NCBI GenBank assembly: GCA_903920145.1
Contig: CAIXKV010000216.1
Location: 1 to 64,000 of the forward strand
Length of the DNA: 64,000 nt
Direction: 5' to 3'
Source: an uncultured Rhodospirillales bacterium
GTDB taxonomy: Bacteria > Pseudomonadota > Alphaproteobacteria > Azospirillales > Azospirillaceae
Shown: in pieces, positions 1 to 64,000 of the stretch
Layout of the letters: the number at the start of each line of letters is the position of its first letter
Numbering within the stretch: the first letter of the stretch is position 1
Notes under the pieces: generated by a model
The model's input: only the letters and a program-made list of their open reading frames with translations
Told to the model about the DNA's origin: nothing
The model's database searches: none
Made by a program: the position numbers and the translations under genes

Positions 1-140
1 CCTTGATGGTGACTCATCAAGGCTGCCCTCAGACGCCGGGCGGGCGCATCCGCGCCCTTGGCTTCGCGCGCATGGGCGCGCGGGGCCGCCGTCGCGGCCC
101 GATACCGGCGATGTGTCAGTATCAGGGCTCGCCGGTATCA
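1..140 (+). repeat. Dispersed multi-hairpin element, copy A
   Basis: This is one of five copies of a mosaic repeat in the window (others near 13119, 14253, 58913 and 59760). Read along the plus strand it is a row of inverted repeats: arms CCTTGATG/CATCAAGG (1-22), a GGGCG/CGCCC hairpin (about 37-57), a CGCGCGC/GCGCGCG hairpin (about 65-82), GGGCCGC/GCGGCCC (about 83-100) and GATACCGGCGA/TCGCCGGTATC (101-139). The window may cut its left end. The third hairpin has arms wholly different from copies C and D yet still pairs. The final TCA (138-140) read on the minus strand is the stop codon of hpnE. Confidence 0.85.
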
Positions 141-1448
141 GCCCATTGCGTCGAATCTTGGGGCCCTGACGCGTGGATCGGCCGTGGTTGCGGCTGCGAA
201 TCCTGACCGAATCGCCCCTTCTATGGTTGCAGGCAAGCCGGTCGCGGTCCAATCGCCAGCCAAGAACAGATTGGGCCAGCGCGTCGCGGCTTTAAGCCGT
301 CGGCGCTGGTTGGCCGGTGTTTGAACAAATGTTGCACGTTTTTCCTTGATGATCCGCGCCGGTGGAACGGGGGTTGTTGGTAAAGCCAGGACACGGGCAA
401 CATCGGCCCATAACAGGGTGGCCACATCCTCCGCCGACTGCTCGGCCAGGGCCCCAGCCCCGCTGACCGTAACCGACGCCACATCACCGCGCACAAAAAT
501 CCAATGGGACGGCGCCCCGATCACACCAATAAAAGGCGCGTTCTCGGGGAGAGTTGGGGAATGCTCTAAACGAAAATGGGCGTTGACAATGGCGTGACCG
601 TCCTCGGGTACGGGCAGATCGGGTAGCAGATCGCCGACGGCAGAGGCGGGCAGGGCCAAGATCACCCTATCCTCGGGTTCTACGGGCAGAACGGCACCGC
701 CAAAATCCAAGGCCGCCACCCGTCCGCCATCAAACAGCACGCGACGCAGCCGCCGACCGAAGGCCGGTCGGACCTGGTGCTGGGCAAGATACGCCAGAGC
801 CGGGTCAATCAAGCTGGGGCCAAGGCCATCGCGGGGAATCAAGGGACGGCAAAAAGTCGCACCTCGGGCGAAGGTTCTCAAAAGCACCGCACGCAAGGGC
901 GCGGCTGCCGCCACTGCTGGTTCAGCATTCAGAGCTGCCAGTGTCAGCGGTTCCCAAAAGCTACGGTAGAGTGGGTGAGTGTCGGGAATGCAGTCGGCCA
1001 CCGTGGCATTGGGGCCTGCGGTGAGCACCGCAAAGCCGGACTTCAGATAGTCGACGAATCGGGAGTTGGGGATGCGCCGTGATGCCGCCAAGAGCCACCA
1101 GGGCAAAAGGCCCTGGTTGGGCCGCAGCACCCAGCTCTGTCCCGAGTCCAGGTCGATAAAGGGGAAAACCGCCGCCGACGGCCCGCTCACGGTGTCGGCA
1201 GCGCCAACGCGGTTCAAATAGGCCAGAGTGGCACAATTGGCACTGAGCAACAGGTGGTTGCCGTTATCGATCTGTCGCCCCAAACTTTGGTCAAAAAACG
1301 AACGGCAACGACCGCCCGCATTGGGGGCAGCTTCGTAAAGGGCAATCTTCCGATCATGACCGGCCAGCGTCACGGCACAAGCCAAGCCAGCCAGACCAGC
1401 ACCGACGATGTGAGTCGTCGTGCCATTGTTAGGGTTGGCCGATATCAT
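138..1448 (-). CDS. hpnE: Hydroxysqualene dehydroxylase HpnE (squalene-associated FAD-dependent desaturase)
   Basis: HpnE is the FAD enzyme that reduces hydroxysqualene to squalene for hopanoid synthesis. The 436-residue product opens with a Rossmann FAD-binding motif (VGAGLAGLACAVTLA, about residues 15-29), followed by a GGRC turn, and ends with the amine-oxidase-type FAD motif (FLAGDWTATGLPATIEGAIRSG region). The start at 1448 is chosen because its ATG overlaps the hpnD stop as ATGA; an upstream in-frame ATG at 1484 would lie inside hpnD. The gene is last in hpnBCDE. Its TGA stop is the first three bases of the reverse-read dispersed repeat (copy A), so the C-terminal tail after the conserved motif was probably set by insertion of that element. 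Confidence 0.93.
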   Translation of the reverse strand: MISANPNNGTTTHIVGAGLAGLACAVTLAGHDRKIALYEAAPNAGGRCRSFFDQSLGRQIDNGNHLLLSANCATLAYLNRVGAADTVSGPSAAVFPFIDLDSGQSWVLRPNQGLLPWWLLAASRRIPNSRFVDYLKSGFAVLTAGPNATVADCIPDTHPLYRSFWEPLTLAALNAEPAVAAAAPLRAVLLRTFARGATFCRPLIPRDGLGPSLIDPALAYLAQHQVRPAFGRRLRRVLFDGGRVAALDFGGAVLPVEPEDRVILALPASAVGDLLPDLPVPEDGHAIVNAHFRLEHSPTLPENAPFIGVIGAPSHWIFVRGDVASVTVSGAGALAEQSAEDVATLLWADVARVLALPTTPVPPARIIKEKRATFVQTPANQRRRLKAATRWPNLFLAGDWTATGLPATIEGAIRSGFAAATTADPRVRAPRFDAMG

Positions 1449-2302
1449 AGGGATCTCAGCAGCCCTCGAGAGAAGGCTGCCCACAGCTTGGCGCCTTTAG
1501 ACAGGGGCGGTGGGGGCTGGTCGGGATTCCAGCCATATCGCTCCAGGTGATCTAGAATGGCCTGATAGATCGCCATCATCAAGAGCGCCGGTCTGAGTCG
1601 ACGGCGGTTGCAGTGACGGAGGGCCGCATTGGCTTCGCCGTAGAATCCGCGCGCCCGCGCCGTCAGCTCACGAAAAACGGCGGGAAGGGCAGGATGGCGC
1701 AGCACGGCGGCTGGAGCGAGTGTTGGGTCGATGCCGTGGCGCTCCAGGGTCTCACGGGGCAGATACAACCGATCCCGTTCGGCATCTTCGGCCAGATCGC
1801 GCAGGATATTGGTCAACTGGAGAGCATCACCAAGGGTCAAAGCAAAGGTTCTGGCTTCGGCTTCGGTTGCGCCAAATACGGGCAGGGACAACAGGCCAAC
1901 CGTTCCGGCAACCCGCCGGCAGTAAAGCGACAGCATGGTCGCAGTCGGAGCCCGCATGGTTTCGCGAGCATCCATCTCCATCCCGTCAATCAAGGCCAAA
2001 AACTCTTCCCGAGGCAGACCGAAGCGCCGAATCGGTTCTAAAAGCGCCAGGGTGGTCGGACGTGTTGGTTGGTGATCGTAAAGGCGATGAACTTCTTCGC
2101 GCCAACGCTCCAACTCGGCCAAGCGAACTTCGGTTGGGCCGCCGTCGTCGGCCACGTCATCCACCTCTCGACAAAAGGCATAGATCGCATACATGGCCTG
2201 TCGCCGCTCGGATGGCAGGATTCGCATGCCTAGGGAAAAGGATGAGCCCGAGCGTGTCACCACCTCCTGGACATGCTCTTGGGCCGCAGTCAGGGCGCTC
2301 AT
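1445..2302 (-). CDS. hpnD: Presqualene diphosphate synthase HpnD
   Basis: HpnD condenses two farnesyl diphosphates to presqualene diphosphate, the first committed step to bacterial squalene. The 285-residue protein has both Asp-rich motifs of the squalene/phytoene synthase family: REVDDVADD at residues 45-53 and GDALQLTNILRDLAED at 158-173. Its ATG overlaps the hpnC stop (ATGA, 2299-2302) and its stop overlaps the hpnE start (ATGA, 1445-1448), so the three are almost certainly translated in a coupled way. Confidence 0.95.
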   Translation of the reverse strand: MSALTAAQEHVQEVVTRSGSSFSLGMRILPSERRQAMYAIYAFCREVDDVADDGGPTEVRLAELERWREEVHRLYDHQPTRPTTLALLEPIRRFGLPREEFLALIDGMEMDARETMRAPTATMLSLYCRRVAGTVGLLSLPVFGATEAEARTFALTLGDALQLTNILRDLAEDAERDRLYLPRETLERHGIDPTLAPAAVLRHPALPAVFRELTARARGFYGEANAALRHCNRRRLRPALLMMAIYQAILDHLERYGWNPDQPPPPLSKGAKLWAAFSRGLLRSL

Positions 2303-3189
2303 GGTGTCGCCGCCCGACCGACAGTGGTCGCGGTGTGAAGACGACCGCCAGCGGTCAAGCCATGAAATATCCCGGTGATGCCGCAGCGGGCAAAGTCCAG
2401 ACGCGACAGCTTAACCCGACCAGCGATGGGGTCGCTGCGCCGAAGCCGGTGAGTCAGTCGTCGGGCCAAGTGCAAAATAACCGCCGACTCCATGGCCAAA
2501 GAGCGATCCCGCAAGCGGGCCGGCAGAGTTGCCGCCGTCGCCAACAGCTCCTCGGTGCCGGTCAGGCACATATCAATCACCGCCCGCACCGCGCTGTTGG
2601 CCTTGCTGGCTTGAAGGTCTTCCACCCGACCCGCCTGGGCTGTCAACCAATCCAGCGGCAGATAAACCCGGTCCATATCCCGGTGATCGGCTTGGCAATC
2701 CTGAAGATGATTCAAAATTTGCAATGCGTTACACAGCGCGTCGGAAGCTGGGTAGCCCTCTTGGCTTTCGCCGTGAAGGTCCAACAGAAAGCGCCCGACC
2801 GGCGATGCTGAAAGAGTGCAGTAATCAATCAGCTCGTCCCAATTGGCATAGCGGGTCTTGACCGCATCCTGCCTGAACGCCGCCAGCAGATCTAGACCGT
2901 GGCGAGCGGTCACGCCCGTTTCGGCCAGACAAGCTCGCAGAGCCAGGGCCTTGCCATACAGGCGAGGGTGGCCGGTGCCAACGGACAAAGCCTCGGCGAA
3001 GCCGTCCAGGCGGGCGATCTTGTCTTCGGAGGTCAGCCGGGGATTGTCGGCGATGTCATCCGCAGCACGCGCAAAGGCGTAAAACGCGGCGACATGAGGC
3101 CGCAGAGACCGGGGCAGCAGCCAGGATCCAACCGGAAAGTTCTCGTCCTTCGCGGTTTTTCCCGATGGTGTTTCGACCGTTGCCGTCAC
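2299..3189 (-). CDS. hpnC: Hydroxysqualene synthase HpnC
   Basis: HpnC converts presqualene diphosphate to hydroxysqualene. From the GTG at 3189 the product is 296 residues. It keeps the first Asp-rich motif (RAADDIADNP, 41-50), while the second is the divergent form LQILNHLQDCQADH (156-169), which distinguishes HpnC from HpnD. The GTG start is chosen because GTGA at 3186-3189 overlaps the hpnB stop; an in-frame ATG at 3279 would lie 90 bases inside hpnB and would precede the conserved N-terminus (ENFPVGSWLLP). Confidence 0.93.
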   Translation of the reverse strand: MTATVETPSGKTAKDENFPVGSWLLPRSLRPHVAAFYAFARAADDIADNPRLTSEDKIARLDGFAEALSVGTGHPRLYGKALALRACLAETGVTARHGLDLLAAFRQDAVKTRYANWDELIDYCTLSASPVGRFLLDLHGESQEGYPASDALCNALQILNHLQDCQADHRDMDRVYLPLDWLTAQAGRVEDLQASKANSAVRAVIDMCLTGTEELLATAATLPARLRDRSLAMESAVILHLARRLTHRLRRSDPIAGRVKLSRLDFARCGITGIFHGLTAGGRLHTATTVGRAATP

Positions 3190-4412
3190 TCGATCGGTCT
3201 CCCTGCAAGAGTTTCGGCGGTTCCATCCAGATTGGTCTGGGTGACGCGCCCTTTCCACTGTCCGCCGCGACCGCGCCAATGACGCACTGCCGAAGCGATG
3301 GTCATCAAGCTATACAGAAATCCGACCACGGGCAGCAACCACGCAGCCATCCTTGGCTTGCGATAGAGCCGCAACGTCGGCTGATACGCAACCACCATCA
3401 GAAACCAAGCTGCGATCCCAAACAGCGCGGCCAAATCGGCCTGATGGAACGACCAAGTGAGAACCACAATCGGCGCCGTCAGATAGGTCAAAATCATGCC
3501 AAGAATGGCCCCGGCCAACAGCCAGGGAGAATGGTTAAGCTGGGTATAGGCGCTGCGGATTACCATGTCCCAGATTTCGCGGAAGCGGCTATAAGGACGC
3601 AGGCTCACCGCGCGCGTGCTGAGACCCAACCAGAGTCGCCCCGGTTGTCCATTGACTCCGGCCTTGATCACGGCACCGAGAGTGCAATCATCGATCAGGG
3701 CGCCACGAATGCGGGCAATCCCGCCCACGGCATCAAGAGCTTCTCGGCGAACCAGAATGCAGCCCCCAGCGGCAGCGGCTTCCGGGCGGGTGGAGCTGTT
3801 CACCCAGCGGAACGGGTAAAGCTTTTGGAAGAAGAAGACAAAGGCCGGGATCAGCAACCCGGCCCATAGGCCCCGGTGATTCAGCAGAACCATCAGTGAG
3901 ACGAGGTCGAGCCGTTGGGCTTCGGCCTTGGCCACCAACCGGCGCAGATTGCCGGGATCGTGTCCGATGTCGGCATCGGTTAGCCAGACATAACGGGCGT
4001 CTGGGTCTTGGGCGGCGGCTTGCTGGAGCCCTTCGGACACGGCCCACAATTTACCAGACCAACCGGCAGGCAGCGGGCGAGCCGAGATGACGGTCAGGCG
4101 ATCATCGGTTTCAGCCAATGCCAACGCAATGGCGCGGGTCGCATCCCGGCTGGCGTCGTCCACCAGGATCACGCGGAAACGACCGGGATAGTCTTGGGCC
4201 AAAAGAGTCGACAGGCTGGTCCCGATCACACCATCCTCATCTCGGGCGGGAACCACCGCCACCACCGACGGCCACGCGGCCGGGTCCGGGTCCGGGGGCG
4301 TGCCGATGACGGGAAGGCGTTGGTCACAGAGCCAGAACCGGCCCCGGAACAAAAACAGATAAAGCCATACCAAAAGCGCAAGTCCGCTTGCGACCGTAAG
4401 AGCCAAAGACAT
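3186..4412 (-). CDS. hpnB: Hopanoid-associated glycosyltransferase HpnB
   Basis: This is a membrane-bound family 2 glycosyltransferase of 408 residues. An N-terminal membrane segment (about 3-23) precedes the GT-A catalytic domain with VDDASRD (84-90) and the nucleotide-sugar/metal motif TDADI (145-149), then an LIDDCTLG motif and C-terminal membrane helices (about 295-375). HpnB is the hopanoid-cluster glycosyltransferase; its acceptor is not settled, but its conserved linkage to hpnCDE points to hopanoid or envelope modification. It begins 14 bases after a small membrane-protein gene and ends in a GTGA overlap with hpnC. Confidence 0.92.
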   Translation of the reverse strand: MSLALTVASGLALLVWLYLFLFRGRFWLCDQRLPVIGTPPDPDPAAWPSVVAVVPARDEDGVIGTSLSTLLAQDYPGRFRVILVDDASRDATRAIALALAETDDRLTVISARPLPAGWSGKLWAVSEGLQQAAAQDPDARYVWLTDADIGHDPGNLRRLVAKAEAQRLDLVSLMVLLNHRGLWAGLLIPAFVFFFQKLYPFRWVNSSTRPEAAAAGGCILVRREALDAVGGIARIRGALIDDCTLGAVIKAGVNGQPGRLWLGLSTRAVSLRPYSRFREIWDMVIRSAYTQLNHSPWLLAGAILGMILTYLTAPIVVLTWSFHQADLAALFGIAAWFLMVVAYQPTLRLYRKPRMAAWLLPVVGFLYSLMTIASAVRHWRGRGGQWKGRVTQTNLDGTAETLAGRPIE

Positions 4413-4426
4413 GATCAGGAACAGCC

Positions 4427-4777
4427 TCAGTTGGCGGGGGCGGACAGAGAGAAGATGTTTTTGTTCTGGCGGTCATGAAGAGACGTTAACAGGAAATCAC
4501 CGACCACCATCGAAACGCCGCCGATCAAGAATCCGACCGAGCAGCCCGTAGAAATATAAGGGACAGCAGCAATCACCGAGACTCCTGACAGAGTCATGAG
4601 GCCTGTGATCGCGCCAAAAGTCGCCCCGATCAAGCAGCCGCCGACGAAATACTTATCCATTTCATAATGATATTGGATCTCTTGAATCTGATCGTCGGTG
4701 AGCTGGCGGGTTTGGGCCGTCGCCGGACCAACCACAACGGCCAGCATCAGAAATGCCAGAAATACCAATCGAATCAC
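4427..4777 (-). CDS. Small exported or membrane protein upstream of hpnB, unknown function
   Basis: The GTG at 4777 gives a 116-residue protein beginning with a signal peptide or anchor (VIRLVFLAFLMLAVVV) that ends near ATAQ. The mature part has a short amphipathic LTDDQIQEIQ stretch and then a long Gly/Val-rich hydrophobic region suggesting two tight membrane helices. GAGAGG lies just upstream of the GTG. A longer reading from 4879 has an N-terminus that looks like intergenic DNA. The plan resembles the small protein at 24034-24387 (signal peptide, L-S/T-x-x-x-I motif, Gly-rich hydrophobic core), so they may be distant paralogues. Its 14-base distance to hpnB suggests one transcript. I do not recognise the family. 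Confidence 0.6.
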   Translation of the reverse strand: MIRLVFLAFLMLAVVVGPATAQTRQLTDDQIQEIQYHYEMDKYFVGGCLIGATFGAITGLMTLSGVSVIAAVPYISTGCSVGFLIGGVSMVVGDFLLTSLHDRQNKNIFSLSAPAN

Positions 4778-5122
4778 GCCTCTCTCACCAAAGACTCCTG
4801 GCCTTTGCTGAGGCCGGGGGCATGCTTCGGTGGAGATCCAGGGGCAAAGCCCCCACAGCGGCTTATGGGTCATGCACAAAGCCCAGTAGCGCGGAGCTCG
4901 GCAGGGCGCAGGGCTCGGCGGAAATCATTCTCGCCGCAGAGGTACCACGACGACGGTGACCATCCTACCATATCCGATCCGTTGACACGATTGCCTTGCA
5001 TGCGCCGTGATCGGGTGCGGACAGTTTGGCTGCGAACCGAACAAGGAGGCTTCCCAAGGCCGGTCGCCTGCGTCATGGTGTGCCCTGAGGGGAACGGGTC
5101 GATGTTCGACGCGGGGGGATAG
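4778..5122. other. Divergent intergenic region with a GGGGC hairpin
   Basis: This 345-base gap lies between the minus-strand hopanoid operon and the plus-strand exonuclease gene and must hold both promoters. The clearest structure is a short hairpin GGGGC-aaa-GCCCC at 4841-4854. Open frames across it have no recognisable protein features. I cannot place promoter boxes with confidence. Confidence 0.4.
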
Positions 5123-5728
5123 ATGGCGGCGTTGGTCTCGATGCTGGCGAGCCTGTCGGGGCCGGTGGTGGTGCTTGACCTGGAATTCACCGCTTGGGAA
5201 GGATCGCACGCCACCGGCTGGACTCGGCCCGGAGAGTTTCGGGAGATCGTCCAGATGGGTGCGGTTAAGTTGGCCTCCGATTTCAGCGAGGCGGCTTCGT
5301 TCAATCGCTTGGTCCGTCCAGCCCGAAATCCGCTGTTAAGCGATTATTTCATCGCCCTGACAGGGATTACCCAACACCGCCTGGACGCCGAGGGGGATGC
5401 CTATCTGCGGGTCTTGGAAGCCTTCATGACGTTTGTCGGTGACGATTCCGTTGCGATCTGGAGCAATGGCAGCGACGGTGCGGTGATAGCTGAAAATTGC
5501 CAGATGATGGGAAGCTCCTGTCCCATTCCGACCAGCCGATTCGTCAATCTGCGTCGACCGTTGGCCGAGGCTCTGGGCGTTGATCTTGCCGCAGCGGACA
5601 GTGGGCGCCTACTGGAATTGATCGGACTCCCGGTGGCCAATCAGCGCCAGCATGATGCCCTGGATGATGCACGAGCTGTGGCGGCAACGGTGCGCCATGT
5701 GTTTGTGCAATCCAGCCCGTCGCCATAA
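5123..5728 (+). CDS. DEDDh-family 3'-5' exonuclease
   Basis: The 201-residue product has the exonuclease (RNase T/DnaQ) signature: the metal-binding DLEFT motif (residues 19-23) and, near the C-terminus, HDALDDA with the catalytic His and Asp of the DEDDh subgroup. The inserted segment after DLEFT (GSHATGWTRPGEFREIVQMGAVKL region) is like Eri1/KapD-type RNA exonucleases rather than the DNA polymerase III epsilon subunit. The ATG follows a G-rich ribosome site (GGGGGG, 5116-5121 region). The in-vivo substrate cannot be told from sequence. Confidence 0.82.
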   Translation: MAALVSMLASLSGPVVVLDLEFTAWEGSHATGWTRPGEFREIVQMGAVKLASDFSEAASFNRLVRPARNPLLSDYFIALTGITQHRLDAEGDAYLRVLEAFMTFVGDDSVAIWSNGSDGAVIAENCQMMGSSCPIPTSRFVNLRRPLAEALGVDLAAADSGRLLELIGLPVANQRQHDALDDARAVAATVRHVFVQSSPSP

Positions 5729-5753
5729 GCATAAGAGCCCAGGAACAGACAGT

Positions 5754-6758
5754 ATGAGCGCGGAACAGGGGGAGACGGTTCGCGTGGTTGGGACTGAAAG
5801 GCGTCCGCGTCGGCGGTTTGGCCATGGTGCCGTGGAGCCGGTGGTGCTGGCGGTTCTGGTTTTGGCATTGGCCGCCTGCGCCGGGCCATCACAGCGAGGG
5901 CCGGCGACAGTGAGCGGTGGTTCGGGCGGCGGCTACAAAATTGGCAAACCCTATCAGGTGGGCGGCATCTGGTACTATCCGGCGGAGAACTATAGTTATG
6001 ATGAGACCGGGATTGCTTCGTGGTATGGTCCCGGCTTTCACAAAGAACGCACTGCCAACGGTGAAATCTTCGATCAAAATGAAATGTCGGCGGCTCATAA
6101 AACCTTACCAATGCCGTCCCTGGTTCGCGTCACCAATCTAGACAATGGCCGCTCTATCGTGGTCCGTGTCAATGATCGTGGCCCGTTTGTCAATGGTCGG
6201 ATTCTTGATATGTCTCGGCGCTGTGCTGAATTATTGGGATATGAGCGGGTTGGAACCGCCAAGGTTCGGGTTCAGATTTTGGCGGCGGAGAGTCGCGCTA
6301 TTGCGGCGGCGGCTCGAAACAAGTCTTCCACGGCGTATGCGGCGGCTGGTTATGGCGGGGGCGGAGCGTCGGTGGTAACCACGCCCATCGTGACCACTCC
6401 AGCGCCATCGGCAGCGATCACGGTCGAAACTCTGCCGCCCAAAACCACCGGCCCGGTCCTTTCCGGTAGCACCGTCGATGGCCGTTTCCTGCCGGCCCCC
6501 GAGGTGGCCCAGCACTCGGTGAGCGGTGCCCGGCGAATCTATGTTCAAGCCGGCGCCTTTTCCCAGTATAACCGCGCCAGCCTGCTGCGGGACAAAGTGG
6601 CAGCCATTGCGCCGGCGGCCATCAGTGAGACCCAGGTTGGTCAAACCAAGCTCTTTCGTGTGCGCCTAGGGCCCATCGAGTCGGTTTCGAGAGCCGACGA
6701 GATTTTGTCCCAGGTGGTTGGCGCCGGTACCACCGAAGCTCGGTTGGTGGTTGATTGA
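5754..6758 (+). CDS. rlpA: Septal ring lytic transglycosylase RlpA, SPOR-domain lipoprotein
   Basis: RlpA cleaves denuded peptidoglycan strands at the septum. From the ATG at 5754 (AGGAAC about 9 bases upstream) the product is 334 residues: a cytoplasmic head, a hydrophobic signal ending in a lipobox (LALAAC, Cys near residue 42), a double-psi beta-barrel RlpA domain (GIASWYGPGFHKERTANGE, through VRVNDRGPFVNGRILDMS), an Ala/Thr/Pro-rich linker and a C-terminal SPOR domain that binds glycan (IYVQAGAFSQYNRA to the end). The longer reading from 5652 overlaps the exonuclease gene and delays the signal peptide. It precedes dacA, another wall enzyme. Confidence 0.92.
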   Translation: MSAEQGETVRVVGTERRPRRRFGHGAVEPVVLAVLVLALAACAGPSQRGPATVSGGSGGGYKIGKPYQVGGIWYYPAENYSYDETGIASWYGPGFHKERTANGEIFDQNEMSAAHKTLPMPSLVRVTNLDNGRSIVVRVNDRGPFVNGRILDMSRRCAELLGYERVGTAKVRVQILAAESRAIAAAARNKSSTAYAAAGYGGGGASVVTTPIVTTPAPSAAITVETLPPKTTGPVLSGSTVDGRFLPAPEVAQHSVSGARRIYVQAGAFSQYNRASLLRDKVAAIAPAAISETQVGQTKLFRVRLGPIESVSRADEILSQVVGAGTTEARLVVD

Positions 6759-6814
6759 CGACACAAAAAGGCCCGTCGTAATGCGCAAGGCCCGTTGTAA
6801 AGGGATGATATAGT

Positions 6815-7978
6815 ATGGCTTTTGTCCGCTTCCTGTTCCGGTATGGCGTCCGTCCCGCTTTGGGTGCGGCCCTGCTGCTGGTTGTTGGCGCCGTGGCGCC
6901 AGCCGTTGCCGCTGACATCGACACTCAAGGCCATAACGTCATCCTGCTCGATGCCACCACCAATACCGTCTTGTTCGAGAAAAACGCTGATCAGCACATG
7001 CCGACCTCATCCATGAGCAAGGTCATGTCTGCGTTCGTAGTGTTCGAGGCGTTGCGGGCTGGCCGCCTCTCCCTTGATGATATGCTACAGGTCAGTGAGC
7101 ATGCTTGGCGGATGCAAGGCTCCAAGATGTTTGTCGAGCTGGGAGCCAAGATCAAGGTCGAGGATTTGATCCGGGGCATGGTCATTCAGTCGGGCAATGA
7201 TGCGGCGATTGTGTTGGCCGAGGGGCTAGCCGGGTCCGAAGACGCTTTTGGTGTTCAGATCACCAAGCGCGCCCACGAGTTGGGCATGAATGATAGTAAT
7301 TTCGTCAATGCGACTGGCTGGCCTGTCGAAAACCACTATTCAACCTGCCGCGATTTGTCCACCTTGGCCAAGGCCATGATCGACACCTTTCCCGAGTATT
7401 ACCATTATTTCTCTGAGCGGGATTTCACCTATCACGGCATCAAGCAAGGAAACCGCAATCCATTGCTGTATCGCAATATCGGGGTTGATGGACTCAAGAC
7501 CGGCCATACCGAAATTGCGGGCTTTGGTCTGATTGCCTCGGCGGTTCGTGATGGCCGGCGACTGATCTTGGTCATCAATGGGCTTCAAAGCATGCAGGCT
7601 CGTGCCGATGAACCGGCCCGGCTGCTGGAATGGGGATTCCGAGAGTTCAACGTGTATACCCTGTTCAAGCCCGGCGAGCCGGTTGATGAGCTGCCGGTGT
7701 GGCTCGGCCAGTCGGCGACGGTGCCAGTGATAACCGGCGGTGGATTCAAAGTCACCCTGGCTCAACAAGAGCGGCGGGGGCTGAAGGTCACCATGCAGGC
7801 CCAGGTGCCGCTTCCGGCCCCCATCGTCAAGGGCGCGACGGTCGGAAAGCTGGTGATTACGGCGCCGGGCTTTGTGACCCGCGAAGTGCCGCTAGTGGCT
7901 GCCGCCGACGTTCCACGCCTAGGGTTTTTGGGACGCTTGGGGGCCGCCGCTCACCATGTGATGTTCGGGGGGACGTAA
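6815..7978 (+). CDS. dacA: D-alanyl-D-alanine carboxypeptidase (PBP5/6 class)
   Basis: This periplasmic penicillin-binding protein trims the terminal D-Ala of peptidoglycan stem peptides. The 387-residue protein has a signal peptide (about 1-32), the active-site SMSK tetrad (S66-K69), SGN at 126-128 and KTG at 228-230, followed by the C-terminal beta-sandwich domain of the PBP5 type and a weakly hydrophobic tail. AAGGGATG lies 10 bases upstream. It follows rlpA in the same direction by 56 bases. Confidence 0.95.
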   Translation: MAFVRFLFRYGVRPALGAALLLVVGAVAPAVAADIDTQGHNVILLDATTNTVLFEKNADQHMPTSSMSKVMSAFVVFEALRAGRLSLDDMLQVSEHAWRMQGSKMFVELGAKIKVEDLIRGMVIQSGNDAAIVLAEGLAGSEDAFGVQITKRAHELGMNDSNFVNATGWPVENHYSTCRDLSTLAKAMIDTFPEYYHYFSERDFTYHGIKQGNRNPLLYRNIGVDGLKTGHTEIAGFGLIASAVRDGRRLILVINGLQSMQARADEPARLLEWGFREFNVYTLFKPGEPVDELPVWLGQSATVPVITGGGFKVTLAQQERRGLKVTMQAQVPLPAPIVKGATVGKLVITAPGFVTREVPLVAAADVPRLGFLGRLGAAAHHVMFGGT

Positions 7979-8048
7979 GGGGAGAGCACCATTTGTCTTG
8001 GCTTTCGCAGGGCTCTGCCTTGCGAAAGCCAAGAGGTACGGCCTCTCC
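7979..8048. terminator. Nested hairpin between dacA and tmk
   Basis: A perfect 14-base inverted repeat (TCTTGGCTTTCGCA at 7996-8009, its complement at 8021-8034) encloses an 11-base loop, and an outer GGAGAG/CTCTCC pair (7981-7986 and 8043-8048) closes the structure. No strong T-run follows, so it may be a transcript-stabilising hairpin, a weak terminator or an intergenic repeat rather than a classic intrinsic terminator. Confidence 0.6.
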
Positions 8049-8083
8049 TTATCTTTAAATATCATTGGGTTAGGCTCGCGGGT

Positions 8084-8728
8084 ATGACTCGGGGACGGTT
8101 TATCACTCTGGAAGGCGGCGAAGGCGCCGGCAAATCGACTCAAGTCGGAACGCTGGCCGCCGCTCTGCGGGCGCGCGGATTGGACGTGATCACGACTCGC
8201 GAACCGGGGGGTTCAGCCGGGGCTGAGGAGATTCGCACACTGCTGGTAACCGGCGGCGCTGGGCGGTGGAGCGCGCTCACCGAGGCGCTTTTGCATTTTG
8301 CCGCGCGCCGCGATCATCTGGAGCGCGTGGTGTGGCCGGCCTTGGCAAGCGGATGCTGGGTGGTTTCCGATCGCTTCGTCGACAGCACCATAGCCTATCA
8401 GGGCTATGGCCTTGGTTTAGATCGGGCGGTGATCGGGCAATTGTCCGCGTTGGCGCTGGAGGGATTTAGGCCGGATTTAACCCTGGTCCTGGATCTGCCG
8501 CCGGAAATCGGGCTGAGTCGGGCCCTGGCACGGGGACTCGCCGATCGCTATGAGCGCATGGATATGACGTTTCACCAGCGTTTGCGCGATGGTTTTTTGG
8601 ACATCGCTCGACAGGCTCCCGAGCGGTACGCGGTGGTGAACGCCGAAGCCTCTCCGGTGGCGGTGGCGCAAGCGGTCCTGTCGGCGGTTGATCAGCGGCT
8701 GTCGCTCCCCGTGACTGTGAGCGTTTAA
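8084..8728 (+). CDS. tmk: Thymidylate kinase
   Basis: This enzyme phosphorylates dTMP to dTDP. The 214-residue product has the P-loop GGEGAGKST (11-19), the REPGG substrate motif and SDRFVDST (about 94-101) of the DRY/DRF type, all characteristic of TMPK. It starts with ATG and is followed after 3 bases by holB, an arrangement (tmk-holB) common in bacteria. Confidence 0.96.
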   Translation: MTRGRFITLEGGEGAGKSTQVGTLAAALRARGLDVITTREPGGSAGAEEIRTLLVTGGAGRWSALTEALLHFAARRDHLERVVWPALASGCWVVSDRFVDSTIAYQGYGLGLDRAVIGQLSALALEGFRPDLTLVLDLPPEIGLSRALARGLADRYERMDMTFHQRLRDGFLDIARQAPERYAVVNAEASPVAVAQAVLSAVDQRLSLPVTVSV

Positions 8729-8731
8729 CCC

Positions 8732-9853
8732 GTGAGCATTCCGTCGCCCCGTGAAACCTCCGAGTTGTTTGGCCATGAACAGGCCGAGCGGGTGTTACGG
8801 GCGGCCTGGGACAGTGGTCGGCTGCCTCACGCTTGGTTGATCGGCGGGATTAGCGGAATCGGCAAGGCCACTCTGGCCTTCCGCTTTGCCCGCTTTGTTC
8901 TGGCCCAGGAAGGGGATGCCGTCGGCAAAGACGACGAGGGCGGTGGCGGTGGAATCGGCCTTTTCGGCCCGTTGCCAAAGCAACCCTCTTCGGGTTTGTT
9001 TCTGGCGCCTGACCACCCGGTGTTTCGTCGGGTGCGGGCCGGCGGCCATTCCGATCTTCTCACCATCGAACGACGGTTCGATGATAAGCGCGGCAAGATG
9101 AAAACCGACATTGCGGTCGAGGACGTCCGCGATGTTACGGCCTTTCTGCGCCGGACTTCAGGGGAAGGCGGCTGGCGGGTGGTGGTGATCGACGGCGTGG
9201 ATCGGATGAACGCTCATGGCCACAATGCCCTCCTGAAAATCCTGGAAGAACCGCCGACCCGTGCCTTGCTGTTGCTGGTGACCGAGGCGCCGGGTGGTTT
9301 GCTGCCCACCATTCGTTCGCGCTGTCGGAAACTGACGCTGGAGCCATTGGCGGAGTCGGTGCTACGGACGCTGTTGGACCGTCACCGGGCCGAATTGCCC
9401 GAAGCCGATCGTGTGGCCTTGGCCCGCCTGGCGGAAGGCAGCATCGGTCACGCCTTGGCTTTGGCTGATGCCGGTGGCCTGGACCTGTACCGTCAGATGA
9501 TCGCGGTTCTGGGAACCTTACCCCGGTTGGACCAGCGAGGCGCTCATGCTTTCGCCGAAGCCTTGGGACGCAAGGGGGATGATGCCTTTGAAATCGCTTC
9601 GGGACTGTTGATCTGGTGGCTCACCCGACTGATCCGCAGCGGTGCCCGCCGGAGCCCCATTATCGATGTTGTTCCAGGAGAGGGGGCGCTGATCGCACGT
9701 CTGCTCGGTTCCAGCAGCGACGGCAGCCTTGATCGTTGGCTGGATGTATGGGAAAAAGTTTCCCAGTTGTTCGCACGCGCGGACTCCGTCAACCTCGATC
9801 GCAAACAGGTGGTGCTAAACGCCTTGCTTGGCATCGAAGCCGCCACATCTTGA
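8732..9853 (+). CDS. holB: DNA polymerase III delta' subunit
   Basis: HolB is the delta-prime subunit of the clamp loader. The 373-residue protein starts with GTG at 8732, three bases after tmk. It has a Walker-A-like loop GISGIGKAT (about 38-46), the LLKILEEPP motif, and the SRC motif carrying the arginine finger (TIRSRC). A Gly-rich insertion (DDEGGGGGIGLFGPLP region) is in the place where zinc ligands occur in gamma/tau, and cysteines are absent there, consistent with alphaproteobacterial delta'. Confidence 0.92.
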   Translation: MSIPSPRETSELFGHEQAERVLRAAWDSGRLPHAWLIGGISGIGKATLAFRFARFVLAQEGDAVGKDDEGGGGGIGLFGPLPKQPSSGLFLAPDHPVFRRVRAGGHSDLLTIERRFDDKRGKMKTDIAVEDVRDVTAFLRRTSGEGGWRVVVIDGVDRMNAHGHNALLKILEEPPTRALLLLVTEAPGGLLPTIRSRCRKLTLEPLAESVLRTLLDRHRAELPEADRVALARLAEGSIGHALALADAGGLDLYRQMIAVLGTLPRLDQRGAHAFAEALGRKGDDAFEIASGLLIWWLTRLIRSGARRSPIIDVVPGEGALIARLLGSSSDGSLDRWLDVWEKVSQLFARADSVNLDRKQVVLNALLGIEAATS

Positions 9854-9930
9854 TGGCACTGCGGAGGGGCGCAGCGGGGGCGAATCGTTTGCGTCCATTC
9901 GCTCGTGTTCATTCGTGAGGAAAATCCTTC

Positions 9931-11490
9931 ATGTCCGGTCAGTCGCCCTACTATCTGACGACACCCATTTATTACGTTAACGACGTTCCCCATATCGGTC
10001 ACGCCTACACGACCTTGGCGTGCGATGTTTTGGCGCGATTTAAGCGATTGGATGGGTGTCCGGTCAAATTTCTGACCGGAACCGATGAGCATGGCCAAAA
10101 GGTTGAAAAATCGGCGCGGCTGGCCGGCATCGACCCCCAGGCTTTCGCCGATCGGGTGTCGCTGAATTTTTCCGATCTGTTGACCCTCATGAAATTCACC
10201 AACGATGATTTCATTCGGACCACCGAGCCGCGCCACCATAAGGCGTGTCACGCGCTCTGGCAGGCGTTGGAGGCTAGCGGGCATATTTATCTCGGTTCCT
10301 ATTCCGGCTGGTATGCTGTACGCGACGAAGCCTTTTACGGCGAAGATGAATTGCGCGATGGGCCCGACAGCAAAAAGATTGCTCCGACTGGTGCCGAATG
10401 CGAATGGATGGAAGAACCCAGTTACTTCTTTCGACTGTCGGCTTGGCAACAACCTCTGCTTGACTTCTACGAAGCCAACCCAGATTTCATCTTGCCAGCG
10501 GGCAAGCGGAACGAAGTGATGGCGTTTGTGCGCGGGGGGCTGCGGGATCTGTCGATCAGCCGAACCACCTTTGATTGGGGCATTCGGGTGCCCGGCGATG
10601 AGCGCCATATCATGTATGTCTGGCTCGATGCTCTCGCCAATTACATTACGGCAGTGGGCTATCCCGAAACCGGAGCCGGAACCGATTACGCGCGCTATTG
10701 GCCAGCGGATCTGCACATGGTCGGCAAGGATATTTTGCGGTTCCACACGGTCTATTGGCCGGCCTTCCTGATGGCTGCCGGATTGGCACCGCCCCGCCGG
10801 GTGTTTGCCCATGGTTGGTGGACCATCGAGGGGCAGAAAATGTCTAAATCCTTGGGCAATGTCATCGCCCCGGACGCTCTGGTTACCATGTATGGGCTGG
10901 ATGCCACGCGCTACTTTCTGATGCGCGAAGTGCCTTTCGGCAATGACGGTGACTTTTCTCATCGGGCAATGGTTAATCGGATCAACAGCGATCTGGCCAA
11001 TGGTTATGGCAATCTGGTTCAGCGGGTTCTGTCGATGATCGGCAAGAACTGCGGTGCCGCAGTGCCCCAACCAGGGCCGTTGGCTGAAGCCGACCAACGA
11101 CTGCTCGACGCTGCTTACGCTCTGCTGGAAACCGCGCGAAGCGAGCTGTCGGTTCAGGCGTTCCACCGGATGTTGGATGCCTTTTGGGCGGTGATCGGCG
11201 CAGCCAACCGTTATATGGATGAACAGGCCCCTTGGACGTTGCGGAAAACGGATCCGGCCCGGATGGCCACCGTGCTGTATGTGCTCGCCGAAACCATTCG
11301 GCATCTGGGCATCCTGACCCAGCCTGTGATGCCCGATGCTTCGGCCCGTATCTTGGAGCAATTGGCGGTCCCCGAGGAGGCTCGTGGTTTCGATCGGCTC
11401 GGCCCCGCTCATGCTTTGGTGGTCGGAACGCCGTTGCCGCCGCCTTGCGGTGTGTTTCCGCGTTACGTTGAGGAGCCTCCCCGAAGCTGA
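9931..11490 (+). CDS. metG: Methionyl-tRNA synthetase
   Basis: This class I synthetase charges tRNA-Met. The 519-residue protein has the HIGH-type motif (PHIGHAY, about 21-27), GTDEHGQK, and KMSKS at 303-307. It is the short form without the zinc-knuckle cysteines and without the C-terminal tRNA-binding (EMAP-like) extension. AGGAAAA lies about 9 bases before the ATG. The gene sits between holB and tatD, a conserved alphaproteobacterial order. Confidence 0.96.
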   Translation: MSGQSPYYLTTPIYYVNDVPHIGHAYTTLACDVLARFKRLDGCPVKFLTGTDEHGQKVEKSARLAGIDPQAFADRVSLNFSDLLTLMKFTNDDFIRTTEPRHHKACHALWQALEASGHIYLGSYSGWYAVRDEAFYGEDELRDGPDSKKIAPTGAECEWMEEPSYFFRLSAWQQPLLDFYEANPDFILPAGKRNEVMAFVRGGLRDLSISRTTFDWGIRVPGDERHIMYVWLDALANYITAVGYPETGAGTDYARYWPADLHMVGKDILRFHTVYWPAFLMAAGLAPPRRVFAHGWWTIEGQKMSKSLGNVIAPDALVTMYGLDATRYFLMREVPFGNDGDFSHRAMVNRINSDLANGYGNLVQRVLSMIGKNCGAAVPQPGPLAEADQRLLDAAYALLETARSELSVQAFHRMLDAFWAVIGAANRYMDEQAPWTLRKTDPARMATVLYVLAETIRHLGILTQPVMPDASARILEQLAVPEEARGFDRLGPAHALVVGTPLPPPCGVFPRYVEEPPRS

Positions 11491-11500
11491 GGACGCGCGC

Positions 11501-12304
11501 ATGCTGGTTGATAGTCATTGCCACTTGGATTTTCCCGACTTTGCCCCGGATATGGACGCCGTGGTCGACCGTGCCCGTGAGGCCGGGGTGGGGGTTCTGG
11601 TCTCTATCTGCACCCATGTCAGCCGGTTCCTCGAGGTGCGTGCCGTGGCCGAGCGGTATCCCGAGGTGCTGTGCTCTTTAGGGGTTCACCCCCACCATGC
11701 CAGCGAGGAACTGGAGTTCGCCACCGTTGATGGCCTCGTGGCGCTGGCTGGGCATCCCAAAGTGATTGGGTTGGGTGAAACGGGGTTGGATTTCTTTTAT
11801 AATCACAGTCCGCGTGCGCAGCAGGAAGAAAGCTTCCGGCGTCATTTGCGGGCCTGTGTCGCAACCGGCTTGCCGGCCATTGTCCATAGTCGGGATGCCG
11901 ACGACGAGACTTTGGCCATTCTGGCTGAAGAAGGAGCCGGGCAGGGGCTTACCGGCATCATCCACTGTTTCAGCGGATCGGCGGTCATGGCCGAACGCGC
12001 CTTGGCCTTGGGGTTTCTGCTGTCGATTTCCGGGATCGTCACTTTCAAGAAGGCAGAAGCATTGCGGGACGTCGTGGCAACGGTTCCGCTCGATCGGTTG
12101 TTGGTGGAAACCGATGCCCCTTATCTGACCCCGAATCCCCACCGCGGACGGCGCAACGAACCCGCTTATGTGGTGCATACCGCTGAAGCTGTCGCTCGGA
12201 TCAAAGGGGTGGACCCGGCGGTTTTGGCGGACTCGACCACCCGAAATTTCTTTCGGCTGTTTCCCAAGGCTCAGGCCGTGTTTGGGCCCGCGTCATGCGC
12301 GTAA
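11501..12304 (+). CDS. tatD: TatD-family metal-dependent hydrolase
   Basis: The 267-residue product has the TatD metal-binding signatures: DSHCHLDF at the N-terminus, GLGETGLDFFY, the HSRDAD region and VETDAPYLTP. TatD proteins are 3'-5' DNases of the amidohydrolase superfamily. The start is the ATG at 11501, ten bases after metG; longer frames extend back into metG. It overlaps the next gene by 10 bases. Confidence 0.93.
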   Translation: MLVDSHCHLDFPDFAPDMDAVVDRAREAGVGVLVSICTHVSRFLEVRAVAERYPEVLCSLGVHPHHASEELEFATVDGLVALAGHPKVIGLGETGLDFFYNHSPRAQQEESFRRHLRACVATGLPAIVHSRDADDETLAILAEEGAGQGLTGIIHCFSGSAVMAERALALGFLLSISGIVTFKKAEALRDVVATVPLDRLLVETDAPYLTPNPHRGRRNEPAYVVHTAEAVARIKGVDPAVLADSTTRNFFRLFPKAQAVFGPASCA

Positions 12305-13080
12305 CAATTCTTGGATGTGGCGGATCGGCGGGAGTGCCCACCATCGGCGGTCATTGGGGGGCTTGCGATCCCACCGACCCCCGCAACCGTCGCCGTCGCC
12401 CTTCGGTACTGGTGGAGCATGCTGGCACGGTGATTTTGGTTGACACCACCCCTGACCTCCGTGAGCAACTGATTGATGCTGGTGTTACTCGGTTAGATGC
12501 GGTCCTTTACACCCATGAACACGCGGACCACAGCCACGGTTTGGACGATCTGCGCGAGATCAATCGGCTGATGGATGCGCCGATTCCTGCTTATGGCCGA
12601 TTGGAAACTCTGGAGGATTTGAAACGACGCTTCGGGTATTGTTTTGCGCCGCTGTCGGCCAATGCCGCCACAGTTTATTATCGTCCGGTGCTGGAGCCCC
12701 AGGTTCTTTCGGGAAGCGATCCCTTTACAATCGGCGCTGTGCACGTGATGCCGTTTGTCCAGGACCACGGCTATATGATTACCCTGGGCTATCGGTTCGG
12801 AAATTTCGCCTATTCAACCGACGTTGTGCGCCTGGATGAAACAGCCTTTGCGACGTTGGCCGGTATCACCGCCTGGGTGGTGGATTGTGTGCGCGAAGAA
12901 CCCCACCCGGTCCATTCCCATTTGGAGAATACTCTGGCCTGGATTGACCGAGTCAAGCCGCGCCGCGCTTGGTTCACCCATATGAACAATAATTTGGATT
13001 ATCAGACCCTCCAGAGAAAGCTGCCGCCAGGGATTGCTCCGGCTTATGACGGGTTGGTGATCGACGTCGATGCCTGCTGA
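12295..13080 (+). CDS. Metallo-beta-lactamase-fold hydrolase (PhnP-like)
   Basis: The 261-residue protein has the MBL metal motif THEHADHSHG (about 71-80), a preceding GCGGSAGVP turn, and further ligands (PFVQDHG, STDVV, FTHMNNNLD). The layout matches the PhnP/phosphodiesterase subgroup commonly found after tatD in alphaproteobacteria. Its ATG lies inside the last codons of tatD (12295-12304). The substrate is unknown; cyclic phosphodiesters or RNA-type phosphodiesters are plausible from family knowledge. Confidence 0.88.
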   Translation: MRVTILGCGGSAGVPTIGGHWGACDPTDPRNRRRRPSVLVEHAGTVILVDTTPDLREQLIDAGVTRLDAVLYTHEHADHSHGLDDLREINRLMDAPIPAYGRLETLEDLKRRFGYCFAPLSANAATVYYRPVLEPQVLSGSDPFTIGAVHVMPFVQDHGYMITLGYRFGNFAYSTDVVRLDETAFATLAGITAWVVDCVREEPHPVHSHLENTLAWIDRVKPRRAWFTHMNNNLDYQTLQRKLPPGIAPAYDGLVIDVDAC

Positions 13081-14224
13081 GTGGAAGCCGGCCAAAACGC
13101 CGGAACTCATACCATCGAGCCTTGATGGTGACTCATCAAGTCTGCCCTCAGACGCCGGGCGGGCGCATCCGCGCCCCCTAGAGTCCACATTGCGGCCCGA
13201 TACCGGCGATGTGTCAGTATCAGGGCTCGCCGGTATCATTCATGTCCGATGCGGCGATGACTGTCTTGAAACCCTGCGATTATCGGGCTTGCCGGGCACG
13301 ATTCTGCGCTGGATGGATCCGCTTTGCGAAGGTCCAACTCCGACGGATTTAGATGACGATGGCTTTCGTCGGATTCGAGCTGATTGGTTGGCCGAACGCT
13401 ATCACCTGAATAGTGACGCTCTGTTGGCAACCTTCCGGGAGCAAGACCAAGCGTTAGAACGTGCGGCAATCGACAGCCATGAGGTGCTGCTGTGGATTGA
13501 GCCGAACCTGTTTGACCAACTGATCCTGATTCGTTTGCTTGATCGCCTGTGGCCGTTGGCAGGTGGACGACTCTCTTTGATCAGTGTTGACCGTCGCCCT
13601 GGCGGTGGACGCTTGGTCGGTTTCGGTCAGTTGGGGCCGGCAGCACTAGCGGCGCTGTTTCCCAGTCGCCGCCGGGTAACGGCAACCCAAGCCGCAGTGG
13701 CCTCGCAAGCGTGGCGGGCTTTCACCGCCACAACGCCTGAGCCCCTGGAACGGTTGGTGATGACGAAAAAACTGGAGACGTTGCCGTTTCTCAAGGCCGC
13801 CCTGGATCGTCACCGCCGCCAATATCCTTGGCGACGTCATGGTTTGTCTCTGACCGAATGGCGAACCTTGGAGGCGGTGGCTGGTGGCGCCACAACATCG
13901 CGAGCGGTCTTCGCTTTTCTTCAAGCCCGTGAGCGGGCCCCCTGGCAAGGCTTGGCGATGATCGAGGCCGGATTGCGGGATCTGGCCAGCGGTTTCGCTC
14001 CGGCACTGACCCTGAACGCCGATACCCCGAACGAAAGGCCGTTGGCTCTGACCGAAACAGGCCAAGCGATTTTAGAAGGCCGCGAAACAGCGCCCCCAAG
14101 GGAACGCTGGCTTGGTGGGGTTCATCTCGATGCCCTGAATTCCGAGCCCGATCGGACCGTGTGGTATTGGGACGAGGGAAGCCGGAGTCTTGGTGTCCGT
14201 GCTGGCATCGGAATTTCTAGATAG
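13070..14224 (+). CDS. DUF1835-type protein with repeat-encoded N-terminal extension
   Basis: Residues 56 onward (IIHVRCGDDCLETLRLSGLPG, then DPLCEGPTP) match the start of DUF1835 proteins, whose function is not established. Residues about 17-55 are encoded by copy B of the dispersed multi-hairpin element, which stays open in this frame and fuses exactly at the domain start. The ATG at 13070 overlaps the upstream stop (13080); alternative starts inside the repeat are TTG at 13190 and GTG at 13211, so the extension may be wholly, partly or not translated. No ordinary start codon sits at the domain boundary itself. The gene ends 28 bases before repeat copy C. Confidence 0.8.
   Translation: MPAEWKPAKTPELIPSSLDGDSSSLPSDAGRAHPRPLESTLRPDTGDVSVSGLAGIIHVRCGDDCLETLRLSGLPGTILRWMDPLCEGPTPTDLDDDGFRRIRADWLAERYHLNSDALLATFREQDQALERAAIDSHEVLLWIEPNLFDQLILIRLLDRLWPLAGGRLSLISVDRRPGGGRLVGFGQLGPAALAALFPSRRRVTATQAAVASQAWRAFTATTPEPLERLVMTKKLETLPFLKAALDRHRRQYPWRRHGLSLTEWRTLEAVAGGATTSRAVFAFLQARERAPWQGLAMIEAGLRDLASGFAPALTLNADTPNERPLALTETGQAILEGRETAPPRERWLGGVHLDALNSEPDRTVWYWDEGSRSLGVRAGIGISR
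13119..13238 (+). repeat. Dispersed multi-hairpin element, copy B (within a CDS)
   Basis: This copy retains the first palindrome (GCCTTGATG/CATCAAG), the GGGCG/CGCCC hairpin and the perfect terminal GATACCGGCGA/TCGCCGGTATC hairpin, but lacks the third hairpin and half of the fourth. It lies inside the frame of the DUF1835 gene and contains no stop in that frame. The flank CATACCATCGA just upstream is shared with copy D, so the element may begin about 15 bases earlier. Confidence 0.88.
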
Positions 14225-14252
14225 TATTTTCCTGTCTCGTACAATCATCCGA

Positions 14253-14409
14253 GCCTTGATGTTGACTCATCAAGGCTACCCTTAGACGCCGGGCGGGCGC
14301 AGATGCGCCCCCCTAACGTCACACGGGAGCTTCGCGTCCACGAAGACGCAGGGCCGCACATCGCGGCCCGATACCGGCGATGTGTCAGTGTCAGGGCTCG
14401 CCGGTATCA
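14253..14409 (+). repeat. Dispersed multi-hairpin element, copy C
   Basis: A near full-length copy sits between the convergent DUF1835 and pentapeptide-repeat genes. All five inverted repeats are present: GCCTTGATG/CATCAAGGC, GGGCGCA/TGCGCCC, GCGTC/GACGC, GGGCCGC/GCGGCCC and GATACCGGCGA/TCGCCGGTATC. Relative to copy D, the second hairpin has gained an extra A-T pair and the fourth has a changed loop only, which keeps pairing intact. Position between gene ends suggests it could act as a bidirectional transcript end. Confidence 0.9.
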
Positions 14410-14415
14410 CTGAAA

Positions 14416-15648
14416 CTAACGCCATGCTCCCTGAAGATCGGCCCCTTTGAAGGATGCGCCCTCCACGGCACACCCTTTGAGATTGGCGTTCCGTAAATTA
14501 GCCCCGCTCAAACTCGCCTGGGATAAATTCGCGTCACGTAAAACCGCACTGTCCAGATTCGATGGCCACATGCGGCTACCATTGGCTAGCGGCAAAGGGT
14601 CAAAATTGGCCTTGACCAAATTGGCCTGGGTCAGATTGGCCTTACGGAGATTGACGCCGCGCATGTCGCTGTTTTCCAACTGAATCCCGGCCATGTTGGT
14701 GTAGGACAGATCGGCCATACTCAGATTGGTGCCGGTCCAGTCCCCGCCATCGACTCGGCAGCGCCGCAAGCGGCATCCGGCTAGATTACGGCTGGGAACA
14801 TTGGTGGCCCGGATCTTCATTTCGCTGTAGTCGAGACGTTTGCCACTGGCACCGCTACTTTTGATCCATTCTTCGTGATCTTTAATGGCAGCCAGGAACG
14901 TATTCGTGTCGATGGTCCCAACATAGGGCTCGACCGTCCCACCAATCGCCGCGATCTGCTTCGCCGACACCGGGTCCACGGCACCCAAGTCAACCACCAT
15001 ACCGGAGAGATTCGCCCCTTCGAGATTGACCCCAGCAAGATCGGCGCCAGTGATCACCGACCCGCTCATGTCGGCACCGCGAAGATCGGCTTCAACCAGA
15101 TCCGCACCGGATAAGTCACAACCGGTGAGTTTGGCTTGACACAACACCGCCTGATCCAGACGGGCTTCCGTCAGAATAGCCGCCCCGGAATCCTGCCGCA
15201 ACCCTTCGCGGGTGTCGGCATTCTCTCCGGCATTGGCACCGAGGTCCGCACCCCGCAAGTTGGCGCGGGTCAAGATCGCCCGGTGAAGATTGGCCCCCCG
15301 CAAATCCGCGTCGGACAGGTCCGCATCGGTCAGGTTAGCCCCTTCCAGATCGGCCCCCACCAGAATTGCCCTGGACAGGTTGGCAAGACGCAGGTTCGCT
15401 TTCGATAGATTAACCCCGGTCAGAAACGCCGACTCCAGTCGCCCGCGCTCTAAATTCATCCCGGCTATATTCTTGAACTCCAGATTCGCTGGCCGGCCTC
15501 CTTTGCCGTTCAGCCAATTCCGGTGGAGCATCAGCTCCCGCAACACATTCGCACTATCGTCATTGAGATAGCGATTGATCTCTGCGTCAAGAAGGCTTGC
15601 AGCACTGCCGCAGTCGCGCGAAACACCGATTACATCGTCGTTTTGCAT
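14416..15648 (-). CDS. Pentapeptide-repeat protein
   Basis: The 410-residue product is dominated by A(D/N)Lxx repeats in two blocks (about residues 60-235 and 290-410) that should form right-handed quadrilateral beta-helices, separated by a non-repeat linker (VDPVSAKQIAAIGG to EEWIKSSGASGKR). No signal peptide is seen, so it is probably cytosolic. GGGAG lies 6 bases before the ATG. Pentapeptide proteins have varied roles, from DNA mimicry to scaffolding, and nothing here identifies one. The C-terminal residues and the TAG stop lie 6 bases outside repeat copy C. Confidence 0.88.
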   Translation of the reverse strand: MQNDDVIGVSRDCGSAASLLDAEINRYLNDDSANVLRELMLHRNWLNGKGGRPANLEFKNIAGMNLERGRLESAFLTGVNLSKANLRLANLSRAILVGADLEGANLTDADLSDADLRGANLHRAILTRANLRGADLGANAGENADTREGLRQDSGAAILTEARLDQAVLCQAKLTGCDLSGADLVEADLRGADMSGSVITGADLAGVNLEGANLSGMVVDLGAVDPVSAKQIAAIGGTVEPYVGTIDTNTFLAAIKDHEEWIKSSGASGKRLDYSEMKIRATNVPSRNLAGCRLRRCRVDGGDWTGTNLSMADLSYTNMAGIQLENSDMRGVNLRKANLTQANLVKANFDPLPLANGSRMWPSNLDSAVLRDANLSQASLSGANLRNANLKGCAVEGASFKGADLQGAWR

Positions 15649-16053
15649 GACATCTCCCGTATCTCCACCCTTTGTCCGAGCGCGCCCCCCGTCCGCATGC
15701 GGGCGAAACCGTCCGCGCCAGGTGGTCTGGATTTCCTCGGCGAAATCCAGGCGTTCCGACCCCTAACCTGTGCATCGCGCCCGATGCTACCTCATGTTCC
15801 CGGCCTCTGGCAATCTGAACGAAGGCTTCGGGTTACAACGGGAGTTCGGAAAGAGTATTGCTTTAACCTGTTAAGAACGCTCTCTTTTCGCGCTATGCCG
15901 TGAATCCTGAAACGGATCGGATCGCCATGGCAGCCTTGCCGATCCCGGCAGGATGGACGACAAAGGAGGAGAATCAGGGTACGGCGGGGTGCATCAATCC
16001 AGCCAGAAAAGACACCGGACAGGAAAAGATGAAAAGAAGAAGGACGCGCAGAT
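15649..16053. other. Divergent intergenic region with an orphan Shine-Dalgarno-like sequence
   Basis: This 405-base gap separates the minus-strand pentapeptide gene and the plus-strand membrane protein gene. A perfect AAGGAGG occurs at about 15963-15969 with no ATG, GTG or TTG at normal spacing; the next plausible start is a GTG about 20 bases on that would encode only about 28 residues overlapping the downstream start. I see no convincing gene here. Confidence 0.4.
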
Positions 16054-18504
16054 ATGCCCGGTAATGATGATTTAACAGCAAACACATTCTCGGTTCGAGC
16101 CTTGACAATGCTGGCGGTGGCTCTTGGGCTGGGAGCCGTGGCATTCGCCATGACGGCGCAATTCCTGGGGCTTTGGGTCTTGCCGGAGACTCCCGCCAAC
16201 GATCTGGCGATGCACACCGCCATGGTTGACGGGGTATTGGATGCGTTTCGGTCAGGACAATGGTTGCCGCGACTTTTAAGCGCACCCGGTCATGTTCCTG
16301 ATATTCCGGTGTTTCAATATTACGGCTTGGCGACTGGGTTGTTGGGGATCCCTGGTGCGTTACTCGGCCTGCCGGCGTTTCCGGCGTTGATGATTGGCCT
16401 GCTGGTGGCGCGGGGAATCGGGCTGTGGGGGGTTTATGCATCGGCTCGGCTGCTGGGGGGCGGGCGGCCTGTGGCGATGCTGGCCGCGACGGTCTATGGA
16501 CTGACTCCGTATCTGATTTCAAATCTCTATGGCCGGATTGACATTGCCGAAAGCCTCGCCCACTGCGAGCTGCCCTTTCTGGTGCTGGGCCTGTTGTTGG
16601 CGCAGACTCGGTCGGTGGCCACCGGGGCCGCCGTCATTGCCAGCACGATCTTTTGTCTGGCGCTGACTCACCCGATCTTTCTCCTTTACGGAGTGCTGGG
16701 ATTGGGTGGGATGGTTTTAGTCGGGTGGTCCGGTCGAGGGGGAGCGGCGGCGGTTGCCGGAGGCATGATCGGTCTGCTGCTGTCGGCCTTTCAATGGGAT
16801 CCGGCCATGATGGGCGATGACCTGTTGTCGGGTCATTTCCTGAAATACTCGCCCTTTCACGCGGCAATCCTGACATCGGCCAGCGGCCTTTACGGCCCGC
16901 CCTTAAGTATGGCCGATCGGGGATGGACTTCGCCTGAAGCGGCTTACGTCTTTCACACGCCCGGTTGGTTGACCTTGCCGATGCTGGCGGTGCTGATTTT
17001 CTGGCTGTCCAGGACGGGCCATTCATCCGAGCGGACACGGTGGGCACGGGTGGTGCTGGCATCAGGTGCCGTTTTTCTGTTTCTTTCTTATAGTCCGGTG
17101 GATGTCTTTCAATTTCTGCCAAAGCAAACCTGGGCTCTGCAAATGCCTTACCGTTTATTGGCGTTTTCGGCTCTATTTACCGCCTTGGCCTTACCATTGG
17201 TCGCACCGCGTCTTGGTCTTGCGCCCTGTTTCTTGTTGTTGGCGGTCACTGCGGCTCAGAGTGCGCCGCTTTTGCTGCACCCGACCTATCAGACACCATT
17301 GGCGGTTCCGGCTTCTACCTATGCCTCAATTGACTATTTGATGAGGGATCGCCGAGGATTAACGACTCCCGATGGTTGGTTGGTTCATTATGCCGTGCCG
17401 CTTTATCCGCATCCGTCATCCCGCGACGATAAACCTGGCACCAAAGCCAACGGCAATGACGATCTGGCTTTGGTTGACTCCGAGGGGTGGCTTCGGCTCG
17501 ATAACCGCTGGTCGGTTCGCCGGATCGACGGTCAGCCATCGATGATTCGGATCGAGGGGGTATCCAGTCTGCCCGATATGGGTACCCGACTCTGGTTAGC
17601 CGCCGCAGATCGACCGGAATGGCCCCTGACTCCTCAAGTTCCCATTACTCCCGGTCGTGTTTCGGTTGTTTTCAACCTGCCATCGGGGGAAGGGCCGTTT
17701 CGGTTGGTCACGGATCCCCCATTGCCGCCCCCGGTGGGGCACGGCGCTCGTCAGGGACTGCATTTGACGGCCATTGAAGGCCATCCGGGGCGAGTCTTGC
17801 ATCGACCTTCGGCACCGATTCCGGGCGTGTTGCATGTGGCCGGTCACACCCGACTCACCGATGGACCGACCATGCTGTGGTTGGCTGCACCGAACGCTCC
17901 AGATCACCCCTTGACCACGCGGGTTGCGGTGGGGCCGGGTGCTTTCGACACGGTGATCCCATTGCCCGATGCGGTGGGGGATTATGTGTTGGTGCCATCC
18001 CGATTCGAGGTTCCCGCGCAACGAGACCCGGAGTCCACCGACCAACGGCGGTTAAGTGTGTTGTTGGAGCTTGTCGAGATAGAAGCGGTATCGGCAACCG
18101 GAACACCCATCACGCCAACAGTCATTCCAGAGACGGCTGTCAATCGCAGCGTGATCGGTGCCTATGATCGTCGGTATCGGATTGACATCAGCATGTGGTT
18201 GCAATCGGGTGGTCACTGGCATGAGGGTTACGGGTCTTTGCAAGCGTCGGTTCCGGTAACATTGCCCTTGGCCTTCAATCCGTTCTTTGAACTGGTTCAA
18301 GCCGGTCATACCCTAACCGCACAGCCGGATCGGGCCGGGCGGGCCGTGATTTCGACATCTGACCTTGTGGACCCGATTGAAGCCCATTACCGCTTGCCCT
18401 TGTTCTGTTGGCTGGCGGTCACGCTGGGGATCGTTATGCTAACTTTCCTTTGGCGATTCGATCGCGTGATCTCGGAACACTTAAAGGTCAGAGACGATTA
18501 TTAA
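16054..18504 (+). CDS. Large polytopic membrane protein with GT-C-like N-terminal half
   Basis: The 816-residue protein has about ten membrane helices in its first 420 residues, a large extracytoplasmic region (about 430-770) and one C-terminal helix (about 780-800). The first periplasmic loop has an acidic/His motif (PANDLAMHTAMVDG) and a later GRIDIAESLA, as in GT-C-fold lipid-linked sugar transferases and YfhO-like proteins. The C-terminal region holds two beta-rich stretches with repeated MLWLAA/RLWLAAAD and TPGRVSVV/GPGAFDTVI phrases, suggesting an internal duplication. It opens a run of envelope genes. Substrate unknown. Confidence 0.7.
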   Translation: MPGNDDLTANTFSVRALTMLAVALGLGAVAFAMTAQFLGLWVLPETPANDLAMHTAMVDGVLDAFRSGQWLPRLLSAPGHVPDIPVFQYYGLATGLLGIPGALLGLPAFPALMIGLLVARGIGLWGVYASARLLGGGRPVAMLAATVYGLTPYLISNLYGRIDIAESLAHCELPFLVLGLLLAQTRSVATGAAVIASTIFCLALTHPIFLLYGVLGLGGMVLVGWSGRGGAAAVAGGMIGLLLSAFQWDPAMMGDDLLSGHFLKYSPFHAAILTSASGLYGPPLSMADRGWTSPEAAYVFHTPGWLTLPMLAVLIFWLSRTGHSSERTRWARVVLASGAVFLFLSYSPVDVFQFLPKQTWALQMPYRLLAFSALFTALALPLVAPRLGLAPCFLLLAVTAAQSAPLLLHPTYQTPLAVPASTYASIDYLMRDRRGLTTPDGWLVHYAVPLYPHPSSRDDKPGTKANGNDDLALVDSEGWLRLDNRWSVRRIDGQPSMIRIEGVSSLPDMGTRLWLAAADRPEWPLTPQVPITPGRVSVVFNLPSGEGPFRLVTDPPLPPPVGHGARQGLHLTAIEGHPGRVLHRPSAPIPGVLHVAGHTRLTDGPTMLWLAAPNAPDHPLTTRVAVGPGAFDTVIPLPDAVGDYVLVPSRFEVPAQRDPESTDQRRLSVLLELVEIEAVSATGTPITPTVIPETAVNRSVIGAYDRRYRIDISMWLQSGGHWHEGYGSLQASVPVTLPLAFNPFFELVQAGHTLTAQPDRAGRAVISTSDLVDPIEAHYRLPLFCWLAVTLGIVMLTFLWRFDRVISEHLKVRDDY

Positions 18505-18523
18505 GGCTGCTTTTTGACGCTAG

Positions 18524-18563
18524 GCAGGTACGGCTATAACGGATCGTACCTGCTCCTTTTTTT
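18524..18563 (+). terminator. Intrinsic terminator after the GT-C-like gene
   Basis: Arms GCAGGTACG (18524-18532) and CGTACCTGC (18545-18553) flank a 12-base loop and are followed by TCC and a run of seven T. It lies 20 bases after the stop codon. Confidence 0.9.
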
Positions 18564-18667
18564 GCAACGTCGTGGCCAATATGGTTGCATCGGAGCGCGT
18601 GTTTCGGCAAGCTGCCCGGCGACAGCGAGGACGGGTACGCCGTTCATGTGGCGCTGGCGGATGAAGC

Positions 18668-19831
18668 ATGATGCCCCAGGCGATAAATGTTTCGCGAGAT
18701 GCTCGTATTGATTTTTTCCGGGGCCTTGCCCTGGTCTTTATTTTCATCGACCACATTCCCGACGATGTGTTGAATGACTTCACGCTGCATGCGGTTGGTT
18801 TTTGTGATGCAGCGGAAGTCTTTATTTTTTTATCCGGCTATTCAGCCGGCTTGCATTATGGAAAAGCATTCTGGCGCGTCGATTTAATCCATGGCGAAGC
18901 TTTATTATTACGAAGAATTTGGACACTTTATATTGCACATATCTTTGTTTTTATGATTTATACCGCAACCGTATCTTATACGGTCGAGACTTTTCATAAT
19001 CCAATGTATAGTGAGGAGTTGCAGGTTGGTGATTTTTTAACATCAACTCATGTAGTGATTGTTAAAGCTCTTTTATTACAATTTCAACCGGCCTACCTTG
19101 ATATCCTTCCGCTTTATATTGTGCTTCTGGCTCTTCAATTGGTCTTGATGCCGCTAGAGCGTCGCCGTCCTCTGATCTTATTAATTCCTTCGGCCATTGT
19201 TTATCTGGTGGTTCAGGTTTGGGATTGGCCGAATTTGCCGGCTTATCCCGAAGATCGGACTTGGTATTTCAATCCCTTTGCCTGGCAGTTTCTGTTCTGT
19301 CTGGGCGTGGTGCTGGGACTGAGCCGTCTGTCTGGGCGCGTGTTATTTCCCCGTGATCGGCGATTGTTTATGCTAGCCGTGGTGGTTGTGGCTATTTCCA
19401 CCGTTATCAAGACCAGTTGGACTTTGCATTGGCATTTCGAAGAAATTCCAGCCCTACTAATCGGCTGGTTGGAGCCAATCAGCAAGACCAATCTGGCGCC
19501 ATTACGTCTGATTAATTTTCTGGCTTTGGCCCTCATGGTCGAATGGATGATGACGCCCCAGGCTCAGTTTTTAAAAATGCCTCTGGCTCGGGCAATGATT
19601 GCATGCGGTAAGCTTTCGCTCAATATTTTCTGTCTTGGGATTTTGCTATCTGTTACCGGGCATTTCGCTTTGGTTGAATTTGGGAGCGGGTTTGCGATGC
19701 AAGTGGCTGTTAATGGTGCTGGAATCAGTATCATGGTAGCGATTGCATATTTTATCTTGTGGTTTCGGCGAGCGGAGCGGCCACCGGCCACAGAATCCTT
19801 GAAGGCCCCGTCGGCAGTTCGTGGAGAGTGA
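18668..19831 (+). CDS. OpgC-type membrane acyltransferase
   Basis: The 387-residue protein has about ten membrane helices. The N-terminus has the OpgC signature (RDARIDFFRGLALVFIFIDHIPDD, with Arg-Gly and the helix-1 His) and AAEVFIFLSGYSAG. OpgC proteins are inner-membrane acyltransferases of the acyltransferase 3 superfamily; the founding member succinylates osmoregulated periplasmic glucans. It starts with tandem ATGs at 18668. The next two genes encode periplasmic SGNH proteins, the first overlapping or adjoining this stop, so the three probably act together in acylating an envelope glycan. Confidence 0.85.
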   Translation: MMPQAINVSRDARIDFFRGLALVFIFIDHIPDDVLNDFTLHAVGFCDAAEVFIFLSGYSAGLHYGKAFWRVDLIHGEALLLRRIWTLYIAHIFVFMIYTATVSYTVETFHNPMYSEELQVGDFLTSTHVVIVKALLLQFQPAYLDILPLYIVLLALQLVLMPLERRRPLILLIPSAIVYLVVQVWDWPNLPAYPEDRTWYFNPFAWQFLFCLGVVLGLSRLSGRVLFPRDRRLFMLAVVVVAISTVIKTSWTLHWHFEEIPALLIGWLEPISKTNLAPLRLINFLALALMVEWMMTPQAQFLKMPLARAMIACGKLSLNIFCLGILLSVTGHFALVEFGSGFAMQVAVNGAGISIMVAIAYFILWFRRAERPPATESLKAPSAVRGE

Positions 19832-19841
19832 GTTTTTCGCC

Positions 19842-20597
19842 ATGAGTCTCTTTCTGCGGTTCGGGCGTAGCGTGCGGGTAGTGGCGATCAGCGCCGTGGT
19901 GCTGTCGGCAGCAGCCATGGCCCATGTCACGTCGGTTGATGTGGACCGTTGTGCGGTTCCGTCCGAGTTTCTGCCCCACGAGGGCGGGTTCGTTCGCTTG
20001 ACCGATCGACTACGCCAAGGGCTGCCGGTGGTCATCGCGGCCATCGGAGGGGCGTCGACTCGAGGGATTGGCCCGCTTGAACAGTCTTATCCGGCCCGGC
20101 TTCAGGCCGAATTGTCTCGTCGATATCCGAAGGTGCCGATCCAGGTGGTCAATTTAGGCGTTGCCCGCGAAACGGCCTTGGACATGTTCCACCGTCTGTC
20201 CAGTCAAGTGTTATCGCTGAAACCAGACTTGGTCATTTGGGAGACTGGGACCAATGATGCCGTGTCTGCTGTCATCCTTGACGATTTTGTTCAGGCTCTG
20301 AAGGATGGATTGGCCCTCTTGAAGACGACGGATGCTGACGTTCTAATGATGGACATGCAGTATTCAAAACAATCAGCCGAAGTTATTAACTTTGACCGAT
20401 ATATGGAAGAAATGCAAAATATTGCCGAAGCTGGCGATGCTCGGCTGTTCAAGCGTTATGCCATCATGAAATACTGGAGCGAGAGCGGTGCGTTTGACTT
20501 TGATGGACCGATGGCAGCACGACGGGATCTGGCAGCACAGGTTTATGACTGCATTGGTCGCCGTCTCGCGGATGCTATTCTTGTATCTGATCCCTAA
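19842..20597 (+). CDS. SGNH-fold exported protein lacking catalytic residues (probable pseudoenzyme)
   Basis: The 251-residue protein has a signal peptide (about 10-28) and clearly matches the next gene along its length (SYPARLQ, PDLVIW, GTNDA versus GSNDI, LMMDMQ versus LMDMQ, VYDC versus SYDC). Block I reads G69-G70-A71-S72-T73 where the neighbour has GSSST, so the nucleophile Ser is Ala here. The C-terminal D-x-x-H dyad (DSLH in the neighbour) is replaced by ARRD. The GxND oxyanion block is kept. Start: ATG at 19842 after GGAGAG; a GTG at 19821 overlaps the OpgC gene. Confidence 0.82.
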   Translation: MSLFLRFGRSVRVVAISAVVLSAAAMAHVTSVDVDRCAVPSEFLPHEGGFVRLTDRLRQGLPVVIAAIGGASTRGIGPLEQSYPARLQAELSRRYPKVPIQVVNLGVARETALDMFHRLSSQVLSLKPDLVIWETGTNDAVSAVILDDFVQALKDGLALLKTTDADVLMMDMQYSKQSAEVINFDRYMEEMQNIAEAGDARLFKRYAIMKYWSESGAFDFDGPMAARRDLAAQVYDCIGRRLADAILVSDP

Positions 20598-21378
20598 CCA
20601 GCCCCAAGCTCGAAGGGCAGGGGAGACGTTGGCGGCGCTGCTGCTGATGGTCGCCGTCGTCTTTCCTGTTTCTGTGGCTCAGGCGGCCCATAGCGAAGGG
20701 CAAGGGCGGTGTGCGGCTCCGGCCTCGTTAGAGCACTTACGCCCTCTGCCGCAACACACCGTAACTCGGCTGGCCCAAGGCGAGTCTGTGGTTGTTGTGG
20801 CGATTGGGTCTTCATCGACCGAAGGCATAGGTGCTACATCGCCGGCAGGCAGCTACCCGGCTCGACTTCAGGTCCGATTGCGCCAACATTGCCCAACCTG
20901 CGCCATCACCGTAATCAATAAAGGAGTTGGTGGCGAAACGGTGGACCAAACTCTGGCCCGCTTTGACCGGGATGTTCTGGCTTTCCGGCCTCATCTGGTC
21001 ATCTGGCAGGTGGGTAGCAATGACATTCTGCGAGATGAAGACCTTGAAGCCTACTTGGCTGCCGTGGTTCACGGTCTTGAGCGATTGCGAGCCGCCGGTA
21101 TTGAGGTTGTGTTGATGGATATGCAATTCGCCCCCAGCCTGCTGATCCATCCTCAAGTTACGGCCATGGAGGCCCGTTTGGCCGAAGTTGCACAGGCGCA
21201 GAGGGTGCCTTTGTTTCATCGTTTTGACATCATGGAACATTGGATTGTCGGAGGGCGATTCCGTTTTTCTAACATGTTGTCCAAGGACTCTCTTCATATG
21301 ACCGATGCCAGTTATGATTGTCTGGCACGCTTGCTGACCGGCGCCCTGTTGCCTGAAGCTCAAGACTCCCTTCCTTGA
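20572..21378 (+). CDS. SGNH/GDSL-type hydrolase or acyltransferase, exported
   Basis: The 268-residue protein has a signal peptide (about 17-38) and all SGNH blocks: GSSST (79-83, nucleophile Ser81), a block II Gly in NKGVGGET, GSND (148-151) and the catalytic D-x-x-H (D239-H242). It starts inside the last 26 bases of the preceding paralogue, so translation is coupled. Such proteins act as esterases or, next to membrane acyltransferases, as periplasmic acyl donors/acceptors. The pairing with an OpgC protein and a dead paralogue favours envelope-glycan acylation or deacylation, but this is inference. Confidence 0.87.
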   Translation: MLFLYLIPNQPQARRAGETLAALLLMVAVVFPVSVAQAAHSEGQGRCAAPASLEHLRPLPQHTVTRLAQGESVVVVAIGSSSTEGIGATSPAGSYPARLQVRLRQHCPTCAITVINKGVGGETVDQTLARFDRDVLAFRPHLVIWQVGSNDILRDEDLEAYLAAVVHGLERLRAAGIEVVLMDMQFAPSLLIHPQVTAMEARLAEVAQAQRVPLFHRFDIMEHWIVGGRFRFSNMLSKDSLHMTDASYDCLARLLTGALLPEAQDSLP

Positions 21379-21483
21379 CGCGGATTGGGATTTGCCGCTC
21401 GCTTGCCAACTGGTTAAGGTGCCGCCGCCGTGTCCTGGCTGATCGGTTGCCTGGAGTCGATGGTTTTGGGAGGTTTGAAGTCG

Positions 21484-22455
21484 ATGTCGCTGGAACGCGG
21501 CGACGATTCCCGCATGGGCTCTGGTTTGCGATGGCCAGGATCTACACGGGTTTCGCAGGGACTGGTGGCCATCATGGTACTGCTGGCCATAGCCATTGGG
21601 GGCTCGGATTCTGCCGTCGCCGGTGCCCAGGCTGTTCTCAAGAGTGACGACACTGCGAGCCCCATTGAAGCCTCACCGTCGGAAACGGTGTTTCGGGATT
21701 GCAGCGATGTCGATTCGGCGGGAATAGCCATTTGCCCGGAATTGGTTGTGATTCCTGCCGGTCATTTCCAGATGGGCTCGCCGTCATCCGAAGAAAGCCG
21801 GCACGGCAACGAAGGGCCTCGGCATTTGGTGTCAATTGCGGCGCCTTTGGCGGTTGGCCGTTTTGCGGTAACATTCGGGGAGTGGGATGCCTGCGCGGCG
21901 GCTGGCGGCTGCGGCAAGCGGCATCCTGCCGATAAAGGCTGGGGACGAGGGTGGCGCCCCGTGGTCAATGTGTCATGGGACGATGCCCATCAATATGTCG
22001 CGTGGCTCAGTCAGTACACCGGGCAGCCCTATCGTCTGTTGAGCGAAGCCGAGTGGGAGTATGCAGCACGGGCCGGCAGTACAACGGCTCGCTATTGGGG
22101 GGACTCCATTGGCCGTAAAGCCGCAAACTGTAATGGTTGCGGCAGCGCCTGGGATGGCGGCAGAACCGCGCCGGTCGGCAGTTTTCCACCCAACCGATTT
22201 GGTCTGTTCGATATGCTCGGCAATGTCTGGCAATGGGTCGAAGACTGTTACCATGATGATTATAACGGAGCTCCTGTGGATGGTAGCGCCTGGACCTCAG
22301 GACGATGCGGATATCGGATGCTCCGGGGTGGATCGTGGTTCACCACCTCCAACCATTTGCGCTCGGCCTATCGGGGCGGCAGTTCATCCAGTTATCGCGG
22401 TGATGACCAGGGATTCCGTGTCGCTCGACCGATTCAGTCTAAAACATCCCCCTAA
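21484..22455 (+). CDS. SUMF1-fold (formylglycine-generating-enzyme-like) exported protein without active-site cysteines
   Basis: After an N-terminal hydrophobic segment (about residues 26-46 from this start) comes a SUMF1/FGE-sulfatase domain: [66 protein letters not shown] and GFRVAR. True formylglycine-generating enzymes carry two Cys in the segment after GGSW; here that segment is [14 protein letters not shown], so catalysis of that kind is unlikely. Extra Cys pairs (CAAAGGCG, CNGCG) may form disulfides. GGGAGG at 21468-21473 supports the ATG at 21484; a GTG at 21430 would add 18 residues. Confidence 0.78.
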
Positions 22456-22486
22456 AAATTCTCTTCTATAGAAGATTTTCCACCAC

Positions 22487-23986
22487 ATGCTTAATCCTTT
22501 GATTATGTCCTACCCGTTGGTAGCGTTCCGGTTGGCGATATCAGATCGCACACCCTTAATGGTAGTGGTTAGCGCCACACTCATTAAGCTTCTGATTATA
22601 CTGGTTCTGGTCCATCCGGTCTTATCCGGCGAAGGTGACGCGCCAGGCTATTTGGCCTTTGCCCAATCCATTGCCGGGGATGGCCAATGGCTGCATCCGC
22701 CTTCGTGGGTCGGTGATCCTCTCCCAACCTTTCTGATTCGGCTGGTCGGCTATCCACTGGTGATGGCTGGCGCCATGAGTATAGGCGGTGAGCATTTTGT
22801 TTCGGTGCTGCTGTTGTTCCAAATTGCCGTCAGTACGATCGCACTTCTGGTGATCGTCGGGTTAGCAGCGGCAATCATCGAATCCCGGATCGCTCGGGTG
22901 ATCTTTGCCATCGCCCTATGCTTTGGCTCGCCCTTCCTTTATGATCTGGTCGGCTTAAGCGATGGACTTTACGCCGCACTTTTTAGTTTTGTAGTCTTTG
23001 GGATTGCTGGAGAAATTGCCGGGATCTGGCGTTTGGGATTCGTAACAGTAACGATATTAGGGATAATCTGGGCATATTCGATTTTGATTCGTGATGCTGG
23101 TCTCTACTTTACTATACTTCCTTTAATCGGCCTTTTATCATTAGATCTTTGCCAAAATAATATAAATTATATTTATAGGTTACGCCGATCTATCTTATTT
23201 TTAATGCCAATTATGGTAACTGTTCTGGCTTACTGTGGTTTTAATCAATACCGTACCGGCCATTTTTTCTTTAGTGTGGCCGGCGTCGTCAATTACCTGC
23301 ATCCGGTTTTTCGGATCACTGAAGCCGGATATGCTCAACCGCTGGATGGCCAAGACCCGATTTCAACCACCTACCATCAAATTAGCGCTCAACCTGATCT
23401 TGCGGGTATTGTTGCTACGGTGTCCACCCTGATGCAGACTCGAAATCTTAATACCTTGGATGCCGCTGCCATCACCAAAGAAAAACTTGTTGATACTATT
23501 CATAAATTTCCGAAAGCTTATGTTCATTTAGTATTGGTTAACTTAAAATTGGATAAGCAGGCATTTAATTTAACAAATCCGACCTATATTCTTAATGATT
23601 TATTGGCATTCGGTCCTTTTGTCGGAGCAAGGACGATGCCTGGGTTTCAGCAAACATTCAAAGAGTTACGTCATCATTTTTCCGTTGGGATTCTGCTGAC
23701 ATTTGCCGCCACTGAATTTTTTGATATTCCCTCACTACTGCTCTTTGCCTTATTTCTGATCGGAGTGCCGGTTATTATTTTTCTAAGTATGATAAAGTGG
23801 CAAGCTGTTACAAAGAAATGGTGGCTTGCATTCTATTTGTGGTTAGGTTATGTCGGCTTGGTATTAGCTTATGCGCTGGTTCATTTCGAAATTCGTTACA
23901 TGTTACCTGTGGTTCCCTCGGCTCTGCTCACCATGACGATCACGGTTGAATCCCTTCGAGAACGCTATCGTCCTCGTTCTTTGTAG
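22487..23986 (+). CDS. Polytopic membrane protein, GT-C/family-39-like
   Basis: The 499-residue protein has about 11 predicted membrane helices and an early extracytoplasmic acidic motif (GEGDAPGYLAFAQS) like the catalytic loop of GT-C glycosyltransferases, plus a C-terminal EIRYMLPVVPSAL motif common in family-39-like enzymes. The acceptor is unknown. Base composition falls sharply from about 23040 to 23800 (many AT-rich codons) and recovers at the end. A second possible start is ATG at 22505. Confidence 0.65.
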   Translation: MLNPLIMSYPLVAFRLAISDRTPLMVVVSATLIKLLIILVLVHPVLSGEGDAPGYLAFAQSIAGDGQWLHPPSWVGDPLPTFLIRLVGYPLVMAGAMSIGGEHFVSVLLLFQIAVSTIALLVIVGLAAAIIESRIARVIFAIALCFGSPFLYDLVGLSDGLYAALFSFVVFGIAGEIAGIWRLGFVTVTILGIIWAYSILIRDAGLYFTILPLIGLLSLDLCQNNINYIYRLRRSILFLMPIMVTVLAYCGFNQYRTGHFFFSVAGVVNYLHPVFRITEAGYAQPLDGQDPISTTYHQISAQPDLAGIVATVSTLMQTRNLNTLDAAAITKEKLVDTIHKFPKAYVHLVLVNLKLDKQAFNLTNPTYILNDLLAFGPFVGARTMPGFQQTFKELRHHFSVGILLTFAATEFFDIPSLLLFALFLIGVPVIIFLSMIKWQAVTKKWWLAFYLWLGYVGLVLAYALVHFEIRYMLPVVPSALLTMTITVESLRERYRPRSL

Positions 23987-24033
23987 CCGTTTTTAGAGCC
24001 ATTCGTCATTTGCCTGTTGGAAGGCTTGTTCTG

Positions 24034-24387
24034 ATGTTCAAAGCCCTGATCCCGGCCTTTCTGATTGCGGCCCTGGCTGGTGCCGTCGTTTTTCCAGCCA
24101 CGCCCGTGGTTGCCCAAGCCTCTGCCGAGGCGGTGAATCCGCAACCGCTCTCTGCCGAGGAAATCGAAAGCCTGCGCCGGGATAAAAACCAGCTCGCCCT
24201 TTATCACTATGGCAGTCGTTACGCTTTCGATTCGTTATTAGGCGGAATCATAGGCGGTATCGCTGGGGCTGTGCTGCGAGGCGGTCCCGTGGCCACCATC
24301 ATGGGCTCAACGGTAGGGGCGTCGCTGGGTATCTTGTGGTTTCTCGATGGTTACGCTGGTGAAATGATCGATAAACATGGCTGGTAA
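24034..24387 (+). CDS. Small exported or membrane protein coupled to a channel gene
   Basis: The 117-residue protein has a signal peptide (MFKALIPAFLIAALAG to VVAQA), a short polar LSAEEIESLRRD stretch, and a Gly-zipper-like hydrophobic region (LLGGIIGGIAGAVLRGG, GSTVGASLGILWFLDG). GGAAGG lies 9 bases before the ATG at 24034. Its end overlaps the start of the ligand-gated channel homologue by 11 bases, suggesting the two are made together. The plan resembles the small protein upstream of hpnB (4427-4777). Family not recognised. Confidence 0.68.
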   Translation: MFKALIPAFLIAALAGAVVFPATPVVAQASAEAVNPQPLSAEEIESLRRDKNQLALYHYGSRYAFDSLLGGIIGGIAGAVLRGGPVATIMGSTVGASLGILWFLDGYAGEMIDKHGW

Positions 24388-25480
24388 AATGATCAGTAAA
24401 CGTCCAGCCTGGCGTCAAGCCCTGTTGACCCTGGCGCTCGCTCTTTCGGTAACTGTCATTGCCGATCCAATGGCCATGGCCGAGTCGTCGGGTTCTGGCA
24501 AACCAGGAGCGTCAGAAGCGGTCACTGTTCCTCCTGCACCGCCCGTTGTAACGACGCCAACACCCCCAGCAAAACCAGAGAGTGTCAAAGTCGGGCTGTT
24601 CCTGACCCAACTTTATGATCTTGATATGCCTCGGCGATCGTTTAATGCGACATTCTGGGCTTGGTTTTTACACACCAACGAAAATTATAAGCCGATTGAT
24701 ACCGTAGAAATTGTCAATGCCAAAAATTCGACGATTCGTTTTCCTTCGGTGACACCAGAGAATGACGTTCTATGGGAAGGTGAGAAAAGCAAATTATTTT
24801 GGACTCAAGGAAAATATGCTGCTACGTTATCTCAAGATTGGGATATTACAAAATTTCCTTTTGATCAACAAACTTTGAAAATTATGTTTGAAGATGCTCA
24901 GAATGATGCAACTCAAACTGTTTTTGTTGCCGATTCTGATAATAGTAAAATTGATGATGCCGTTAAAGTTCCTGGATGGCAAATTGTTTCATTTGATGTT
25001 AAATCTGGAGATGCAGTTTACAATACGACGTATGGTGATCCAACTTTGCAAGGAAATAGCACTTATTCAAGAATAACAGCAAGTATTTTGGTAAAACGAG
25101 ACGGCATACGATTGCTTGGTAGTATGTTCATTGGATTTTTTGTTGCTTTTTGCCTCACGTTCTTGACATATTTTCTTGATACCGAGTTCATGGCAGGCTC
25201 TCGCATCGGCCTATGCGGCGGTGCCATTTTTGCTTCTGTTGGTAATAAATTTGTGGTGGATACATCTTTGCCGCCAGCTTCGACATTTACTCTGGCCGAT
25301 GCCATCGAGGCTTCGACATTCTGCGCAATCGTCTTCGCCATCTTGATTGTGGTGTTGGTCCGGGCAACCCAAGATCGAACCCCAAGGCTGGCTAGAGGAA
25401 TCAATGCTGCCGGCGCCGTGATCAGTGCCGGCAGCTATATCACCTACAACAGCATGATGATTTTGTGGGCCATGCATTAG
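24377..25480 (+). CDS. Pentameric ligand-gated ion channel (Cys-loop-like) homologue
   Basis: The 367-residue protein has a signal peptide (about 10-35), a Pro-rich linker (50-68), then an extracellular beta-sandwich beginning VGLFLTQLYDLDMPRRSFNA and carrying WDITKFPFDQQTLKI (155-169), the signature loop position of pentameric ligand-gated channels; the flanking Cys pair of animal receptors is absent, as in bacterial members. Four C-terminal helices follow (about 246-266, 274-292, 305-329, 345-365), the second fitting a pore-lining M2. Codons from about 24650 to 25150 are strongly AT-rich against GC-rich ends. ATG at 24377 overlaps the small gene upstream; ATG at 24389 is an alternative. Confidence 0.83.
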   Translation: MAGKMISKRPAWRQALLTLALALSVTVIADPMAMAESSGSGKPGASEAVTVPPAPPVVTTPTPPAKPESVKVGLFLTQLYDLDMPRRSFNATFWAWFLHTNENYKPIDTVEIVNAKNSTIRFPSVTPENDVLWEGEKSKLFWTQGKYAATLSQDWDITKFPFDQQTLKIMFEDAQNDATQTVFVADSDNSKIDDAVKVPGWQIVSFDVKSGDAVYNTTYGDPTLQGNSTYSRITASILVKRDGIRLLGSMFIGFFVAFCLTFLTYFLDTEFMAGSRIGLCGGAIFASVGNKFVVDTSLPPASTFTLADAIEASTFCAIVFAILIVVLVRATQDRTPRLARGINAAGAVISAGSYITYNSMMILWAMH

Positions 25481-25529
25481 CGGTCGTCGTGACGTTCAAA
25501 AACTCTTGATTTTCAGAGCCTTACCATTC

Positions 25530-26093
25530 CTAAAACCCACAAGCCCGCAGGATGAAAACGACGCCGAGAAGGGTGAAGCCAAGAGCCGCCCCAATGTGAA
25601 TGGCCCTCATGGGCAGACGATCGGCAAAAGCCTGTCCCAGAAAAATGACCGGAACCACGGCCAGCATTAAGCCACAGGTGGTTCCGGCAATCACTGCCGG
25701 CAGATTGGGATAAGCGGCGGCCAGAGCGACGGCAGCGATTTGCGTCTTGTCTCCGATCTCGGCCAAAAAAAAGGCAACCAAGGTTGCCTTAAAAGCATCG
25801 ACGCGGTCGATCTTGGTTTCATCATCCAGGCGATCGGGAACCAGCGTCCATAGCCCCATGCCGATCATGCTGATACCCACCACAGCGTCCAGCAAAGTTG
25901 GCGTCAAGAAGGAACCAAAGCTGGCGCCAACACCCCCTGCGGCTCCATTACTAGCCAGTGTTGCCAGGAAGACGCCAGCCAGAATCGGCCAAGGTTGGCC
26001 ATACCGTGCCACCAAAACCAGGGCCAGAAGTTGCGTCCGATCGCCCATTTCAGCGGCGGCAACGGTGGAGATTGAAACGAAGAAGGTTTCCAC
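25530..26093 (-). CDS. TMEM165/GDT1 (UPF0016) family manganese transporter
   Basis: The 187-residue protein has six membrane helices in two homologous halves, each with the family motif: EMGDRTQ near residue 15 and EIGDKTQ in the second half. Bacterial members export Mn2+. The GTG at 26093 places the first motif normally and follows directly on a riboswitch; longer frames run through the riboswitch. Regulation by the yybP-ykoY element at 26151-26280 strongly supports a manganese role, with expression rising when Mn2+ is high. It faces the channel gene convergently. Confidence 0.92.
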   Translation of the reverse strand: METFFVSISTVAAAEMGDRTQLLALVLVARYGQPWPILAGVFLATLASNGAAGGVGASFGSFLTPTLLDAVVGISMIGMGLWTLVPDRLDDETKIDRVDAFKATLVAFFLAEIGDKTQIAAVALAAAYPNLPAVIAGTTCGLMLAVVPVIFLGQAFADRLPMRAIHIGAALGFTLLGVVFILRACGF

Positions 26094-26105
26094 TTGGGAT
26101 ATCCT

Positions 26106-26149
26106 GATCGGGCGGCAGAAAACAACGGCGAACCCCACCCCGCCCGATC
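26106..26149 (-). promoter_or_regulatory. Probable riboswitch expression-platform hairpin
   Basis: A perfect 10-base inverted repeat (GATCGGGCGG at 26106-26115, complement at 26140-26149) sits between the riboswitch core and the GTG start at 26093. It could occlude the ribosome site or end transcription. The upstream arm adjoins the last riboswitch helix, so alternative pairing is possible. Confidence 0.6.
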
Positions 26150-26150
26150 G

Positions 26151-26280
26151 CGGAGAGGTCCAACCGTTGGTCTCGCCATGCCAAAAAAGGCCCCACGCGC
26201 CATGGCAATATATTTTTGCCAAGCCTGTTGACGCGCGGCCCGATCGTGATCGTCGGGCGGCTACTCCCCAAAGGACGTGG
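26151..26280 (-). ncRNA. yybP-ykoY manganese riboswitch
   Basis: On the minus strand the leader begins CCTTTGGGGAGTAGCC (GGGGAGUAG at 26269-26261), continues with a GTCAACA segment, and ends with GGCGAGACC and the facing GGACCTCTCC near 26177-26151. These are the two conserved loop segments of the yybP-ykoY class, which binds Mn2+ across two docked loops. It precedes a GDT1-family gene, a known partner of this riboswitch. Identification is by eye from the conserved segments. Confidence 0.88.
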
Positions 26281-26644
26281 CGGATTCTTAGCGGATATTG
26301 GCGCGGATGACAATGCTCCCGATACCGGCGGTGATTCGCGAAGCCCCCAAGTGCGATCCTAAAAGGGCGCGAACGGAATCGCCGCAACCGGCCATGCAGC
26401 CGCTTCGCTTGCCAACGGGGTTCGGGCGATACAGATTACCTGGGTGTCCACAACCACAAAGTGGGCGGCAAAATGGGGCGTTGAGAGGGCGGCCCGAGCA
26501 CCATAACATGGGAGCGTTGCTGACCTCACCAAATCAAGGGTCTTCATTATATGAAACGCGTCATTGTGTCGTTGATTTTAAGTTAAAATTAAGAGTAATA
26601 CTGTATCACCTATGTCGAAAAGGCGTGGTCAAGGAGGGTTCGTT
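26281..26644. other. Divergent intergenic region
   Basis: This gap lies between the riboswitch and the dioxygenase gene. The left part (26290-26510) is GC-rich and has short open frames on the minus strand, including a 62-residue one (26359-26547) with the protein-like phrase ALSTPHFAAHFVVVDTQV and further plausible residues in another frame, hinting at an eroded gene. The right part (26540-26625) is AT-rich and probably holds the dioxygenase promoter. Nothing is firm. Confidence 0.3.
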
Positions 26645-27739
26645 ATGGCTAATCCGACAAATTCCGACCTGTTGCTGGGCGATCGTGCTCCGTCCTGCAT
26701 TGGAATTACGGCCAAGGGATCGCTTTATGCCTTTGAAGAACAGGCTGGACGGGCGGTCGTTGTCATTTTGGCGCAAACCCTGGAGGACTCTGGGCTATTG
26801 CCCCTGCTATCCGCTTTTTCGGCACGAGCCGAAGAATTTTCCTCACGCGAGGTCGATTTGGTGGCCTTGACGGGTGAAGACGTCGAGCGGGTTTTCGAGT
26901 ATAACTTCCACCATCCCAGTCGCGTTGTTTTGGTTGGCTCTTTGAACAATTTTCTTCGTCGGATCAATTTTGATAGTCCTGCGGCGGAAGTCATGGTTCT
27001 AGATCGCAATCTGAGAGTGGCTCGACGCATCGGGACCGGAGCCCCAGAGGCTATGGTCGCCGAAGCTGCGATGGTGGCCAAGGGGCTGCCGAGTGAAGTG
27101 CCACATGATATTTGTGCTCCGGCTCCGGTCTTGTTACTGCCGAATGTCCTGGAACGGGAGCTGTGCCAAGACTTGATTGACATGCATCGGGCTGGGCCGA
27201 CGTTCGAAAGTCCAGTTCTGACCACCGACGCCTTGGGACGGGCTCACAACAAAATTGATCATACTTACAAGAAACGTCATGATCTACTATTAGATCGTGA
27301 TCATCCTATGCATGTTCGCCTTGCCGGCATTATTCAAAAACGGTGTTTTGCCGAGATCAAGCGATCTTTCCAATCAACTGTAACCCATACTGACCGCTTC
27401 TTAATCGCTTGTTATCCAGGAGATGGTGGCCATTTTCGTCGTCATCGCGACAATCGGCCCGATATCGTCGCATTTCGTCGGTTTGCGATCTCCATTAATT
27501 TGACCCTTGATGCGAACGGTTACGAAGGTGGGCATCTTCGACTGCCCGAATTTAACAGCAATCCCTATCGCTGTCCGACCGGCGGCGCGATCATTTTTTC
27601 TGTGAATCTGTTGCACGAGATTACGCCGGTGCTACGCGGTGATCGCTATACATTGGTTACCCATCTGCATGACGATGAAGGCGAAGCCCAGTGGCGGGCC
27701 TATCGTAGCTCTATGTCCACAGTTGGGACTGCCGACTAA
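26645..27739 (+). CDS. 2-oxoglutarate/Fe(II) dioxygenase with N-terminal peroxiredoxin-like domain
   Basis: The 364-residue protein has an AhpC/thioredoxin-like N-terminal domain (about 8-150; LLLGDRAPSC to VMVLDRNLRV) without the catalytic Cys in the usual T-x-x-C place, and a C-terminal prolyl-4-hydroxylase-type domain with the iron motif HFRRHRD (His-x-Asp), the distal His in LLHEITPV, and the following Arg that binds 2-oxoglutarate. AAGGAGGG about 8 bases upstream fixes the ATG at 26645. A strong terminator follows. The substrate is not evident; peptidyl hydroxylation is possible. Confidence 0.85.
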   Translation: MANPTNSDLLLGDRAPSCIGITAKGSLYAFEEQAGRAVVVILAQTLEDSGLLPLLSAFSARAEEFSSREVDLVALTGEDVERVFEYNFHHPSRVVLVGSLNNFLRRINFDSPAAEVMVLDRNLRVARRIGTGAPEAMVAEAAMVAKGLPSEVPHDICAPAPVLLLPNVLERELCQDLIDMHRAGPTFESPVLTTDALGRAHNKIDHTYKKRHDLLLDRDHPMHVRLAGIIQKRCFAEIKRSFQSTVTHTDRFLIACYPGDGGHFRRHRDNRPDIVAFRRFAISINLTLDANGYEGGHLRLPEFNSNPYRCPTGGAIIFSVNLLHEITPVLRGDRYTLVTHLHDDEGEAQWRAYRSSMSTVGTAD

Positions 27740-27773
27740 GCGAAAACAGATCAAAGAGCACAAATAAAAGGAT

Positions 27774-27799
27774 AACGGGGGTCTTGCGCCCCCGTTTTT
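27774..27799 (+). terminator. Intrinsic terminator after the dioxygenase gene
   Basis: Arms ACGGGGG (27775-27781) and CCCCCGT (27789-27795) enclose a short loop and are followed directly by a T-run ending at 27799. Pairing AA on the left with the T-run would allow weak action in both directions. Confidence 0.93.
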
Positions 27800-28056
27800 C
27801 GTTATTAAGGGCATCGAATCAAATTGCCCACAGAGAAAACAATCCGCCTATTGAGCAATCATCCCACATGAAAAAAAGACATTTGCCTACGAAAATAGCA
27901 AGCGCCGGCTCTGGGGTGTGACACATTTTGCCGCACTCGCACAAAAATAGTTGCAGTGCGGTAGCGGAAGTCTTGGCAAGGCCGTGGGTTTCAGGCAGGC
28001 TTGACCCCTGTTAGACCGCCCCAGGGGGGGGACGGTCTGAAAATGGGAAGGTATGC
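27800..28056 (+). promoter_or_regulatory. Leader/promoter region of the pnt operon with two inverted repeats
   Basis: The region upstream of pntAA has an inverted repeat CCGCACT/AGTGCGG (about 27933-27962) and, just before the gene, AGACCG-CCCC facing GGGG-ACGGTCT (about 28013-28040). GGAAGG then precedes the ATG by 5 bases. The second hairpin lies within the probable 5' leader and could affect transcription or translation. I cannot assign promoter boxes. Confidence 0.5.
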
Positions 28057-29256
28057 ATGAAAATCGCCATACCCAAAGAACGGCGCCCGAACGAACGCCG
28101 TGTTGCGGCCTCTCCGGAGACTGTCAAAAAACTAAAAGGGTTGGGTCTGGACGTCGTCGTCGAAAGCGGAGCTGGGATAGGGGCTGCATACCCCGATCGT
28201 GCTTACGTTGAAGCCGGTGCCGTGATCGAGACAGAGCCGGCTGCGGTGTTCGGCGATGCCGACATCGTGCTGAAGGTGCAGCGACCTCTGGGTATGGCCG
28301 AAGGTGGCCCGGATGAGGTCCATCTGTTGAAGCCCGGCGCTATCCTGATCGGCATTCTGGCACCTTACGGCTCGTCAGAGGCTCTGAAAGCCTACGCCAA
28401 GGCCAAGGTTACAGCCATTTCCATGGAATTGATGCCTCGGATCACCCGAGCCCAGGCCATGGACGTCTTGTCGAGCCAAGCGAATCTCGCGGGCTATCGG
28501 GCAGTGCTGGATGCCGCCAATGAGTTTGGCCGGGCCTTTCCGATGATGATGACCGCCGCCGGCACCGTGCCACCCGCGCGATGTCTGGTGATGGGCGTTG
28601 GCGTCGCGGGTCTTCAGGCCATTGCCACCGCTCGCCGCCTAGGAGCCGTGGTCAGTGCGACCGATGTGCGCCCCGCCGTAAAGGAACAGGTTAAGAGTCT
28701 GGGCGCGACGTTCGTTGCCGTTGAAGATGACGAGTTCCGCCAAGCTGAGACAAAAGGCGGATATGCTAAAGAGATGAGTGCAGCGTATCAGGCAAAACAG
28801 GCTATTCTGATCGCTGATACCATCAAAAAGCAGGATATTGTTATCACAACAGCACTGATTCCTGGCCGAAAAGCACCAATTCTGATTAATTCAGAAATGG
28901 TTTCATCTATGAAGCCGGGCTCTGTGATCGTCGATTTGGCGGTTGAGCAGGGAGGTAATGTTGAAGGGTCGCGTAAAGGTAAGATCATTATCACGCCCGG
29001 CGGTGTTAAAATCGTTGGTCATTTGAATGTTCCGAGCCGAATCGCCATCGATGCTTCTGCATTGTATGCCCGTAATTTGCTCAAATTAATCGAATTGATC
29101 GTGGATCAGAAAACCGGGAACGTCGTCTTGGATTGGGACGACGAGATCATCAAGGCCACGGTGCTAACCCACGAGGGCCGAATCATCCATCCCGCCTTTG
29201 TCGAGGCCGAAGCCGCCGCCACAACCAGCGCCGCGTCGACACCCCCGACCGCTTGA
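28057..29256 (+). CDS. pntAA: Proton-translocating NAD(P) transhydrogenase, NAD-binding subunit (alpha-1)
   Basis: This 399-residue soluble subunit (domain I) binds NAD(H). It has the conserved start [20 protein letters not shown], the [17 protein letters not shown] segment and the Rossmann motif [20 protein letters not shown] (about 190-209), followed by the mobile-loop region. The split into three genes is as in Rhodospirillum rubrum. Codons are AT-rich from about 28740 to 29100 within an otherwise GC-rich gene. pntAB begins 14 bases later. Confidence 0.96.
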
Positions 29257-29270
29257 CGGAGATCGAGATC

Positions 29271-29699
29271 ATGGATTCCAATGAACTAACCAACAGCGTC
29301 GCAGCCCTTCAAGCTGAACTGGATACGCTGCTGAAGAAAACTGATGCTTTGACGACCGCTATTGGACAGGCTAGTCATAAAGCATCTGATATTGCGACGG
29401 CAGCCTCTCCGCATGGTGCCTTTATTCTAACCGGACTTACTGTATTCGTACTGGCCGTTTTTGTTGGATACCATGTAGTATGGCGTGTGACACCGGCTTT
29501 ACATTCACCTTTAATGAGCGTTACGAACGCCATTTCGTCGGTAATAATCGTTGGAGCCTTGATTGCTGCCGGCCCGGCTAGCTTTCAATTTTCCCAAGCT
29601 ATGGGATTTGTTGCGGTGATTCTTGCCTCAATTAACATTTTTGGCGGCTTCATCGTAACCCAACGCATGTTGGCCATGTACAAGAAAAAAAGTAAATAA
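29271..29699 (+). CDS. pntAB: NAD(P) transhydrogenase membrane subunit alpha-2
   Basis: The 142-residue protein has an N-terminal heptad-like helix (about 1-45) and three to four membrane helices, including [29 protein letters not shown], typical of the PntAB part of domain II. The ATG at 29271 has GGAG 9 bases upstream; longer frames overlap pntAA. It forms the proton channel with PntB. Confidence 0.95.
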
Positions 29700-29717
29700 G
29701 AACGGAGGACTTTTGTC

Positions 29718-31109
29718 ATGGAAACTGCTTCCACTCTAGCGTATTTGGTTGCCTCCGTCTGTTTTATTTTGGCGTTGCGTGGCCTTTCATCTCCAGTATC
29801 ATCGCGTTCTGGTAATTTGTTCGGTATTGTCGGCATGGTTATTGCCATTTTTACGACACTGTCGTTACCGATTGTGGTTTCTCTGTGGGTCATCATCCCT
29901 GGCATTCTCATCGGCGGCAGTATTGGCGCCTACATCGCTTACCGGATTGAAATGACTGCGCTTCCCCAATTGGTCGCAGCGTTTCACAGTTTAGTCGGCT
30001 TGGCGGCGGTCTGCGTAGCAACGGCGGCATTCTTTTCTCCCGAATCGTACAATATCGGGATTCGCCATGACATTCTGACTGGTAGTCTGATTGAAATGAG
30101 TCTTGGCACGGCTATCGGTGCCATCACTTTTACCGGATCCATTATCGCCTTCCTCAAGCTCCAGGCGTTGATTACCGGTAAGCCTTTGATGTTTCCATTA
30201 CAACATCAAATCAATCTGGCTCTTGGCCTTGGTATTGCCGTCCTGATTGTGGTGCTGTGCCGGACCAATGCGGATTGGGCATTTTGGGCTTTGGCTGGGG
30301 TCTCGTTGCTCCTAGGCTTTCTGTTGATTCTACCCATCGGCGGTGCAGATATGCCGGTGGTGATCTCGATGCTGAACAGCTATTCGGGATGGGCGGCATG
30401 CGGTATTGGGTTCACGCTTCAAAATAACCTGCTGATCATTACCGGAGCCTTGGTCGGTTCATCGGGTGCGATTCTCTCTTACATTATGTGCAAGGGGATG
30501 AATCGCTCGATCTTCAACGTGATTCTGGGTGGATTCGGTGGTGAATCCGCCGGTCCTGCTGGCGATGGACCCGGAGGAGACCGCACCGTTCGATCCGGTT
30601 CGGCTGAAGATGCGGCTTTCATCATGAAGAACGCTTCCAAAGTAGTGGTGGTGCCCGGTTACGGCATGGCCGTAGCTCAGGCCCAGCATGCTTTGCGCGA
30701 GATGGCTGATCTGCTCAAGGCCGAAGGTGTGGATGTCAAATATGCCATCCATCCAGTGGCAGGACGGATGCCTGGGCACATGAATGTGCTATTGGCCGAA
30801 GCAAACGTACCTTATGATGAAGTGTTTGAGCTGGAAGAAATCAATCGTGATTTTTCCCAGACTGACGTCGCTTTTGTCATTGGTGCCAACGATGTCACCA
30901 ATCCAGCAGCCAAAACAGATCCAAAATCGCCCATCTACGGAATGCCGATCTTGGATGTAGATAAGGCAAAGACGGTTCTATTCATCAAGCGGTCGATGGC
31001 TTCGGGCTACGCGGGCGTGGATAATGAATTATTTTTCCGCCCTAACACTATGATGCTGTTCGGGGATGCGAAAAAAGTCTGTGAAGAGGTGGTGCGCGCT
31101 TTAGGCTAA
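29718..31109 (+). CDS. pntB: NAD(P) transhydrogenase beta subunit
   Basis: The 463-residue protein combines about nine membrane helices (domain II) with the NADP(H)-binding domain III at the C-terminus (VVVVPGYGMAVAQAQH, then IHPVAGRMPGHMNVLLAEANVPYDEV and FVIGANDVTNPAA). The complex couples proton influx to NADPH formation from NADH. GGAGG lies 8-12 bases before the ATG. Confidence 0.97.
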   Translation: METASTLAYLVASVCFILALRGLSSPVSSRSGNLFGIVGMVIAIFTTLSLPIVVSLWVIIPGILIGGSIGAYIAYRIEMTALPQLVAAFHSLVGLAAVCVATAAFFSPESYNIGIRHDILTGSLIEMSLGTAIGAITFTGSIIAFLKLQALITGKPLMFPLQHQINLALGLGIAVLIVVLCRTNADWAFWALAGVSLLLGFLLILPIGGADMPVVISMLNSYSGWAACGIGFTLQNNLLIITGALVGSSGAILSYIMCKGMNRSIFNVILGGFGGESAGPAGDGPGGDRTVRSGSAEDAAFIMKNASKVVVVPGYGMAVAQAQHALREMADLLKAEGVDVKYAIHPVAGRMPGHMNVLLAEANVPYDEVFELEEINRDFSQTDVAFVIGANDVTNPAAKTDPKSPIYGMPILDVDKAKTVLFIKRSMASGYAGVDNELFFRPNTMMLFGDAKKVCEEVVRALG

Positions 31110-31145
31110 GGAGCATCAAACTCTTTGGGTGCGGGGGGCGGAAAG

Positions 31146-31178
31146 CCGATGAGAAAAGTCAATAGCTTTTTCATCGGT
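31146..31178. terminator. Hairpin after the pnt operon
   Basis: Arms CCGATGA(G)AAAA and TTTTT-CATCGG pair across a loop of about 9 bases, 36 bases after pntB. The A- and T-rich base of the stem would put U-residues near the hairpin foot, so it may end transcription, though no long T-run follows. Confidence 0.55.
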
Positions 31179-31333
31179 GGAACGTCCCCAGCAGCCTGCG
31201 ACAACATGGGTCTTGTCAACCGCTTGTATGCTATTGGCAAATGACCTCGGGGCGGCGTGGGTCGCCTTGGTGATTCTTGCAATCAGCCCAGATTTCACCG
31301 CAAGAGACCGGCGCAAGGGGTTGGACCGGATTG

Positions 31334-33739
31334 ATGACCCGACTGAAGCCGATTGATGCGCGATTGGCGACCGCCTTAGTGGTGGCGGTGATGGCCGCGC
31401 TTTTCGGCTGGCAAATGATCGGGGTGCGCCAAACCGCGCTTGATCAGGCTGGTCAACAAAGTATGGCGTTGGCCCGAACCGCCGAGCGACAGGTTCTTGG
31501 CAGTCTGCGCGGTGCTGAGATGCTGGCTACCGATGTTTCGGCCTTATTGGTTGAACGCGGGGTGAGTGACGGCGATGTCCCACCTATTCTCAAGACACGG
31601 TTGGCAGCCTATCCCGAGTTGCGGTCTTTGAAGCTGATCGATGATGCCGGTCGCGAGCTTTTGATGGTGGAGCGCCCCCGAGAGGGTGGCCCCCATGCCG
31701 GGATAGCCCCCGTTGCCGCCGATCACGACACGCTGCTTATTGAACGTCCGCTGATCACCCCCGATGGCCTCCGGTTAGGGCGCATCATGATTGAGGTTGC
31801 GGCCCGGCCCGTAACAGACGTTCTGTCGGCTTTGCCACTCGGCGCCAATGGGAAAGCTTGGTTAGCCGACTCTGACGGTCGTGCGGTTATTGCCGTAGAG
31901 TCTGACCCGGTCAACCGAATCACCGAAGATACAGCCAATAAAATGAGCACATCGATCGGAGCCTTCGTGATCGGTCGCCCGCTATCGGGTGAACGATCAA
32001 TGATTGTGCGCCTATCCGATCCAACGAGTAGGTTTCAGCGGTTGATCGCTGTCCGGCCTGTCGATGGCTACCCGTTGCAAATCGCCGTTGGTTTGTCAGT
32101 GGATACGGTCCTGGCTTCGTGGCGTGAAAATCTGCTGTGGTATGGTGGGGTCACGCTGATATTGGGGGCGTTGGCCCTGATTTATGCCTGGGCTCTCGAC
32201 CGCCAAAGCCGAAATACCGTGACTGCCCGTCGGGAAAAGGAACATTTATTAGCGGCAGCCGCTGCTCATCAACGCGGTATTCTTGATGCAACCATCGATG
32301 GCTTGATCACAATAGATGAAAATAGTTTGGTTTTAGGAATAAACCGTTCAGTAGAACGGATTTTTGGCTATCGCGAAATGGAACTGTTAGGTCAACCTGT
32401 TAGCCGGCTGGTTCCAGCCTTAACGCTTGACGCGATCTTTTCCGGTCTGGCTCGAGAGTTGGAAGGGTTTCGCAAAGATAACAGTGTTATCCCATTGGAT
32501 TTAGCAATAGCCGAATTGCCGACGGAAGCAACGCTTTCGTTATCTGCCGGCGCACGCGTTTTTATTGGAACTGTCCGTGATTTAAGCGAAAAAAGAGCAG
32601 CCGAAACGGCATTAAGGGCATCACAGGCACGTAACACCGCTATCCTTGCCGCCGCCGCCGAAGGAATTATCGCAGTCGAACCAGAAGGTCGAATGGAGAC
32701 GGTCAACGCCGCCGCTGGTCGCATCTTCGGCTATGATCCAGTTGAACTCATTGGACAAGATATTTCAATTCTAATCCCAGAAGTCTTTTCTACCCCATTA
32801 GAAAGACAATCTATTGGAGATATCTATGTATCCGATGATCACTGCCCAGATCGCAAGCGTGAAGTCATCGGGCGACGTCGGGATGGTCGAACATTTCCAT
32901 TAGAAATGGCCATCAGCATCTTAGAACAGGCGGGTCATCGCCTGTTTATCGCTGTGGTTGGTGATATCACCCAACGAAAAGAAGCCGAATCCGCCTTAAG
33001 AAATGCGAAACTTGATGCCGAAGCTGCAAATCAAGCAAAAACTCAATTTTTAGCTCATATGAGTCATGAATTACGGACCCCATTAAATGCCATTATCGGA
33101 TTTTCTGATATGATGAAGCAAGAAATGGTTGGGTCATTAAGTCCAATCTATCTTGATTATGCCCGAAATATTAATGATAGTGGGAAGCAATTAATAGCTA
33201 TTATTGATGATTTATTAGATGTTTCTCGCTTACAACTTGGTAAATTTCCACTTAATGACGGTATTGTTGATTTACATGGAGCCGTTACAGGGGCTTTGGC
33301 TATTATGCGGTCCCGTGCCGAAGATGGGGGAATCCTATTAACCGAAGCCGTTGCCGAGTCTTTGCCGAAATTGCGGGGAGACGCCCGTGCCATTCGTCAA
33401 CTTTTGATCAATTTAGTGAGTAATGCCATTAAATTTACACCGCGCAATGGTACCGTACAGATTTGTGGAAAATATAGTGGTGATGGTCGATTAATAATAT
33501 CTGTAGTTGATACCGGGCGCGGCATACCACCAGATATGATTGATCATGTTCTCGATCCATTCCACCATACTGATCCTTTTACGGCCAGCAAAACCCGTGG
33601 CATAGGTCTTGGCTTACCAATTTGTCGTTGGTTAATGGAACTTCACGGAGGATTATTGACTATAAAAAGCACAATTCCGGTTGGAACTACAGTTATTGTT
33701 GATTTTCCCAAAGAACGCGTTCTTTTATCGATTATGTAA
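31334..33739 (+). CDS. Membrane sensor histidine kinase with extracytoplasmic sensor and two PAS domains
   Basis: From the ATG at 31334 the product is 801 residues: TM1 (about 11-32), an extracytoplasmic Cache-like sensor (about 40-265), TM2 (about 268-287), PAS1 (about 312-415), PAS2 (about 435-550), a HisKA domain with the phospho-accepting His578 in HMSHELRTPLNAI, and a HATPase domain with N-box (LINLVSNAIKFTP) and DTGRGIPP and GIGLGLPICR. No receiver domain or linked response regulator is seen. A TTG at 31277 could add 19 residues. The first half is GC-rich and the second half markedly AT-rich, with the switch near 32250. Confidence 0.88.
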   Translation: MTRLKPIDARLATALVVAVMAALFGWQMIGVRQTALDQAGQQSMALARTAERQVLGSLRGAEMLATDVSALLVERGVSDGDVPPILKTRLAAYPELRSLKLIDDAGRELLMVERPREGGPHAGIAPVAADHDTLLIERPLITPDGLRLGRIMIEVAARPVTDVLSALPLGANGKAWLADSDGRAVIAVESDPVNRITEDTANKMSTSIGAFVIGRPLSGERSMIVRLSDPTSRFQRLIAVRPVDGYPLQIAVGLSVDTVLASWRENLLWYGGVTLILGALALIYAWALDRQSRNTVTARREKEHLLAAAAAHQRGILDATIDGLITIDENSLVLGINRSVERIFGYREMELLGQPVSRLVPALTLDAIFSGLARELEGFRKDNSVIPLDLAIAELPTEATLSLSAGARVFIGTVRDLSEKRAAETALRASQARNTAILAAAAEGIIAVEPEGRMETVNAAAGRIFGYDPVELIGQDISILIPEVFSTPLERQSIGDIYVSDDHCPDRKREVIGRRRDGRTFPLEMAISILEQAGHRLFIAVVGDITQRKEAESALRNAKLDAEAANQAKTQFLAHMSHELRTPLNAIIGFSDMMKQEMVGSLSPIYLDYARNINDSGKQLIAIIDDLLDVSRLQLGKFPLNDGIVDLHGAVTGALAIMRSRAEDGGILLTEAVAESLPKLRGDARAIRQLLINLVSNAIKFTPRNGTVQICGKYSGDGRLIISVVDTGRGIPPDMIDHVLDPFHHTDPFTASKTRGIGLGLPICRWLMELHGGLLTIKSTIPVGTTVIVDFPKERVLLSIM

Positions 33740-33942
33740 GTTTCTGCAAAAGTCGTAATAATAAATGTCATAACAGCATTGACAATTTTGAGAGAAAAAA
33801 CGAGAATTGGTTGTTGACAGGAATTCAGCCAGGGACTAGGACCACTTCAGGACAACTGGCCATGTTGGTATATTGGTAACGAATGATTGGTCCTGGCAAT
33901 AAATTAGAGTAACGATCATCAGAAAGTCTGGAGTACTGCATA

Positions 33943-35625
33943 ATGAAACATATCGCCATTGGCACCCGTCTTTTTTTCATTGTCGGTGTTGCGATCGCTG
34001 GTATGATCGCCGTTGGCTTAGTTGGCTTGGTGAATCTGAAGCAAGAGTTGCTATTAGACCGCAAAGATACGGTTAGAAATCTGGTTGAAAGCGCCTATGC
34101 TACGATTGATTATTATGCTGATTTGGTTCGCAAAGGCGAGCTGACCCGTGATCAGGGACAAAAAGGCGCATTATCAGCATTGCGACATATTCGCTTTGAT
34201 AAGACCAATTATTTTTTTGTAACAGATATGGATGGCGTCATGCTGATGCATCCAATTGATCATACGCTTGAGGGTAAAAGTCAAATTGGTATAACTGATG
34301 CTTCTGGTAAAAAATTAGTCGCAGAAATGATCAGTATTGCGCGCAATGATGGTGCTGGATTTGTCTCTTATGCTTTCGCAAAGCCAGGGGTTAAGGATCC
34401 CCAGCCAAAATTATCCTATGTGATGAAGTATAATGATTGGTCATGGATGGTTGTTGCTGGAATTTATATTGATGATGTCGATCGAGCTTTTTGGTATCGA
34501 GGGATTCAGGTCGGATTGGTTGGATCATTAGTCTTGTTAATAACCGTCGGAATTGCTATTTTCATTGGTAGGGGAATTTCCAGACCCTTAACGACAATTA
34601 CCAAGAGAATGGATGGGCTTGCTCATGGTGATTTGAGGGTGGATGTACCGGATACAGATCGAGGAGACGAAGTCGGTGCGCTAGCTCGCTCACTTCAGGT
34701 CTTTAAAGACAATGCATTACGAATAGAGGAACTCCGGCAAGAGCAGCACGAAGCCGAGACCCGTGCCGCTACTGAGCGTCGGCAAGTCCTCTTGGACATG
34801 GCAGATCAACTTGAGGCAGAAACTGGGCACATTGTCGATGCGTTGACCAAAGCGTGTCATAACATGGAACTAACCGCACAGGGCTTGTCGTCCCTTGCCG
34901 AGGAAACTAGCCGACAGGCAGTGGCGGTCGCTGCGGGCTCGGAAGAGGCTAGCGCCAACGTCCAGACTGTAGCAACGGCCACCAACCAGCTGACTGCGTC
35001 AGTGGCGGAAATAGCTCGGCGAGTCGCCAGTTCAGCCGTGATTTGTCAGGAAGCTGTGGTTCGAGCCAACACTGCAAACCAGGAGGTTCGAGGATTATCT
35101 GAGGCTGCCGCTAAAATTGGCGAAGTCATTCAACTAATCACGGCCATTGCCGAGCAAACCAATCTCTTGGCGCTAAACGCGACCATTGAGGCTGCGCGGG
35201 CAGGGGAGGCTGGTAAAGGATTTGCCGTGGTGGCAGGAGAAGTAAAAGCTTTAGCCACACAAACAGCCAAAGCTACGGAAGATATTACCGCCCAAGTTTC
35301 AACAATGCAAACTGTTACCAATGGCACAGTTGCTGCTATTAATGAAATTACCACGGTAATTAATCGCGTTAGTGAAATCAGCACTTTTATTGCTTCAGCT
35401 ATCGAAGAACAAGGTGCCGCAACGCGTGAAATAGCTCGCAATATCGAGCAAGCATCTTTTGGAACCAGTGAAGTGGCTGCAAATATTAATGGTGTAAAAG
35501 AAGCTGCTCATGATACTGGAAATTCGGCAACTACAGTCTTAGATGTCTCAAAAGACTTAGCTGGTTTAGCATCTGACCTACGAGAGCAGGTTAGTACTTT
35601 CCTTAAGAAAGTTCGTGTGGGCTAA
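33943..35625 (+). CDS. Methyl-accepting chemotaxis protein with single Cache (sCache_2) sensor
   Basis: The 560-residue receptor has TM1 (about 9-32), a periplasmic sCache_2 domain (about 35-180; [21 protein letters not shown] and [23 protein letters not shown]), TM2 (about 188-210), a HAMP domain (about 212-265) and an MCP signalling domain with the hairpin tip [28 protein letters not shown] region. sCache_2 receptors often bind small organic acids, but the ligand is unknown. No CheR-tether motif is present at the C-terminus. Confidence 0.93.
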
Positions 35626-35963
35626 TTTTAGAAGCTCAGTTTTGATCATCGGTTCATGAAAAAGTAACGGCGCTGGCGGTCCTGGTAAAGCACGGATGGC
35701 GCTTCGCCAGGAGCCAAGAGGTGTAGGCACCACCGCCCCGGTGAAAATGGGGGAGATGCCCGGTCGTCTTTTGACCATGACTTTGTTTCCTCGAATAGAT
35801 GAATTCACTCGCCACGCAAACCGAGCAAAACATCGCCCTCAGGTTGATACAGTATCTAAAATCAATGACTGCCTTAATAGATTAACCTCGAAAATCAATG
35901 GTATTACATATAAATTTCAATTGGTTTTTGACGTAAAATGATTGATCATAATATCCTCAAAAT
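35626..35963. other. Intergenic region between convergent genes
   Basis: This 338-base gap separates the plus-strand chemoreceptor from the minus-strand metallophosphoesterase. The left half (35660-35770) is GC-rich and the right half AT-rich. Both strands have open frames (81 residues on plus, 76 on minus) but neither shows a conserved motif or good ribosome site. No terminator with a clear T-run is seen. Confidence 0.35.
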
Positions 35964-36779
35964 TTAATCTCCTATAATCAACCAGCGATGATGACTACGA
36001 CTATACGTGGTACGCTCACTGGTTGAAAATTTATTACCAGTCCATGCACGTTCTTCAAAAATAACGTGTGGAGAGGCTATAGTAATAAAATTGTAACTAT
36101 TAGGTTCATTTCGAAGCCGAGTTGAAGTCGCGGTAGCCGCATGAGCAACGAGGATCGATCGTTCAACCTGCTGATGATGTTCGGCAATATCACCGCTAAA
36201 CCCTCGATGCAAATGCCCTGCAAGCAACAAATCAACGCCACATGATTCAAGAGCTGGTAATGCTAGCCGTGCCCGTCCTAATAAAGATTTGCCATTGATT
36301 CCAGGTGGAGGAAGAAATGGATGATGAGTAACTACTACTTTAAATATAGAAGGTGGAATTGCATGAAATGCTGCCTCAATTCTCGATATTTGATTATGAT
36401 TAATTCGTCCATGAGCAAAATTTAGAATAAATGAGCGCGCTGTATTAATTCCAAGAATTGCAATTTCATCATCCATAATAAAAGGATTGAGATCTTTTGT
36501 TATATAATGCTTATAATTATGAAAAGGTGCGATAAATCTTGCAATAAGATTGTAGGCTGGAATATCATGATTGCCTGGAACCACCAACCAAGGCGCGGGC
36601 AAGCGCTCTAAAAAAGCGCTGGCGGCACGAAAGTGGCATCGACGGGCGCGCTGAACTAAGTCGCCGCTAATGACAACCAAAGACGGGCGCAATAAATCAA
36701 GGTCAAAAAGCAAAGCTTCGACAACTTCAAGATTAATTTTACCAAAATGCAAATCAGAAAGATGGGCTATGGTTCTCAT
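35964..36779 (-). CDS. Calcineurin-like metallophosphoesterase
   Basis: The 271-residue protein has all five metal motifs of the superfamily: SDLHFG (8-13), GDLVQ, GNHD, VVTHHPF and GHLHRG. Proteins of this type include cyclic nucleotide and phospholipid-headgroup phosphodiesterases. Its ATG overlaps the stop of the lipid-kinase-like gene (ATGA at 36776-36779), so the two are co-translated, favouring a role in lipid or phospho-metabolite turnover. Substrate unknown. Confidence 0.88.
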   Translation of the reverse strand: MRTIAHLSDLHFGKINLEVVEALLFDLDLLRPSLVVISGDLVQRARRCHFRAASAFLERLPAPWLVVPGNHDIPAYNLIARFIAPFHNYKHYITKDLNPFIMDDEIAILGINTARSFILNFAHGRINHNQISRIEAAFHAIPPSIFKVVVTHHPFLPPPGINGKSLLGRARLALPALESCGVDLLLAGHLHRGFSGDIAEHHQQVERSILVAHAATATSTRLRNEPNSYNFITIASPHVIFEERAWTGNKFSTSERTTYSRSHHRWLIIGD

Positions 36780-37690
36780 AGACGATATTCCGGAGCAGGT
36801 GCCAATACCGTAAGGGCTTTTGGTCGAATACGGTAAATTAGCGGTAGCATTAATCGAATGACTTCGCCATCAATGGCGACTCGTAAACGGTGACGACGCT
36901 GACTGGTGACAGTAAGTTCAGTAAGAGTCAACGATTCAAGCTCGGCATCGCGTTGCCATCCACCAAGCGCCAAACCAACCATAAGCCTGATTAGGCCGAG
37001 GCGGGTTCGATGATTTGCCAAATAAATAGCCAATCGACCATCATCAAGTGTTGGACGGTCTAAAAATAAAGCATCCGGTCGATCATGATAAACATTATTT
37101 ACAACAGCTAGAGCAGGCGTCTTAACTAATCGTGGACCTTTACCAAGATCAACTGAAACTTCAGCGACATTATAATATTTTAAAGATTTAAAAATTGCGG
37201 ATGCAATTGAAATCCATTTTTTCCAACCGGCAACACCTCTTTGTCGTTCCCTAGCTCTAACCATTGTTGGATATAGACCTATGACAGAATTATTTAAAAA
37301 AATATGGCCATTAACCTCAGCGACATCAATTTTTCTGGTATATCCATTCGATAATATATCGATAGCAGCCTGTATGTTATTCGGCATACCAAGGTCTCGG
37401 GCCAACAAATTCATAGTTCCAAGTGGTAGCAATCCCATAGCTTTATTACTATGAAGCAACAAACCTGCGGCGGCGGCTAAAGTCCCATCGCCACCACCAA
37501 TCACGATAGCATCAACATCTGTTCCCAAGAAAGCGCGAATTTCCTCTTCAATCGCCACACCTCTAGCGGCTCGAACTGTCGCTTCAACCCCGGCTGCCGC
37601 AAACCCGGCACCGATATCGGCTACTGTGCGGGCGATTGGCGCTCCGAGCAGGGTTCCGGCTGCTTCATTCAAAATGACTGCAAATTTCAT
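36776..37690 (-). CDS. Diacylglycerol/sphingosine kinase-family protein
   Basis: The 304-residue protein has the DAGK catalytic signature GGGDGTLAAAAGLL (about 65-78) and LPLGTMNLLARDLGMP (about 87-102). Members phosphorylate diacylglycerol, sphingoid bases or similar lipids. The ATG at 37690 directly precedes KFAVILNEAAG, the usual N-terminus; an in-frame ATG at 37723 would add 11 residues. A downstream phosphoesterase overlaps by four bases, giving a kinase/phosphatase-type pair. Confidence 0.87.
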   Translation of the reverse strand: MKFAVILNEAAGTLLGAPIARTVADIGAGFAAAGVEATVRAARGVAIEEEIRAFLGTDVDAIVIGGGDGTLAAAAGLLLHSNKAMGLLPLGTMNLLARDLGMPNNIQAAIDILSNGYTRKIDVAEVNGHIFLNNSVIGLYPTMVRARERQRGVAGWKKWISIASAIFKSLKYYNVAEVSVDLGKGPRLVKTPALAVVNNVYHDRPDALFLDRPTLDDGRLAIYLANHRTRLGLIRLMVGLALGGWQRDAELESLTLTELTVTSQRRHRLRVAIDGEVIRLMLPLIYRIRPKALTVLAPAPEYRL

Positions 37691-37862
37691 TCGACGGATG
37701 ACACACCTCCAGGCTCGCACCATCTATAGCTATGGCGAATGTTGGCTTGCTGCAAGATTGCTTTTTAGCGATGGAAGGTCTCGATGTTGCTGTCGCCGAG
37801 GGCTAGAATTATAGCCGTAGCAGGGGACAAGCCCGCAGTTAAAAAGATCAAGGGGGCGGAGT

Positions 37863-38117
37863 ATGGGTATTGTCGGGCCTTTTATGATGGCGCTCCTGCT
37901 GATCGGCTGGAGCCTGGAGGGGGCTTGGGCGGCCGGTGCTGAAGCTGAGGCTAAGGCGACGGCCTCAGCCTCTAATTGCAAGCCAGGCAAAATTGAGGTC
38001 ATAAGGCAAATTCCAGGAAGCAATGGGGAGATTGTTTATAAAGTAATGTGTACTGATTATCAACAGATGTTTGTTCTTGTTGAATGTCGACAGCGTTTGT
38101 GCGTTCTTTTGAGATAA
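37863..38117 (+). CDS. Small exported cysteine-containing protein
   Basis: The 84-residue product has a signal peptide (MMALLLIGWSLEGAWAAGA), an Ala/Glu-rich stretch, then a compact region with three or four Cys (NCKPGKIEV, MCTDY, ECRQRLC) that may form disulfides in the periplasm. GGGGCGGAG lies just upstream. The next gene, also for an exported protein, follows by 46 bases. Family not recognised. Confidence 0.65.
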   Translation: MGIVGPFMMALLLIGWSLEGAWAAGAEAEAKATASASNCKPGKIEVIRQIPGSNGEIVYKVMCTDYQQMFVLVECRQRLCVLLR

Positions 38118-38163
38118 TGGCTTCGAGCTAAAAGCAAACCACTGTAATGAAACAGAGGAAAAA

Positions 38164-38508
38164 ATGAAAATAATTGCCATTATACTCTTGTGCCTGACAG
38201 CTTTAGAAGGTTGTGAGGCAATGATGGTTGCAGCATCTATTCCATTAGCTACTAGCGCAACCACTTTGTCGCAAACTAAAAAATTACCGACAGATCACGC
38301 TTTATCAAGCGCAACTGGGAAAGACTGCTCTGCTCTTTCATATGAAAAAACTGGAGTTTATTGTCCTCCTTATCCTCAAGAAGTTGATCGTTCTAAACTA
38401 TCTTGCATTAAAACCTTGGGTGACGTTGAGTGTCATCAACAGCCGGATCGTTACGCCAATGGTGAACGAACCCTGGCCAGTCCACCACCACCACCGCCGC
38501 AACCTTGA
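38164..38508 (+). CDS. Small lipoprotein
   Basis: The 114-residue protein begins with a lipoprotein signal (IIAIILLCLTALEGC; lipobox LEGC, Cys17). The mature part has a DHALSSATGKDCSALSYEKTG segment, three further Cys, and ends in a run of prolines. AGAGGAAAA lies directly before the ATG. I recall the D-H-x-x-S-x-x-x-G-x-D-C pattern from small exported proteins of related bacteria, but no function is known to me. Confidence 0.7.
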   Translation: MKIIAIILLCLTALEGCEAMMVAASIPLATSATTLSQTKKLPTDHALSSATGKDCSALSYEKTGVYCPPYPQEVDRSKLSCIKTLGDVECHQQPDRYANGERTLASPPPPPPQP

Positions 38509-38686
38509 AATGCCTCCTTCATCTAAAAAAGGGCTGGCATTTTGCATCGGAACAGATTATTCACGCTCGGTGGAGGTTCGGACGGGGCTCATCACGATGA
38601 TTCGCCAGCACAAAAATGATCGACGACGATCAAACGCCCCGTATTGCGCGGGTGTGATCGTTAAGGATCGCGTATCGGCGCCGTTA

Positions 38687-38762
38687 AGCTGATTTCCGTT
38701 TAGCGGTTGATCAGCTTTCCCGGCCTCGGCGCGCTTCGCGCCAGTCATACATTGCCGGGAAA
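38687..38762. promoter_or_regulatory. Structured leader: three inverted repeats before the GNAT gene
   Basis: Three hairpins lie in 76 bases: AAGCTGAT/ATCAGCTT (38687-38694 and 38710-38717), TTTCCCGG/CCGGGAAA (38716-38723 and 38755-38762), and within the latter GGCGCG/CGCGCC-type arms (38728-38742). The first and second overlap by two bases, so they could form alternately. The next gene begins 11 bases later with its ribosome site (ACGGAG) beside the last stem. Confidence 0.55.
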
Positions 38763-38773
38763 GTCTTACGGAG

Positions 38774-39262
38774 ATGCAGATTATTGCCGAGCAGCCGGGT
38801 CATACCGGCGGCATCGAGGGTCTTCTTGATCTTGCCTTTGGAACTGATCGTTCCAATAAAACAGTTTATCGGCTACGGGCCGGCGTGGAGCCTCTCAGAG
38901 AGTTATGTTTTGTCGCGCTTCAAAATAATCATATCGAAGGAACCATTCGTTATTGGCCCATCACTATCGGAATGGAACATCCGGCTCTCTTACTTGGGCC
39001 GATTGCCGTAGCTGAACATCGGCGTAGCGAAGGGCTAGGAGGCGTCCTGATTCGGTACAGCCTAAACCGGGCCGCAGCCCTTGGCCACAGAATCGTGCTT
39101 CTGGTCGGTGATGCCCCATATTACCAGCGATTTGGCTTTTCCAGAGCGCAAACCCTTGGCCTTACCCTTCCAGGGCCTGTTAATCTTGATCGCTTTCTTG
39201 GCTTAGATCTAGTCCCAGGAGCGTTAGATGGACTATCAGGAGATGTTCGGTCCATACTTTAA
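38774..39262 (+). CDS. GNAT-family N-acetyltransferase (YhbS-like)
   Basis: The 162-residue protein has a GNAT fold: LGPIAVAEHRRSEGLGGVLIRYSL (motif A with the R/Q-x-x-G-x-G/A acetyl-CoA loop, about 74-97), VLLVGDAPYYQRFGFSRA, and a C-terminal segment LVPGALDGLSG typical of the YhbS/COG3153 group. Substrate unknown. The ribosome site is very close to the ATG, and a structured leader sits just upstream. Confidence 0.85.
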   Translation: MQIIAEQPGHTGGIEGLLDLAFGTDRSNKTVYRLRAGVEPLRELCFVALQNNHIEGTIRYWPITIGMEHPALLLGPIAVAEHRRSEGLGGVLIRYSLNRAAALGHRIVLLVGDAPYYQRFGFSRAQTLGLTLPGPVNLDRFLGLDLVPGALDGLSGDVRSIL

Positions 39263-39290
39263 CTTTAATACCAAGTTCTAATCGGCAAAT

Positions 39291-39330
39291 AACATCAAGT
39301 CTTGATATTAATACATCAAGGCTTGATGTT
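39291..39330. repeat. Tandem ATCAAG-n-CTTGAT palindromes 21 bases apart
   Basis: Two 13-base palindromes, ATCAAG-T-CTTGAT (39294-39306) and ATCAAG-G-CTTGAT (39315-39327), have centres exactly 21 bases apart, and the whole 40-base segment is itself an inverted repeat (AACATCAAG to CTTGATGTT). It lies between convergent gene ends. The half-site CTTGATG/CATCAAG is also the arm of the first hairpin in the dispersed element. Confidence 0.7.
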
Positions 39331-39383
39331 ATGCCAGAAAATTTATTTGAAACTAATCAATTCCTTTATCATAAAAATCGCCA

Positions 39384-40835
39384 TCAATACTTCCCTTGCT
39401 TGACAAAAGATTCTAGCCTTAGCAATAAATTTCGAGACAAATCAACTGGAAGAGCGCTTGCTGCCAAGGTTATTGCCAATTGCTGAACAAGTTGCTCCTT
39501 TTCTGATTTTTCAAGTGTATCTCCAAATAAATCACTTAAATTCCTTGTCTGCAAAAATATTTCCGCAAGTTTTTTTAGTAAAAAAGAGCTTTGTCCTTCT
39601 GTAATTGTCGGCGCTCCCTTCAAAGAAATAATCAAACTTATAACAGAAGATTTGTTTGGCAACAGACTACAGACCTCATTAACGGCTTCATCGAAAGATA
39701 AATCTTCAATACCATTGCCCAGTACACTTCGTGCCCGTTTGATCAGCGCCAAGGCCATAGAACCACCGCCTCGACAACCAACAGAATCGCATAAACCAAT
39801 AATTAATCGTCGAAGAACTGTTTCTTCAGCATCTCTTCCAAAATTTGTTAAGCGCATAGAGCCATCTAAAGTTTTAAGAATTCTCCGTAGAACAATTTCT
39901 TCTGTTGCCGGTAGTTGCTGTGTCCGTGAAATAGCTCGAATGCGCGGAACAACGGCAGCTGTTCGAGGAGCCGCAAGCCTAAGGTCAATCCCCAGTAATC
40001 CAACTAAAACATCTAGAACTTCAGATAAATCAGTAGCAGCTCCCATAATTTCCTTGATTGCGGTCGCACCATCGAGAAGCTCTGCCAGAGCTTCATCGAG
40101 TAAATGAAGTCCATTTTCAGATATAGACTCTCCAAATAAAGATATTATAGTCTCTATTTTTTGAGTCCACGACGTGACGGTACTTAAACGTTTTGCTAAG
40201 GCAAAAGTTAGTAAAATAGAACGTTTTGATTCTGGGGCTGTTTCAATAAATTGCAATAACCCAGTAATACCTCCATGATCCAGGGCGGTTGCCGCTGGAA
40301 GAAAACTTTCAAAGTCATTAGTTTGCTTAAGTACATCGGTCAGCAATCTTTCTGCTAGGCCATCCCCTTGCTTTTTTAGCGTGTCAGATGGCTCTAAAAC
40401 TTTTTTTAATTGTGAAACAACCTGAGTATAAACTTTATGATCTTTAGTCAATCGAGTAAGCCGCTCTCGATTGTGAATCAGTTCAATTACAGGAATATTT
40501 TCCCGATCAAGGTAATTTCTTAAAATTCTTCCGAGCATAAGCCTAAAGCGAAATGAATACAAATCAGATGATGATGACAATGTTATAACATCATCAGCAG
40601 GCATAATTCGGATTGGGGCTTCAGCAATAGAAGTTATTTTCTCAAAAATCATTTTTTCTCGAAGACTTGGGTCAACTGCAAATATTCGAACGGCTTCATA
40701 TTTAATTTGTCCAATCAAGGCATCGGCCCGCGCCAGAGCCTCCCTTTGATCTTTATAAATACCATCAATATGACTAGATCCTCTTAATTCCGTCCGAATC
40801 TCAAATATTACATTAGAACGTAAAAGCATATTCAT
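39384..40835 (-). CDS. Unknown helical protein, second gene of a two-gene operon
   Basis: The 483-residue protein has a small N-terminal alpha/beta domain (about 8-55; FEIRTEL, YKDQREALARADALI, EAVRIF) and then an all-helical remainder without signal peptide or membrane segments. A GRDAEETVLRRLIIGLCDSVG region and a Gly-rich SVGCRGGGSMALALI turn stand out. It lies 23 bases after the degenerate-EAL gene on the same strand. GC content is low. The N-terminal domain is of a type I associate with Rhodospirillales signalling-linked proteins; I cannot assign a function. Confidence 0.72.
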   Translation of the reverse strand: MNMLLRSNVIFEIRTELRGSSHIDGIYKDQREALARADALIGQIKYEAVRIFAVDPSLREKMIFEKITSIAEAPIRIMPADDVITLSSSSDLYSFRFRLMLGRILRNYLDRENIPVIELIHNRERLTRLTKDHKVYTQVVSQLKKVLEPSDTLKKQGDGLAERLLTDVLKQTNDFESFLPAATALDHGGITGLLQFIETAPESKRSILLTFALAKRLSTVTSWTQKIETIISLFGESISENGLHLLDEALAELLDGATAIKEIMGAATDLSEVLDVLVGLLGIDLRLAAPRTAAVVPRIRAISRTQQLPATEEIVLRRILKTLDGSMRLTNFGRDAEETVLRRLIIGLCDSVGCRGGGSMALALIKRARSVLGNGIEDLSFDEAVNEVCSLLPNKSSVISLIISLKGAPTITEGQSSFLLKKLAEIFLQTRNLSDLFGDTLEKSEKEQLVQQLAITLAASALPVDLSRNLLLRLESFVKQGKY

Positions 40836-40858
40836 CTCCCGCGAGCTATATCGCCCTA

Positions 40859-42403
40859 TTATTTATCTACATATGTCAGTACAGAGGTGGCAAAGCTTCT
40901 CTCCTGTTCAATTTCAGCAAGTTGCTCAACCAAACGATCAATAAAAGCATTCTGCCGCAGCGTAGCACTTGCTTTCTGGGCCAAAAGCTTACCGCGTAAT
41001 CCATTGAGTTCTGCTTGTGCATCTTCAACAATATCCCGAGAGCCAAATCCACCCAGATGTCTAATAAAAGCCCCCCAGCCATTAATAGTAGAAGCAGCAT
41101 CTCTTAAATCAGCCTGAAGAATATTAGAAACCTCTTCTCCAATAGAATCCAGTGATCGATCAACAAAATATCCTTGATAGAGTCGAATTCCATTTTGAAC
41201 ACCAATTTCAACAGAACGTTCGTTACTAACATGAGTTAAAGCAACCAAACAACCTTGACGTTGTATGCGCTTAACTTCAACGCCGGCACCAGAAGAAAAT
41301 GTCACATCAGCTCGCCCGCCATCAACCTTAATTAATGATGCATTAAAGCGTTCTGGATCCACGGTGCTGAACACTCTTGGGTCAACCCAATCAATACAGC
41401 AAGCAACTCCTAATCCTTTTAATCGGCGAACAGCCAATAAATACCGATCAAGATTAGCAATAACATCTGAAAAGCGAAATTCAATCATTAATTGCGGTAA
41501 CCGTTGTTGATAATGAATTTCAAATTTTTCAAAGTCTAAAGAAAATAAACTTTCAACATTTAAGTTTATTGATGATGGCTTTGTCAAAAATTCAGCATTT
41601 TGACAAAGCGATTTAAGAATATACTTATCAAGAATAACTGTCATTTCAGCAAAAATAGTCGCATCATCCCACACCTTAACTTGTGGCAATAAGAATTTTT
41701 TAAGATTTTTAATATTTGTATAATACTCTGTTGAAAATGCATTCATTTTTGAATCGCTACTGCGAAACATTGCCATAGTCTGACTCGTTGATAATAAGTC
41801 AGTGAAGCCAGCAGGTCCAATTCGTTCAAGCTTATTTGATAAAAGCTCCAAATGAGCACGAGTCAAAATTTCTGTTCCATTTTTTTTTAGAGCTTTTTCT
41901 TTTCCTTCCTCTGACTTTGTTCCAGAAGCAGCAAGAACTGTATGTTGATTAATTCTGTCTAGGCGCCGAAACGCTTTTTGACGATCTCGTTTCGCATCTA
42001 TAATATTAAATAAACGAGCTTGATCTAAATGAGCTAAAACCCCTGGATAAAATTTATCGATGGTTTTGAGAATTAAAAGTTTTATATCAGTCACAATGCC
42101 AATAGCACTATAGGCATTAAGATCAAGCAATATAACAAGAACAAACTCTCCGGCATCGTAAAACTCTATAGAATTTCCTTTCGTTGCAGTATATCCATCA
42201 TCAAATTCATCCGAGCAACCGCCTAAACGAAGAAATGCATTTTTCTCCAAGCTTTTCAATACTGTCTTACGAATTTCAGCGGCAACCGATGATTTTGGGG
42301 TTTGCTCATCATCTGGAAGAGCCAACAGATTAACAGTCATCAAAAAATATTGATGTTTCGCAGGAGTTTCTAAGCGCCTCTGTATCTGTATGGTGATTGA
42401 CAT
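40859..42403 (-). CDS. Protein with a degenerate EAL-like C-terminal domain
   Basis: In this 514-residue soluble protein, residues about 280-420 follow the EAL phosphodiesterase plan: LNVESLFS, LMIEFRF (305-311), GLGVACCIDW (331-339), LIKVDGG (357-363), GCLVALTHVSN (384-394) and GIRLYQGYF (405-413). Catalytic positions are changed: the second acidic residue after IE is Arg310, the D-D-F motif is D-W-V, and the A-E-G-V-E motif is A-L-T-H-V. It should therefore not hydrolyse c-di-GMP, though binding or partner contact is possible. Residues 1-270 are unknown. It is the first gene of a pair with 39384-40835. Confidence 0.75.
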   Translation of the reverse strand: MSITIQIQRRLETPAKHQYFLMTVNLLALPDDEQTPKSSVAAEIRKTVLKSLEKNAFLRLGGCSDEFDDGYTATKGNSIEFYDAGEFVLVILLDLNAYSAIGIVTDIKLLILKTIDKFYPGVLAHLDQARLFNIIDAKRDRQKAFRRLDRINQHTVLAASGTKSEEGKEKALKKNGTEILTRAHLELLSNKLERIGPAGFTDLLSTSQTMAMFRSSDSKMNAFSTEYYTNIKNLKKFLLPQVKVWDDATIFAEMTVILDKYILKSLCQNAEFLTKPSSINLNVESLFSLDFEKFEIHYQQRLPQLMIEFRFSDVIANLDRYLLAVRRLKGLGVACCIDWVDPRVFSTVDPERFNASLIKVDGGRADVTFSSGAGVEVKRIQRQGCLVALTHVSNERSVEIGVQNGIRLYQGYFVDRSLDSIGEEVSNILQADLRDAASTINGWGAFIRHLGGFGSRDIVEDAQAELNGLRGKLLAQKASATLRQNAFIDRLVEQLAEIEQERSFATSVLTYVDK

Positions 42404-42728
42404 TAGTATACTTCCTCACGTTCTTAGCATACATCATTTAAATTTAAGCTGATAAACTTCAATTATATTAAAACCATAAACGATCCTATTTGTTTTATTG
42501 TATTTTTTTTATTATTCGCACTTTCTCCTCCTTATTACTTTTTTTTCGCACTAATTCATCGATCAGTCGTGCCTGCTGAGACAGCCGTCCACTGAATCTA
42601 TGTGCAAGAAATCCAAAAAGTCAAGAAAATTAACCATTCACCCACAGCAACAGCTCCGCACGCCACGGATAGGGGCGACAGGTTGAGAAAAAATACATTA
42701 TATAATATAAAATATCACAAATATAGAA
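42404..42728. other. AT-rich intergenic region
   Basis: This 325-base gap separates two minus-strand genes and should contain the promoter of the degenerate-EAL operon. It is very AT-rich at both ends (runs of TATA-like sequence near 42690-42730) with a GC-rich island at about 42580-42680. I see no gene and no clear terminator after the chemoreceptor. Confidence 0.35.
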
Positions 42729-44741
42729 TTAATTATTAATTATCTTATTTTCCTGAAGATATTCCACACATAAACGATCCAAGTAAAATACAACTTGTGC
42801 AGAGCTTAACTTTAATTCTTCAAGGCGAGTTTTAGCCAATGAAATTTGTCCGGCTTCTAAAGCAATTAAAACTTGTCGAGCTTTTGTATGAACTTCACGA
42901 TGAGGTTCAGCCAAAGTGAAAAATGCTGGTAATACTAACATAATTTCGTCACAGACACTATCATACCAACGACCCAAACGGCATGTGTGGTGAGTGGCTA
43001 AATTTGTTGTAGATAAACTATCTCCATTAACGGCTTGAGAGACTCGCTCCACAAAAGAAAGGTGATCCGATTTTGCTAATTCGCAAATATGCCGGATGCT
43101 TTTCGCAGCCATGGCGTCGACCTGTGGAGCTGGTAATGTTTCACAAAAATGAACGTGAAGTTGTCCGTTCCCACCAGCAACAACAGATGCCATGCAACTT
43201 ACCCCTTCACTAGGCATGTTTAATGTAATGATAGCGTCTTGTTGAACAGATATATCTGTAGCAATTAAAGCACCACATTCCGATAAATCATAAAGAACAA
43301 CAGGATATTTTTGATTTTCAATAACAATTTCGATATCAAGCAAAACAGCACGACGGCGTCTTTGTCTACGATTAGCAATGGCTGAAGAGGTACGAACAGC
43401 TTTCGTCAAAAGTTTACGCATAGATGCCAAAGTTTCTTCCATACGTGAAGCGCTCTCGCCAACAGCGAGGGAAGCTCGATTGGCTTTGCTGACATTCTCG
43501 GATACATCAGCCATTAATGATGTTACTGTATTATTTTGAGTTGCCGTTTCGCTTACAGCTCTGGCAATTTCACTTGTTGCTGCACTTTGCTCATCAATAG
43601 CCGCAGCAATTGCTGTTGCGATCTGTTCCATATGCTGAATAGTTTTAGAAACCTCATCAATAAGAAAACAAGTCGAACGACTAGCATCTTGGATAGTGCC
43701 AATTCGTTGAGTTATTTCTTTAGCTGAAATTGCTGATTGATTTGCTAAATTTTTGACTTCGCCAGCCACTACGGCAAATCCTTTACCAGCTTCGCCGGCT
43801 CGGGCTGCTTCAATGGTGGCATTGAGGGCTAGCAGATTGGTTTGAGCCGCAATACTCCCAATAATCTGCACAACCTTACCAATATCTCGAGCGGCATCAC
43901 CCAGCGCCCCAACAACGCCACGGGCGTCCTGCATGCGATCAACAGCGGCGCGCGCTGTAACAGCCGAGCGTTGAACTTGAGTAGCAATTTCATCAATAGA
44001 TGCATGAAGTTCTTCGGCAGCAGCCGCTACCGTTTGGGCAGAACCAAGCGCAGACTGTGCCGCTTCTGTCGCATTTTGAGAATTAACATCAACTGTCATT
44101 GATACGCATGTCATCATTTCGGCACTATGGACGAGGTCTCCGGTCACATGTGTCACGCTATTGACAGTATCTGTGACCTGCTGCTCGATACGATCAATCA
44201 TCTTATCAACAGCCGAGCGGCGTTCATTTGCCAGCAATTCCCAGTAACGGCTTATGGCTAACTCCATATCGAGCATAACTGCTCGACTAACAGCGCGCAA
44301 ACTGTCAACTAAAAATTGATCACCCGCTGGAGTTTTAACTATAGGGCTAATTTTTCGAACCACAACAGATTGGAGAATGTCTAGTACAAACGAATACCCA
44401 GCCATGTACCAGCGTGGAGTTAAGCCAATGCGATAATGAGCGGAGCCAATCCTATCAACTGATAATTTATAATGATCATCAAAACGCCCATCAAACAGGA
44501 GCCCCCAATGCCGTGCCTGGGCTTCTTTAGCAAACGAAATTTTCTCTTGGCTTGTAAATTTTTCGCGCAACTCCGGTTGACATAGGATTTTTTGATAAAA
44601 TTTATCTAAAATTTCAGGAAGGGCCTGAAGCAAAACAGGACGCAAGTCGCGCAAACGACCTCGACACGCCTCGTCGATTTGCAGGTAACGAAGGCGCTCG
44701 GCCCAATCGTCTCCAGTATCAAGTGGAACAATAGTATTCAT
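42729..44741 (-). CDS. Soluble chemoreceptor: globin-coupled sensor + MCP + PilZ + CZB
   Basis: The 670-residue protein has no membrane segment. Residues 10-170 form a protoglobin sensor ([38 protein letters not shown]) with probable proximal haem ligand His102. An MCP signalling domain follows (about 190-450; tip [25 protein letters not shown] at 298-322). Residues 455-545 are a PilZ domain with the c-di-GMP motifs RRQRRRR (458-464) and DLSECG (485-490). Residues 555-640 are a CZB zinc domain with H560, C587 in [11 protein letters not shown]614 and H618. Oxygen, c-di-GMP and zinc or oxidant inputs may thus meet in one receptor. Confidence 0.9.
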
Positions 44742-45502
44742 TGGTCACCAATTGATGTTACGCACCGATCTTGGAGAGGCTAAAGCAGCCTGCCACCGAA
44801 TATCTACGTCAAACCGTGCGGACATTATGCTAGCTCTCGGTTCCCTTCAATATGCTTGTTGGTTTTAAAAAGGGTATTTAGCTCTTTTAGAGGAAAATTA
44901 ATTTTTTGAGTGGGAAACCGGCACAAACGTTTCGCTCGGTAATGAATACAGGATTTTCGGCTGTTTTGTAAACTTAGGAGCAAGCTTGGCATGCTTCGGG
45001 CTGAAAGCACCTCAAGCCGCTAGACACGCCTTTCCGATTTGCCCTTCCGAGTTTGCCACAGAGAGATGGTGGCGTTGGCAATTTATGCCGTTGTCGCCAT
45101 TGTTTACCGCCAAGGAATGTGTTGAACTGGCCTGGGCAATTGATCAACGCTCGGATTGTCGTAATTTTCCTAGTGTTTTCGGCAAGATCGTTGGTTGGCC
45201 TCGTTCGCGCCACCGACTCTGATATGACGGGCATCGTGTCCGTCATCCGATAAGGTGGTCCTTTTTGAGGCTGGATACACTTTGAGTAGAATTGATATCC
45301 TGTCAGCTTTAGGGAGCACGTGATCATAAGTAGTTTTTGTCTTACTTACATGATAATCAGAATGTTTTTGGCTGGAACTCTCTTGAAAGATGAATAAATT
45401 GCGCTGATCCTGAAAGTTTAACGGCAATTGGGTGTGCCAAGAACATGAAGTAACACCAAGAGCGATGTAGAATCCTATTCGTGAAAAATTGGAGTCAAAA
45501 CC
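44742..45502. other. Long divergent intergenic region
   Basis: This 761-base gap lies between two divergent chemoreceptor genes. A GC-richer block at about 44985-45260 has open frames on both strands (78 residues on plus, 117 on minus), neither with recognisable motifs, and an ATGACGG/CCGTCAT inverted repeat at 45224-45246. It may hold a small unknown gene, an eroded gene or both promoters. Nothing is certain. Confidence 0.35.
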
Positions 45503-47848
45503 ATGCATCTCACCATTAAGGCTCGGTTGGCGGCGGCATTCGCGGCAATTTTATTGCTTTCCGCACTTTCAGCATATCTGGGGATCACCAGCCTTGGCTC
45601 TGTCAATGACGAGGTCAGGGCCGTAGTTGACGGCCCAGCAGCTCGAAGCAAGTTGACGTTACAGATGGCTGGTGAATTGTCAAAGATGGCGCGCACCGAG
45701 AAAAATTTAATTTTAGAAAATAACGAACAAGCTATGAAGGGTTATGTCGAAACATTGAAGACAGAAAGAGAGAAATTTAAAGAGATTTTTGATCATCGCC
45801 ATCAAATTGCAACAGAGGAAGGCCAAAAAAAGCTAAATGCATTACATGATGTTTACACAGAATATACAAATTCTCAAGATGAATTAATTCAGCTTGCTTT
45901 ATTAAATACAAATATTAAAGCTAGAGATATGTCATCAACCAAAAGTCAAGAGCTCGTTGATTCTATATTAACGGTTATTGATGAATCTAATAAAGTTAAC
46001 AATGCTGATGCCCGTTTATCTGGTATTTTTTCTCAAATTTCAACATCTATATTGCGAGCTCACCGCAATGAAAAATCGATGATTCTTGAGGATGATGATA
46101 GTAAAATCAGATATATAGAACAGCAAAATGAAAATCAATTTAAAACTATTCAATCTGCTATTGCTCTTTTAAGGGATAATGGAAATTCAGAAGTTCGTCA
46201 GCAAGCTCAACACATTGAAGCAGCATGGGAGTCATGGTTTTCAGTTCATATTCAAATTCGTGACTTAGCATTTCAGAATGCTAATAATCACGCAATAGCT
46301 ATTTCATTTGGAAAAAATCGTCAATTATTAAAAAATATTGATAATATGACCGATGATCTAATTTCATTTGATCAAGAAAGAATGGCTGATCGCGTCCAAA
46401 ATAGCGACAATGTTTATATTAATGCTAAAATTATGCTTATCATCATGGTTATTTTATCATTGGGTATTGGGATTGGTATGGCATTTTGGATTTCACTCCT
46501 GATCAGTAGAGGCTTGAAGCAGGCTGGCACCTTAGCTCAGGCTATTGCGCTGGGAGATGTTAGCCAAACCATCGAATACCGGGGGCGTGATGAAATCGGC
46601 GTGCTGATTCAGGCAATGAACAGCATGTGCGATAATCTTCGAGCCACCGCTGGAATTGCCGAAGCTATTTCCCAGGGTGATATTGCAGTACAGGTAACAC
46701 GGAGGTCTGATAAAGATGTGTTAGGGGTTGCTCTTGAAACTATGGTTATCAATCTGCGAGCATCGGCCGAGATTGCCCAGGAAATTGCCAGGGGAAATTT
46801 AACGGTTAAAGCCAAACGGTTATCCGATAAGGATATACTGGGAATTGCCTTAGAAAGCATGATTCAAAATTTGCGCCAAGTGGTTGTCGATGTGGCTGCC
46901 GCTGCCGAGAATGTGGCGGCTGGAAGCGAAGAGTTAAGCGCTAGTGCCGAAACCTTGTCTCAAGGCGTTTCCGAACAGGCTGCTTCAAGCGAGGAAGCAT
47001 CCAGCTCAATGGAAGAGATGGCGGCAAACATTCGGCAAAATGCCGATAACGCCAGTGAAACAGAAAAGATTGCACGTCAATCTTCAACTGATGCAGCCAA
47101 AAGCGGAGAGGCTGTGACTAAAGCGGTTAAGGCCATGAAGACTATCGCTGAAAAAATTACTATCGTGCAAGAGATTGCCCGACAGACTGATTTGTTGGCA
47201 CTGAACGCCGCCATCGAAGCCGCTCGGGCCGGAGAGCATGGTAGAGGCTTTGCCGTCGTAGCAAGCGAAGTCCGAAAGTTGGCCGAACGGAGTCAAGCTG
47301 CCGCAGCCGAAATTAGCATGCTATCTTCTGAAACTGTTACTGTATCGCAAGAAGCAGGAGAGATGTTGATCCGCTTGGTTCCAGACATTCAACGAACCGC
47401 AATTTTAGTTTCAGAAATCAGTTCGGCATCTCGTGAGCAAAATACGGGAGCGGAGCAAATCAATGTAGCTATCCAACAGCTTGATCAAGTAACCCAGCAG
47501 AACGCTGCCGCTGCCGAAGAAATGTCATCGACATCTGAGGAATTATCAAGTCAGGCACAGCAGCTTCAAGCAACTATTTCGTTTTTTTCTCTCGGACGTG
47601 ACGCCCACACCGGGCTGCGCTCTTCTGAACAGGCACGAAGTGGACGGGAGCCAGGATCTCATCTCACCCCAGTGTCGGCCTCGTACCGCCTCGCCGCACC
47701 CATTAAGCGGGCGTCAACCCCGAGCAAACGTCCTCCTGCGTCGATCGGAGCGGGCACTGCGGTTGGAACCAAGGGCTATGCCTTGAAATTGGATGATCAC
47801 CACCAAGGTCATGGGGATGTCGAGGACGCTGGCTTTGAACGATACTAA
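45503..47848 (+). CDS. Chemoreceptor with helical periplasmic sensor, multiple HAMP units and CheR/CheB tether
   Basis: The 781-residue receptor has TM1 (about 8-29), a long all-helical periplasmic domain with two similar halves ([11 protein letters not shown] and [12 protein letters not shown] motifs; helical bimodular type), TM2 (about 311-335), three HAMP-like units (about 335-480, with [15 protein letters not shown] and [16 protein letters not shown] repeats) and an MCP signalling domain (tip [24 protein letters not shown]). A flexible tail ends in GFERY, matching the aromatic-x-x-aromatic pentapeptide that docks CheR or CheB. It opens the che cluster. The sensor region is AT-rich, the rest is not. 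Confidence 0.92.
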
Positions 47849-47914
47849 GGTACGAAGGTAAAAAGTGTGCTTTTCCAATGGCGATGTAGCTTTATGAGAA
47901 TCAATCGGATTCTA

Positions 47915-48165
47915 AGCATTTAAAATGCTGGCGCAAAACTCAAGACATCGGAATCACAACCAGCCTAGCGATTATTTTTGGTTTATCTGTGATCTTAACT
48001 GTTTTGAGTTTTGGACCGGCAGTATGGCAGGATATCTAGACGGCAGACGCTTTTTCGAAGCACAAACCATCGCCACAATGGCATGAGATAACTACGGCAC
48101 AGTGGAAGCACGGACCCTCTCGCCCGCACCCCTGTCAGATAACCTGACGCGACCTACCAGCTTTA
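47915..48165 (+). pseudogene. Remnant of a sensor/chemoreceptor N-terminus
   Basis: One frame reads GITTSLAIIFGLSVILTVLS then FGPAVWQDI and a stop (TAG at 48037-48039), then TADAF; a shifted frame continues AQTIATMA, a stop, then EARTLSPAPLSDN. This matches the plan of a membrane-sensor N-terminus (transmembrane helix then helical sensor) broken by two stops and a frameshift. It sits between two intact receptors. Confidence 0.4.
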
Positions 48166-48195
48166 AACGCAACTGAGATTCGGGAGAGCACATCG

Positions 48196-50421
48196 ATGCG
48201 TTTTACCATCAAGCTCCGCCTCGTAATGGCATTTGTAGCCATTCTTGGTCTGGCGACGGTTTCAGCCTTCCAAGGGATCAGCAGTCTGGGGTTGGTCAAT
48301 AATGAGGTTCGTGCAATCGTAGATGGCCCAGCGACGCGTAGGGCTTTGACATTAGAGATGAGTAATGCGCTTTCGATGATGGCCAGAACAGAAAAAAACT
48401 TAATTTTGGAGACCGATGAGCCATCTAAAAAGGCATATGTTGATCGCTTGATCAGCGAGAGAGCAAAATATAACAATCTTTTCGATCGACGCAGAGAGCT
48501 TGCGGATGAAGAAGGGCGAAAAAAACTTGATGCATTGCGAGATTTATATAATGACTATTCTAAGTCACAAGATCGTGTTGTTGAATTGGCTTTAAAAAAT
48601 TCTGATCTCAAAGCCAAGGAGTTATCTATTAAGCACAGCGATCCTATTATTGACACAGCCATTAAGATAATTGCAGACTTTAAAAATAACAATAGTGATC
48701 AGCAGATCACAATGACTCTTAATGAGCTTCCATCTTTAATGTTAAGAGCAAGAGGAAATGAAAAAGACTTAATTTTGGAGTCTGATGAAGTAAACTTAAA
48801 AAATATCGATGAAAAAAATGAGGAGATAATTAGGTATACTCAGGCTCGTTTGCTGTTTTTGCGTGATCGTATACCGCTACAATTTCGGGATGATGTGCAA
48901 AAAATAACGGTTGCTTGGGAGTCTTGGCTTACTGTTCATCAACAAATTCGGGAATTAGCCTTAGATAGCAGTCGTGCCCGAGCCATCGCTATTTCATTTG
49001 GTCAGAATCGTGAGTTTCTTAAGCGAATTGATGCCGTTGTGACCGATCTAATCGCTTTCGATCAGCAACGGATGAATGAGAGAATGGCAGACAGTGATCG
49101 GCTATACCTTGAATCGCGAAGCAATTTAATTGTGATGACGGCAGCAGCTTTGCTCATTGGCTTAGGCATGGCGCTGTGGATATCGATTTTGATCAGCCGG
49201 GGCTTGGATCGCGCGGGCCAAATGGCCCGTGCTGTTGCCGAAGGTGATTTGAGCCAGTCAATCTCCTATAATGGGCGGGAAGAAATTGGTGATTTAATTG
49301 CACTTCTCAATCAAATGGCCGCCAATTTGCGAACCACTGCCGGGATTGCCGAAGAAATTTCTCATGGTAATCTCAAAGTACAGGCTAAACGCCTTTCGGA
49401 TAAAGATGTTTTGGGAATTGCCTTGGAGTCTATGATCGAACGCCTTCGTGATGTTGTTTCAAACGTCTCCGCTGCTGCTGAAAACGTTGCAGCAGGCAGT
49501 CAGCAATTGAGTGCGAGCGCGGAGACTCTGTCCCAAGGCGTTTCCGAACAAGCTGCCGCAACCGAAGAGGCGTCAAGTTCGATGGAAGAAATGGCGGCAA
49601 ATATCCGTCAAAATGCCGATAACGCCACCGAAACCGAAAAGATCGCGTCTCAATCGTCTCTAGATGCCGCTAAGAGCGGTGATGCCGTGAGTAAAGCGGT
49701 CAATGCCATGAAGACGATCGCCGAAAAAATTACTATTGTGCAGGAAATTGCCCGGCAGACCGATCTATTGGCGCTGAACGCCGCCATCGAAGCCGCCCGA
49801 GCAGGCGAACACGGTCGGGGTTTTGCTGTAGTGGCAAGCGAGGTCCGTAAACTGGCCGAACGGAGTCAGGCTGCTGCGGCTGAAATCAGCGCCCTTTCGT
49901 CTCAGACTGTTATCGTTTCAGAAGAAGCCGGTACCATGCTGATTCGCTTGGTTCCAGATATTCAACGGACAGCCAGTTTGGTTGCCGAGATTTCTACAGC
50001 GTCCCGTGAACAAAATGCTGGAGCAGAACAGATTAATGTCGCAATCGAGCAACTTGATCAAGTAACGCAGCAAAATGCTGCCGCTGCTGAAGAAATGTCA
50101 TCAACATCAGAAGAGTTATCTAGTCAAGCGCAACAGCTACAAGCTACAATCTCATTTTTCTCTGTTTCTGGGGACGGGAGGGGGCGAGAGAGGTCGCATC
50201 AAAGCTACGCCAAATCTATAATCAATGGCGGCAATAACGGATCTCGCTCTGTTCAGCCTTTACCCACTCGACGTCAGACGGTGCGTATTGGTAAAACTTC
50301 ATTCAAAGGGGCATCCGGCGAAATCCAGGGAGCAACAGGGGGAAAGGGGTTTGCTCTGAAACTTGACGATCACCAGCACGGCCATAGGGATGCAGACGAT
50401 GACGGTTTTGAGCGTTACTAA
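48196..50421 (+). CDS. Chemoreceptor with helical periplasmic sensor, tandem HAMP and CheR/CheB tether (paralogue)
   Basis: The 741-residue receptor is a close paralogue of the one at 45503. TM1 (about 8-28), a helical bimodular periplasmic domain ([14 protein letters not shown] and [15 protein letters not shown] halves), TM2 (about 314-334), two HAMP-like units (one fewer than its paralogue: the DKDVLG repeat occurs once), the MCP signalling domain (near-identical tip) and a tail ending GFERY. The about 40-residue length difference equals one HAMP unit. Its last 23 bases overlap cheW. Confidence 0.93.
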
Positions 50422-50905
50422 AACAAAAAGAGCGACTGAGACCGATTCGCGTGGCACTGCGTTGCCAGTTTTGACCTTAGGTTTGGCCGATGAAATTTTT
50501 GCCATTGAAACCGCGCGGGTTCACGAGGTGCTTGATTTCGTGCCGATCACTCGAATTCCCAACAGTCAGCCTTTTATTAGGGGCCTGATCAATGTTCGGG
50601 GTAAGGTCATCACTGTGACGGACTTACGGGTAAAATTCGGGATGACCTTTGTCGAACCAACGCGAGACACGCGGATTGTCATTGCCGAGGTGATGATGGC
50701 CGGTGAGACAGTCACAGTGGGAGCTATAGCCGACCGAGTCTACGAAGCAACCGAACTCCCGATGGCATTGATGGAAGAGGCTCCAAAAATAGGGATGCGT
50801 TGGCGTAGCGAGTTGATTCAGGCCATCGGAAAGCGCAATAATCAATTTATTATTGTGGCCAACTTGGATCAGGTGTTTTCCGCTAGTAGTCTCATAAATT
50901 ACTAG
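50399..50905 (+). CDS. cheW: Chemotaxis coupling protein CheW
   Basis: The 168-residue protein is a CheW adaptor linking receptors to Che[25 protein letters not shown], then [28 protein letters not shown], the core CheW signature. The ATG at 50399 follows AGGG by about 9 bases and overlaps the receptor gene by 23 bases; ATGs at 50363 and 50390 are alternatives. Confidence 0.94.
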
Positions 50906-50959
50906 TCTTATTATATATCATCTTTTATCGTAATTGAACCTCAAACCACCGGCCAGTCA

Positions 50960-51811
50960 ATGCCTGATACATTTTCAGAAAGCCCACGTCTTTCAGATCG
51001 AGAGTTTGAGCATTTGGCCCGATTGGTTGAAAGCCAAGCTGGTATTCGAATGCCACCAGGTAAGCGAACTATGCTAGAAGGCCGCTTACGTCGCCGGTTG
51101 CGGGAACGCGGGATGCGTAATTTCCGTGAATATTGTCATTTTTTATTTGATCAAGGTGGATTAGAAGAGGAGCTTGGAGATTTAATTGATGTTGTTACTA
51201 CTAACAAAACAGACTTTTTTCGGGAGCCAAAACACTTTGATATTTTAACGAACATTGTTGTTCCTAATTTATTCAGAAAAGGTCTTGGTATAAGACGTCC
51301 TTTACAAGTTTGGAGTGCTGGGAGTTCCATCGGTGCTGAAGCCTATACATTAGCGATGGTCTTAGCTGATTATCGATTATCTCATCCTGGTTTTGATTTT
51401 CATATTCTTGGCACAGATATTTGCACTACTGTTCTTAGAACAGCAGCTAGGGCAATTTATCCTGAAGAAATGGCTCAACCAATTGCTCATGATCTTCGTC
51501 ATCGCTATTTGCTTCGAAGCCTTGACCGTAAGGCCCGACAAATTCGAATCATTCCAGAATTGCGATCTATGGTCGAATTTCGCCAGTTAAATTTCATGGC
51601 TACAGAATACAAGCTACCTGCGGTGCAGGATATTGTTTTTTGTCGAAATGTTATTATTTATTTTGATAATGTTGTGCGAATGGCCGTCCTATCGCGTATT
51701 TGTGCGTGTATTGCGCCGGGTGGATATCTATTCATGGGGCATTCTGAAACGCTTTCTGGTTTTAATCTGCCGCTACGTCAAGTGGCTCCGACTGTGTATG
51801 CGCGAATATAG
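50960..51811 (+). CDS. cheR: Chemotaxis protein methyltransferase CheR
   Basis: CheR methylates receptor glutamates with S-adenosylmethionine. The 283-residue protein has the N-terminal helical domain (ESQAGIRMPPGKRTMLEGRL), the TTNKTDFFRE loop, the SAM motif and DIVFCRNVIIYFD, ending VAPTVYARI. The SAM loop reads SAGSSIGAEAYT instead of the usual SAGCSTGEEPYS, keeping the second Glu. Most of the gene is AT-rich. The beta-subdomain that docks tethered receptors appears present (between FRQLNF and earlier strands), in keeping with GFERY tails on both receptors. Confidence 0.93.
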   Translation: MPDTFSESPRLSDREFEHLARLVESQAGIRMPPGKRTMLEGRLRRRLRERGMRNFREYCHFLFDQGGLEEELGDLIDVVTTNKTDFFREPKHFDILTNIVVPNLFRKGLGIRRPLQVWSAGSSIGAEAYTLAMVLADYRLSHPGFDFHILGTDICTTVLRTAARAIYPEEMAQPIAHDLRHRYLLRSLDRKARQIRIIPELRSMVEFRQLNFMATEYKLPAVQDIVFCRNVIIYFDNVVRMAVLSRICACIAPGGYLFMGHSETLSGFNLPLRQVAPTVYARI

Positions 51812-51841
51812 TATTGTGACTGAGCTTAAGATAGAGGTGGG

Positions 51842-52513
51842 ATGAACTCAATGGGATATGAGCACCATGATGCTTTTCGGGATCGTTTACAAGCACTGCC
51901 ACTGAGCGCCGGCAGGCGGGGAATTGCGGCCATGGTGCTGGTAGAGATTGTCCGTTGGATGCCCAATGCTGGGTTCTCTTGTCTTAAAACGGCTGAACAG
52001 TTAGGGGCGTTATTGAATCTCCGCCCTGGCGACCTGTTGATTGCCCTTGAGACTTTGCAGTCCCTTGGTGTGATCGAGTTGGTTCGGCAAGGTCCAGCAG
52101 CCACCATTATCACCCTCAAACCGATGCCTTTGCGCAAATCGCCCCAGCAAATCCAGGCGGATATCGCCCAGGCAATCCGCGCTCATGCGGCCTGGAAACG
52201 GCAACTACGATGCGCCATCGATACGGGATGCACGGATCTTGTTGTGGAAGACATTGGTCGGGAAGACGTGTGTGAGTTTGGCCGTTGGCTGAATGAAACG
52301 CCTTTCCTTGATGGCAACCAAGATGAGCACTTGAAAGTGATTCGCCATCTGCATGCTCAATTTCATCGTGTTGCCGCCGCAACCCTACAACTGGCACTCA
52401 GGGGGCGAAAAGCCGAAGCCGAACGCGCGATGGGCGCCGGTGGCGCTTACTCTAGGGTGTCGTTGCGCCTAACCACCGCGTTGAACGGCTGGCGAGGATC
52501 CATTGCCCCATGA
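51842..52513 (+). CDS. Winged-helix + CZB (zinc-binding) protein in the chemotaxis cluster
   Basis: The 223-residue soluble protein has an N-terminal winged-helix-like region (about 20-95; [38 protein letters not shown], then a beta-wing) and a C-terminal CZB domain: [16 protein letters not shown] (H115), CEFGRWL (C144), and HLHAQFH (H171, H175), the full His-Cys-His-His set. CZB domains bind zinc and sense zinc or hypochlorite in chemoreceptors and cyclases. The ribosome site GAGGTGGG precedes the ATG. Its stop overlaps the cheB start (ATGA), so it is made with the adaptation enzymes. A zinc- or oxidant-responsive regulator is the natural guess, unproven. Confidence 0.78.
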
Positions 52514-53643
52514 CCGTTCTACCCAAAGCCAAATCACGAGTCCTAGTGGTTGATGATTCTGCATCTGTCCGTGAAGCTTTAAGAGATATTATTGATTCTG
52601 ACCCTGATTTGAGTGTGATGGGTACGGCTTGCGATCCCTATGCTGCTGCAAAACTGATCGCTATAGAAGTTCCTGATGTTATTGTGCTTGATATTCACAT
52701 GCCAAGAATGGATGGAATTACGTTTCTTCGAAAAATTATGATGCAACGACCTATTCCTGTTGTAATGTGTTCGTCCTTGACATTGGAAGGGAGCGAATCA
52801 CTGTTTGAGGCTTTGGAGGCCGGGGCCGTGGACGTCATCCCCAAACCCAAACTCGGCTCGCGCGACTTTTTAATGGATGCGCGGGTTTGGGTCTGTGACG
52901 CAATCAAAGCGGCGGCTCGATCCAAACCAAAACGCCAACCTGCGCCGAATCGGACGACAGCCAGTTCTGGGGATAAATCGCGATTGGGAACGGCCAAGCT
53001 GACCGCTGACGTCATCCTTCCACCGCCCCGGCAACGCAACGGCGCGGCAGCGTCTCATGTCACCGAAACAGTGGTATGTATTGGCGCCTCCACTGGTGGA
53101 ACGGAATCATTAAGAGTTTTGCTGGAAAGCGTTCCTGCCGATATGCCCGGAACCGTTATTGTGCAGCACATGCCCGAGAAATTCACGGAAGCGTTTGCCC
53201 GACGGCTAGATGGACTGTGCGCCGTAACGGTTCGAGAAGCCCGCAATGGGGATACCGTCATGCGGGGGCACATTCTGATCGCGCCCGGTAATCGGCATAC
53301 CTTGATCCGCAGGACAGGCTCTCGCTATTTCGTTGAAATCAAGGATGGGCCTTTGGTTTGCCGCCATCGGCCCTCCGTGGATGTGTTGTTCCGGTCGGCG
53401 GCCCAATATGCCGGAGCCAATGGTATTGGTATCTTAATGACAGGGATGGGGGATGATGGTGCACGAGGGCTATTGGAAATGATGCAGGCAGGAGCGCATA
53501 CTGTAGCCGAAGATGAATCCACATGCGTGGTCTTCGGTATGCCTCAGGAGGCCATAAAACGCGGAGCGGCATGCGCTATTTTGCCCCTCGATCGGCTACG
53601 GGATGAAATTTTACGTGTACGAGCCGCGCGGGAAGGTGCCTGA
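52510..53643 (+). CDS. cheB: Chemotaxis methylesterase/deamidase CheB
   Basis: The 377-residue response regulator has a receiver domain (VVDDSAS, phospho-acceptor Asp61 in [10 protein letters not shown]), a linker (about 125-185) and the methylesterase domain with the catalytic triad Ser194 (GASTGG), His220 (QHMP) and an Asp in GMGDDG (about 313-317). It reverses CheR methylation. Start overlaps the CZB gene by ATGA; stop overlaps cheD by TGATG. Confidence 0.96.
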
Positions 53644-54314
53644 TGTATCTACACCGTCCATCTCGGCCCCGCTTATCACCCACTCGAACCTTACTTCCGG
53701 GAGATATTTATTGTGACCGTTCCCCTCAATGCTTTGGGACAGTCTTGGGCTCTTGCGTATCAGTGTGCTTATGGGATTCGCAACTGAGATTTGGGGGGAT
53801 GAACCACTTTATCCTGCCCAATCGACCTGCGGAGGGGGAAGCCTCGCCTCGGTTTGGCGATGTCGCCATTCCACAATTGGTTAATGCTATGGTTGGCCTT
53901 GGCAGCAACATTCGTCATCTCCGAGCCAAAATTTTTGGTGGCGGTTATGTCCTTCGTGCGGGCGATCCAGCCTTATCTACAGGGCGGCGCAATGTCGCGG
54001 TTGCGGTTTCCGAATTGCGACGTCTGAGAATTCCCATCGTCGCCAGTCGCTTGTCAGGAACTCAGGGTCTCGTCATTCGTCAATGTACCGATTGCGGCGA
54101 CGTCTGGGTCCGACCCACCGGGGTAATTGACCGGAAGCTGGAGCCAGCAACCAATGTCGAGGATCTGTCTTGTTTTGCGGAAGACGTCACCATCCCCATG
54201 ACAGCCGATGGGGAAGACAGCGTCCCCTTGGCCATCCACACCCGATCTCCAGCAGGAGCGGCTAGATGGTGCGAAACCTGCACATCATCGCCGCTCGGAT
54301 GGCGACGGGCGTAG
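53643..54314 (+). CDS. cheD: Chemoreceptor glutamine deamidase CheD
   Basis: The 223-residue protein has the CheD catalytic Cys38 (LGSCVSVCLWD) and His55 (GGMNHFILP), and GGGYVL. It deamidates receptor glutamines. The C-terminal about 60 residues extend beyond the usual domain and look unstructured, with a CxxC-like QCTDCGD segment. It ends the che run; cheA and cheY are not in the window, so the signalling core must be elsewhere. Confidence 0.9.
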   Translation: MYLHRPSRPRLSPTRTLLPGDIYCDRSPQCFGTVLGSCVSVCLWDSQLRFGGMNHFILPNRPAEGEASPRFGDVAIPQLVNAMVGLGSNIRHLRAKIFGGGYVLRAGDPALSTGRRNVAVAVSELRRLRIPIVASRLSGTQGLVIRQCTDCGDVWVRPTGVIDRKLEPATNVEDLSCFAEDVTIPMTADGEDSVPLAIHTRSPAGAARWCETCTSSPLGWRRA

Positions 54315-54358
54315 CGAAGCTGCGGACGCAGAGGCGCCCGCTCTCCAGGGCGAATTTC

Positions 54359-55702
54359 TTACGCCACCAAGCCGTTCAAGCGTGCCTCAGCCCGAGTCCG
54401 CCCGATTAACGGCAGAAGGCTCTTCAATTCCGGCCCATGATCGGCTCCGGTCAGCGCCAAGCGCAACGGCATGAAAAGCGCCTTGCCCTTTACGCCGGTC
54501 TCGGCCTTGATTCGCTCGACCCACACCCCCCAGGTGGTTTCATCCCAAGGTTCAAGTGGCAGCACACGCGCTGCCCATTGAGTGAAGGGCAGGTTGGTGA
54601 TGGTTGGAGTCAAGAGGGCGTGACTGACCTGCCACCACGAAACGGCATCAGCGAGTCGGGTCAGATTGGGCCGTACCGCTAGCCAGAATCGCTCGTCGAC
54701 TCCCTCAAGCCCTAACGCGACCAGCCGGTCGGCCACTGCGGCAAAAGACGCAAGATGCAGCAGGCGAGCGTTTAGGCGAACCAGCTCCTCGGGATCAAAT
54801 CGCGGCGTAGCACGGGAAACTTGCTCCAAACCAAAGCTCTCAACCAACGCCTCCAAGGTCGCACAGGGTTCGATGGCGTTGGAGGTTCCGAGGCGGGACA
54901 GCAAACTGAGCAACGCCATGGGCTCAATCCCATCCTCGTCGCGCAAGGATGCGATGCTTAAACTGCCAAGACGCTTGGAAAGTCCCTGACCCGAAGCGTC
55001 GGTCAAGAGTGGCAAATGGGCGAAAGTAGGCACAGGTCCACCCAATGCCTGCCAAAGCTGAATTTGGACGGCGGTATTGGCCACATGATCTTCGCCACGG
55101 ATCACATGAGTAATCCCGAAATCAATATCGTCCACCACAGACGAAAGCGTGTACAGTGGCCTGTTATCTTCGCGGATCAGGACAGGATCGGACAGGTCGG
55201 CACCCTCGAAATGAACGTGGCCACGCACCAGATCGAACCAGTTAACGCCCTGGTGATCCAGTTTAAAGCGCCAGTGCGGTCGCCGCCCTTCGGCTTCCCA
55301 CCGGACCCGTTCGGCCTCCGACAGCTTCAGCCCGGCCCGATCGTAGAGAGGAGGTAGGCCTCGGGCCAGCAGGCTCTTGCGTTTCAGCCCAAGTTCCTCG
55401 GCGGTCTCATAGCAGGGATATAGGCGCCCGCTTGCCTTCAGCCGATCGGCGGCTTCGGTATACAACGCAAGCCGGTCAGACTGCCGAACCTGACGATCCC
55501 ATGTCAGCCCAAGCCAGGTCAAATCCCGCTCGATGCCGGCGGCAAAAGCCGCCGTCGAGCGTTCCTCGTCAGTGTCATCGAGTCGCAACAAAACGGTTCC
55601 ACCAACTCGGCGGGCGACGAGCCAGTTGACCAGTGCCAACCGGATATTGCCGACATGAAGCAAGCCGGTCGGGCTGGGCGCGAAACGGACGGTAAGGGAC
55701 AT
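54359..55702 (-). CDS. gltX: Glutamyl-tRNA synthetase
   Basis: The 447-residue class I synthetase has the HIGH-type motif ([14 protein letters not shown], about 7-20), the LDDTDEERS segment, [11 protein letters not shown] and the KMSKS equivalent GLSKRLGS. The shorter length and sequence resemble the second alphaproteobacterial GltX, which may charge tRNA-Gln preferentially or exclusively. The ATG at 55702 immediately precedes the conserved [12 protein letters not shown]; a longer frame to 55744 adds no conserved residues. It converges on cheD with a 44-base gap. Confidence 0.93.
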
Positions 55703-55767
55703 GATGCAGCGTCTCGAAACAAAAAAAGCGACGGGGAGAACCAAGAGGCTTCAGACACCCCCCAGGA

Positions 55768-56199
55768 TCAGGGTGGGCAAACCGTCCGACCATATTGGTC
55801 GCGGTAGCATTGGATCGGCTGTTGATAGACTGGCGGCGGCGGCGCAGGGACATAAACCGGCGGGGGCGCATAAACTGGGGGCTGTACATAAACTGGGGGC
55901 GGGGGCGGATATCCACCGGCCAATCCATGTTCCCGAAGGCATGCTAATTCATCTTGGCCACGACTCCTGCACAGTTCGCGAATACTCCGTTCAGCATGCC
56001 GAGGATCTTCGCGCTCGATGCACCGATCCATACATTCCTTGTAATTTTTGCCAGGACTGGAACAATATTCATTACAGCGGGTGTCCGCTGCGGCTTCCTT
56101 GGGCAACCCTGCCCAACCGGCGATAGCCAAGACCAGCGCCAAGGCCGCCAGCACAACGCGCGAAGGCAAGACTGGCTTTAACGTGCGTCGGTTGATCAT
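55768..56199 (-). CDS. Small exported Cys-x3-Cys and Pro-rich protein
   Basis: The 143-residue protein has a signal peptide (about 12-37), then a helical segment with paired CxxxC motifs (CNEYC and CMDRC, plus later LCRSRGQDELAC), and a C-terminal third rich in PPPVY/PPVYV repeats ending RTVCPP. The twin CxxxC pattern recalls CHCH-type helical hairpins. GGAGA lies 7 bases before the ATG at 56199. Function unknown; a periplasmic or surface role is likely. Confidence 0.7.
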   Translation of the reverse strand: MINRRTLKPVLPSRVVLAALALVLAIAGWAGLPKEAAADTRCNEYCSSPGKNYKECMDRCIEREDPRHAERSIRELCRSRGQDELACLREHGLAGGYPPPPPVYVQPPVYAPPPVYVPAPPPPVYQQPIQCYRDQYGRTVCPP

Positions 56200-56459
56200 G
56201 ATGAGTCTCCGGATTTGGCCCCCTGACGATAGGGGCAAGGATGTTATCTAAGGGTTCGAGAGGGCCAGCAACAGGCTATTCCATGGGGATCGTCGACCCA
56301 AGACGAAAAATCGATGATCACTGGGCGGATTGGCGTCTATGCGGTATCATAGCGCGATCCTCATGGCCAAGGGACCGTTCGTCGATCGACGGGACAAATG
56401 CCAAATGACAATAAAAACAGACGATGTACATAACAAAATGAAAAGGAAGGAAGCGCACC

Positions 56460-58097
56460 ATGACTAATATCATTGACAATCCCTATGAAGTTAATCTTGA
56501 TCGCACGGCTGCAAATCACGTTCCGCTTTCTCCACTTTCTTTTATTCGTCGGACTGCCGCCGTCTACCCCCATCGAATCGCCGTTATCCATGGTTCAATC
56601 CAGCGTGATTGGGCCGAAACCTACCGTCGGTGTGTTCGCTTGGCCTCGGCTTTGGCGGGCCGAGGAATCGGTGTGGGCGATACGGTGGCGGTGATGGCGC
56701 CTAACCTGCCCGAATTGTTCGAGGCTCATTTCGGGATCCCCATGGTAGGGGCGGTGTTGAATGCTCTGAATGTTCGTCTCGATTCGGAAGCCTTGGCCTT
56801 CATCCTGGAACACAGCGATACCAAGGTGCTGATCACCGACCGCGAATTTTCGGCGGTGATCAGGCCGGCCCTAGCCAAACTCAATCGGCCCATTTTGGTC
56901 ATTGACATCGACGACCCAACCGCCAAAGGAGGGGAGTGTCTTGGTGAACTGACTTATGAAGCCTTCCTAGAAGAAGGAGACCCTAATTTTGCCTGGACCT
57001 TGCCAGACGATGAATGGCGGGCCATCTCTCTGAATTACACTTCAGGAACAACCGGCAATCCTAAGGGAGTTGTTTATCATCACCGGGGCGCTTACCTGAA
57101 TGCCATGGGGAATATCGTGGCCTGGGCGATGCCTCATCATCCTGTGTATTTGTGGACTCTGCCAATGTTCCACTGCAATGGATGGTGTTTTCCTTGGACA
57201 GTGACGGCCATGGCCGGAACCCATGTTTGCCTGCGCGGTATTTCAGCCAAAGCAATCTTTGATGCCATAGCCGACCACGGTGTCACCCATTTGTGCGGGG
57301 CGCCGATCATCATGGGGCTGCTAGTCAACGCCCCGCCGGGGGCCCGTCGCCCGATTCCCTCAGGCATTCGGATGATGACCGCTGGGGCCGCCCCACCGGC
57401 TAGCGTGCTCGAGAAAATGGAACGCCTGGGCTTCGACATCCTTCACACTTATGGTCTAACCGAAGTCTACGGGCCGGTGACGGTGTGCGCTTGGCATGAC
57501 AGTTGGGACGAGCTGCCGACGGAACAACGGGCGATGTTCAAGGCTCGGCAGGGCGTCAATAGCCAAGTGCTCGAAGGCTTAATGGTCGCCGACTCTCAAA
57601 CGATGGAGCCGGTGCCCGCCGACGGCGTCACCATCGGAGAGGTGTTTATGCGGGGCAACGTGGTGATGCGGGGCTACCTCAAAAACCCCCGAGCCACCGC
57701 AGAAGCGTTCGAAGGCGGCTGGTTCCACAGCGGCGATCTGGCGGTGATGCACGAGAACGGCTATATTGAAATCAAGGATCGTTCCAAAGACATCATCATC
57801 TCAGGCGGCGAGAATATTTCCACCATCGAGGTGGAGTCGGTGCTCTATCGCCATCCTGCGGTGCTGGAAGCCGCCGTGGTGGCGCGGCCAGACGAGACGT
57901 GGGGCGAGACGCCTTGTGCCTTCGTAACAGTCAAGCCGGGGGAAACGGTCAGTCAAGCCGACCTCGTTGCTTTTTGTCGACAGAACCTTGCCCATTTCAA
58001 ATGCCCGCGCCATATCGTGTTCACAGAACTGCCGAAAACCTCCACCGGCAAGATTCAGAAATTCGTTTTGCGTCAAAAGGTTAGGGATATGGCTTAA
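56460..58097 (+). CDS. AMP-binding acyl-CoA synthetase
   Basis: The 545-residue enzyme has the adenylate-forming signatures: SLNYTSGTTGNPKGVVYHHRG (about 180-200), TYGLTEVYGP, GWFHSGDLAV, DRSKDIIISGGENIS and the C-terminal catalytic Lys in TSTGKIQKF. It is most like medium-chain or methylthiopropionate-type acyl-CoA ligases (DmdB-like), but acyl specificity cannot be read. AAGGAAGG lies about 8 bases before the ATG. A MarR regulator follows. Confidence 0.92.
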   Translation: MTNIIDNPYEVNLDRTAANHVPLSPLSFIRRTAAVYPHRIAVIHGSIQRDWAETYRRCVRLASALAGRGIGVGDTVAVMAPNLPELFEAHFGIPMVGAVLNALNVRLDSEALAFILEHSDTKVLITDREFSAVIRPALAKLNRPILVIDIDDPTAKGGECLGELTYEAFLEEGDPNFAWTLPDDEWRAISLNYTSGTTGNPKGVVYHHRGAYLNAMGNIVAWAMPHHPVYLWTLPMFHCNGWCFPWTVTAMAGTHVCLRGISAKAIFDAIADHGVTHLCGAPIIMGLLVNAPPGARRPIPSGIRMMTAGAAPPASVLEKMERLGFDILHTYGLTEVYGPVTVCAWHDSWDELPTEQRAMFKARQGVNSQVLEGLMVADSQTMEPVPADGVTIGEVFMRGNVVMRGYLKNPRATAEAFEGGWFHSGDLAVMHENGYIEIKDRSKDIIISGGENISTIEVESVLYRHPAVLEAAVVARPDETWGETPCAFVTVKPGETVSQADLVAFCRQNLAHFKCPRHIVFTELPKTSTGKIQKFVLRQKVRDMA

Positions 58098-58298
58098 GGA
58101 CTTTGGTCCGTTGCGCCCACTCTTCCGGGCAAAGGGGGGGGGCGTGATGGGGGCCGTCGATGATGTTTTCGGCGGCACCCCGGAGGTCCGTCTTTATGAA
58201 CCCATTGACGGCGCAACCGAAAAAGAGGCAACACTACCGTGTGGAGCCGCACCGTCGCCAGGCAGAACAATCGATCAGAGGTTAAACGAGACACCACC

Positions 58299-58787
58299 AT
58301 GCAAGTGCAAATTTCGACGGTGGGAATTGCCGCTCTGATCGAGCGGGCGTCACGGTTAATACATTCCATCGGCTATGCCGAGGGGCTGTATCCGGCGCAA
58401 TGGACCGCGCTCCGTTTCTTTTCGGAAGCGCCGCCCTCTTCCCGAACCACGGCTGGCCTCGCCCGGTTCCAAGGCATGAGCCTCGGGCCGGTGGCACGCA
58501 CAGTGCGGACTCTGGTCGAGAAGGGATTGCTGGCCCGAGCCGCCAATCCATCAAGTCGACGAGCTGATTTGATCGCGGTAACGGCGGCAGGCCAGCTTCT
58601 GCTGAAACGGGATCCTCGGGCCGCAGTGGCGGGAGCTATCGAGACCATGCCTCCCGAACATCGGGAGGCTTTGGCTATGGCCATGGAGACCTTATTGCAT
58701 GGCCTGCTGGCCATTCAGCGATTTCCGGACCCAGATCATGGCCTGGAGGCCGGCAGGCCGGCAGAGGCCGAAGTTGAGTCTCACTAG
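58299..58787 (+). CDS. MarR-family transcriptional regulator
   Basis: The 162-residue protein has a winged-helix MarR core: LYPAQWTALRFFSEA, TTAGLARFQGMSLGPVARTVRTLVEKGLLARAANPSSRRADLIAVTAAGQ, i.e. recognition helix and wing. The ATG at 58299 is chosen over an upstream GTG. It lies about 200 bases after the acyl-CoA synthetase gene and may respond to an aromatic or acyl ligand linked to it. Confidence 0.87.
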   Translation: MQVQISTVGIAALIERASRLIHSIGYAEGLYPAQWTALRFFSEAPPSSRTTAGLARFQGMSLGPVARTVRTLVEKGLLARAANPSSRRADLIAVTAAGQLLLKRDPRAAVAGAIETMPPEHREALAMAMETLLHGLLAIQRFPDPDHGLEAGRPAEAEVESH

Positions 58788-58834
58788 GAGAAGGGCCTTG
58801 CCTCCCTGAGTACTCAGCGCAAGCCTTTCTGAGG

Positions 58835-58862
58835 GCGTAGGCTTCTTGCCTACGCTCTCTTT
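58835..58862 (+). terminator. Intrinsic terminator after the MarR gene
   Basis: Arms GCGTAGGC (58835-58842) and GCCTACGC (58848-58855) with a TTCTT loop are followed by TCTCTTTATT, a T-rich tract. It lies 48 bases after the stop. Confidence 0.85.
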
Positions 58863-58912
58863 ATTAAGGGGACAAGGGGCCCCGTGTGGTTCACGACCTC
58901 TCATACCCTCGA

Positions 58913-59070
58913 GCCTTGATGTTGACTCATCAAGGCTGCCCTCAGACGCCGGGCGGGCGCATCCGCGCCCCCTAGAGTCCACACACTGGGGCTTCGCGTC
59001 CACGAGGACGCGGGGCCGCCGTCGCGGCCCGATACCAGCGATGTGTCAGTGTCAGGGCTCGCCGGTATCA
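58913..59070 (+). repeat. Dispersed multi-hairpin element, copy D
   Basis: A full-length copy with five inverted repeats lies between the MarR gene and the convergent glycosyltransferase. Third hairpin arms are GCGTCC/GGACGC and fourth are GGGCCGC/GCGGCCC. One base of the last stem is changed (GATACCAGCGA against TCGCCGGTATC), giving a single mismatch. Its last 19 bases, read on the minus strand, encode the final residues Asp-Thr-Gly-Glu-Pro and the stop of the glycosyltransferase. Confidence 0.92.
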
Positions 59071-59858
59071 TAAAGCCGCAGGATTCGCTCGATAGGAACC
59101 CCTAGCCCGTAGAGCGCCAGGCACGTCAGATTACGCAGACTTCGGCGGAGGTAACCCGTTCGACGGAATCGCTCGGCAGACGTCATGGCTTTGCCGTCCA
59201 GCGCGACCAACCGAGCACGCCCCAGCCGGCGAATCAGGTCGACATCCTCCATCAGGGGCAAAGGTCGGAACCCGCCGATCGCATGATAAAGAGTTCGGGA
59301 CAGCAGCAAACCCTGGTCGCCGTAGGGCAGGGCCAACCACCGACACCGCCAGCGAACCCAACGCTCCAGGCGCCGGGCGGCAGGGGCTTCGTCATCAAGG
59401 GCGAAGAGAAAATAGCCCGCGCGGATTTCACTGTTGGGGTTACGGGGCGCGTTAGCCAGAAAAGCCCGAATCGTCCGAATCGCCTGATCATCCAGGCGGG
59501 TATCCGCGTGAACGAATAGGAAGAAACGGCCCGTAGCGGCTTCAGCCCCGGCGGCGAGCTGGGGCCCGCGCCCACGCGGCGCAGCGATGACTCGCGCACC
59601 ACCAGCTTGAGCTATCGCTGCGGTGCCATCGCCGGAACCGCCATCCGTCACCACCAACTCGACATTTTCTCCCAACCCAGCCAGGGCCGCTAATGTCACC
59701 GGCAAAACCGCAGCCGCGTTGAGCGTTGGAATAATCACCGACAGCGTGGGGCTTGAGAGTGATACCGGCGAGCCCTGACCATGACACCTCGTCGGTATCA
59801 GGTCGCACTCGCTCGGTGTCTGAAGAGAGCCTTGATGGAAGGTGCCCCTGCTCTGCAT
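59052..59858 (-). CDS. Family 2 glycosyltransferase (TIGR04283 type) with repeat-derived termini
   Basis: The conserved domain runs from SVIIPTLNAA (about residue 40) through VVTDGGSGDGT and the FVHADTRLD metal motif, a family of small cytosolic GT-A enzymes, to PIERILRLY. Both ends come from the dispersed element: residues about 8-33 are read from copy E, and the last five residues (DTGEP) and stop from copy D. The ATG at 59858 overlaps the upstream stop as TGATG; no ordinary start lies between the repeat and the domain except a GTG at the Val of SVIIP, which would truncate the first strand. It ends the lpxK-lpxL-unknown-unknown run. Confidence 0.85.
   Translation of the reverse strand: MQSRGTFHQGSLQTPSECDLIPTRCHGQGSPVSLSSPTLSVIIPTLNAAAVLPVTLAALAGLGENVELVVTDGGSGDGTAAIAQAGGARVIAAPRGRGPQLAAGAEAATGRFFLFVHADTRLDDQAIRTIRAFLANAPRNPNSEIRAGYFLFALDDEAPAARRLERWVRWRCRWLALPYGDQGLLLSRTLYHAIGGFRPLPLMEDVDLIRRLGRARLVALDGKAMTSAERFRRTGYLRRSLRNLTCLALYGLGVPIERILRLYDTGEP
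59760..59837 (-). repeat. Dispersed multi-hairpin element, copy E (short, diverged, within a CDS)
   Basis: On the minus strand this reads from CATCAAGGCT through a shortened, changed middle (TTCAGACACCGAGCGAG) to GATACCGACGA and TCGCCGGTATCA. The left arm of the first hairpin and the third and fourth hairpins are missing. The last hairpin survives with one mismatch. It lies inside the N-terminal coding part of the glycosyltransferase gene in the same direction as that gene. Confidence 0.8.
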
Positions 59859-61180
59859 CAAAGTCCGCCCAGTCGTGCCATCAGAAGGCGTTGGGCTTCA
59901 TCGGGACCGGCGATCAGTTCGATCAACCGGATGGAGCGCATCAGAGATTGCGATTGGGCACGGTCATAAGGAGTATCCGACACGCTCCGGCGTTCCAGTT
60001 CGGCGCAGATAGTCGATAACTTTTGTTCAACATCTTTGCGAATCCCAACAGCATCAGCGACTCGCGCACACCGTCGCAAGGATAGAGCGGATCTCTCGGC
60101 ATTTTCCATTTGTTCCAGGGTGGGCTCAGACGCTGCGTCCGGTGATAAGTTCTCGAATAGATCCTGATCTGCCTTCACAATCACGGTATCAAGAACAAAA
60201 TTTGCGATCTCTCGTCGGGCACTACACACTTGGTCTGCGACTTTATGATCATGTGAACCGTATAATGATCGCTCAAGAGAAATTAAACGAGCGACAAGTT
60301 GTTCAACGAGTTGTGCCCCTGCACTGGGATCGGCGGCATCATTTTGTTGTTGACGTAAAATTTGGGTTTCGCTGGCTAGGGCTGAAAGCGCATTGCTGCC
60401 AATCGTACCCAATAACTCGGCCCGTTCGGCATTGGAACAGGGCAGTGACATCTCACCAAGAGCTTGAAGAAGGTCTCCAGGACGAGCCATTCGTGCCAAA
60501 AGAAGTAAAATAAACGTCTGAACTTTACGCATTGAAGACGCCGCCAGGCGCATCACCGTTGTCGATACCAGTTCGATTTCGACTGGAGAAAGCGATTTAA
60601 TCGGTCGATCTGGTAAATTAAGTTTAGCCGTTTCAATTTCTGGCGCGATTGATAAAATATCTGAAATATTTAATAACTGCTGTCGAACATCTTCGGTCAC
60701 GGTAACGTGATCATTGCCAACACGATGTCGGCCAATACTGTTATTTTTTTCTAAGAAATCCGATATTTGTTGTGCCGCAGCAGACCACAAAGCCAAACCG
60801 ATAGCAAAAATATCCTTCTGATTCAATGGATCCGTGACGCGAACGCGCTCTTCGGTGCGCTGCATCAGGGACGGATCAACCGTCGCCCGAACAATGCTCC
60901 AACAAGGCTGAACAATCGCACGAGACAACCGCCCAATTCTAGCGCGGTAGCGTTCGGTTGGATCGAATAAATCTTCCATAGGCCGAAACAAAAGCCGTTG
61001 AGCCGTCAGCGGGCGGGGCGGACGCAATCGGACCAAACGAGGCCGGATCTGGTCGAGCACCACCCGCACTTGCCCACGATCCGGAGCTTGTTCAACCAGT
61101 TTAAGGACGTCCAAAAGCCGTTTGTCGGGAAGGCCAAGGCTAGCTAAGGCGATGCGGCGCCATTCTTCAAGCGAACTCAT
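59858..61180 (-). CDS. Unknown helical protein, coupled gene pair (second member)
   Basis: The 440-residue soluble protein is largely helical, Arg/Leu-rich, without signal peptide or membrane helix, and has no motif I recognise. Notable segments are PRPLTAQRLLFRPMEDLFDP (57-76 region) and a long helix-rich core. It overlaps the upstream gene by ATGA (61177-61180) and the downstream glycosyltransferase by TGATG. Codons in the middle are AT-richer than at the ends. The PPRPLTAQRLLFRPMEDLF motif is the best handle for a family search. Confidence 0.72.
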   Translation of the reverse strand: MSSLEEWRRIALASLGLPDKRLLDVLKLVEQAPDRGQVRVVLDQIRPRLVRLRPPRPLTAQRLLFRPMEDLFDPTERYRARIGRLSRAIVQPCWSIVRATVDPSLMQRTEERVRVTDPLNQKDIFAIGLALWSAAAQQISDFLEKNNSIGRHRVGNDHVTVTEDVRQQLLNISDILSIAPEIETAKLNLPDRPIKSLSPVEIELVSTTVMRLAASSMRKVQTFILLLLARMARPGDLLQALGEMSLPCSNAERAELLGTIGSNALSALASETQILRQQQNDAADPSAGAQLVEQLVARLISLERSLYGSHDHKVADQVCSARREIANFVLDTVIVKADQDLFENLSPDAASEPTLEQMENAERSALSLRRCARVADAVGIRKDVEQKLSTICAELERRSVSDTPYDRAQSQSLMRSIRLIELIAGPDEAQRLLMARLGGL

Positions 61181-62289
61181 CTCAGCTCCGCTTTGCGGAC
61201 TTCATTCCTTTGGACTTGCTCATAGTCAAGAAGTCCGGTACGCCAGTCTTCGTTGGCGCGAACCCAACGTCGATGGACAGTCGTAAGCTTATGAGCCTGT
61301 TGATCGCTAATAATTTCTAATTGATTTCTTGGAATAATCGGCAATAATGCAAAACTGTTAGCCACCATGGCTTCCCGTTCTCGGCTCCCTTTGGCGGCTG
61401 CGTCTCGAAATTCGCCGATTAAGTAATCCCAACCGTCAAGCAACCAAGCTAATTGTTGAACTTGCTCTCTCAGAGCGCTGAAGTTCTTTTCCCAGGTCTT
61501 TAACAGTTCTGACAGCGATTCAGTTTCATTGTGAACAACTTTGACAACCTTTTCACTCATTTTATTGGTTAAATCGGCGATGCTTGCTTCAAATACACCC
61601 AAATGAGCAATCTCATCGGGCATTTCAAGTGACCATTGGCGCAAATGGTGGCTAAATTGAGACAGTTCATCGGATAAAGCCCGTAGTCGGCCTGGTTCTG
61701 ATGCTTGTGGCAATCCAATCGGGGCAACCAGACTGCTTAATGTCTCAATCCTCATATAAAGTTCATCTTGCGAAACATTCAATCGTTGAGCAACACCTTT
61801 TAAGGCTGCTTTGAGTTCTCTTTGGGCTGAAATCGATCCCAATCCTTGCTCAATCAAATTATTAGGAGAAATATTAATCAGTTTAAGTAACTGTAAAATT
61901 AATAAAAAAGTAGTCATAATTTGGTATTGCTTTTCACCGTCCAGAATCTCTCGAGCTTTTTGCGCCGCACGCGGCCCAGCCAATCCTTGGGCTGCGACAT
62001 CTAAGGTAACGTAACGCATTTTGATTGGGTCATCGACATTGCGTTTTTGTATCTGTTCAAACAGAACTCGATCATGTAAGGTTGTGGTTATTGTCGACAT
62101 AATCGACTTCCACGGCATAATATAATACCCTTTGCCTCCTGATAAGCTTGGCAGAACAAATTCGCAGCGACCGGGGCCATCGTTACAGCGCATCCGAGCC
62201 TGAGTCAGAGCCGGAGTGGTAAAAAAAACCGCAATACCGCGTTCAGTCCAGCTATTGGCCACCAGACCGGCTGTTTTCTCGGAACTCAT
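61177..62289 (-). CDS. Unknown protein, coupled gene pair (first member)
   Basis: The 370-residue protein has an N-terminal part with alternating hydrophobic strands (GIAVFFTTPALTQARMRCND, CEFVLPSLSGG) and then long coiled-coil-like helices (about 90-330; LSELLKTWEKNFSALREQVQQL). No membrane or catalytic motif is seen. An internal ATG at 62100 region (MSTITTTLHDRVLF) is an alternative start, but the upstream 63 residues look protein-like. It ends in an ATGA overlap with the next unknown gene, so the two probably form a complex. Family not recognised. Confidence 0.7.
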   Translation of the reverse strand: MSSEKTAGLVANSWTERGIAVFFTTPALTQARMRCNDGPGRCEFVLPSLSGGKGYYIMPWKSIMSTITTTLHDRVLFEQIQKRNVDDPIKMRYVTLDVAAQGLAGPRAAQKAREILDGEKQYQIMTTFLLILQLLKLINISPNNLIEQGLGSISAQRELKAALKGVAQRLNVSQDELYMRIETLSSLVAPIGLPQASEPGRLRALSDELSQFSHHLRQWSLEMPDEIAHLGVFEASIADLTNKMSEKVVKVVHNETESLSELLKTWEKNFSALREQVQQLAWLLDGWDYLIGEFRDAAAKGSREREAMVANSFALLPIIPRNQLEIISDQQAHKLTTVHRRWVRANEDWRTGLLDYEQVQRNEVRKAELR

Positions 62290-62435
62290 TGACGGAATCG
62301 TTTATATGGGATCAAAGGGAATCCAAGAGCGATGGCCCGCTCTGATAGTCTATCTTGAGGATAGCAGCCTATCCCAGCATTTGCCGATCAAAAAAGAAAG
62401 CGGCTGTACCCGATCGATGGATCCGCTGATCTGTC

Positions 62436-63344
62436 TCAATCCGGCCACCGTTTATGTAACCACAACCATTGATCTGGCCGCTCCCGAATCCAGCTTTCCA
62501 AGAGAGCATTGATGGTTGTCATCAATGTACGGATGTCGGCTTCGCGGTTGCCCGTATCGGGCACGGTTAAAGGCGGCAAAATGGTCAGACGAAAACGAGT
62601 CCCAGCGAGCCGTTCAGTGCGGGTTGGCAAGAGCGGGCAACGGAATTTAAGAGCCAGTTGAGCAACAGCCGGAGCAGTCATTGCCATCCGACCAAAGAAT
62701 GGAATTGAAATGCCATCATTCATCTTTTGATCCACCAGCATCGCGACGGTACCGCCCTCGGCCAAAGCCGCAACGATGGCGCGGGCACCATCCCGGCCCT
62801 TTGGGACCAGTCGCCCCCGTCCGGCCCGACGCCCAGCGGTCATCAACTCTTGAATCAACGGATTATTCGGCTTCCGATAAATTGAGGTGAGGGTTAGGCC
62901 ATGGCGGGACGCCCCGATGGGCAAAAGTTCCCAGTTGGCTAAATGACCACTGAACATTAAGTGGGGCCGAGGCTGTCCTTCGACCGGGTGGGGCAGGTGC
63001 TCAACACCCACCACTTCAATTCGGCGCTGAACCGGATCATCCCAGAGCCGGTCCAAATGGGGATGTTCAGCCATCACCCGCCCAAGATTATCCCACATGC
63101 CCCGGAGAATTTCCCGATGACGCGAATCGGACAACTCCGGCAACGCTCGCCGCAAATTCACCTGCGCCCGCCGGGAGAAGGGCAGGTGCGGCCCAAGCGA
63201 ACGTCCCAGCCAACCGCCAAACGCCGAAGCCCAATCCACTGGCAACAGCGCGACCAGATGATACAGCGCATGAATAACGACCGCTTCAACGGGATAGAGC
63301 AGATAATGGCGAAGTTTTCGGGCAATGGCGCTACGGTTAGACAT
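62436..63344 (-). CDS. Lysophospholipid/lipid A acyltransferase (LpxL/HtrB family)
   Basis: The 302-residue protein has an N-terminal membrane segment (about 14-36) and the catalytic H-x4-E motif in SGHLANWELL, plus VDQKMNDGISIPFFGR and a C-terminal WLWLHKRW motif of late lipid A acyltransferases. The ATG at 63344 overlaps the end of lpxK by eight bases, supporting a lipid A role. Which acyl position it fills cannot be told. Confidence 0.9.
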   Translation of the reverse strand: MSNRSAIARKLRHYLLYPVEAVVIHALYHLVALLPVDWASAFGGWLGRSLGPHLPFSRRAQVNLRRALPELSDSRHREILRGMWDNLGRVMAEHPHLDRLWDDPVQRRIEVVGVEHLPHPVEGQPRPHLMFSGHLANWELLPIGASRHGLTLTSIYRKPNNPLIQELMTAGRRAGRGRLVPKGRDGARAIVAALAEGGTVAMLVDQKMNDGISIPFFGRMAMTAPAVAQLALKFRCPLLPTRTERLAGTRFRLTILPPLTVPDTGNREADIRTLMTTINALLESWIRERPDQWLWLHKRWPD

Positions 63345-64000
63345 GAGCTTCAAGGGCCTCAGAAGACGGGAACACGGCCTCAAGTAGAGCCGCGAATCGA
63401 TCCGGTTCCTGCCAAGCGACCGTCACCGGCACCACCTGGATTTGAGCGCGCAGCGCCGCCGGCAGGCGTGCAGCATCTTTAGCGGTGGTCACGGGCTCGG
63501 CGCCGTGGGCACGAGCGCGATCCAGCAGTGCCGCGATTTCGTCTGATCGATAGGGATGGTGATCGGGAAAAGCCAGGGTTTCAACCAACACCCCCCCGAG
63601 CGCGCGACAGGTTTCGAAGAATTTGTCTGGTCGGCCAATGCCGGCGAAAGCCAACAACCGCCGCCCCCGAAGCCGTTCCACCACCGCCGGGTCAGGAACC
63701 AACGCGGCCTGAAGCATCGGCAGAGACAGGCCGGTTGATGCCGTCCATCCCGCAACTTCGGCAGCAATCCCAGCGCGGTCCTGGCCGAGAATCACCAGAG
63801 CCGACGCTCTGCGCAAACCACGCCAAACGGGCTCCCGCAACGGCCCTGCTGGAATCACCCGGCCATTGCCGAACCCAGCGGTCCCGTCCACCACCAGCAG
63901 CGCCAAACGATAACGAAGAGCCGGATTTTGAAACCCATCATCCAACACAAGGGCCTTCGCTCCGGCGGCGCGCGCCGCCATGGCCCCGGCGGCCCGATCG
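63337..64000 (-). CDS. lpxK: Tetraacyldisaccharide 4'-kinase LpxK (C-terminal part; runs off the window)
   Basis: LpxK phosphorylates the 4' position of the lipid A disaccharide. The visible 3' part keeps VLDDGFQNPALRY, AGPLREP, LAFAGIGRPDKFFE, FPDHHPYRSDEI and TTAKDAARL, all diagnostic. The frame stays open to the window end, so the N-terminal P-loop domain lies beyond 64000. It precedes the LpxL-like gene by overlap. Confidence 0.95.
   Translation of the reverse strand, partial: DRAAGAMAARAAGAKALVLDDGFQNPALRYRLALLVVDGTAGFGNGRVIPAGPLREPVWRGLRRASALVILGQDRAGIAAEVAGWTASTGLSLPMLQAALVPDPAVVERLRGRRLLAFAGIGRPDKFFETCRALGGVLVETLAFPDHHPYRSDEIAALLDRARAHGAEPVTTAKDAARLPAALRAQIQVVPVTVAWQEPDRFAALLEAVFPSSEALEAHV

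Follow-up and report, generated by a model that had tools for sequence, protein, structure and literature searches.

The repeat families nearest to the one described here in the open-access literature are the CGTC and GTAG REPs (PMC3733652) and Br-REP1 and Br-REP2 of Bradyrhizobium (PMC5082802). The CGTC-tagged REPs of Alphaproteobacteria are single stems of 8-9 bp that almost always begin with A-T pairs, with a CGTC tag and a tail of the CCA type; a mover is likewise not known for these repeats of the same class (PMC3733652). Br-REP1 and Br-REP2 comprise three adjacent stem-loops located in 3' UTRs between convergent genes, with the consensus CCGGAATCTCGAGATTCCGG (PMC5082802).

The window analysed in this study is the first 64 kb (64,000 nucleotides) of contig 216, counted from base 1, in a genome of 269 contigs and 4.26 Mb. 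An initial annotation of this window reported five copies of a mosaic of hairpins in a fixed order and proposed a search of the full genome with the consensus. That search reveals a large family, with hairpin 1 (H1, up to three mismatches) matching 572 times in the 4.26 Mb genome and not at all in the reversed control. The five window copies are thus members of a mobile repeat present in hundreds of copies. Merged elements and fragments number 332 and make up 2.4% of the 1.62 Mb of sequence examined, a sample biased towards contigs already known to carry the repeat. A repeat hairpin lies within 250 bp of 63 of the 118 contig ends checked, compared with 3.6% of random stretches. Full copies share a median pairwise identity of approximately 90%.

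Table 1. Repeat copies and hairpins (H1 to H5) in the window, with positions numbered from its first base.
Feature	Positions	Strand	Composition	Remarks
Copy A	1..140	+	H1, H2, H3 (CGCGCGC form), H4, H5	left end truncated by contig end
Copy B	13110..13235	+	H1, H2, H5; lacks H3 and the H4 left arm	
Copy C	14240..14406	+	H1 to H5, with a degenerate left end; TCA follows at 14407-14409	convergent ORFs on either side
Copy D	58904..59067	+	complete unit, H1-H5 (CGCGTCC form)	convergent ORFs on either side
H1 of copy D	58914..58935	+	CCTTGATG/CATCAAGG	
H2 of copy D	58955..58970	+	GGGCGC-ATCC-GCGCCC	most conserved hairpin of the family
H3 of copy D	58995..59012	+	CGCGTCC-ACGA-GGACGCG	
H4 of copy D	59013..59030	+	GGGCCGC-CGTC-GCGGCCC	
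H5 of copy D	59031..59067	+	terminal hairpin, contains right inverted end	
Copy E	59763..59797	-	H5-only unit, inverse orientation	TGA and TCA flanks
H1-like scrap adjoining copy E	59828..59864	+	AGCCTTGATG ... CATCAAAG	by eye

The common order of hairpins is retained in copies A to D (Table 1), but the fifth copy, E, is an inverted fragment beside an H1-like scrap. Copy B lacks H3 and the left arm of H4, in agreement with the initial annotation. Although all five copies had been located correctly, their true ends lie further out, at TACC/GGTA termini bordered by a T-N-A duplication. For example, TCA is found on each side of copy B (13107-13109 and 13236-13238) and of copy D (58901-58903 and 59068-59070). 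Copy B ends only a few bases upstream of a possible ATG, and might therefore form part of the 5' leader of the next ORF.

The structure of the full unit was read from an alignment of 64 full copies with their flanks. It spans approximately 150-170 bp and carries five hairpins inside imperfect 12-bp inverted ends, TACC[A/C]TCG[A/G]GCC ... GGCTCGCCGGTA. From the left, T-N-A and the inverted end are followed by H1, the joint CCCTCAGACGCCGGGC, H2, a spacer that is either short (TTGGCTT) or long, H3 in one of two forms, H4, and H5, which terminates in GCTCGCCGGTA before the second T-N-A. Truncated and shorter forms also occur in the genome. The small size of the unit suggests that it lacks coding capacity. 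DNA folding of both strands yields hairpins far stronger than those in shuffled sequences (z = -4.5 and -5.2). No T-run of an intrinsic terminator directly follows the last hairpin in the aligned copies of this genome, which by eye run on as GGTATNA.

The left and right T-N-A triplets are identical in 38 of 49 copies, where 19.4 are expected (p < 5e-5). A separate extraction from a larger sample, which overlaps the first, gives 38 of 55 bounded units with 17.3 expected, and the highest of 5000 shuffles reaches 29. The triplets differ in approximately 30% of bounded units, which could reflect decay, recombination between copies or ends that were wrongly paired. In addition, some units are nested. 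At locus L080, one unit splits another between CTGCCCTCA and TCAGACGCCGGGCG, and the joint of the host is re-formed once a single TCA is dropped. At L052, a unit resides within the H1 loop of another and is flanked by a TAA duplication. The inverted ends, the T-N-A duplication and the nested copies indicate mobility of the MITE type.

The initial annotation also interpreted differences among the five copies as compensatory changes. The difference between copies A and D in the third hairpin is real and both versions pair, but they represent two genome-wide forms, CGCGTCC-ACGA-GGACGCG and CGCGCGC-ATGG-GCGCGCG, that differ as a block. Their paired differences always co-occur (85 and 68 copies in scans from the two sides), which indicates two subfamilies rather than compensatory evolution. 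Similarly, the A-T pair said to be gained in the second hairpin of copy C is actually a change of the loop from ATCC to AGAT, and such a pair would leave a loop of only two bases. With G-T counted as unpaired, stem mutations within this genome amount to 113 unpaired versus 4 compensated cells in H4, and 50 versus 5 in H1. Resident copies carry G-T and A-C mismatches in about equal numbers overall. Because most stem mutations break pairs and G-T is about as common as A-C, there is no sign here of current RNA-strand selection or of fast copying from arm to arm.

A 160-base query and a core pattern reached further genera of this family, Niveispirillum being one. In this genome the pattern CTCAGACGCCGGGCG-N(8-30)-TTGGCTT has 386 matches; none of the other 81 genomes of the family exceeds 18, four congeners have 0-3, and the reversed control has none. 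Between genera, the three core hairpins covary strongly while the joints CTCAGACGCCGGGCG...CTTGGCTT are nearly invariant, a conservation that in the pattern-derived list results partly from how matches were selected, because the core pattern fixes the joints. A model search that does not require exact joints nevertheless recovers them in most matches. Across 28 different H2 sequences, pairing holds in 97.0% of pair cells versus 65.5% after shuffling, with covariation scores of 0.676 and 0.159. For H2-H4 in 11 cores, the corresponding values are 99.1% versus 78.6% and 0.440 versus 0.100 (0 of 500 shuffles), and no one-sided standard changes were seen. These sets were picked for a common layout, which favours both the paired percentages and the scores; alignment A2 was left out because its joints are misaligned. 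The covariation test proposed in the initial annotation thus gives strong covarying pairs between genera in all three core hairpins. The suggestion that paired arms matter is supported by the very strong covariation between genera, but the compensatory change proposed from the five copies finds no support within this genome.

TACC-type ends with T-N-A border 10 of 87 core copies in relatives, 6 of them with a matching duplication, versus 0 of 255 controls. These 10 copies come from other genera, and include members of three families other than that of the window (L126, L214 and L227). Given that ends are recognisable in only these 10 copies, and that the core of one further genus apparently has none, the core may also exist apart from the mobile unit. 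In that genus (g2; L115, L119, L121 and L140-L146), the core variant has a longer H3, a CATGAG-type terminal hairpin and no evident TACC ends, and several copies come immediately after stop codons or terminator-like sequences. In other genera (L155, L212, L285 and L147), the core forms tandem arrays with periods of roughly 85-115 bp.

With covariance model R1, which received a short calibration, the core was detected in 35 of the 385 genomes of Alphaproteobacteria scanned, representing 29 genera. In a phylum-wide draw, 13 of 399 genomes match and all 13 belong to the same class, although the number of other-class genomes in this draw is not given. Copy numbers outside this genome are lower bounds, because at most 12 candidates were scored per genome. 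One or two of the weakest model loci are probably false, including the ribosomal-looking L231, which was judged from a fixed-offset stretch that misses its match. Sequences from about 25 families share the exact joints. An exact 30-base core is present in 83 stretches of a collection of 85,462 species, all in records titled as alphaproteobacterial; carriers include Erythrobacter, Alteraurantiacibacter, Roseomonas, Falsiroseomonas, Roseococcus, Rhodovarius, Acidiphilium, Niveispirillum, Aerophototrophica, Zavarzinia and Terasakiella, among others. The three-hairpin core, with stems that are rewritten yet still pair, spans many families of Alphaproteobacteria.

Copies are mostly located near the 3' ends of genes, often between convergent genes. 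With genes taken as simple long ORFs rather than curated calls, 51 of the 154 intergenic elements of this genome for which both neighbours are known lie between convergent ORFs, and convergent gaps account for 148 of the 777. Among 109 copies of relatives that could be classified, 56 sit between convergent and 10 between divergent ORFs, at a median of 41 nt past the upstream stop. In relatives, 51 copies fall inside long ORFs, many of which are probably spurious in such GC-rich DNA.

The T-N-A duplication implies a transposase of the DDE type. A T-N-A target duplication is also characteristic of the IS1031 group of the IS5 family, whose ends begin with GAG rather than the TACC of this repeat. 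Neither the 1.62 Mb of genome searched nor the surroundings of 30 atypical ends yielded a transposase gene bordered by the ends of the repeat. Several candidates for a parent IS were considered. Inverted pairs of ends spaced 700-2800 bp apart around an ORF proved to be ordinary copies flanking genes, and ends without an adjacent H1 or H5 turned out to be degenerate copies. Five PF01609 genes have no TACC ends around them, and neither DDE_Tnp_1 nor DUF4096 transposases have matching ends; a DUF4096-type transposase is itself absent from this genome, which has no PF13340 match. The mover may have been lost, may have collapsed in the assembly of this fragmented genome, or may have different ends. 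A 402-aa DDE_Tnp_1 frame lies inside 26-bp inverted repeats CACGGCTCGGAAGTCAGGTTAACGGT at L162:1066-2353, and together these probably constitute an intact IS.

A linked Y1 (TnpA-REP) transposase, which had been suggested as a candidate to look for, is contradicted by the data. The genome has two Y1 genes, neither flanked by the repeat, and no Y1 gene is present in 13 of the 15 relatives searched, most of which carry the repeat. At L032 (contig 169, ~9.9-10.7 kb), a 231-aa Y1-type frame adjoins runs of TGTCACCGTAACC, possibly its own repeat and unrelated to the hairpin array.

We conclude that the repeat is likely a non-autonomous element of the MITE type, with TACC...GGTA ends, a T-N-A duplication and a DDE-type transposase presumably supplied in trans. 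The unit inserts at T-N-A and duplicates these three bases. Units would persist at gene 3' ends, where they would be least harmful or would provide transcript-end hairpins in both directions. Since resident copies decay unrepaired, whereas stems covary over long times, pairing would be maintained by selection on active source units and not by repair of residents; what is selected would be movement as DNA, or being tolerated or useful at transcript ends. A broader proposal, which we regard as rather improbable, is that this is an ancient alphaproteobacterial transposable system in which the hairpin array is needed for movement or upkeep, its stems being rewritten as units around fixed joints, and in which the enzyme is a T-N-A-specific one of an undescribed type.

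The most serious competing explanation, possible though doubtful, is that the core is transcribed into a structured RNA, forming 3'-UTR or antisense hairpins, and selected for its RNA fold, with transposition secondary. Nearly invariant joints around covarying stems fit such a role, as does an excess of G-T over A-C (82 versus 23) in H3 and H4 across both alignments of relatives. This excess, however, comes from alignments fitted to the model and partly from outer columns, and is therefore not trusted, while H2 exhibits no strand bias (G-T 5, A-C 8), resident copies have none either and Rfam offers no match. A missing bias does not itself preclude an RNA role, because many copies lie between convergent genes, where either strand could be under RNA selection. 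Pairing could instead be kept by hairpin-templated copying (quasi-palindrome correction) without selection, as the many G-C/C-G swaps and near lack of one-sided intermediates between genera would suggest. We consider this unlikely, given that mismatches in resident copies of H4 and H1 go unrepaired with few compensated, and that joints and loops are conserved as well.

Membership in a REP/BIME family, moved through single-stranded hairpins by a Y1 (RAYT) transposase, would account for the high copy number, palindromes, 3'-end positions and mosaic forms, and the genome does have two Y1 genes. It is nonetheless very improbable, because T-N-A duplication is not a product of Y1 transposition, the GTAG-type tag is missing, and, as described above, neither Y1 gene is flanked by the repeat and most relatives searched have none. 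Finally, matches outside the family might be chance hairpins caught by a permissive model, considering the GC-rich genomes and short calibration; the recurrence of exact joints in about 25 families, the empty reversed control and the restriction of all 13 phylum-wide matches to one class make this extremely unlikely.

Repeats that are conserved throughout a bacterial class, have covarying stems and lack a known RAYT are rare. A genome so rich in copies (several hundred), with low-copy congeners for comparison, provides a natural experiment in which the enzyme could be sought and the role of hairpin arrays at gene 3' ends tested. The G-T excess in relatives, although drawn from a model-fitted alignment, provides a lead for RNA function.

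The statement in the initial annotation that no named family has this sequence is borne out as far as Rfam and open-access searches reach. No Rfam family scores above threshold, and a relaxed E-value gives nothing credible. Elsewhere in the window, a manganese riboswitch (yybP-ykoY, RF00080) lies at 26101-26274 on the minus strand, with 64.3 bits, above the gathering score. Core strings do not appear in a relevant context in open-access paper texts, the only matches being in two unrelated papers, and no published family with the same sequence or layout was found in these texts, so that an earlier description elsewhere is possible. Like the CGTC REPs, the repeat is alphaproteobacterial, extragenic and high in copy number, with no dedicated transposase known. 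Unlike them, its stems start with G-C, it has several hairpins and it duplicates T-N-A; identity with these REPs was rejected on the tag, the A-T-first stem and the CCA-type tail given in their published description. It resembles REPs and REPINs with RAYTs in being palindromic, dispersed and arranged in mosaic arrays, but lacks the tag and has a duplication, and Y1 genes are absent from most relatives searched. Br-REP1 and Br-REP2 share the three adjacent stem-loops at convergent 3' ends but differ in sequence. Compared with bacterial MITEs (NEMIS/Correia, RUP, ERIC, Nezha and MITEAba12), the repeat has five consecutive hairpins rather than one long fold, T-N-A duplication with TACC ends, a class-wide core of three hairpins whose joints are conserved and whose stems covary, and no parent IS found here. 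It is like these MITEs in being short, in having inverted ends, a target duplication and no transposase gene of its own, and in combining hundreds of copies with strong hairpin folding.

Follow-up and report, generated by a model that had tools for sequence, protein, structure and literature searches.

The window, i.e. the whole 64-kb stretch of DNA under analysis, holds several copies of a palindromic repeat, which we term A to D, together with one shortened copy. Copy B (13110-13235, + strand), delimited by repeat comparison and RNA folding, is 126 bp long, runs from TACC to GGTA and lies inside a DUF1835 gene of 384 aa (13070-14224, +), in whose frame it is read as IPSSLDGDSSSLPSDAGRAHPRPLESTLRPDTGDVSVSGLAGI, the last codon being completed by the TCA on its right. 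The gene was assigned from its open reading frame, a PF08874 match and the same ATG and overlap in a sister species. As an earlier note on this DNA had claimed, the frame contains no stop within copy B; there is no frameshift either, the 43 added codons being in phase. The PF08874 (DUF1835) match (E 4.5e-07) begins at residue 57, straight after the repeat-encoded stretch. The ATG at 13070 overlaps, in ATGCCTGCTGA, the stop codon of an upstream gene with a metallo-beta-lactamase fold (12295-13080, +), identified by its open reading frame, a domain search and the same overlap in the sister.

Two TCA triplets, at 13107-13109 and 13236-13238, flank copy B, which is shortened internally relative to the 147-165 bp that are usual. 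Copy A (1-140, +) is cut by the contig start; copy C (14254-14409, +) is intergenic, lies 3' of the DUF1835 gene and has a degenerate left end; copy D (58904-59067, +) is 164 bp long with TCA on either side. The shortened, degenerate copy (59757-59836, -, within 59757-59860) occupies the N-terminus of a glycosyltransferase-like open reading frame (MQSRGTFHQGSLQTPSECDLIPTRCHGQGSPVSLSSPTLSVIIPTLN...), its right half coming from the repeat search and its left half having been recognised by eye in the sequence. It is apparently in frame, in a phase different from that of copy B, and the ATG of this reading frame overlaps a possible upstream stop (TGATG). In the genome of origin (G000; 4.26 Mb) the 32-base 3' core of the repeat has at least 110 exact matches, and a reversed control pattern has none. 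These copy numbers derive from pattern searches and retrieved stretches of a fragmented assembly of 269 contigs, many of which break at repeat copies, so that numerous copies lie at contig ends.

The copies start with TACC and finish with GGTA, and they are composed of a left hairpin (CCTTGATG...CATCAAGG), an inner module (CCCTCAGACGCCGGGCGGGCGC...) and a right hairpin, mostly about 100-168 bp in all. Among the 95 copies with both ends recognised, 70 are flanked by TNA on both sides, and the same N is found on the two sides in 51 of these 70, compared with 24.6 after shuffling, a value of 51 never being reached in 10,000 trials. Because part of the 95-copy set was retrieved by a pattern whose last letters are TCA (TGA on the opposite strand), the TCA/TGA pairs are inflated; the TTA/TTA (n=4) and TAA/TAA (n=3) pairs support the signal independently of this retrieval, as do the TGA/TGA and TAA/TAA copies obtained by other routes. 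TNA is thus a 3-bp target duplication, and the two TCA triplets around copy B are assigned to it on these statistics. The element length is divisible by three in 50 of the 95 copies, a figure that is descriptive only since related copies are not independent. The RNA fold of 13107-13238 has a predicted energy of -65.1 kcal/mol (z -5.5). Short, multicopy, palindromic, devoid of an internal transposase gene and flanked by a target site duplication, the element is a non-autonomous, MITE-like palindrome.

The comparison with a sister species (genus-mate G003) reveals the empty site. Its DUF1835 orthologue (L002; 63% identical) lacks the repeat and begins MPADAPGLTHIRCGDD. When copy B and one TCA are removed from the present gene, the remainder reads ...GAACTCATTCATGTCCGATGC, matching ...GGCCTCACTCATATCCGCTGC of the sister. 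The ATGCCTGCTGA overlap with the upstream stop is identical in both genomes, and the 60 bases upstream of it are closely similar. Since excision restores a sister-like sequence with the same ATG overlap, the insertion adds 129 bp, i.e. 126 bp of element and 3 bp of duplication, or 43 codons, and retains the ancestral start. In the alignment, the repeat-encoded segment is also absent from the DUF1835 orthologues of six other relatives, some of which have unrelated sequence preceding the same first strand; none of the orthologues carries the extension. A 15-nt difference (WKPAK) just before the element is separate from the insertion and lacks explanation. As read from the aligned sequences, an insertion whose empty site can be reconstructed amounts to unusually clean empty-site evidence.

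Together with the core matches and the TNA duplication, the insert-free orthologue bears out the earlier proposal of an in-frame insertion, at the protein's N-terminus, by a mobile palindrome. The span then given (13070-13260) took in the gene start as well, and the inserted part is 13110-13238. The junction with the first conserved strand, to which the earlier note had drawn attention, looks incidental, judging from the landing site in codons 13-14, 13 codons downstream of the ATG, where CTCA|TTCAT is a TNA site like those of other repeat copies.

The site of translation initiation was considered from the in-frame start codons, which are ATG at 13070, TTG at 13190, GTG at 13211 and TTG at 13289. 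No ATG, GTG or TTG occurs in frame between the repeat end and the conserved IHVRCGDD strand, and a start at 13289 would drop the conserved HVRCGDD; hence translation of the full domain begins in or before the repeat, as had been argued in the earlier note. Of the two observations that the note named as refuting, a start codon after 13238 and orthologues with the same extension, neither was made. Its further suggestion that the original start codon had been replaced did not survive the sister comparison, because the identical overlap and the similar 60 upstream bases imply that the ATG at 13070 is ancestral and retained. No strong Shine-Dalgarno sequence was seen upstream of 13070, so the assignment of this start rests on conservation and the overlap, on which grounds we favour it.

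Alternatively, translation might start inside the repeat, at the TTG (13190-13192, +) or the GTG (13211-13213, +) found in the start-codon scan. In that case the 5' part of the element would stay untranslated, as a hairpin with a possible effect on expression, and the protein would contain no more than about 9-16 residues from the repeat. Both codons are in frame, the predicted hairpin is strong, and for REPs near the starts of open reading frames in other bacteria a non-coding, regulatory role has been suggested (PMC3733652). However, the sister species keeps the ATG and its overlap with the upstream stop, the frame is unbroken from 13070, and TTG and GTG are weaker starts. We regard initiation within the repeat as unlikely.

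Copies of the element also lie in frame in other proteins; the following are those found rather than a genome-wide count. Alignments show inserts in a TIGR02302/DUF4175 protein (L111), an OGT-type glycosyltransferase (L095) and HypF (L100), the orthologues of which lack the insert. A receiver domain (L245) is interrupted, with the Response_reg profile matched over positions 1-52 alone, before the element, and a methyltransferase domain (L253) is split by the element according to Pfam. Further candidates, called from the open reading frame and neighbouring domains only, are a kinase/AAA/GAF protein (L124), an Fe-S protein (L247), a GTP cyclohydrolase II protein (L249), an HTH protein (L108) and an NRPS-like reading frame of 2433 aa with two repeat copies (L243:7801-7999 and 8719-8880). 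One of these two copies is directly adjacent to a condensation-domain motif, HHAVGDG, and, from its position, may bear on the activity of that domain. An asparaginase (L097) has a short similarity to the repeat, and the alignment revealed no real insertion. Several reading frames over repeats (e.g. L158 and L146) were set aside as well, their translations suggesting antisense or chance frames.

By itself, an open frame is weak evidence, because in shuffled copies any one forward frame is free of stops in about 38-46% of cases. In the phase that begins with the final base of TNA, 37 of 40 copies are open in the forward orientation and 25 of 40 in the reverse, while one other phase is never open. 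On average, however, a copy has 2.0 open frames, equal to the 1.96 of shuffled copies; for this reason, and because related copies do not bear independent witness to openness, we rejected the idea that the element is designed for coding. What goes beyond chance is the insert-free sister orthologue, the TNA duplication and the in-frame copies inside other conserved proteins.

In a strict excision test, the element was closed up, and joined reading frames were retained if they reached 300 aa in total and 80 aa on either side. Nine were obtained, five of which are open with the element present, and the remaining four appear from the sequence to lie at or near gene starts; no clearly disrupted mid-gene insertion was seen among the nine. 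Substitutions relative to the consensus in eight in-gene copies are distributed as 32/29/29 over the three codon positions. In line with this even distribution, the predicted disorder of the tail and open frames equal to those of shuffles, no sign of selection on the repeat-encoded peptide was found. The excision test and the codon-position substitutions fit tolerance with loss of disruptive insertions rather than selection for the peptide, and the element is most likely tolerated selfish DNA.

Two other outcomes of the insertion were weighed. The element is mobile and a forward frame is often open by chance, at the shuffled frequency given above, so the insertion could have inactivated the DUF1835 gene, the open frame being a chance survivor of a recent event; yet the protein is otherwise intact and of full length, the columns invariant among eight orthologues are retained, and in-frame copies occur in several other conserved genes, which makes inactivation improbable. 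Recruitment of the peptide for a function, e.g. as a linker or interaction tail, is more doubtful still: the peptide is retained and its Ser/Asp/Pro/Arg-rich composition is of a kind able to act as a linker, but the segment is predicted to be disordered, substitutions in in-gene copies are spread evenly over codon positions, and the same peptide occurs at unrelated sites in unrelated proteins.

We therefore return to tolerated insertion, for which the following history is proposed. A non-autonomous MITE-like palindrome, presumably mobilised by a transposase, has spread through this Rhodospirillales genome and inserted into codons 13-14 of the DUF1835 gene, duplicating the target TCA. As the 43-codon unit is stop-free in the phase in which it landed, the gene stays open from its original ATG at 13070, and coupling to the upstream gene that overlaps it is the probable mode of translation. 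Its product would carry 43 Ser/Asp/Pro/Arg-rich and probably disordered residues immediately ahead of the first beta strand, where they would do little harm; AlphaFold, run on eight sequences, predicts residues 1-52 to be disordered (pLDDT about 30) and places the first strand at 56-61. This account as a whole, from mobile insertion to a harmless tail, seems to us very probable.

In-frame fusion of MITE-like palindromes is known for the Rickettsia palindromic element (RPE), ERIC/RU-1, YPAL, the 107-bp Correia element and the GTAG/CGTC REPs (PMC2229807, PMC10969869, PMC3733652, PMC3767692). RPE is similar in being a palindrome of about 100-150 bp with many copies, both intergenic and in frame in conserved genes, and with a stop-free frame (PMC2229807, PMC3767692, PMC10969869). 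Likewise, the present palindrome lies in frame in genes whose homologues lack it, as seen in the DUF1835, TIGR02302, OGT-type and HypF alignments. In contrast to RPE, its host belongs to another order and has a much larger genome, its ends are TACC/GGTA, and its TNA target duplication is clear, whereas that of RPE is listed as unknown (PMC2229807). The analogy with RPE in a different order, drawn in the earlier note, is supported; the element works like RPE, the two being compared by description rather than by sequence, and family membership is not implied.

ERIC/RU-1, YPAL/RU-2 and Correia are also MITE-like, some with open frames fused to genes (PMC2229807), but reside in other hosts. Correia, which is coding in its 107-bp form but not in its 155-bp form, has TA at its ends and terminal repeats of about 24 bp (PMC2229807); the element has neither a TA duplication nor such inverted repeats, showing instead the TNA duplication and a short terminal match. 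The GTAG/CGTC REPs are palindromes that are sometimes grouped or composite and sometimes coding, and CGTC families occur across Alphaproteobacteria (PMC3733652). The present element differs from them in being longer, in its 3-bp target duplication and in its TACC/GGTA tips without GTAG or CGTC, and the RAYT-like locus of this genome (L171) is flanked by a different repeat. The repeat has no match in Rfam, and our literature search found neither a named family matching it nor a published description.

Of PF01797, PF01609, PF13340, PF13586 and PF13358, with which the genome was searched, PF13340 gave no match, and no autonomous parent with TACC ends was recognised among the loci examined, those of PF01797 and PF01609. 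The RAYT-like gene and the related DDE transposases L172 and L173 were rejected as parents since their own terminal repeats differ from the element. The RAYT-like (Y1_Tnp) gene, at L171:1405-2216, carries its own flanking inverted repeat, TTACGGTGACAGTGCA, unrelated to the element.

Across the genus, matches to copy B number 18 in G001 and one in G002, whereas G003 and G004 have none. Among the matches listed for a stretch of 22 bases from the inner module are records named Azospirillum, Niveispirillum, Nitrospirillum, Magnetospirillum, Phaeospirillum, Telmatospirillum, Terasakiella, Kiloniellales, Falsiroseomonas and others, and no clear in-gene case was seen among these matches in other genera. 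In Azospirillum sp. RU38E (L180, L181, L189 and L190), the inner module sits within a differently sequenced TNATACC...GGTATNA palindrome, an arrangement that, from the sequences, suggests module exchange between repeat families.

Translated selfish palindromes in conserved genes are best known from Rickettsia. It is conceivable, and we advance this tentatively, at somewhat less than even chance, that an undescribed palindromic MITE family in a Rhodospirillales genus is a recurrent source of translated insertions of about 40-70 residues in many unrelated proteins, owing to common lengths divisible by three and to a phase without stops in both orientations, and that the Rickettsia phenomenon has thereby arisen independently a second time. 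With more than 100 copies in about 4.3 Mb, readable empty sites in a sister species, and insertions affecting HypF, a methyltransferase, a receiver domain and probably an NRPS, this genome allows a test of the tolerance of proteins to random in-frame insertions and perhaps of their use of them. For annotation, repeat-encoded peptides can mimic domains or extensions.

Elsewhere in the window, a yybP-ykoY manganese riboswitch was detected at 26101-26274 (-; Rfam RF00080, 64.3 bits). The region 32001-52000 looks like an acquired island; its G+C content is 38-47%, compared with about 59-62% at the window start, and it contains direct repeats of 300 bp, 70% identical, at 46750 and 49323.
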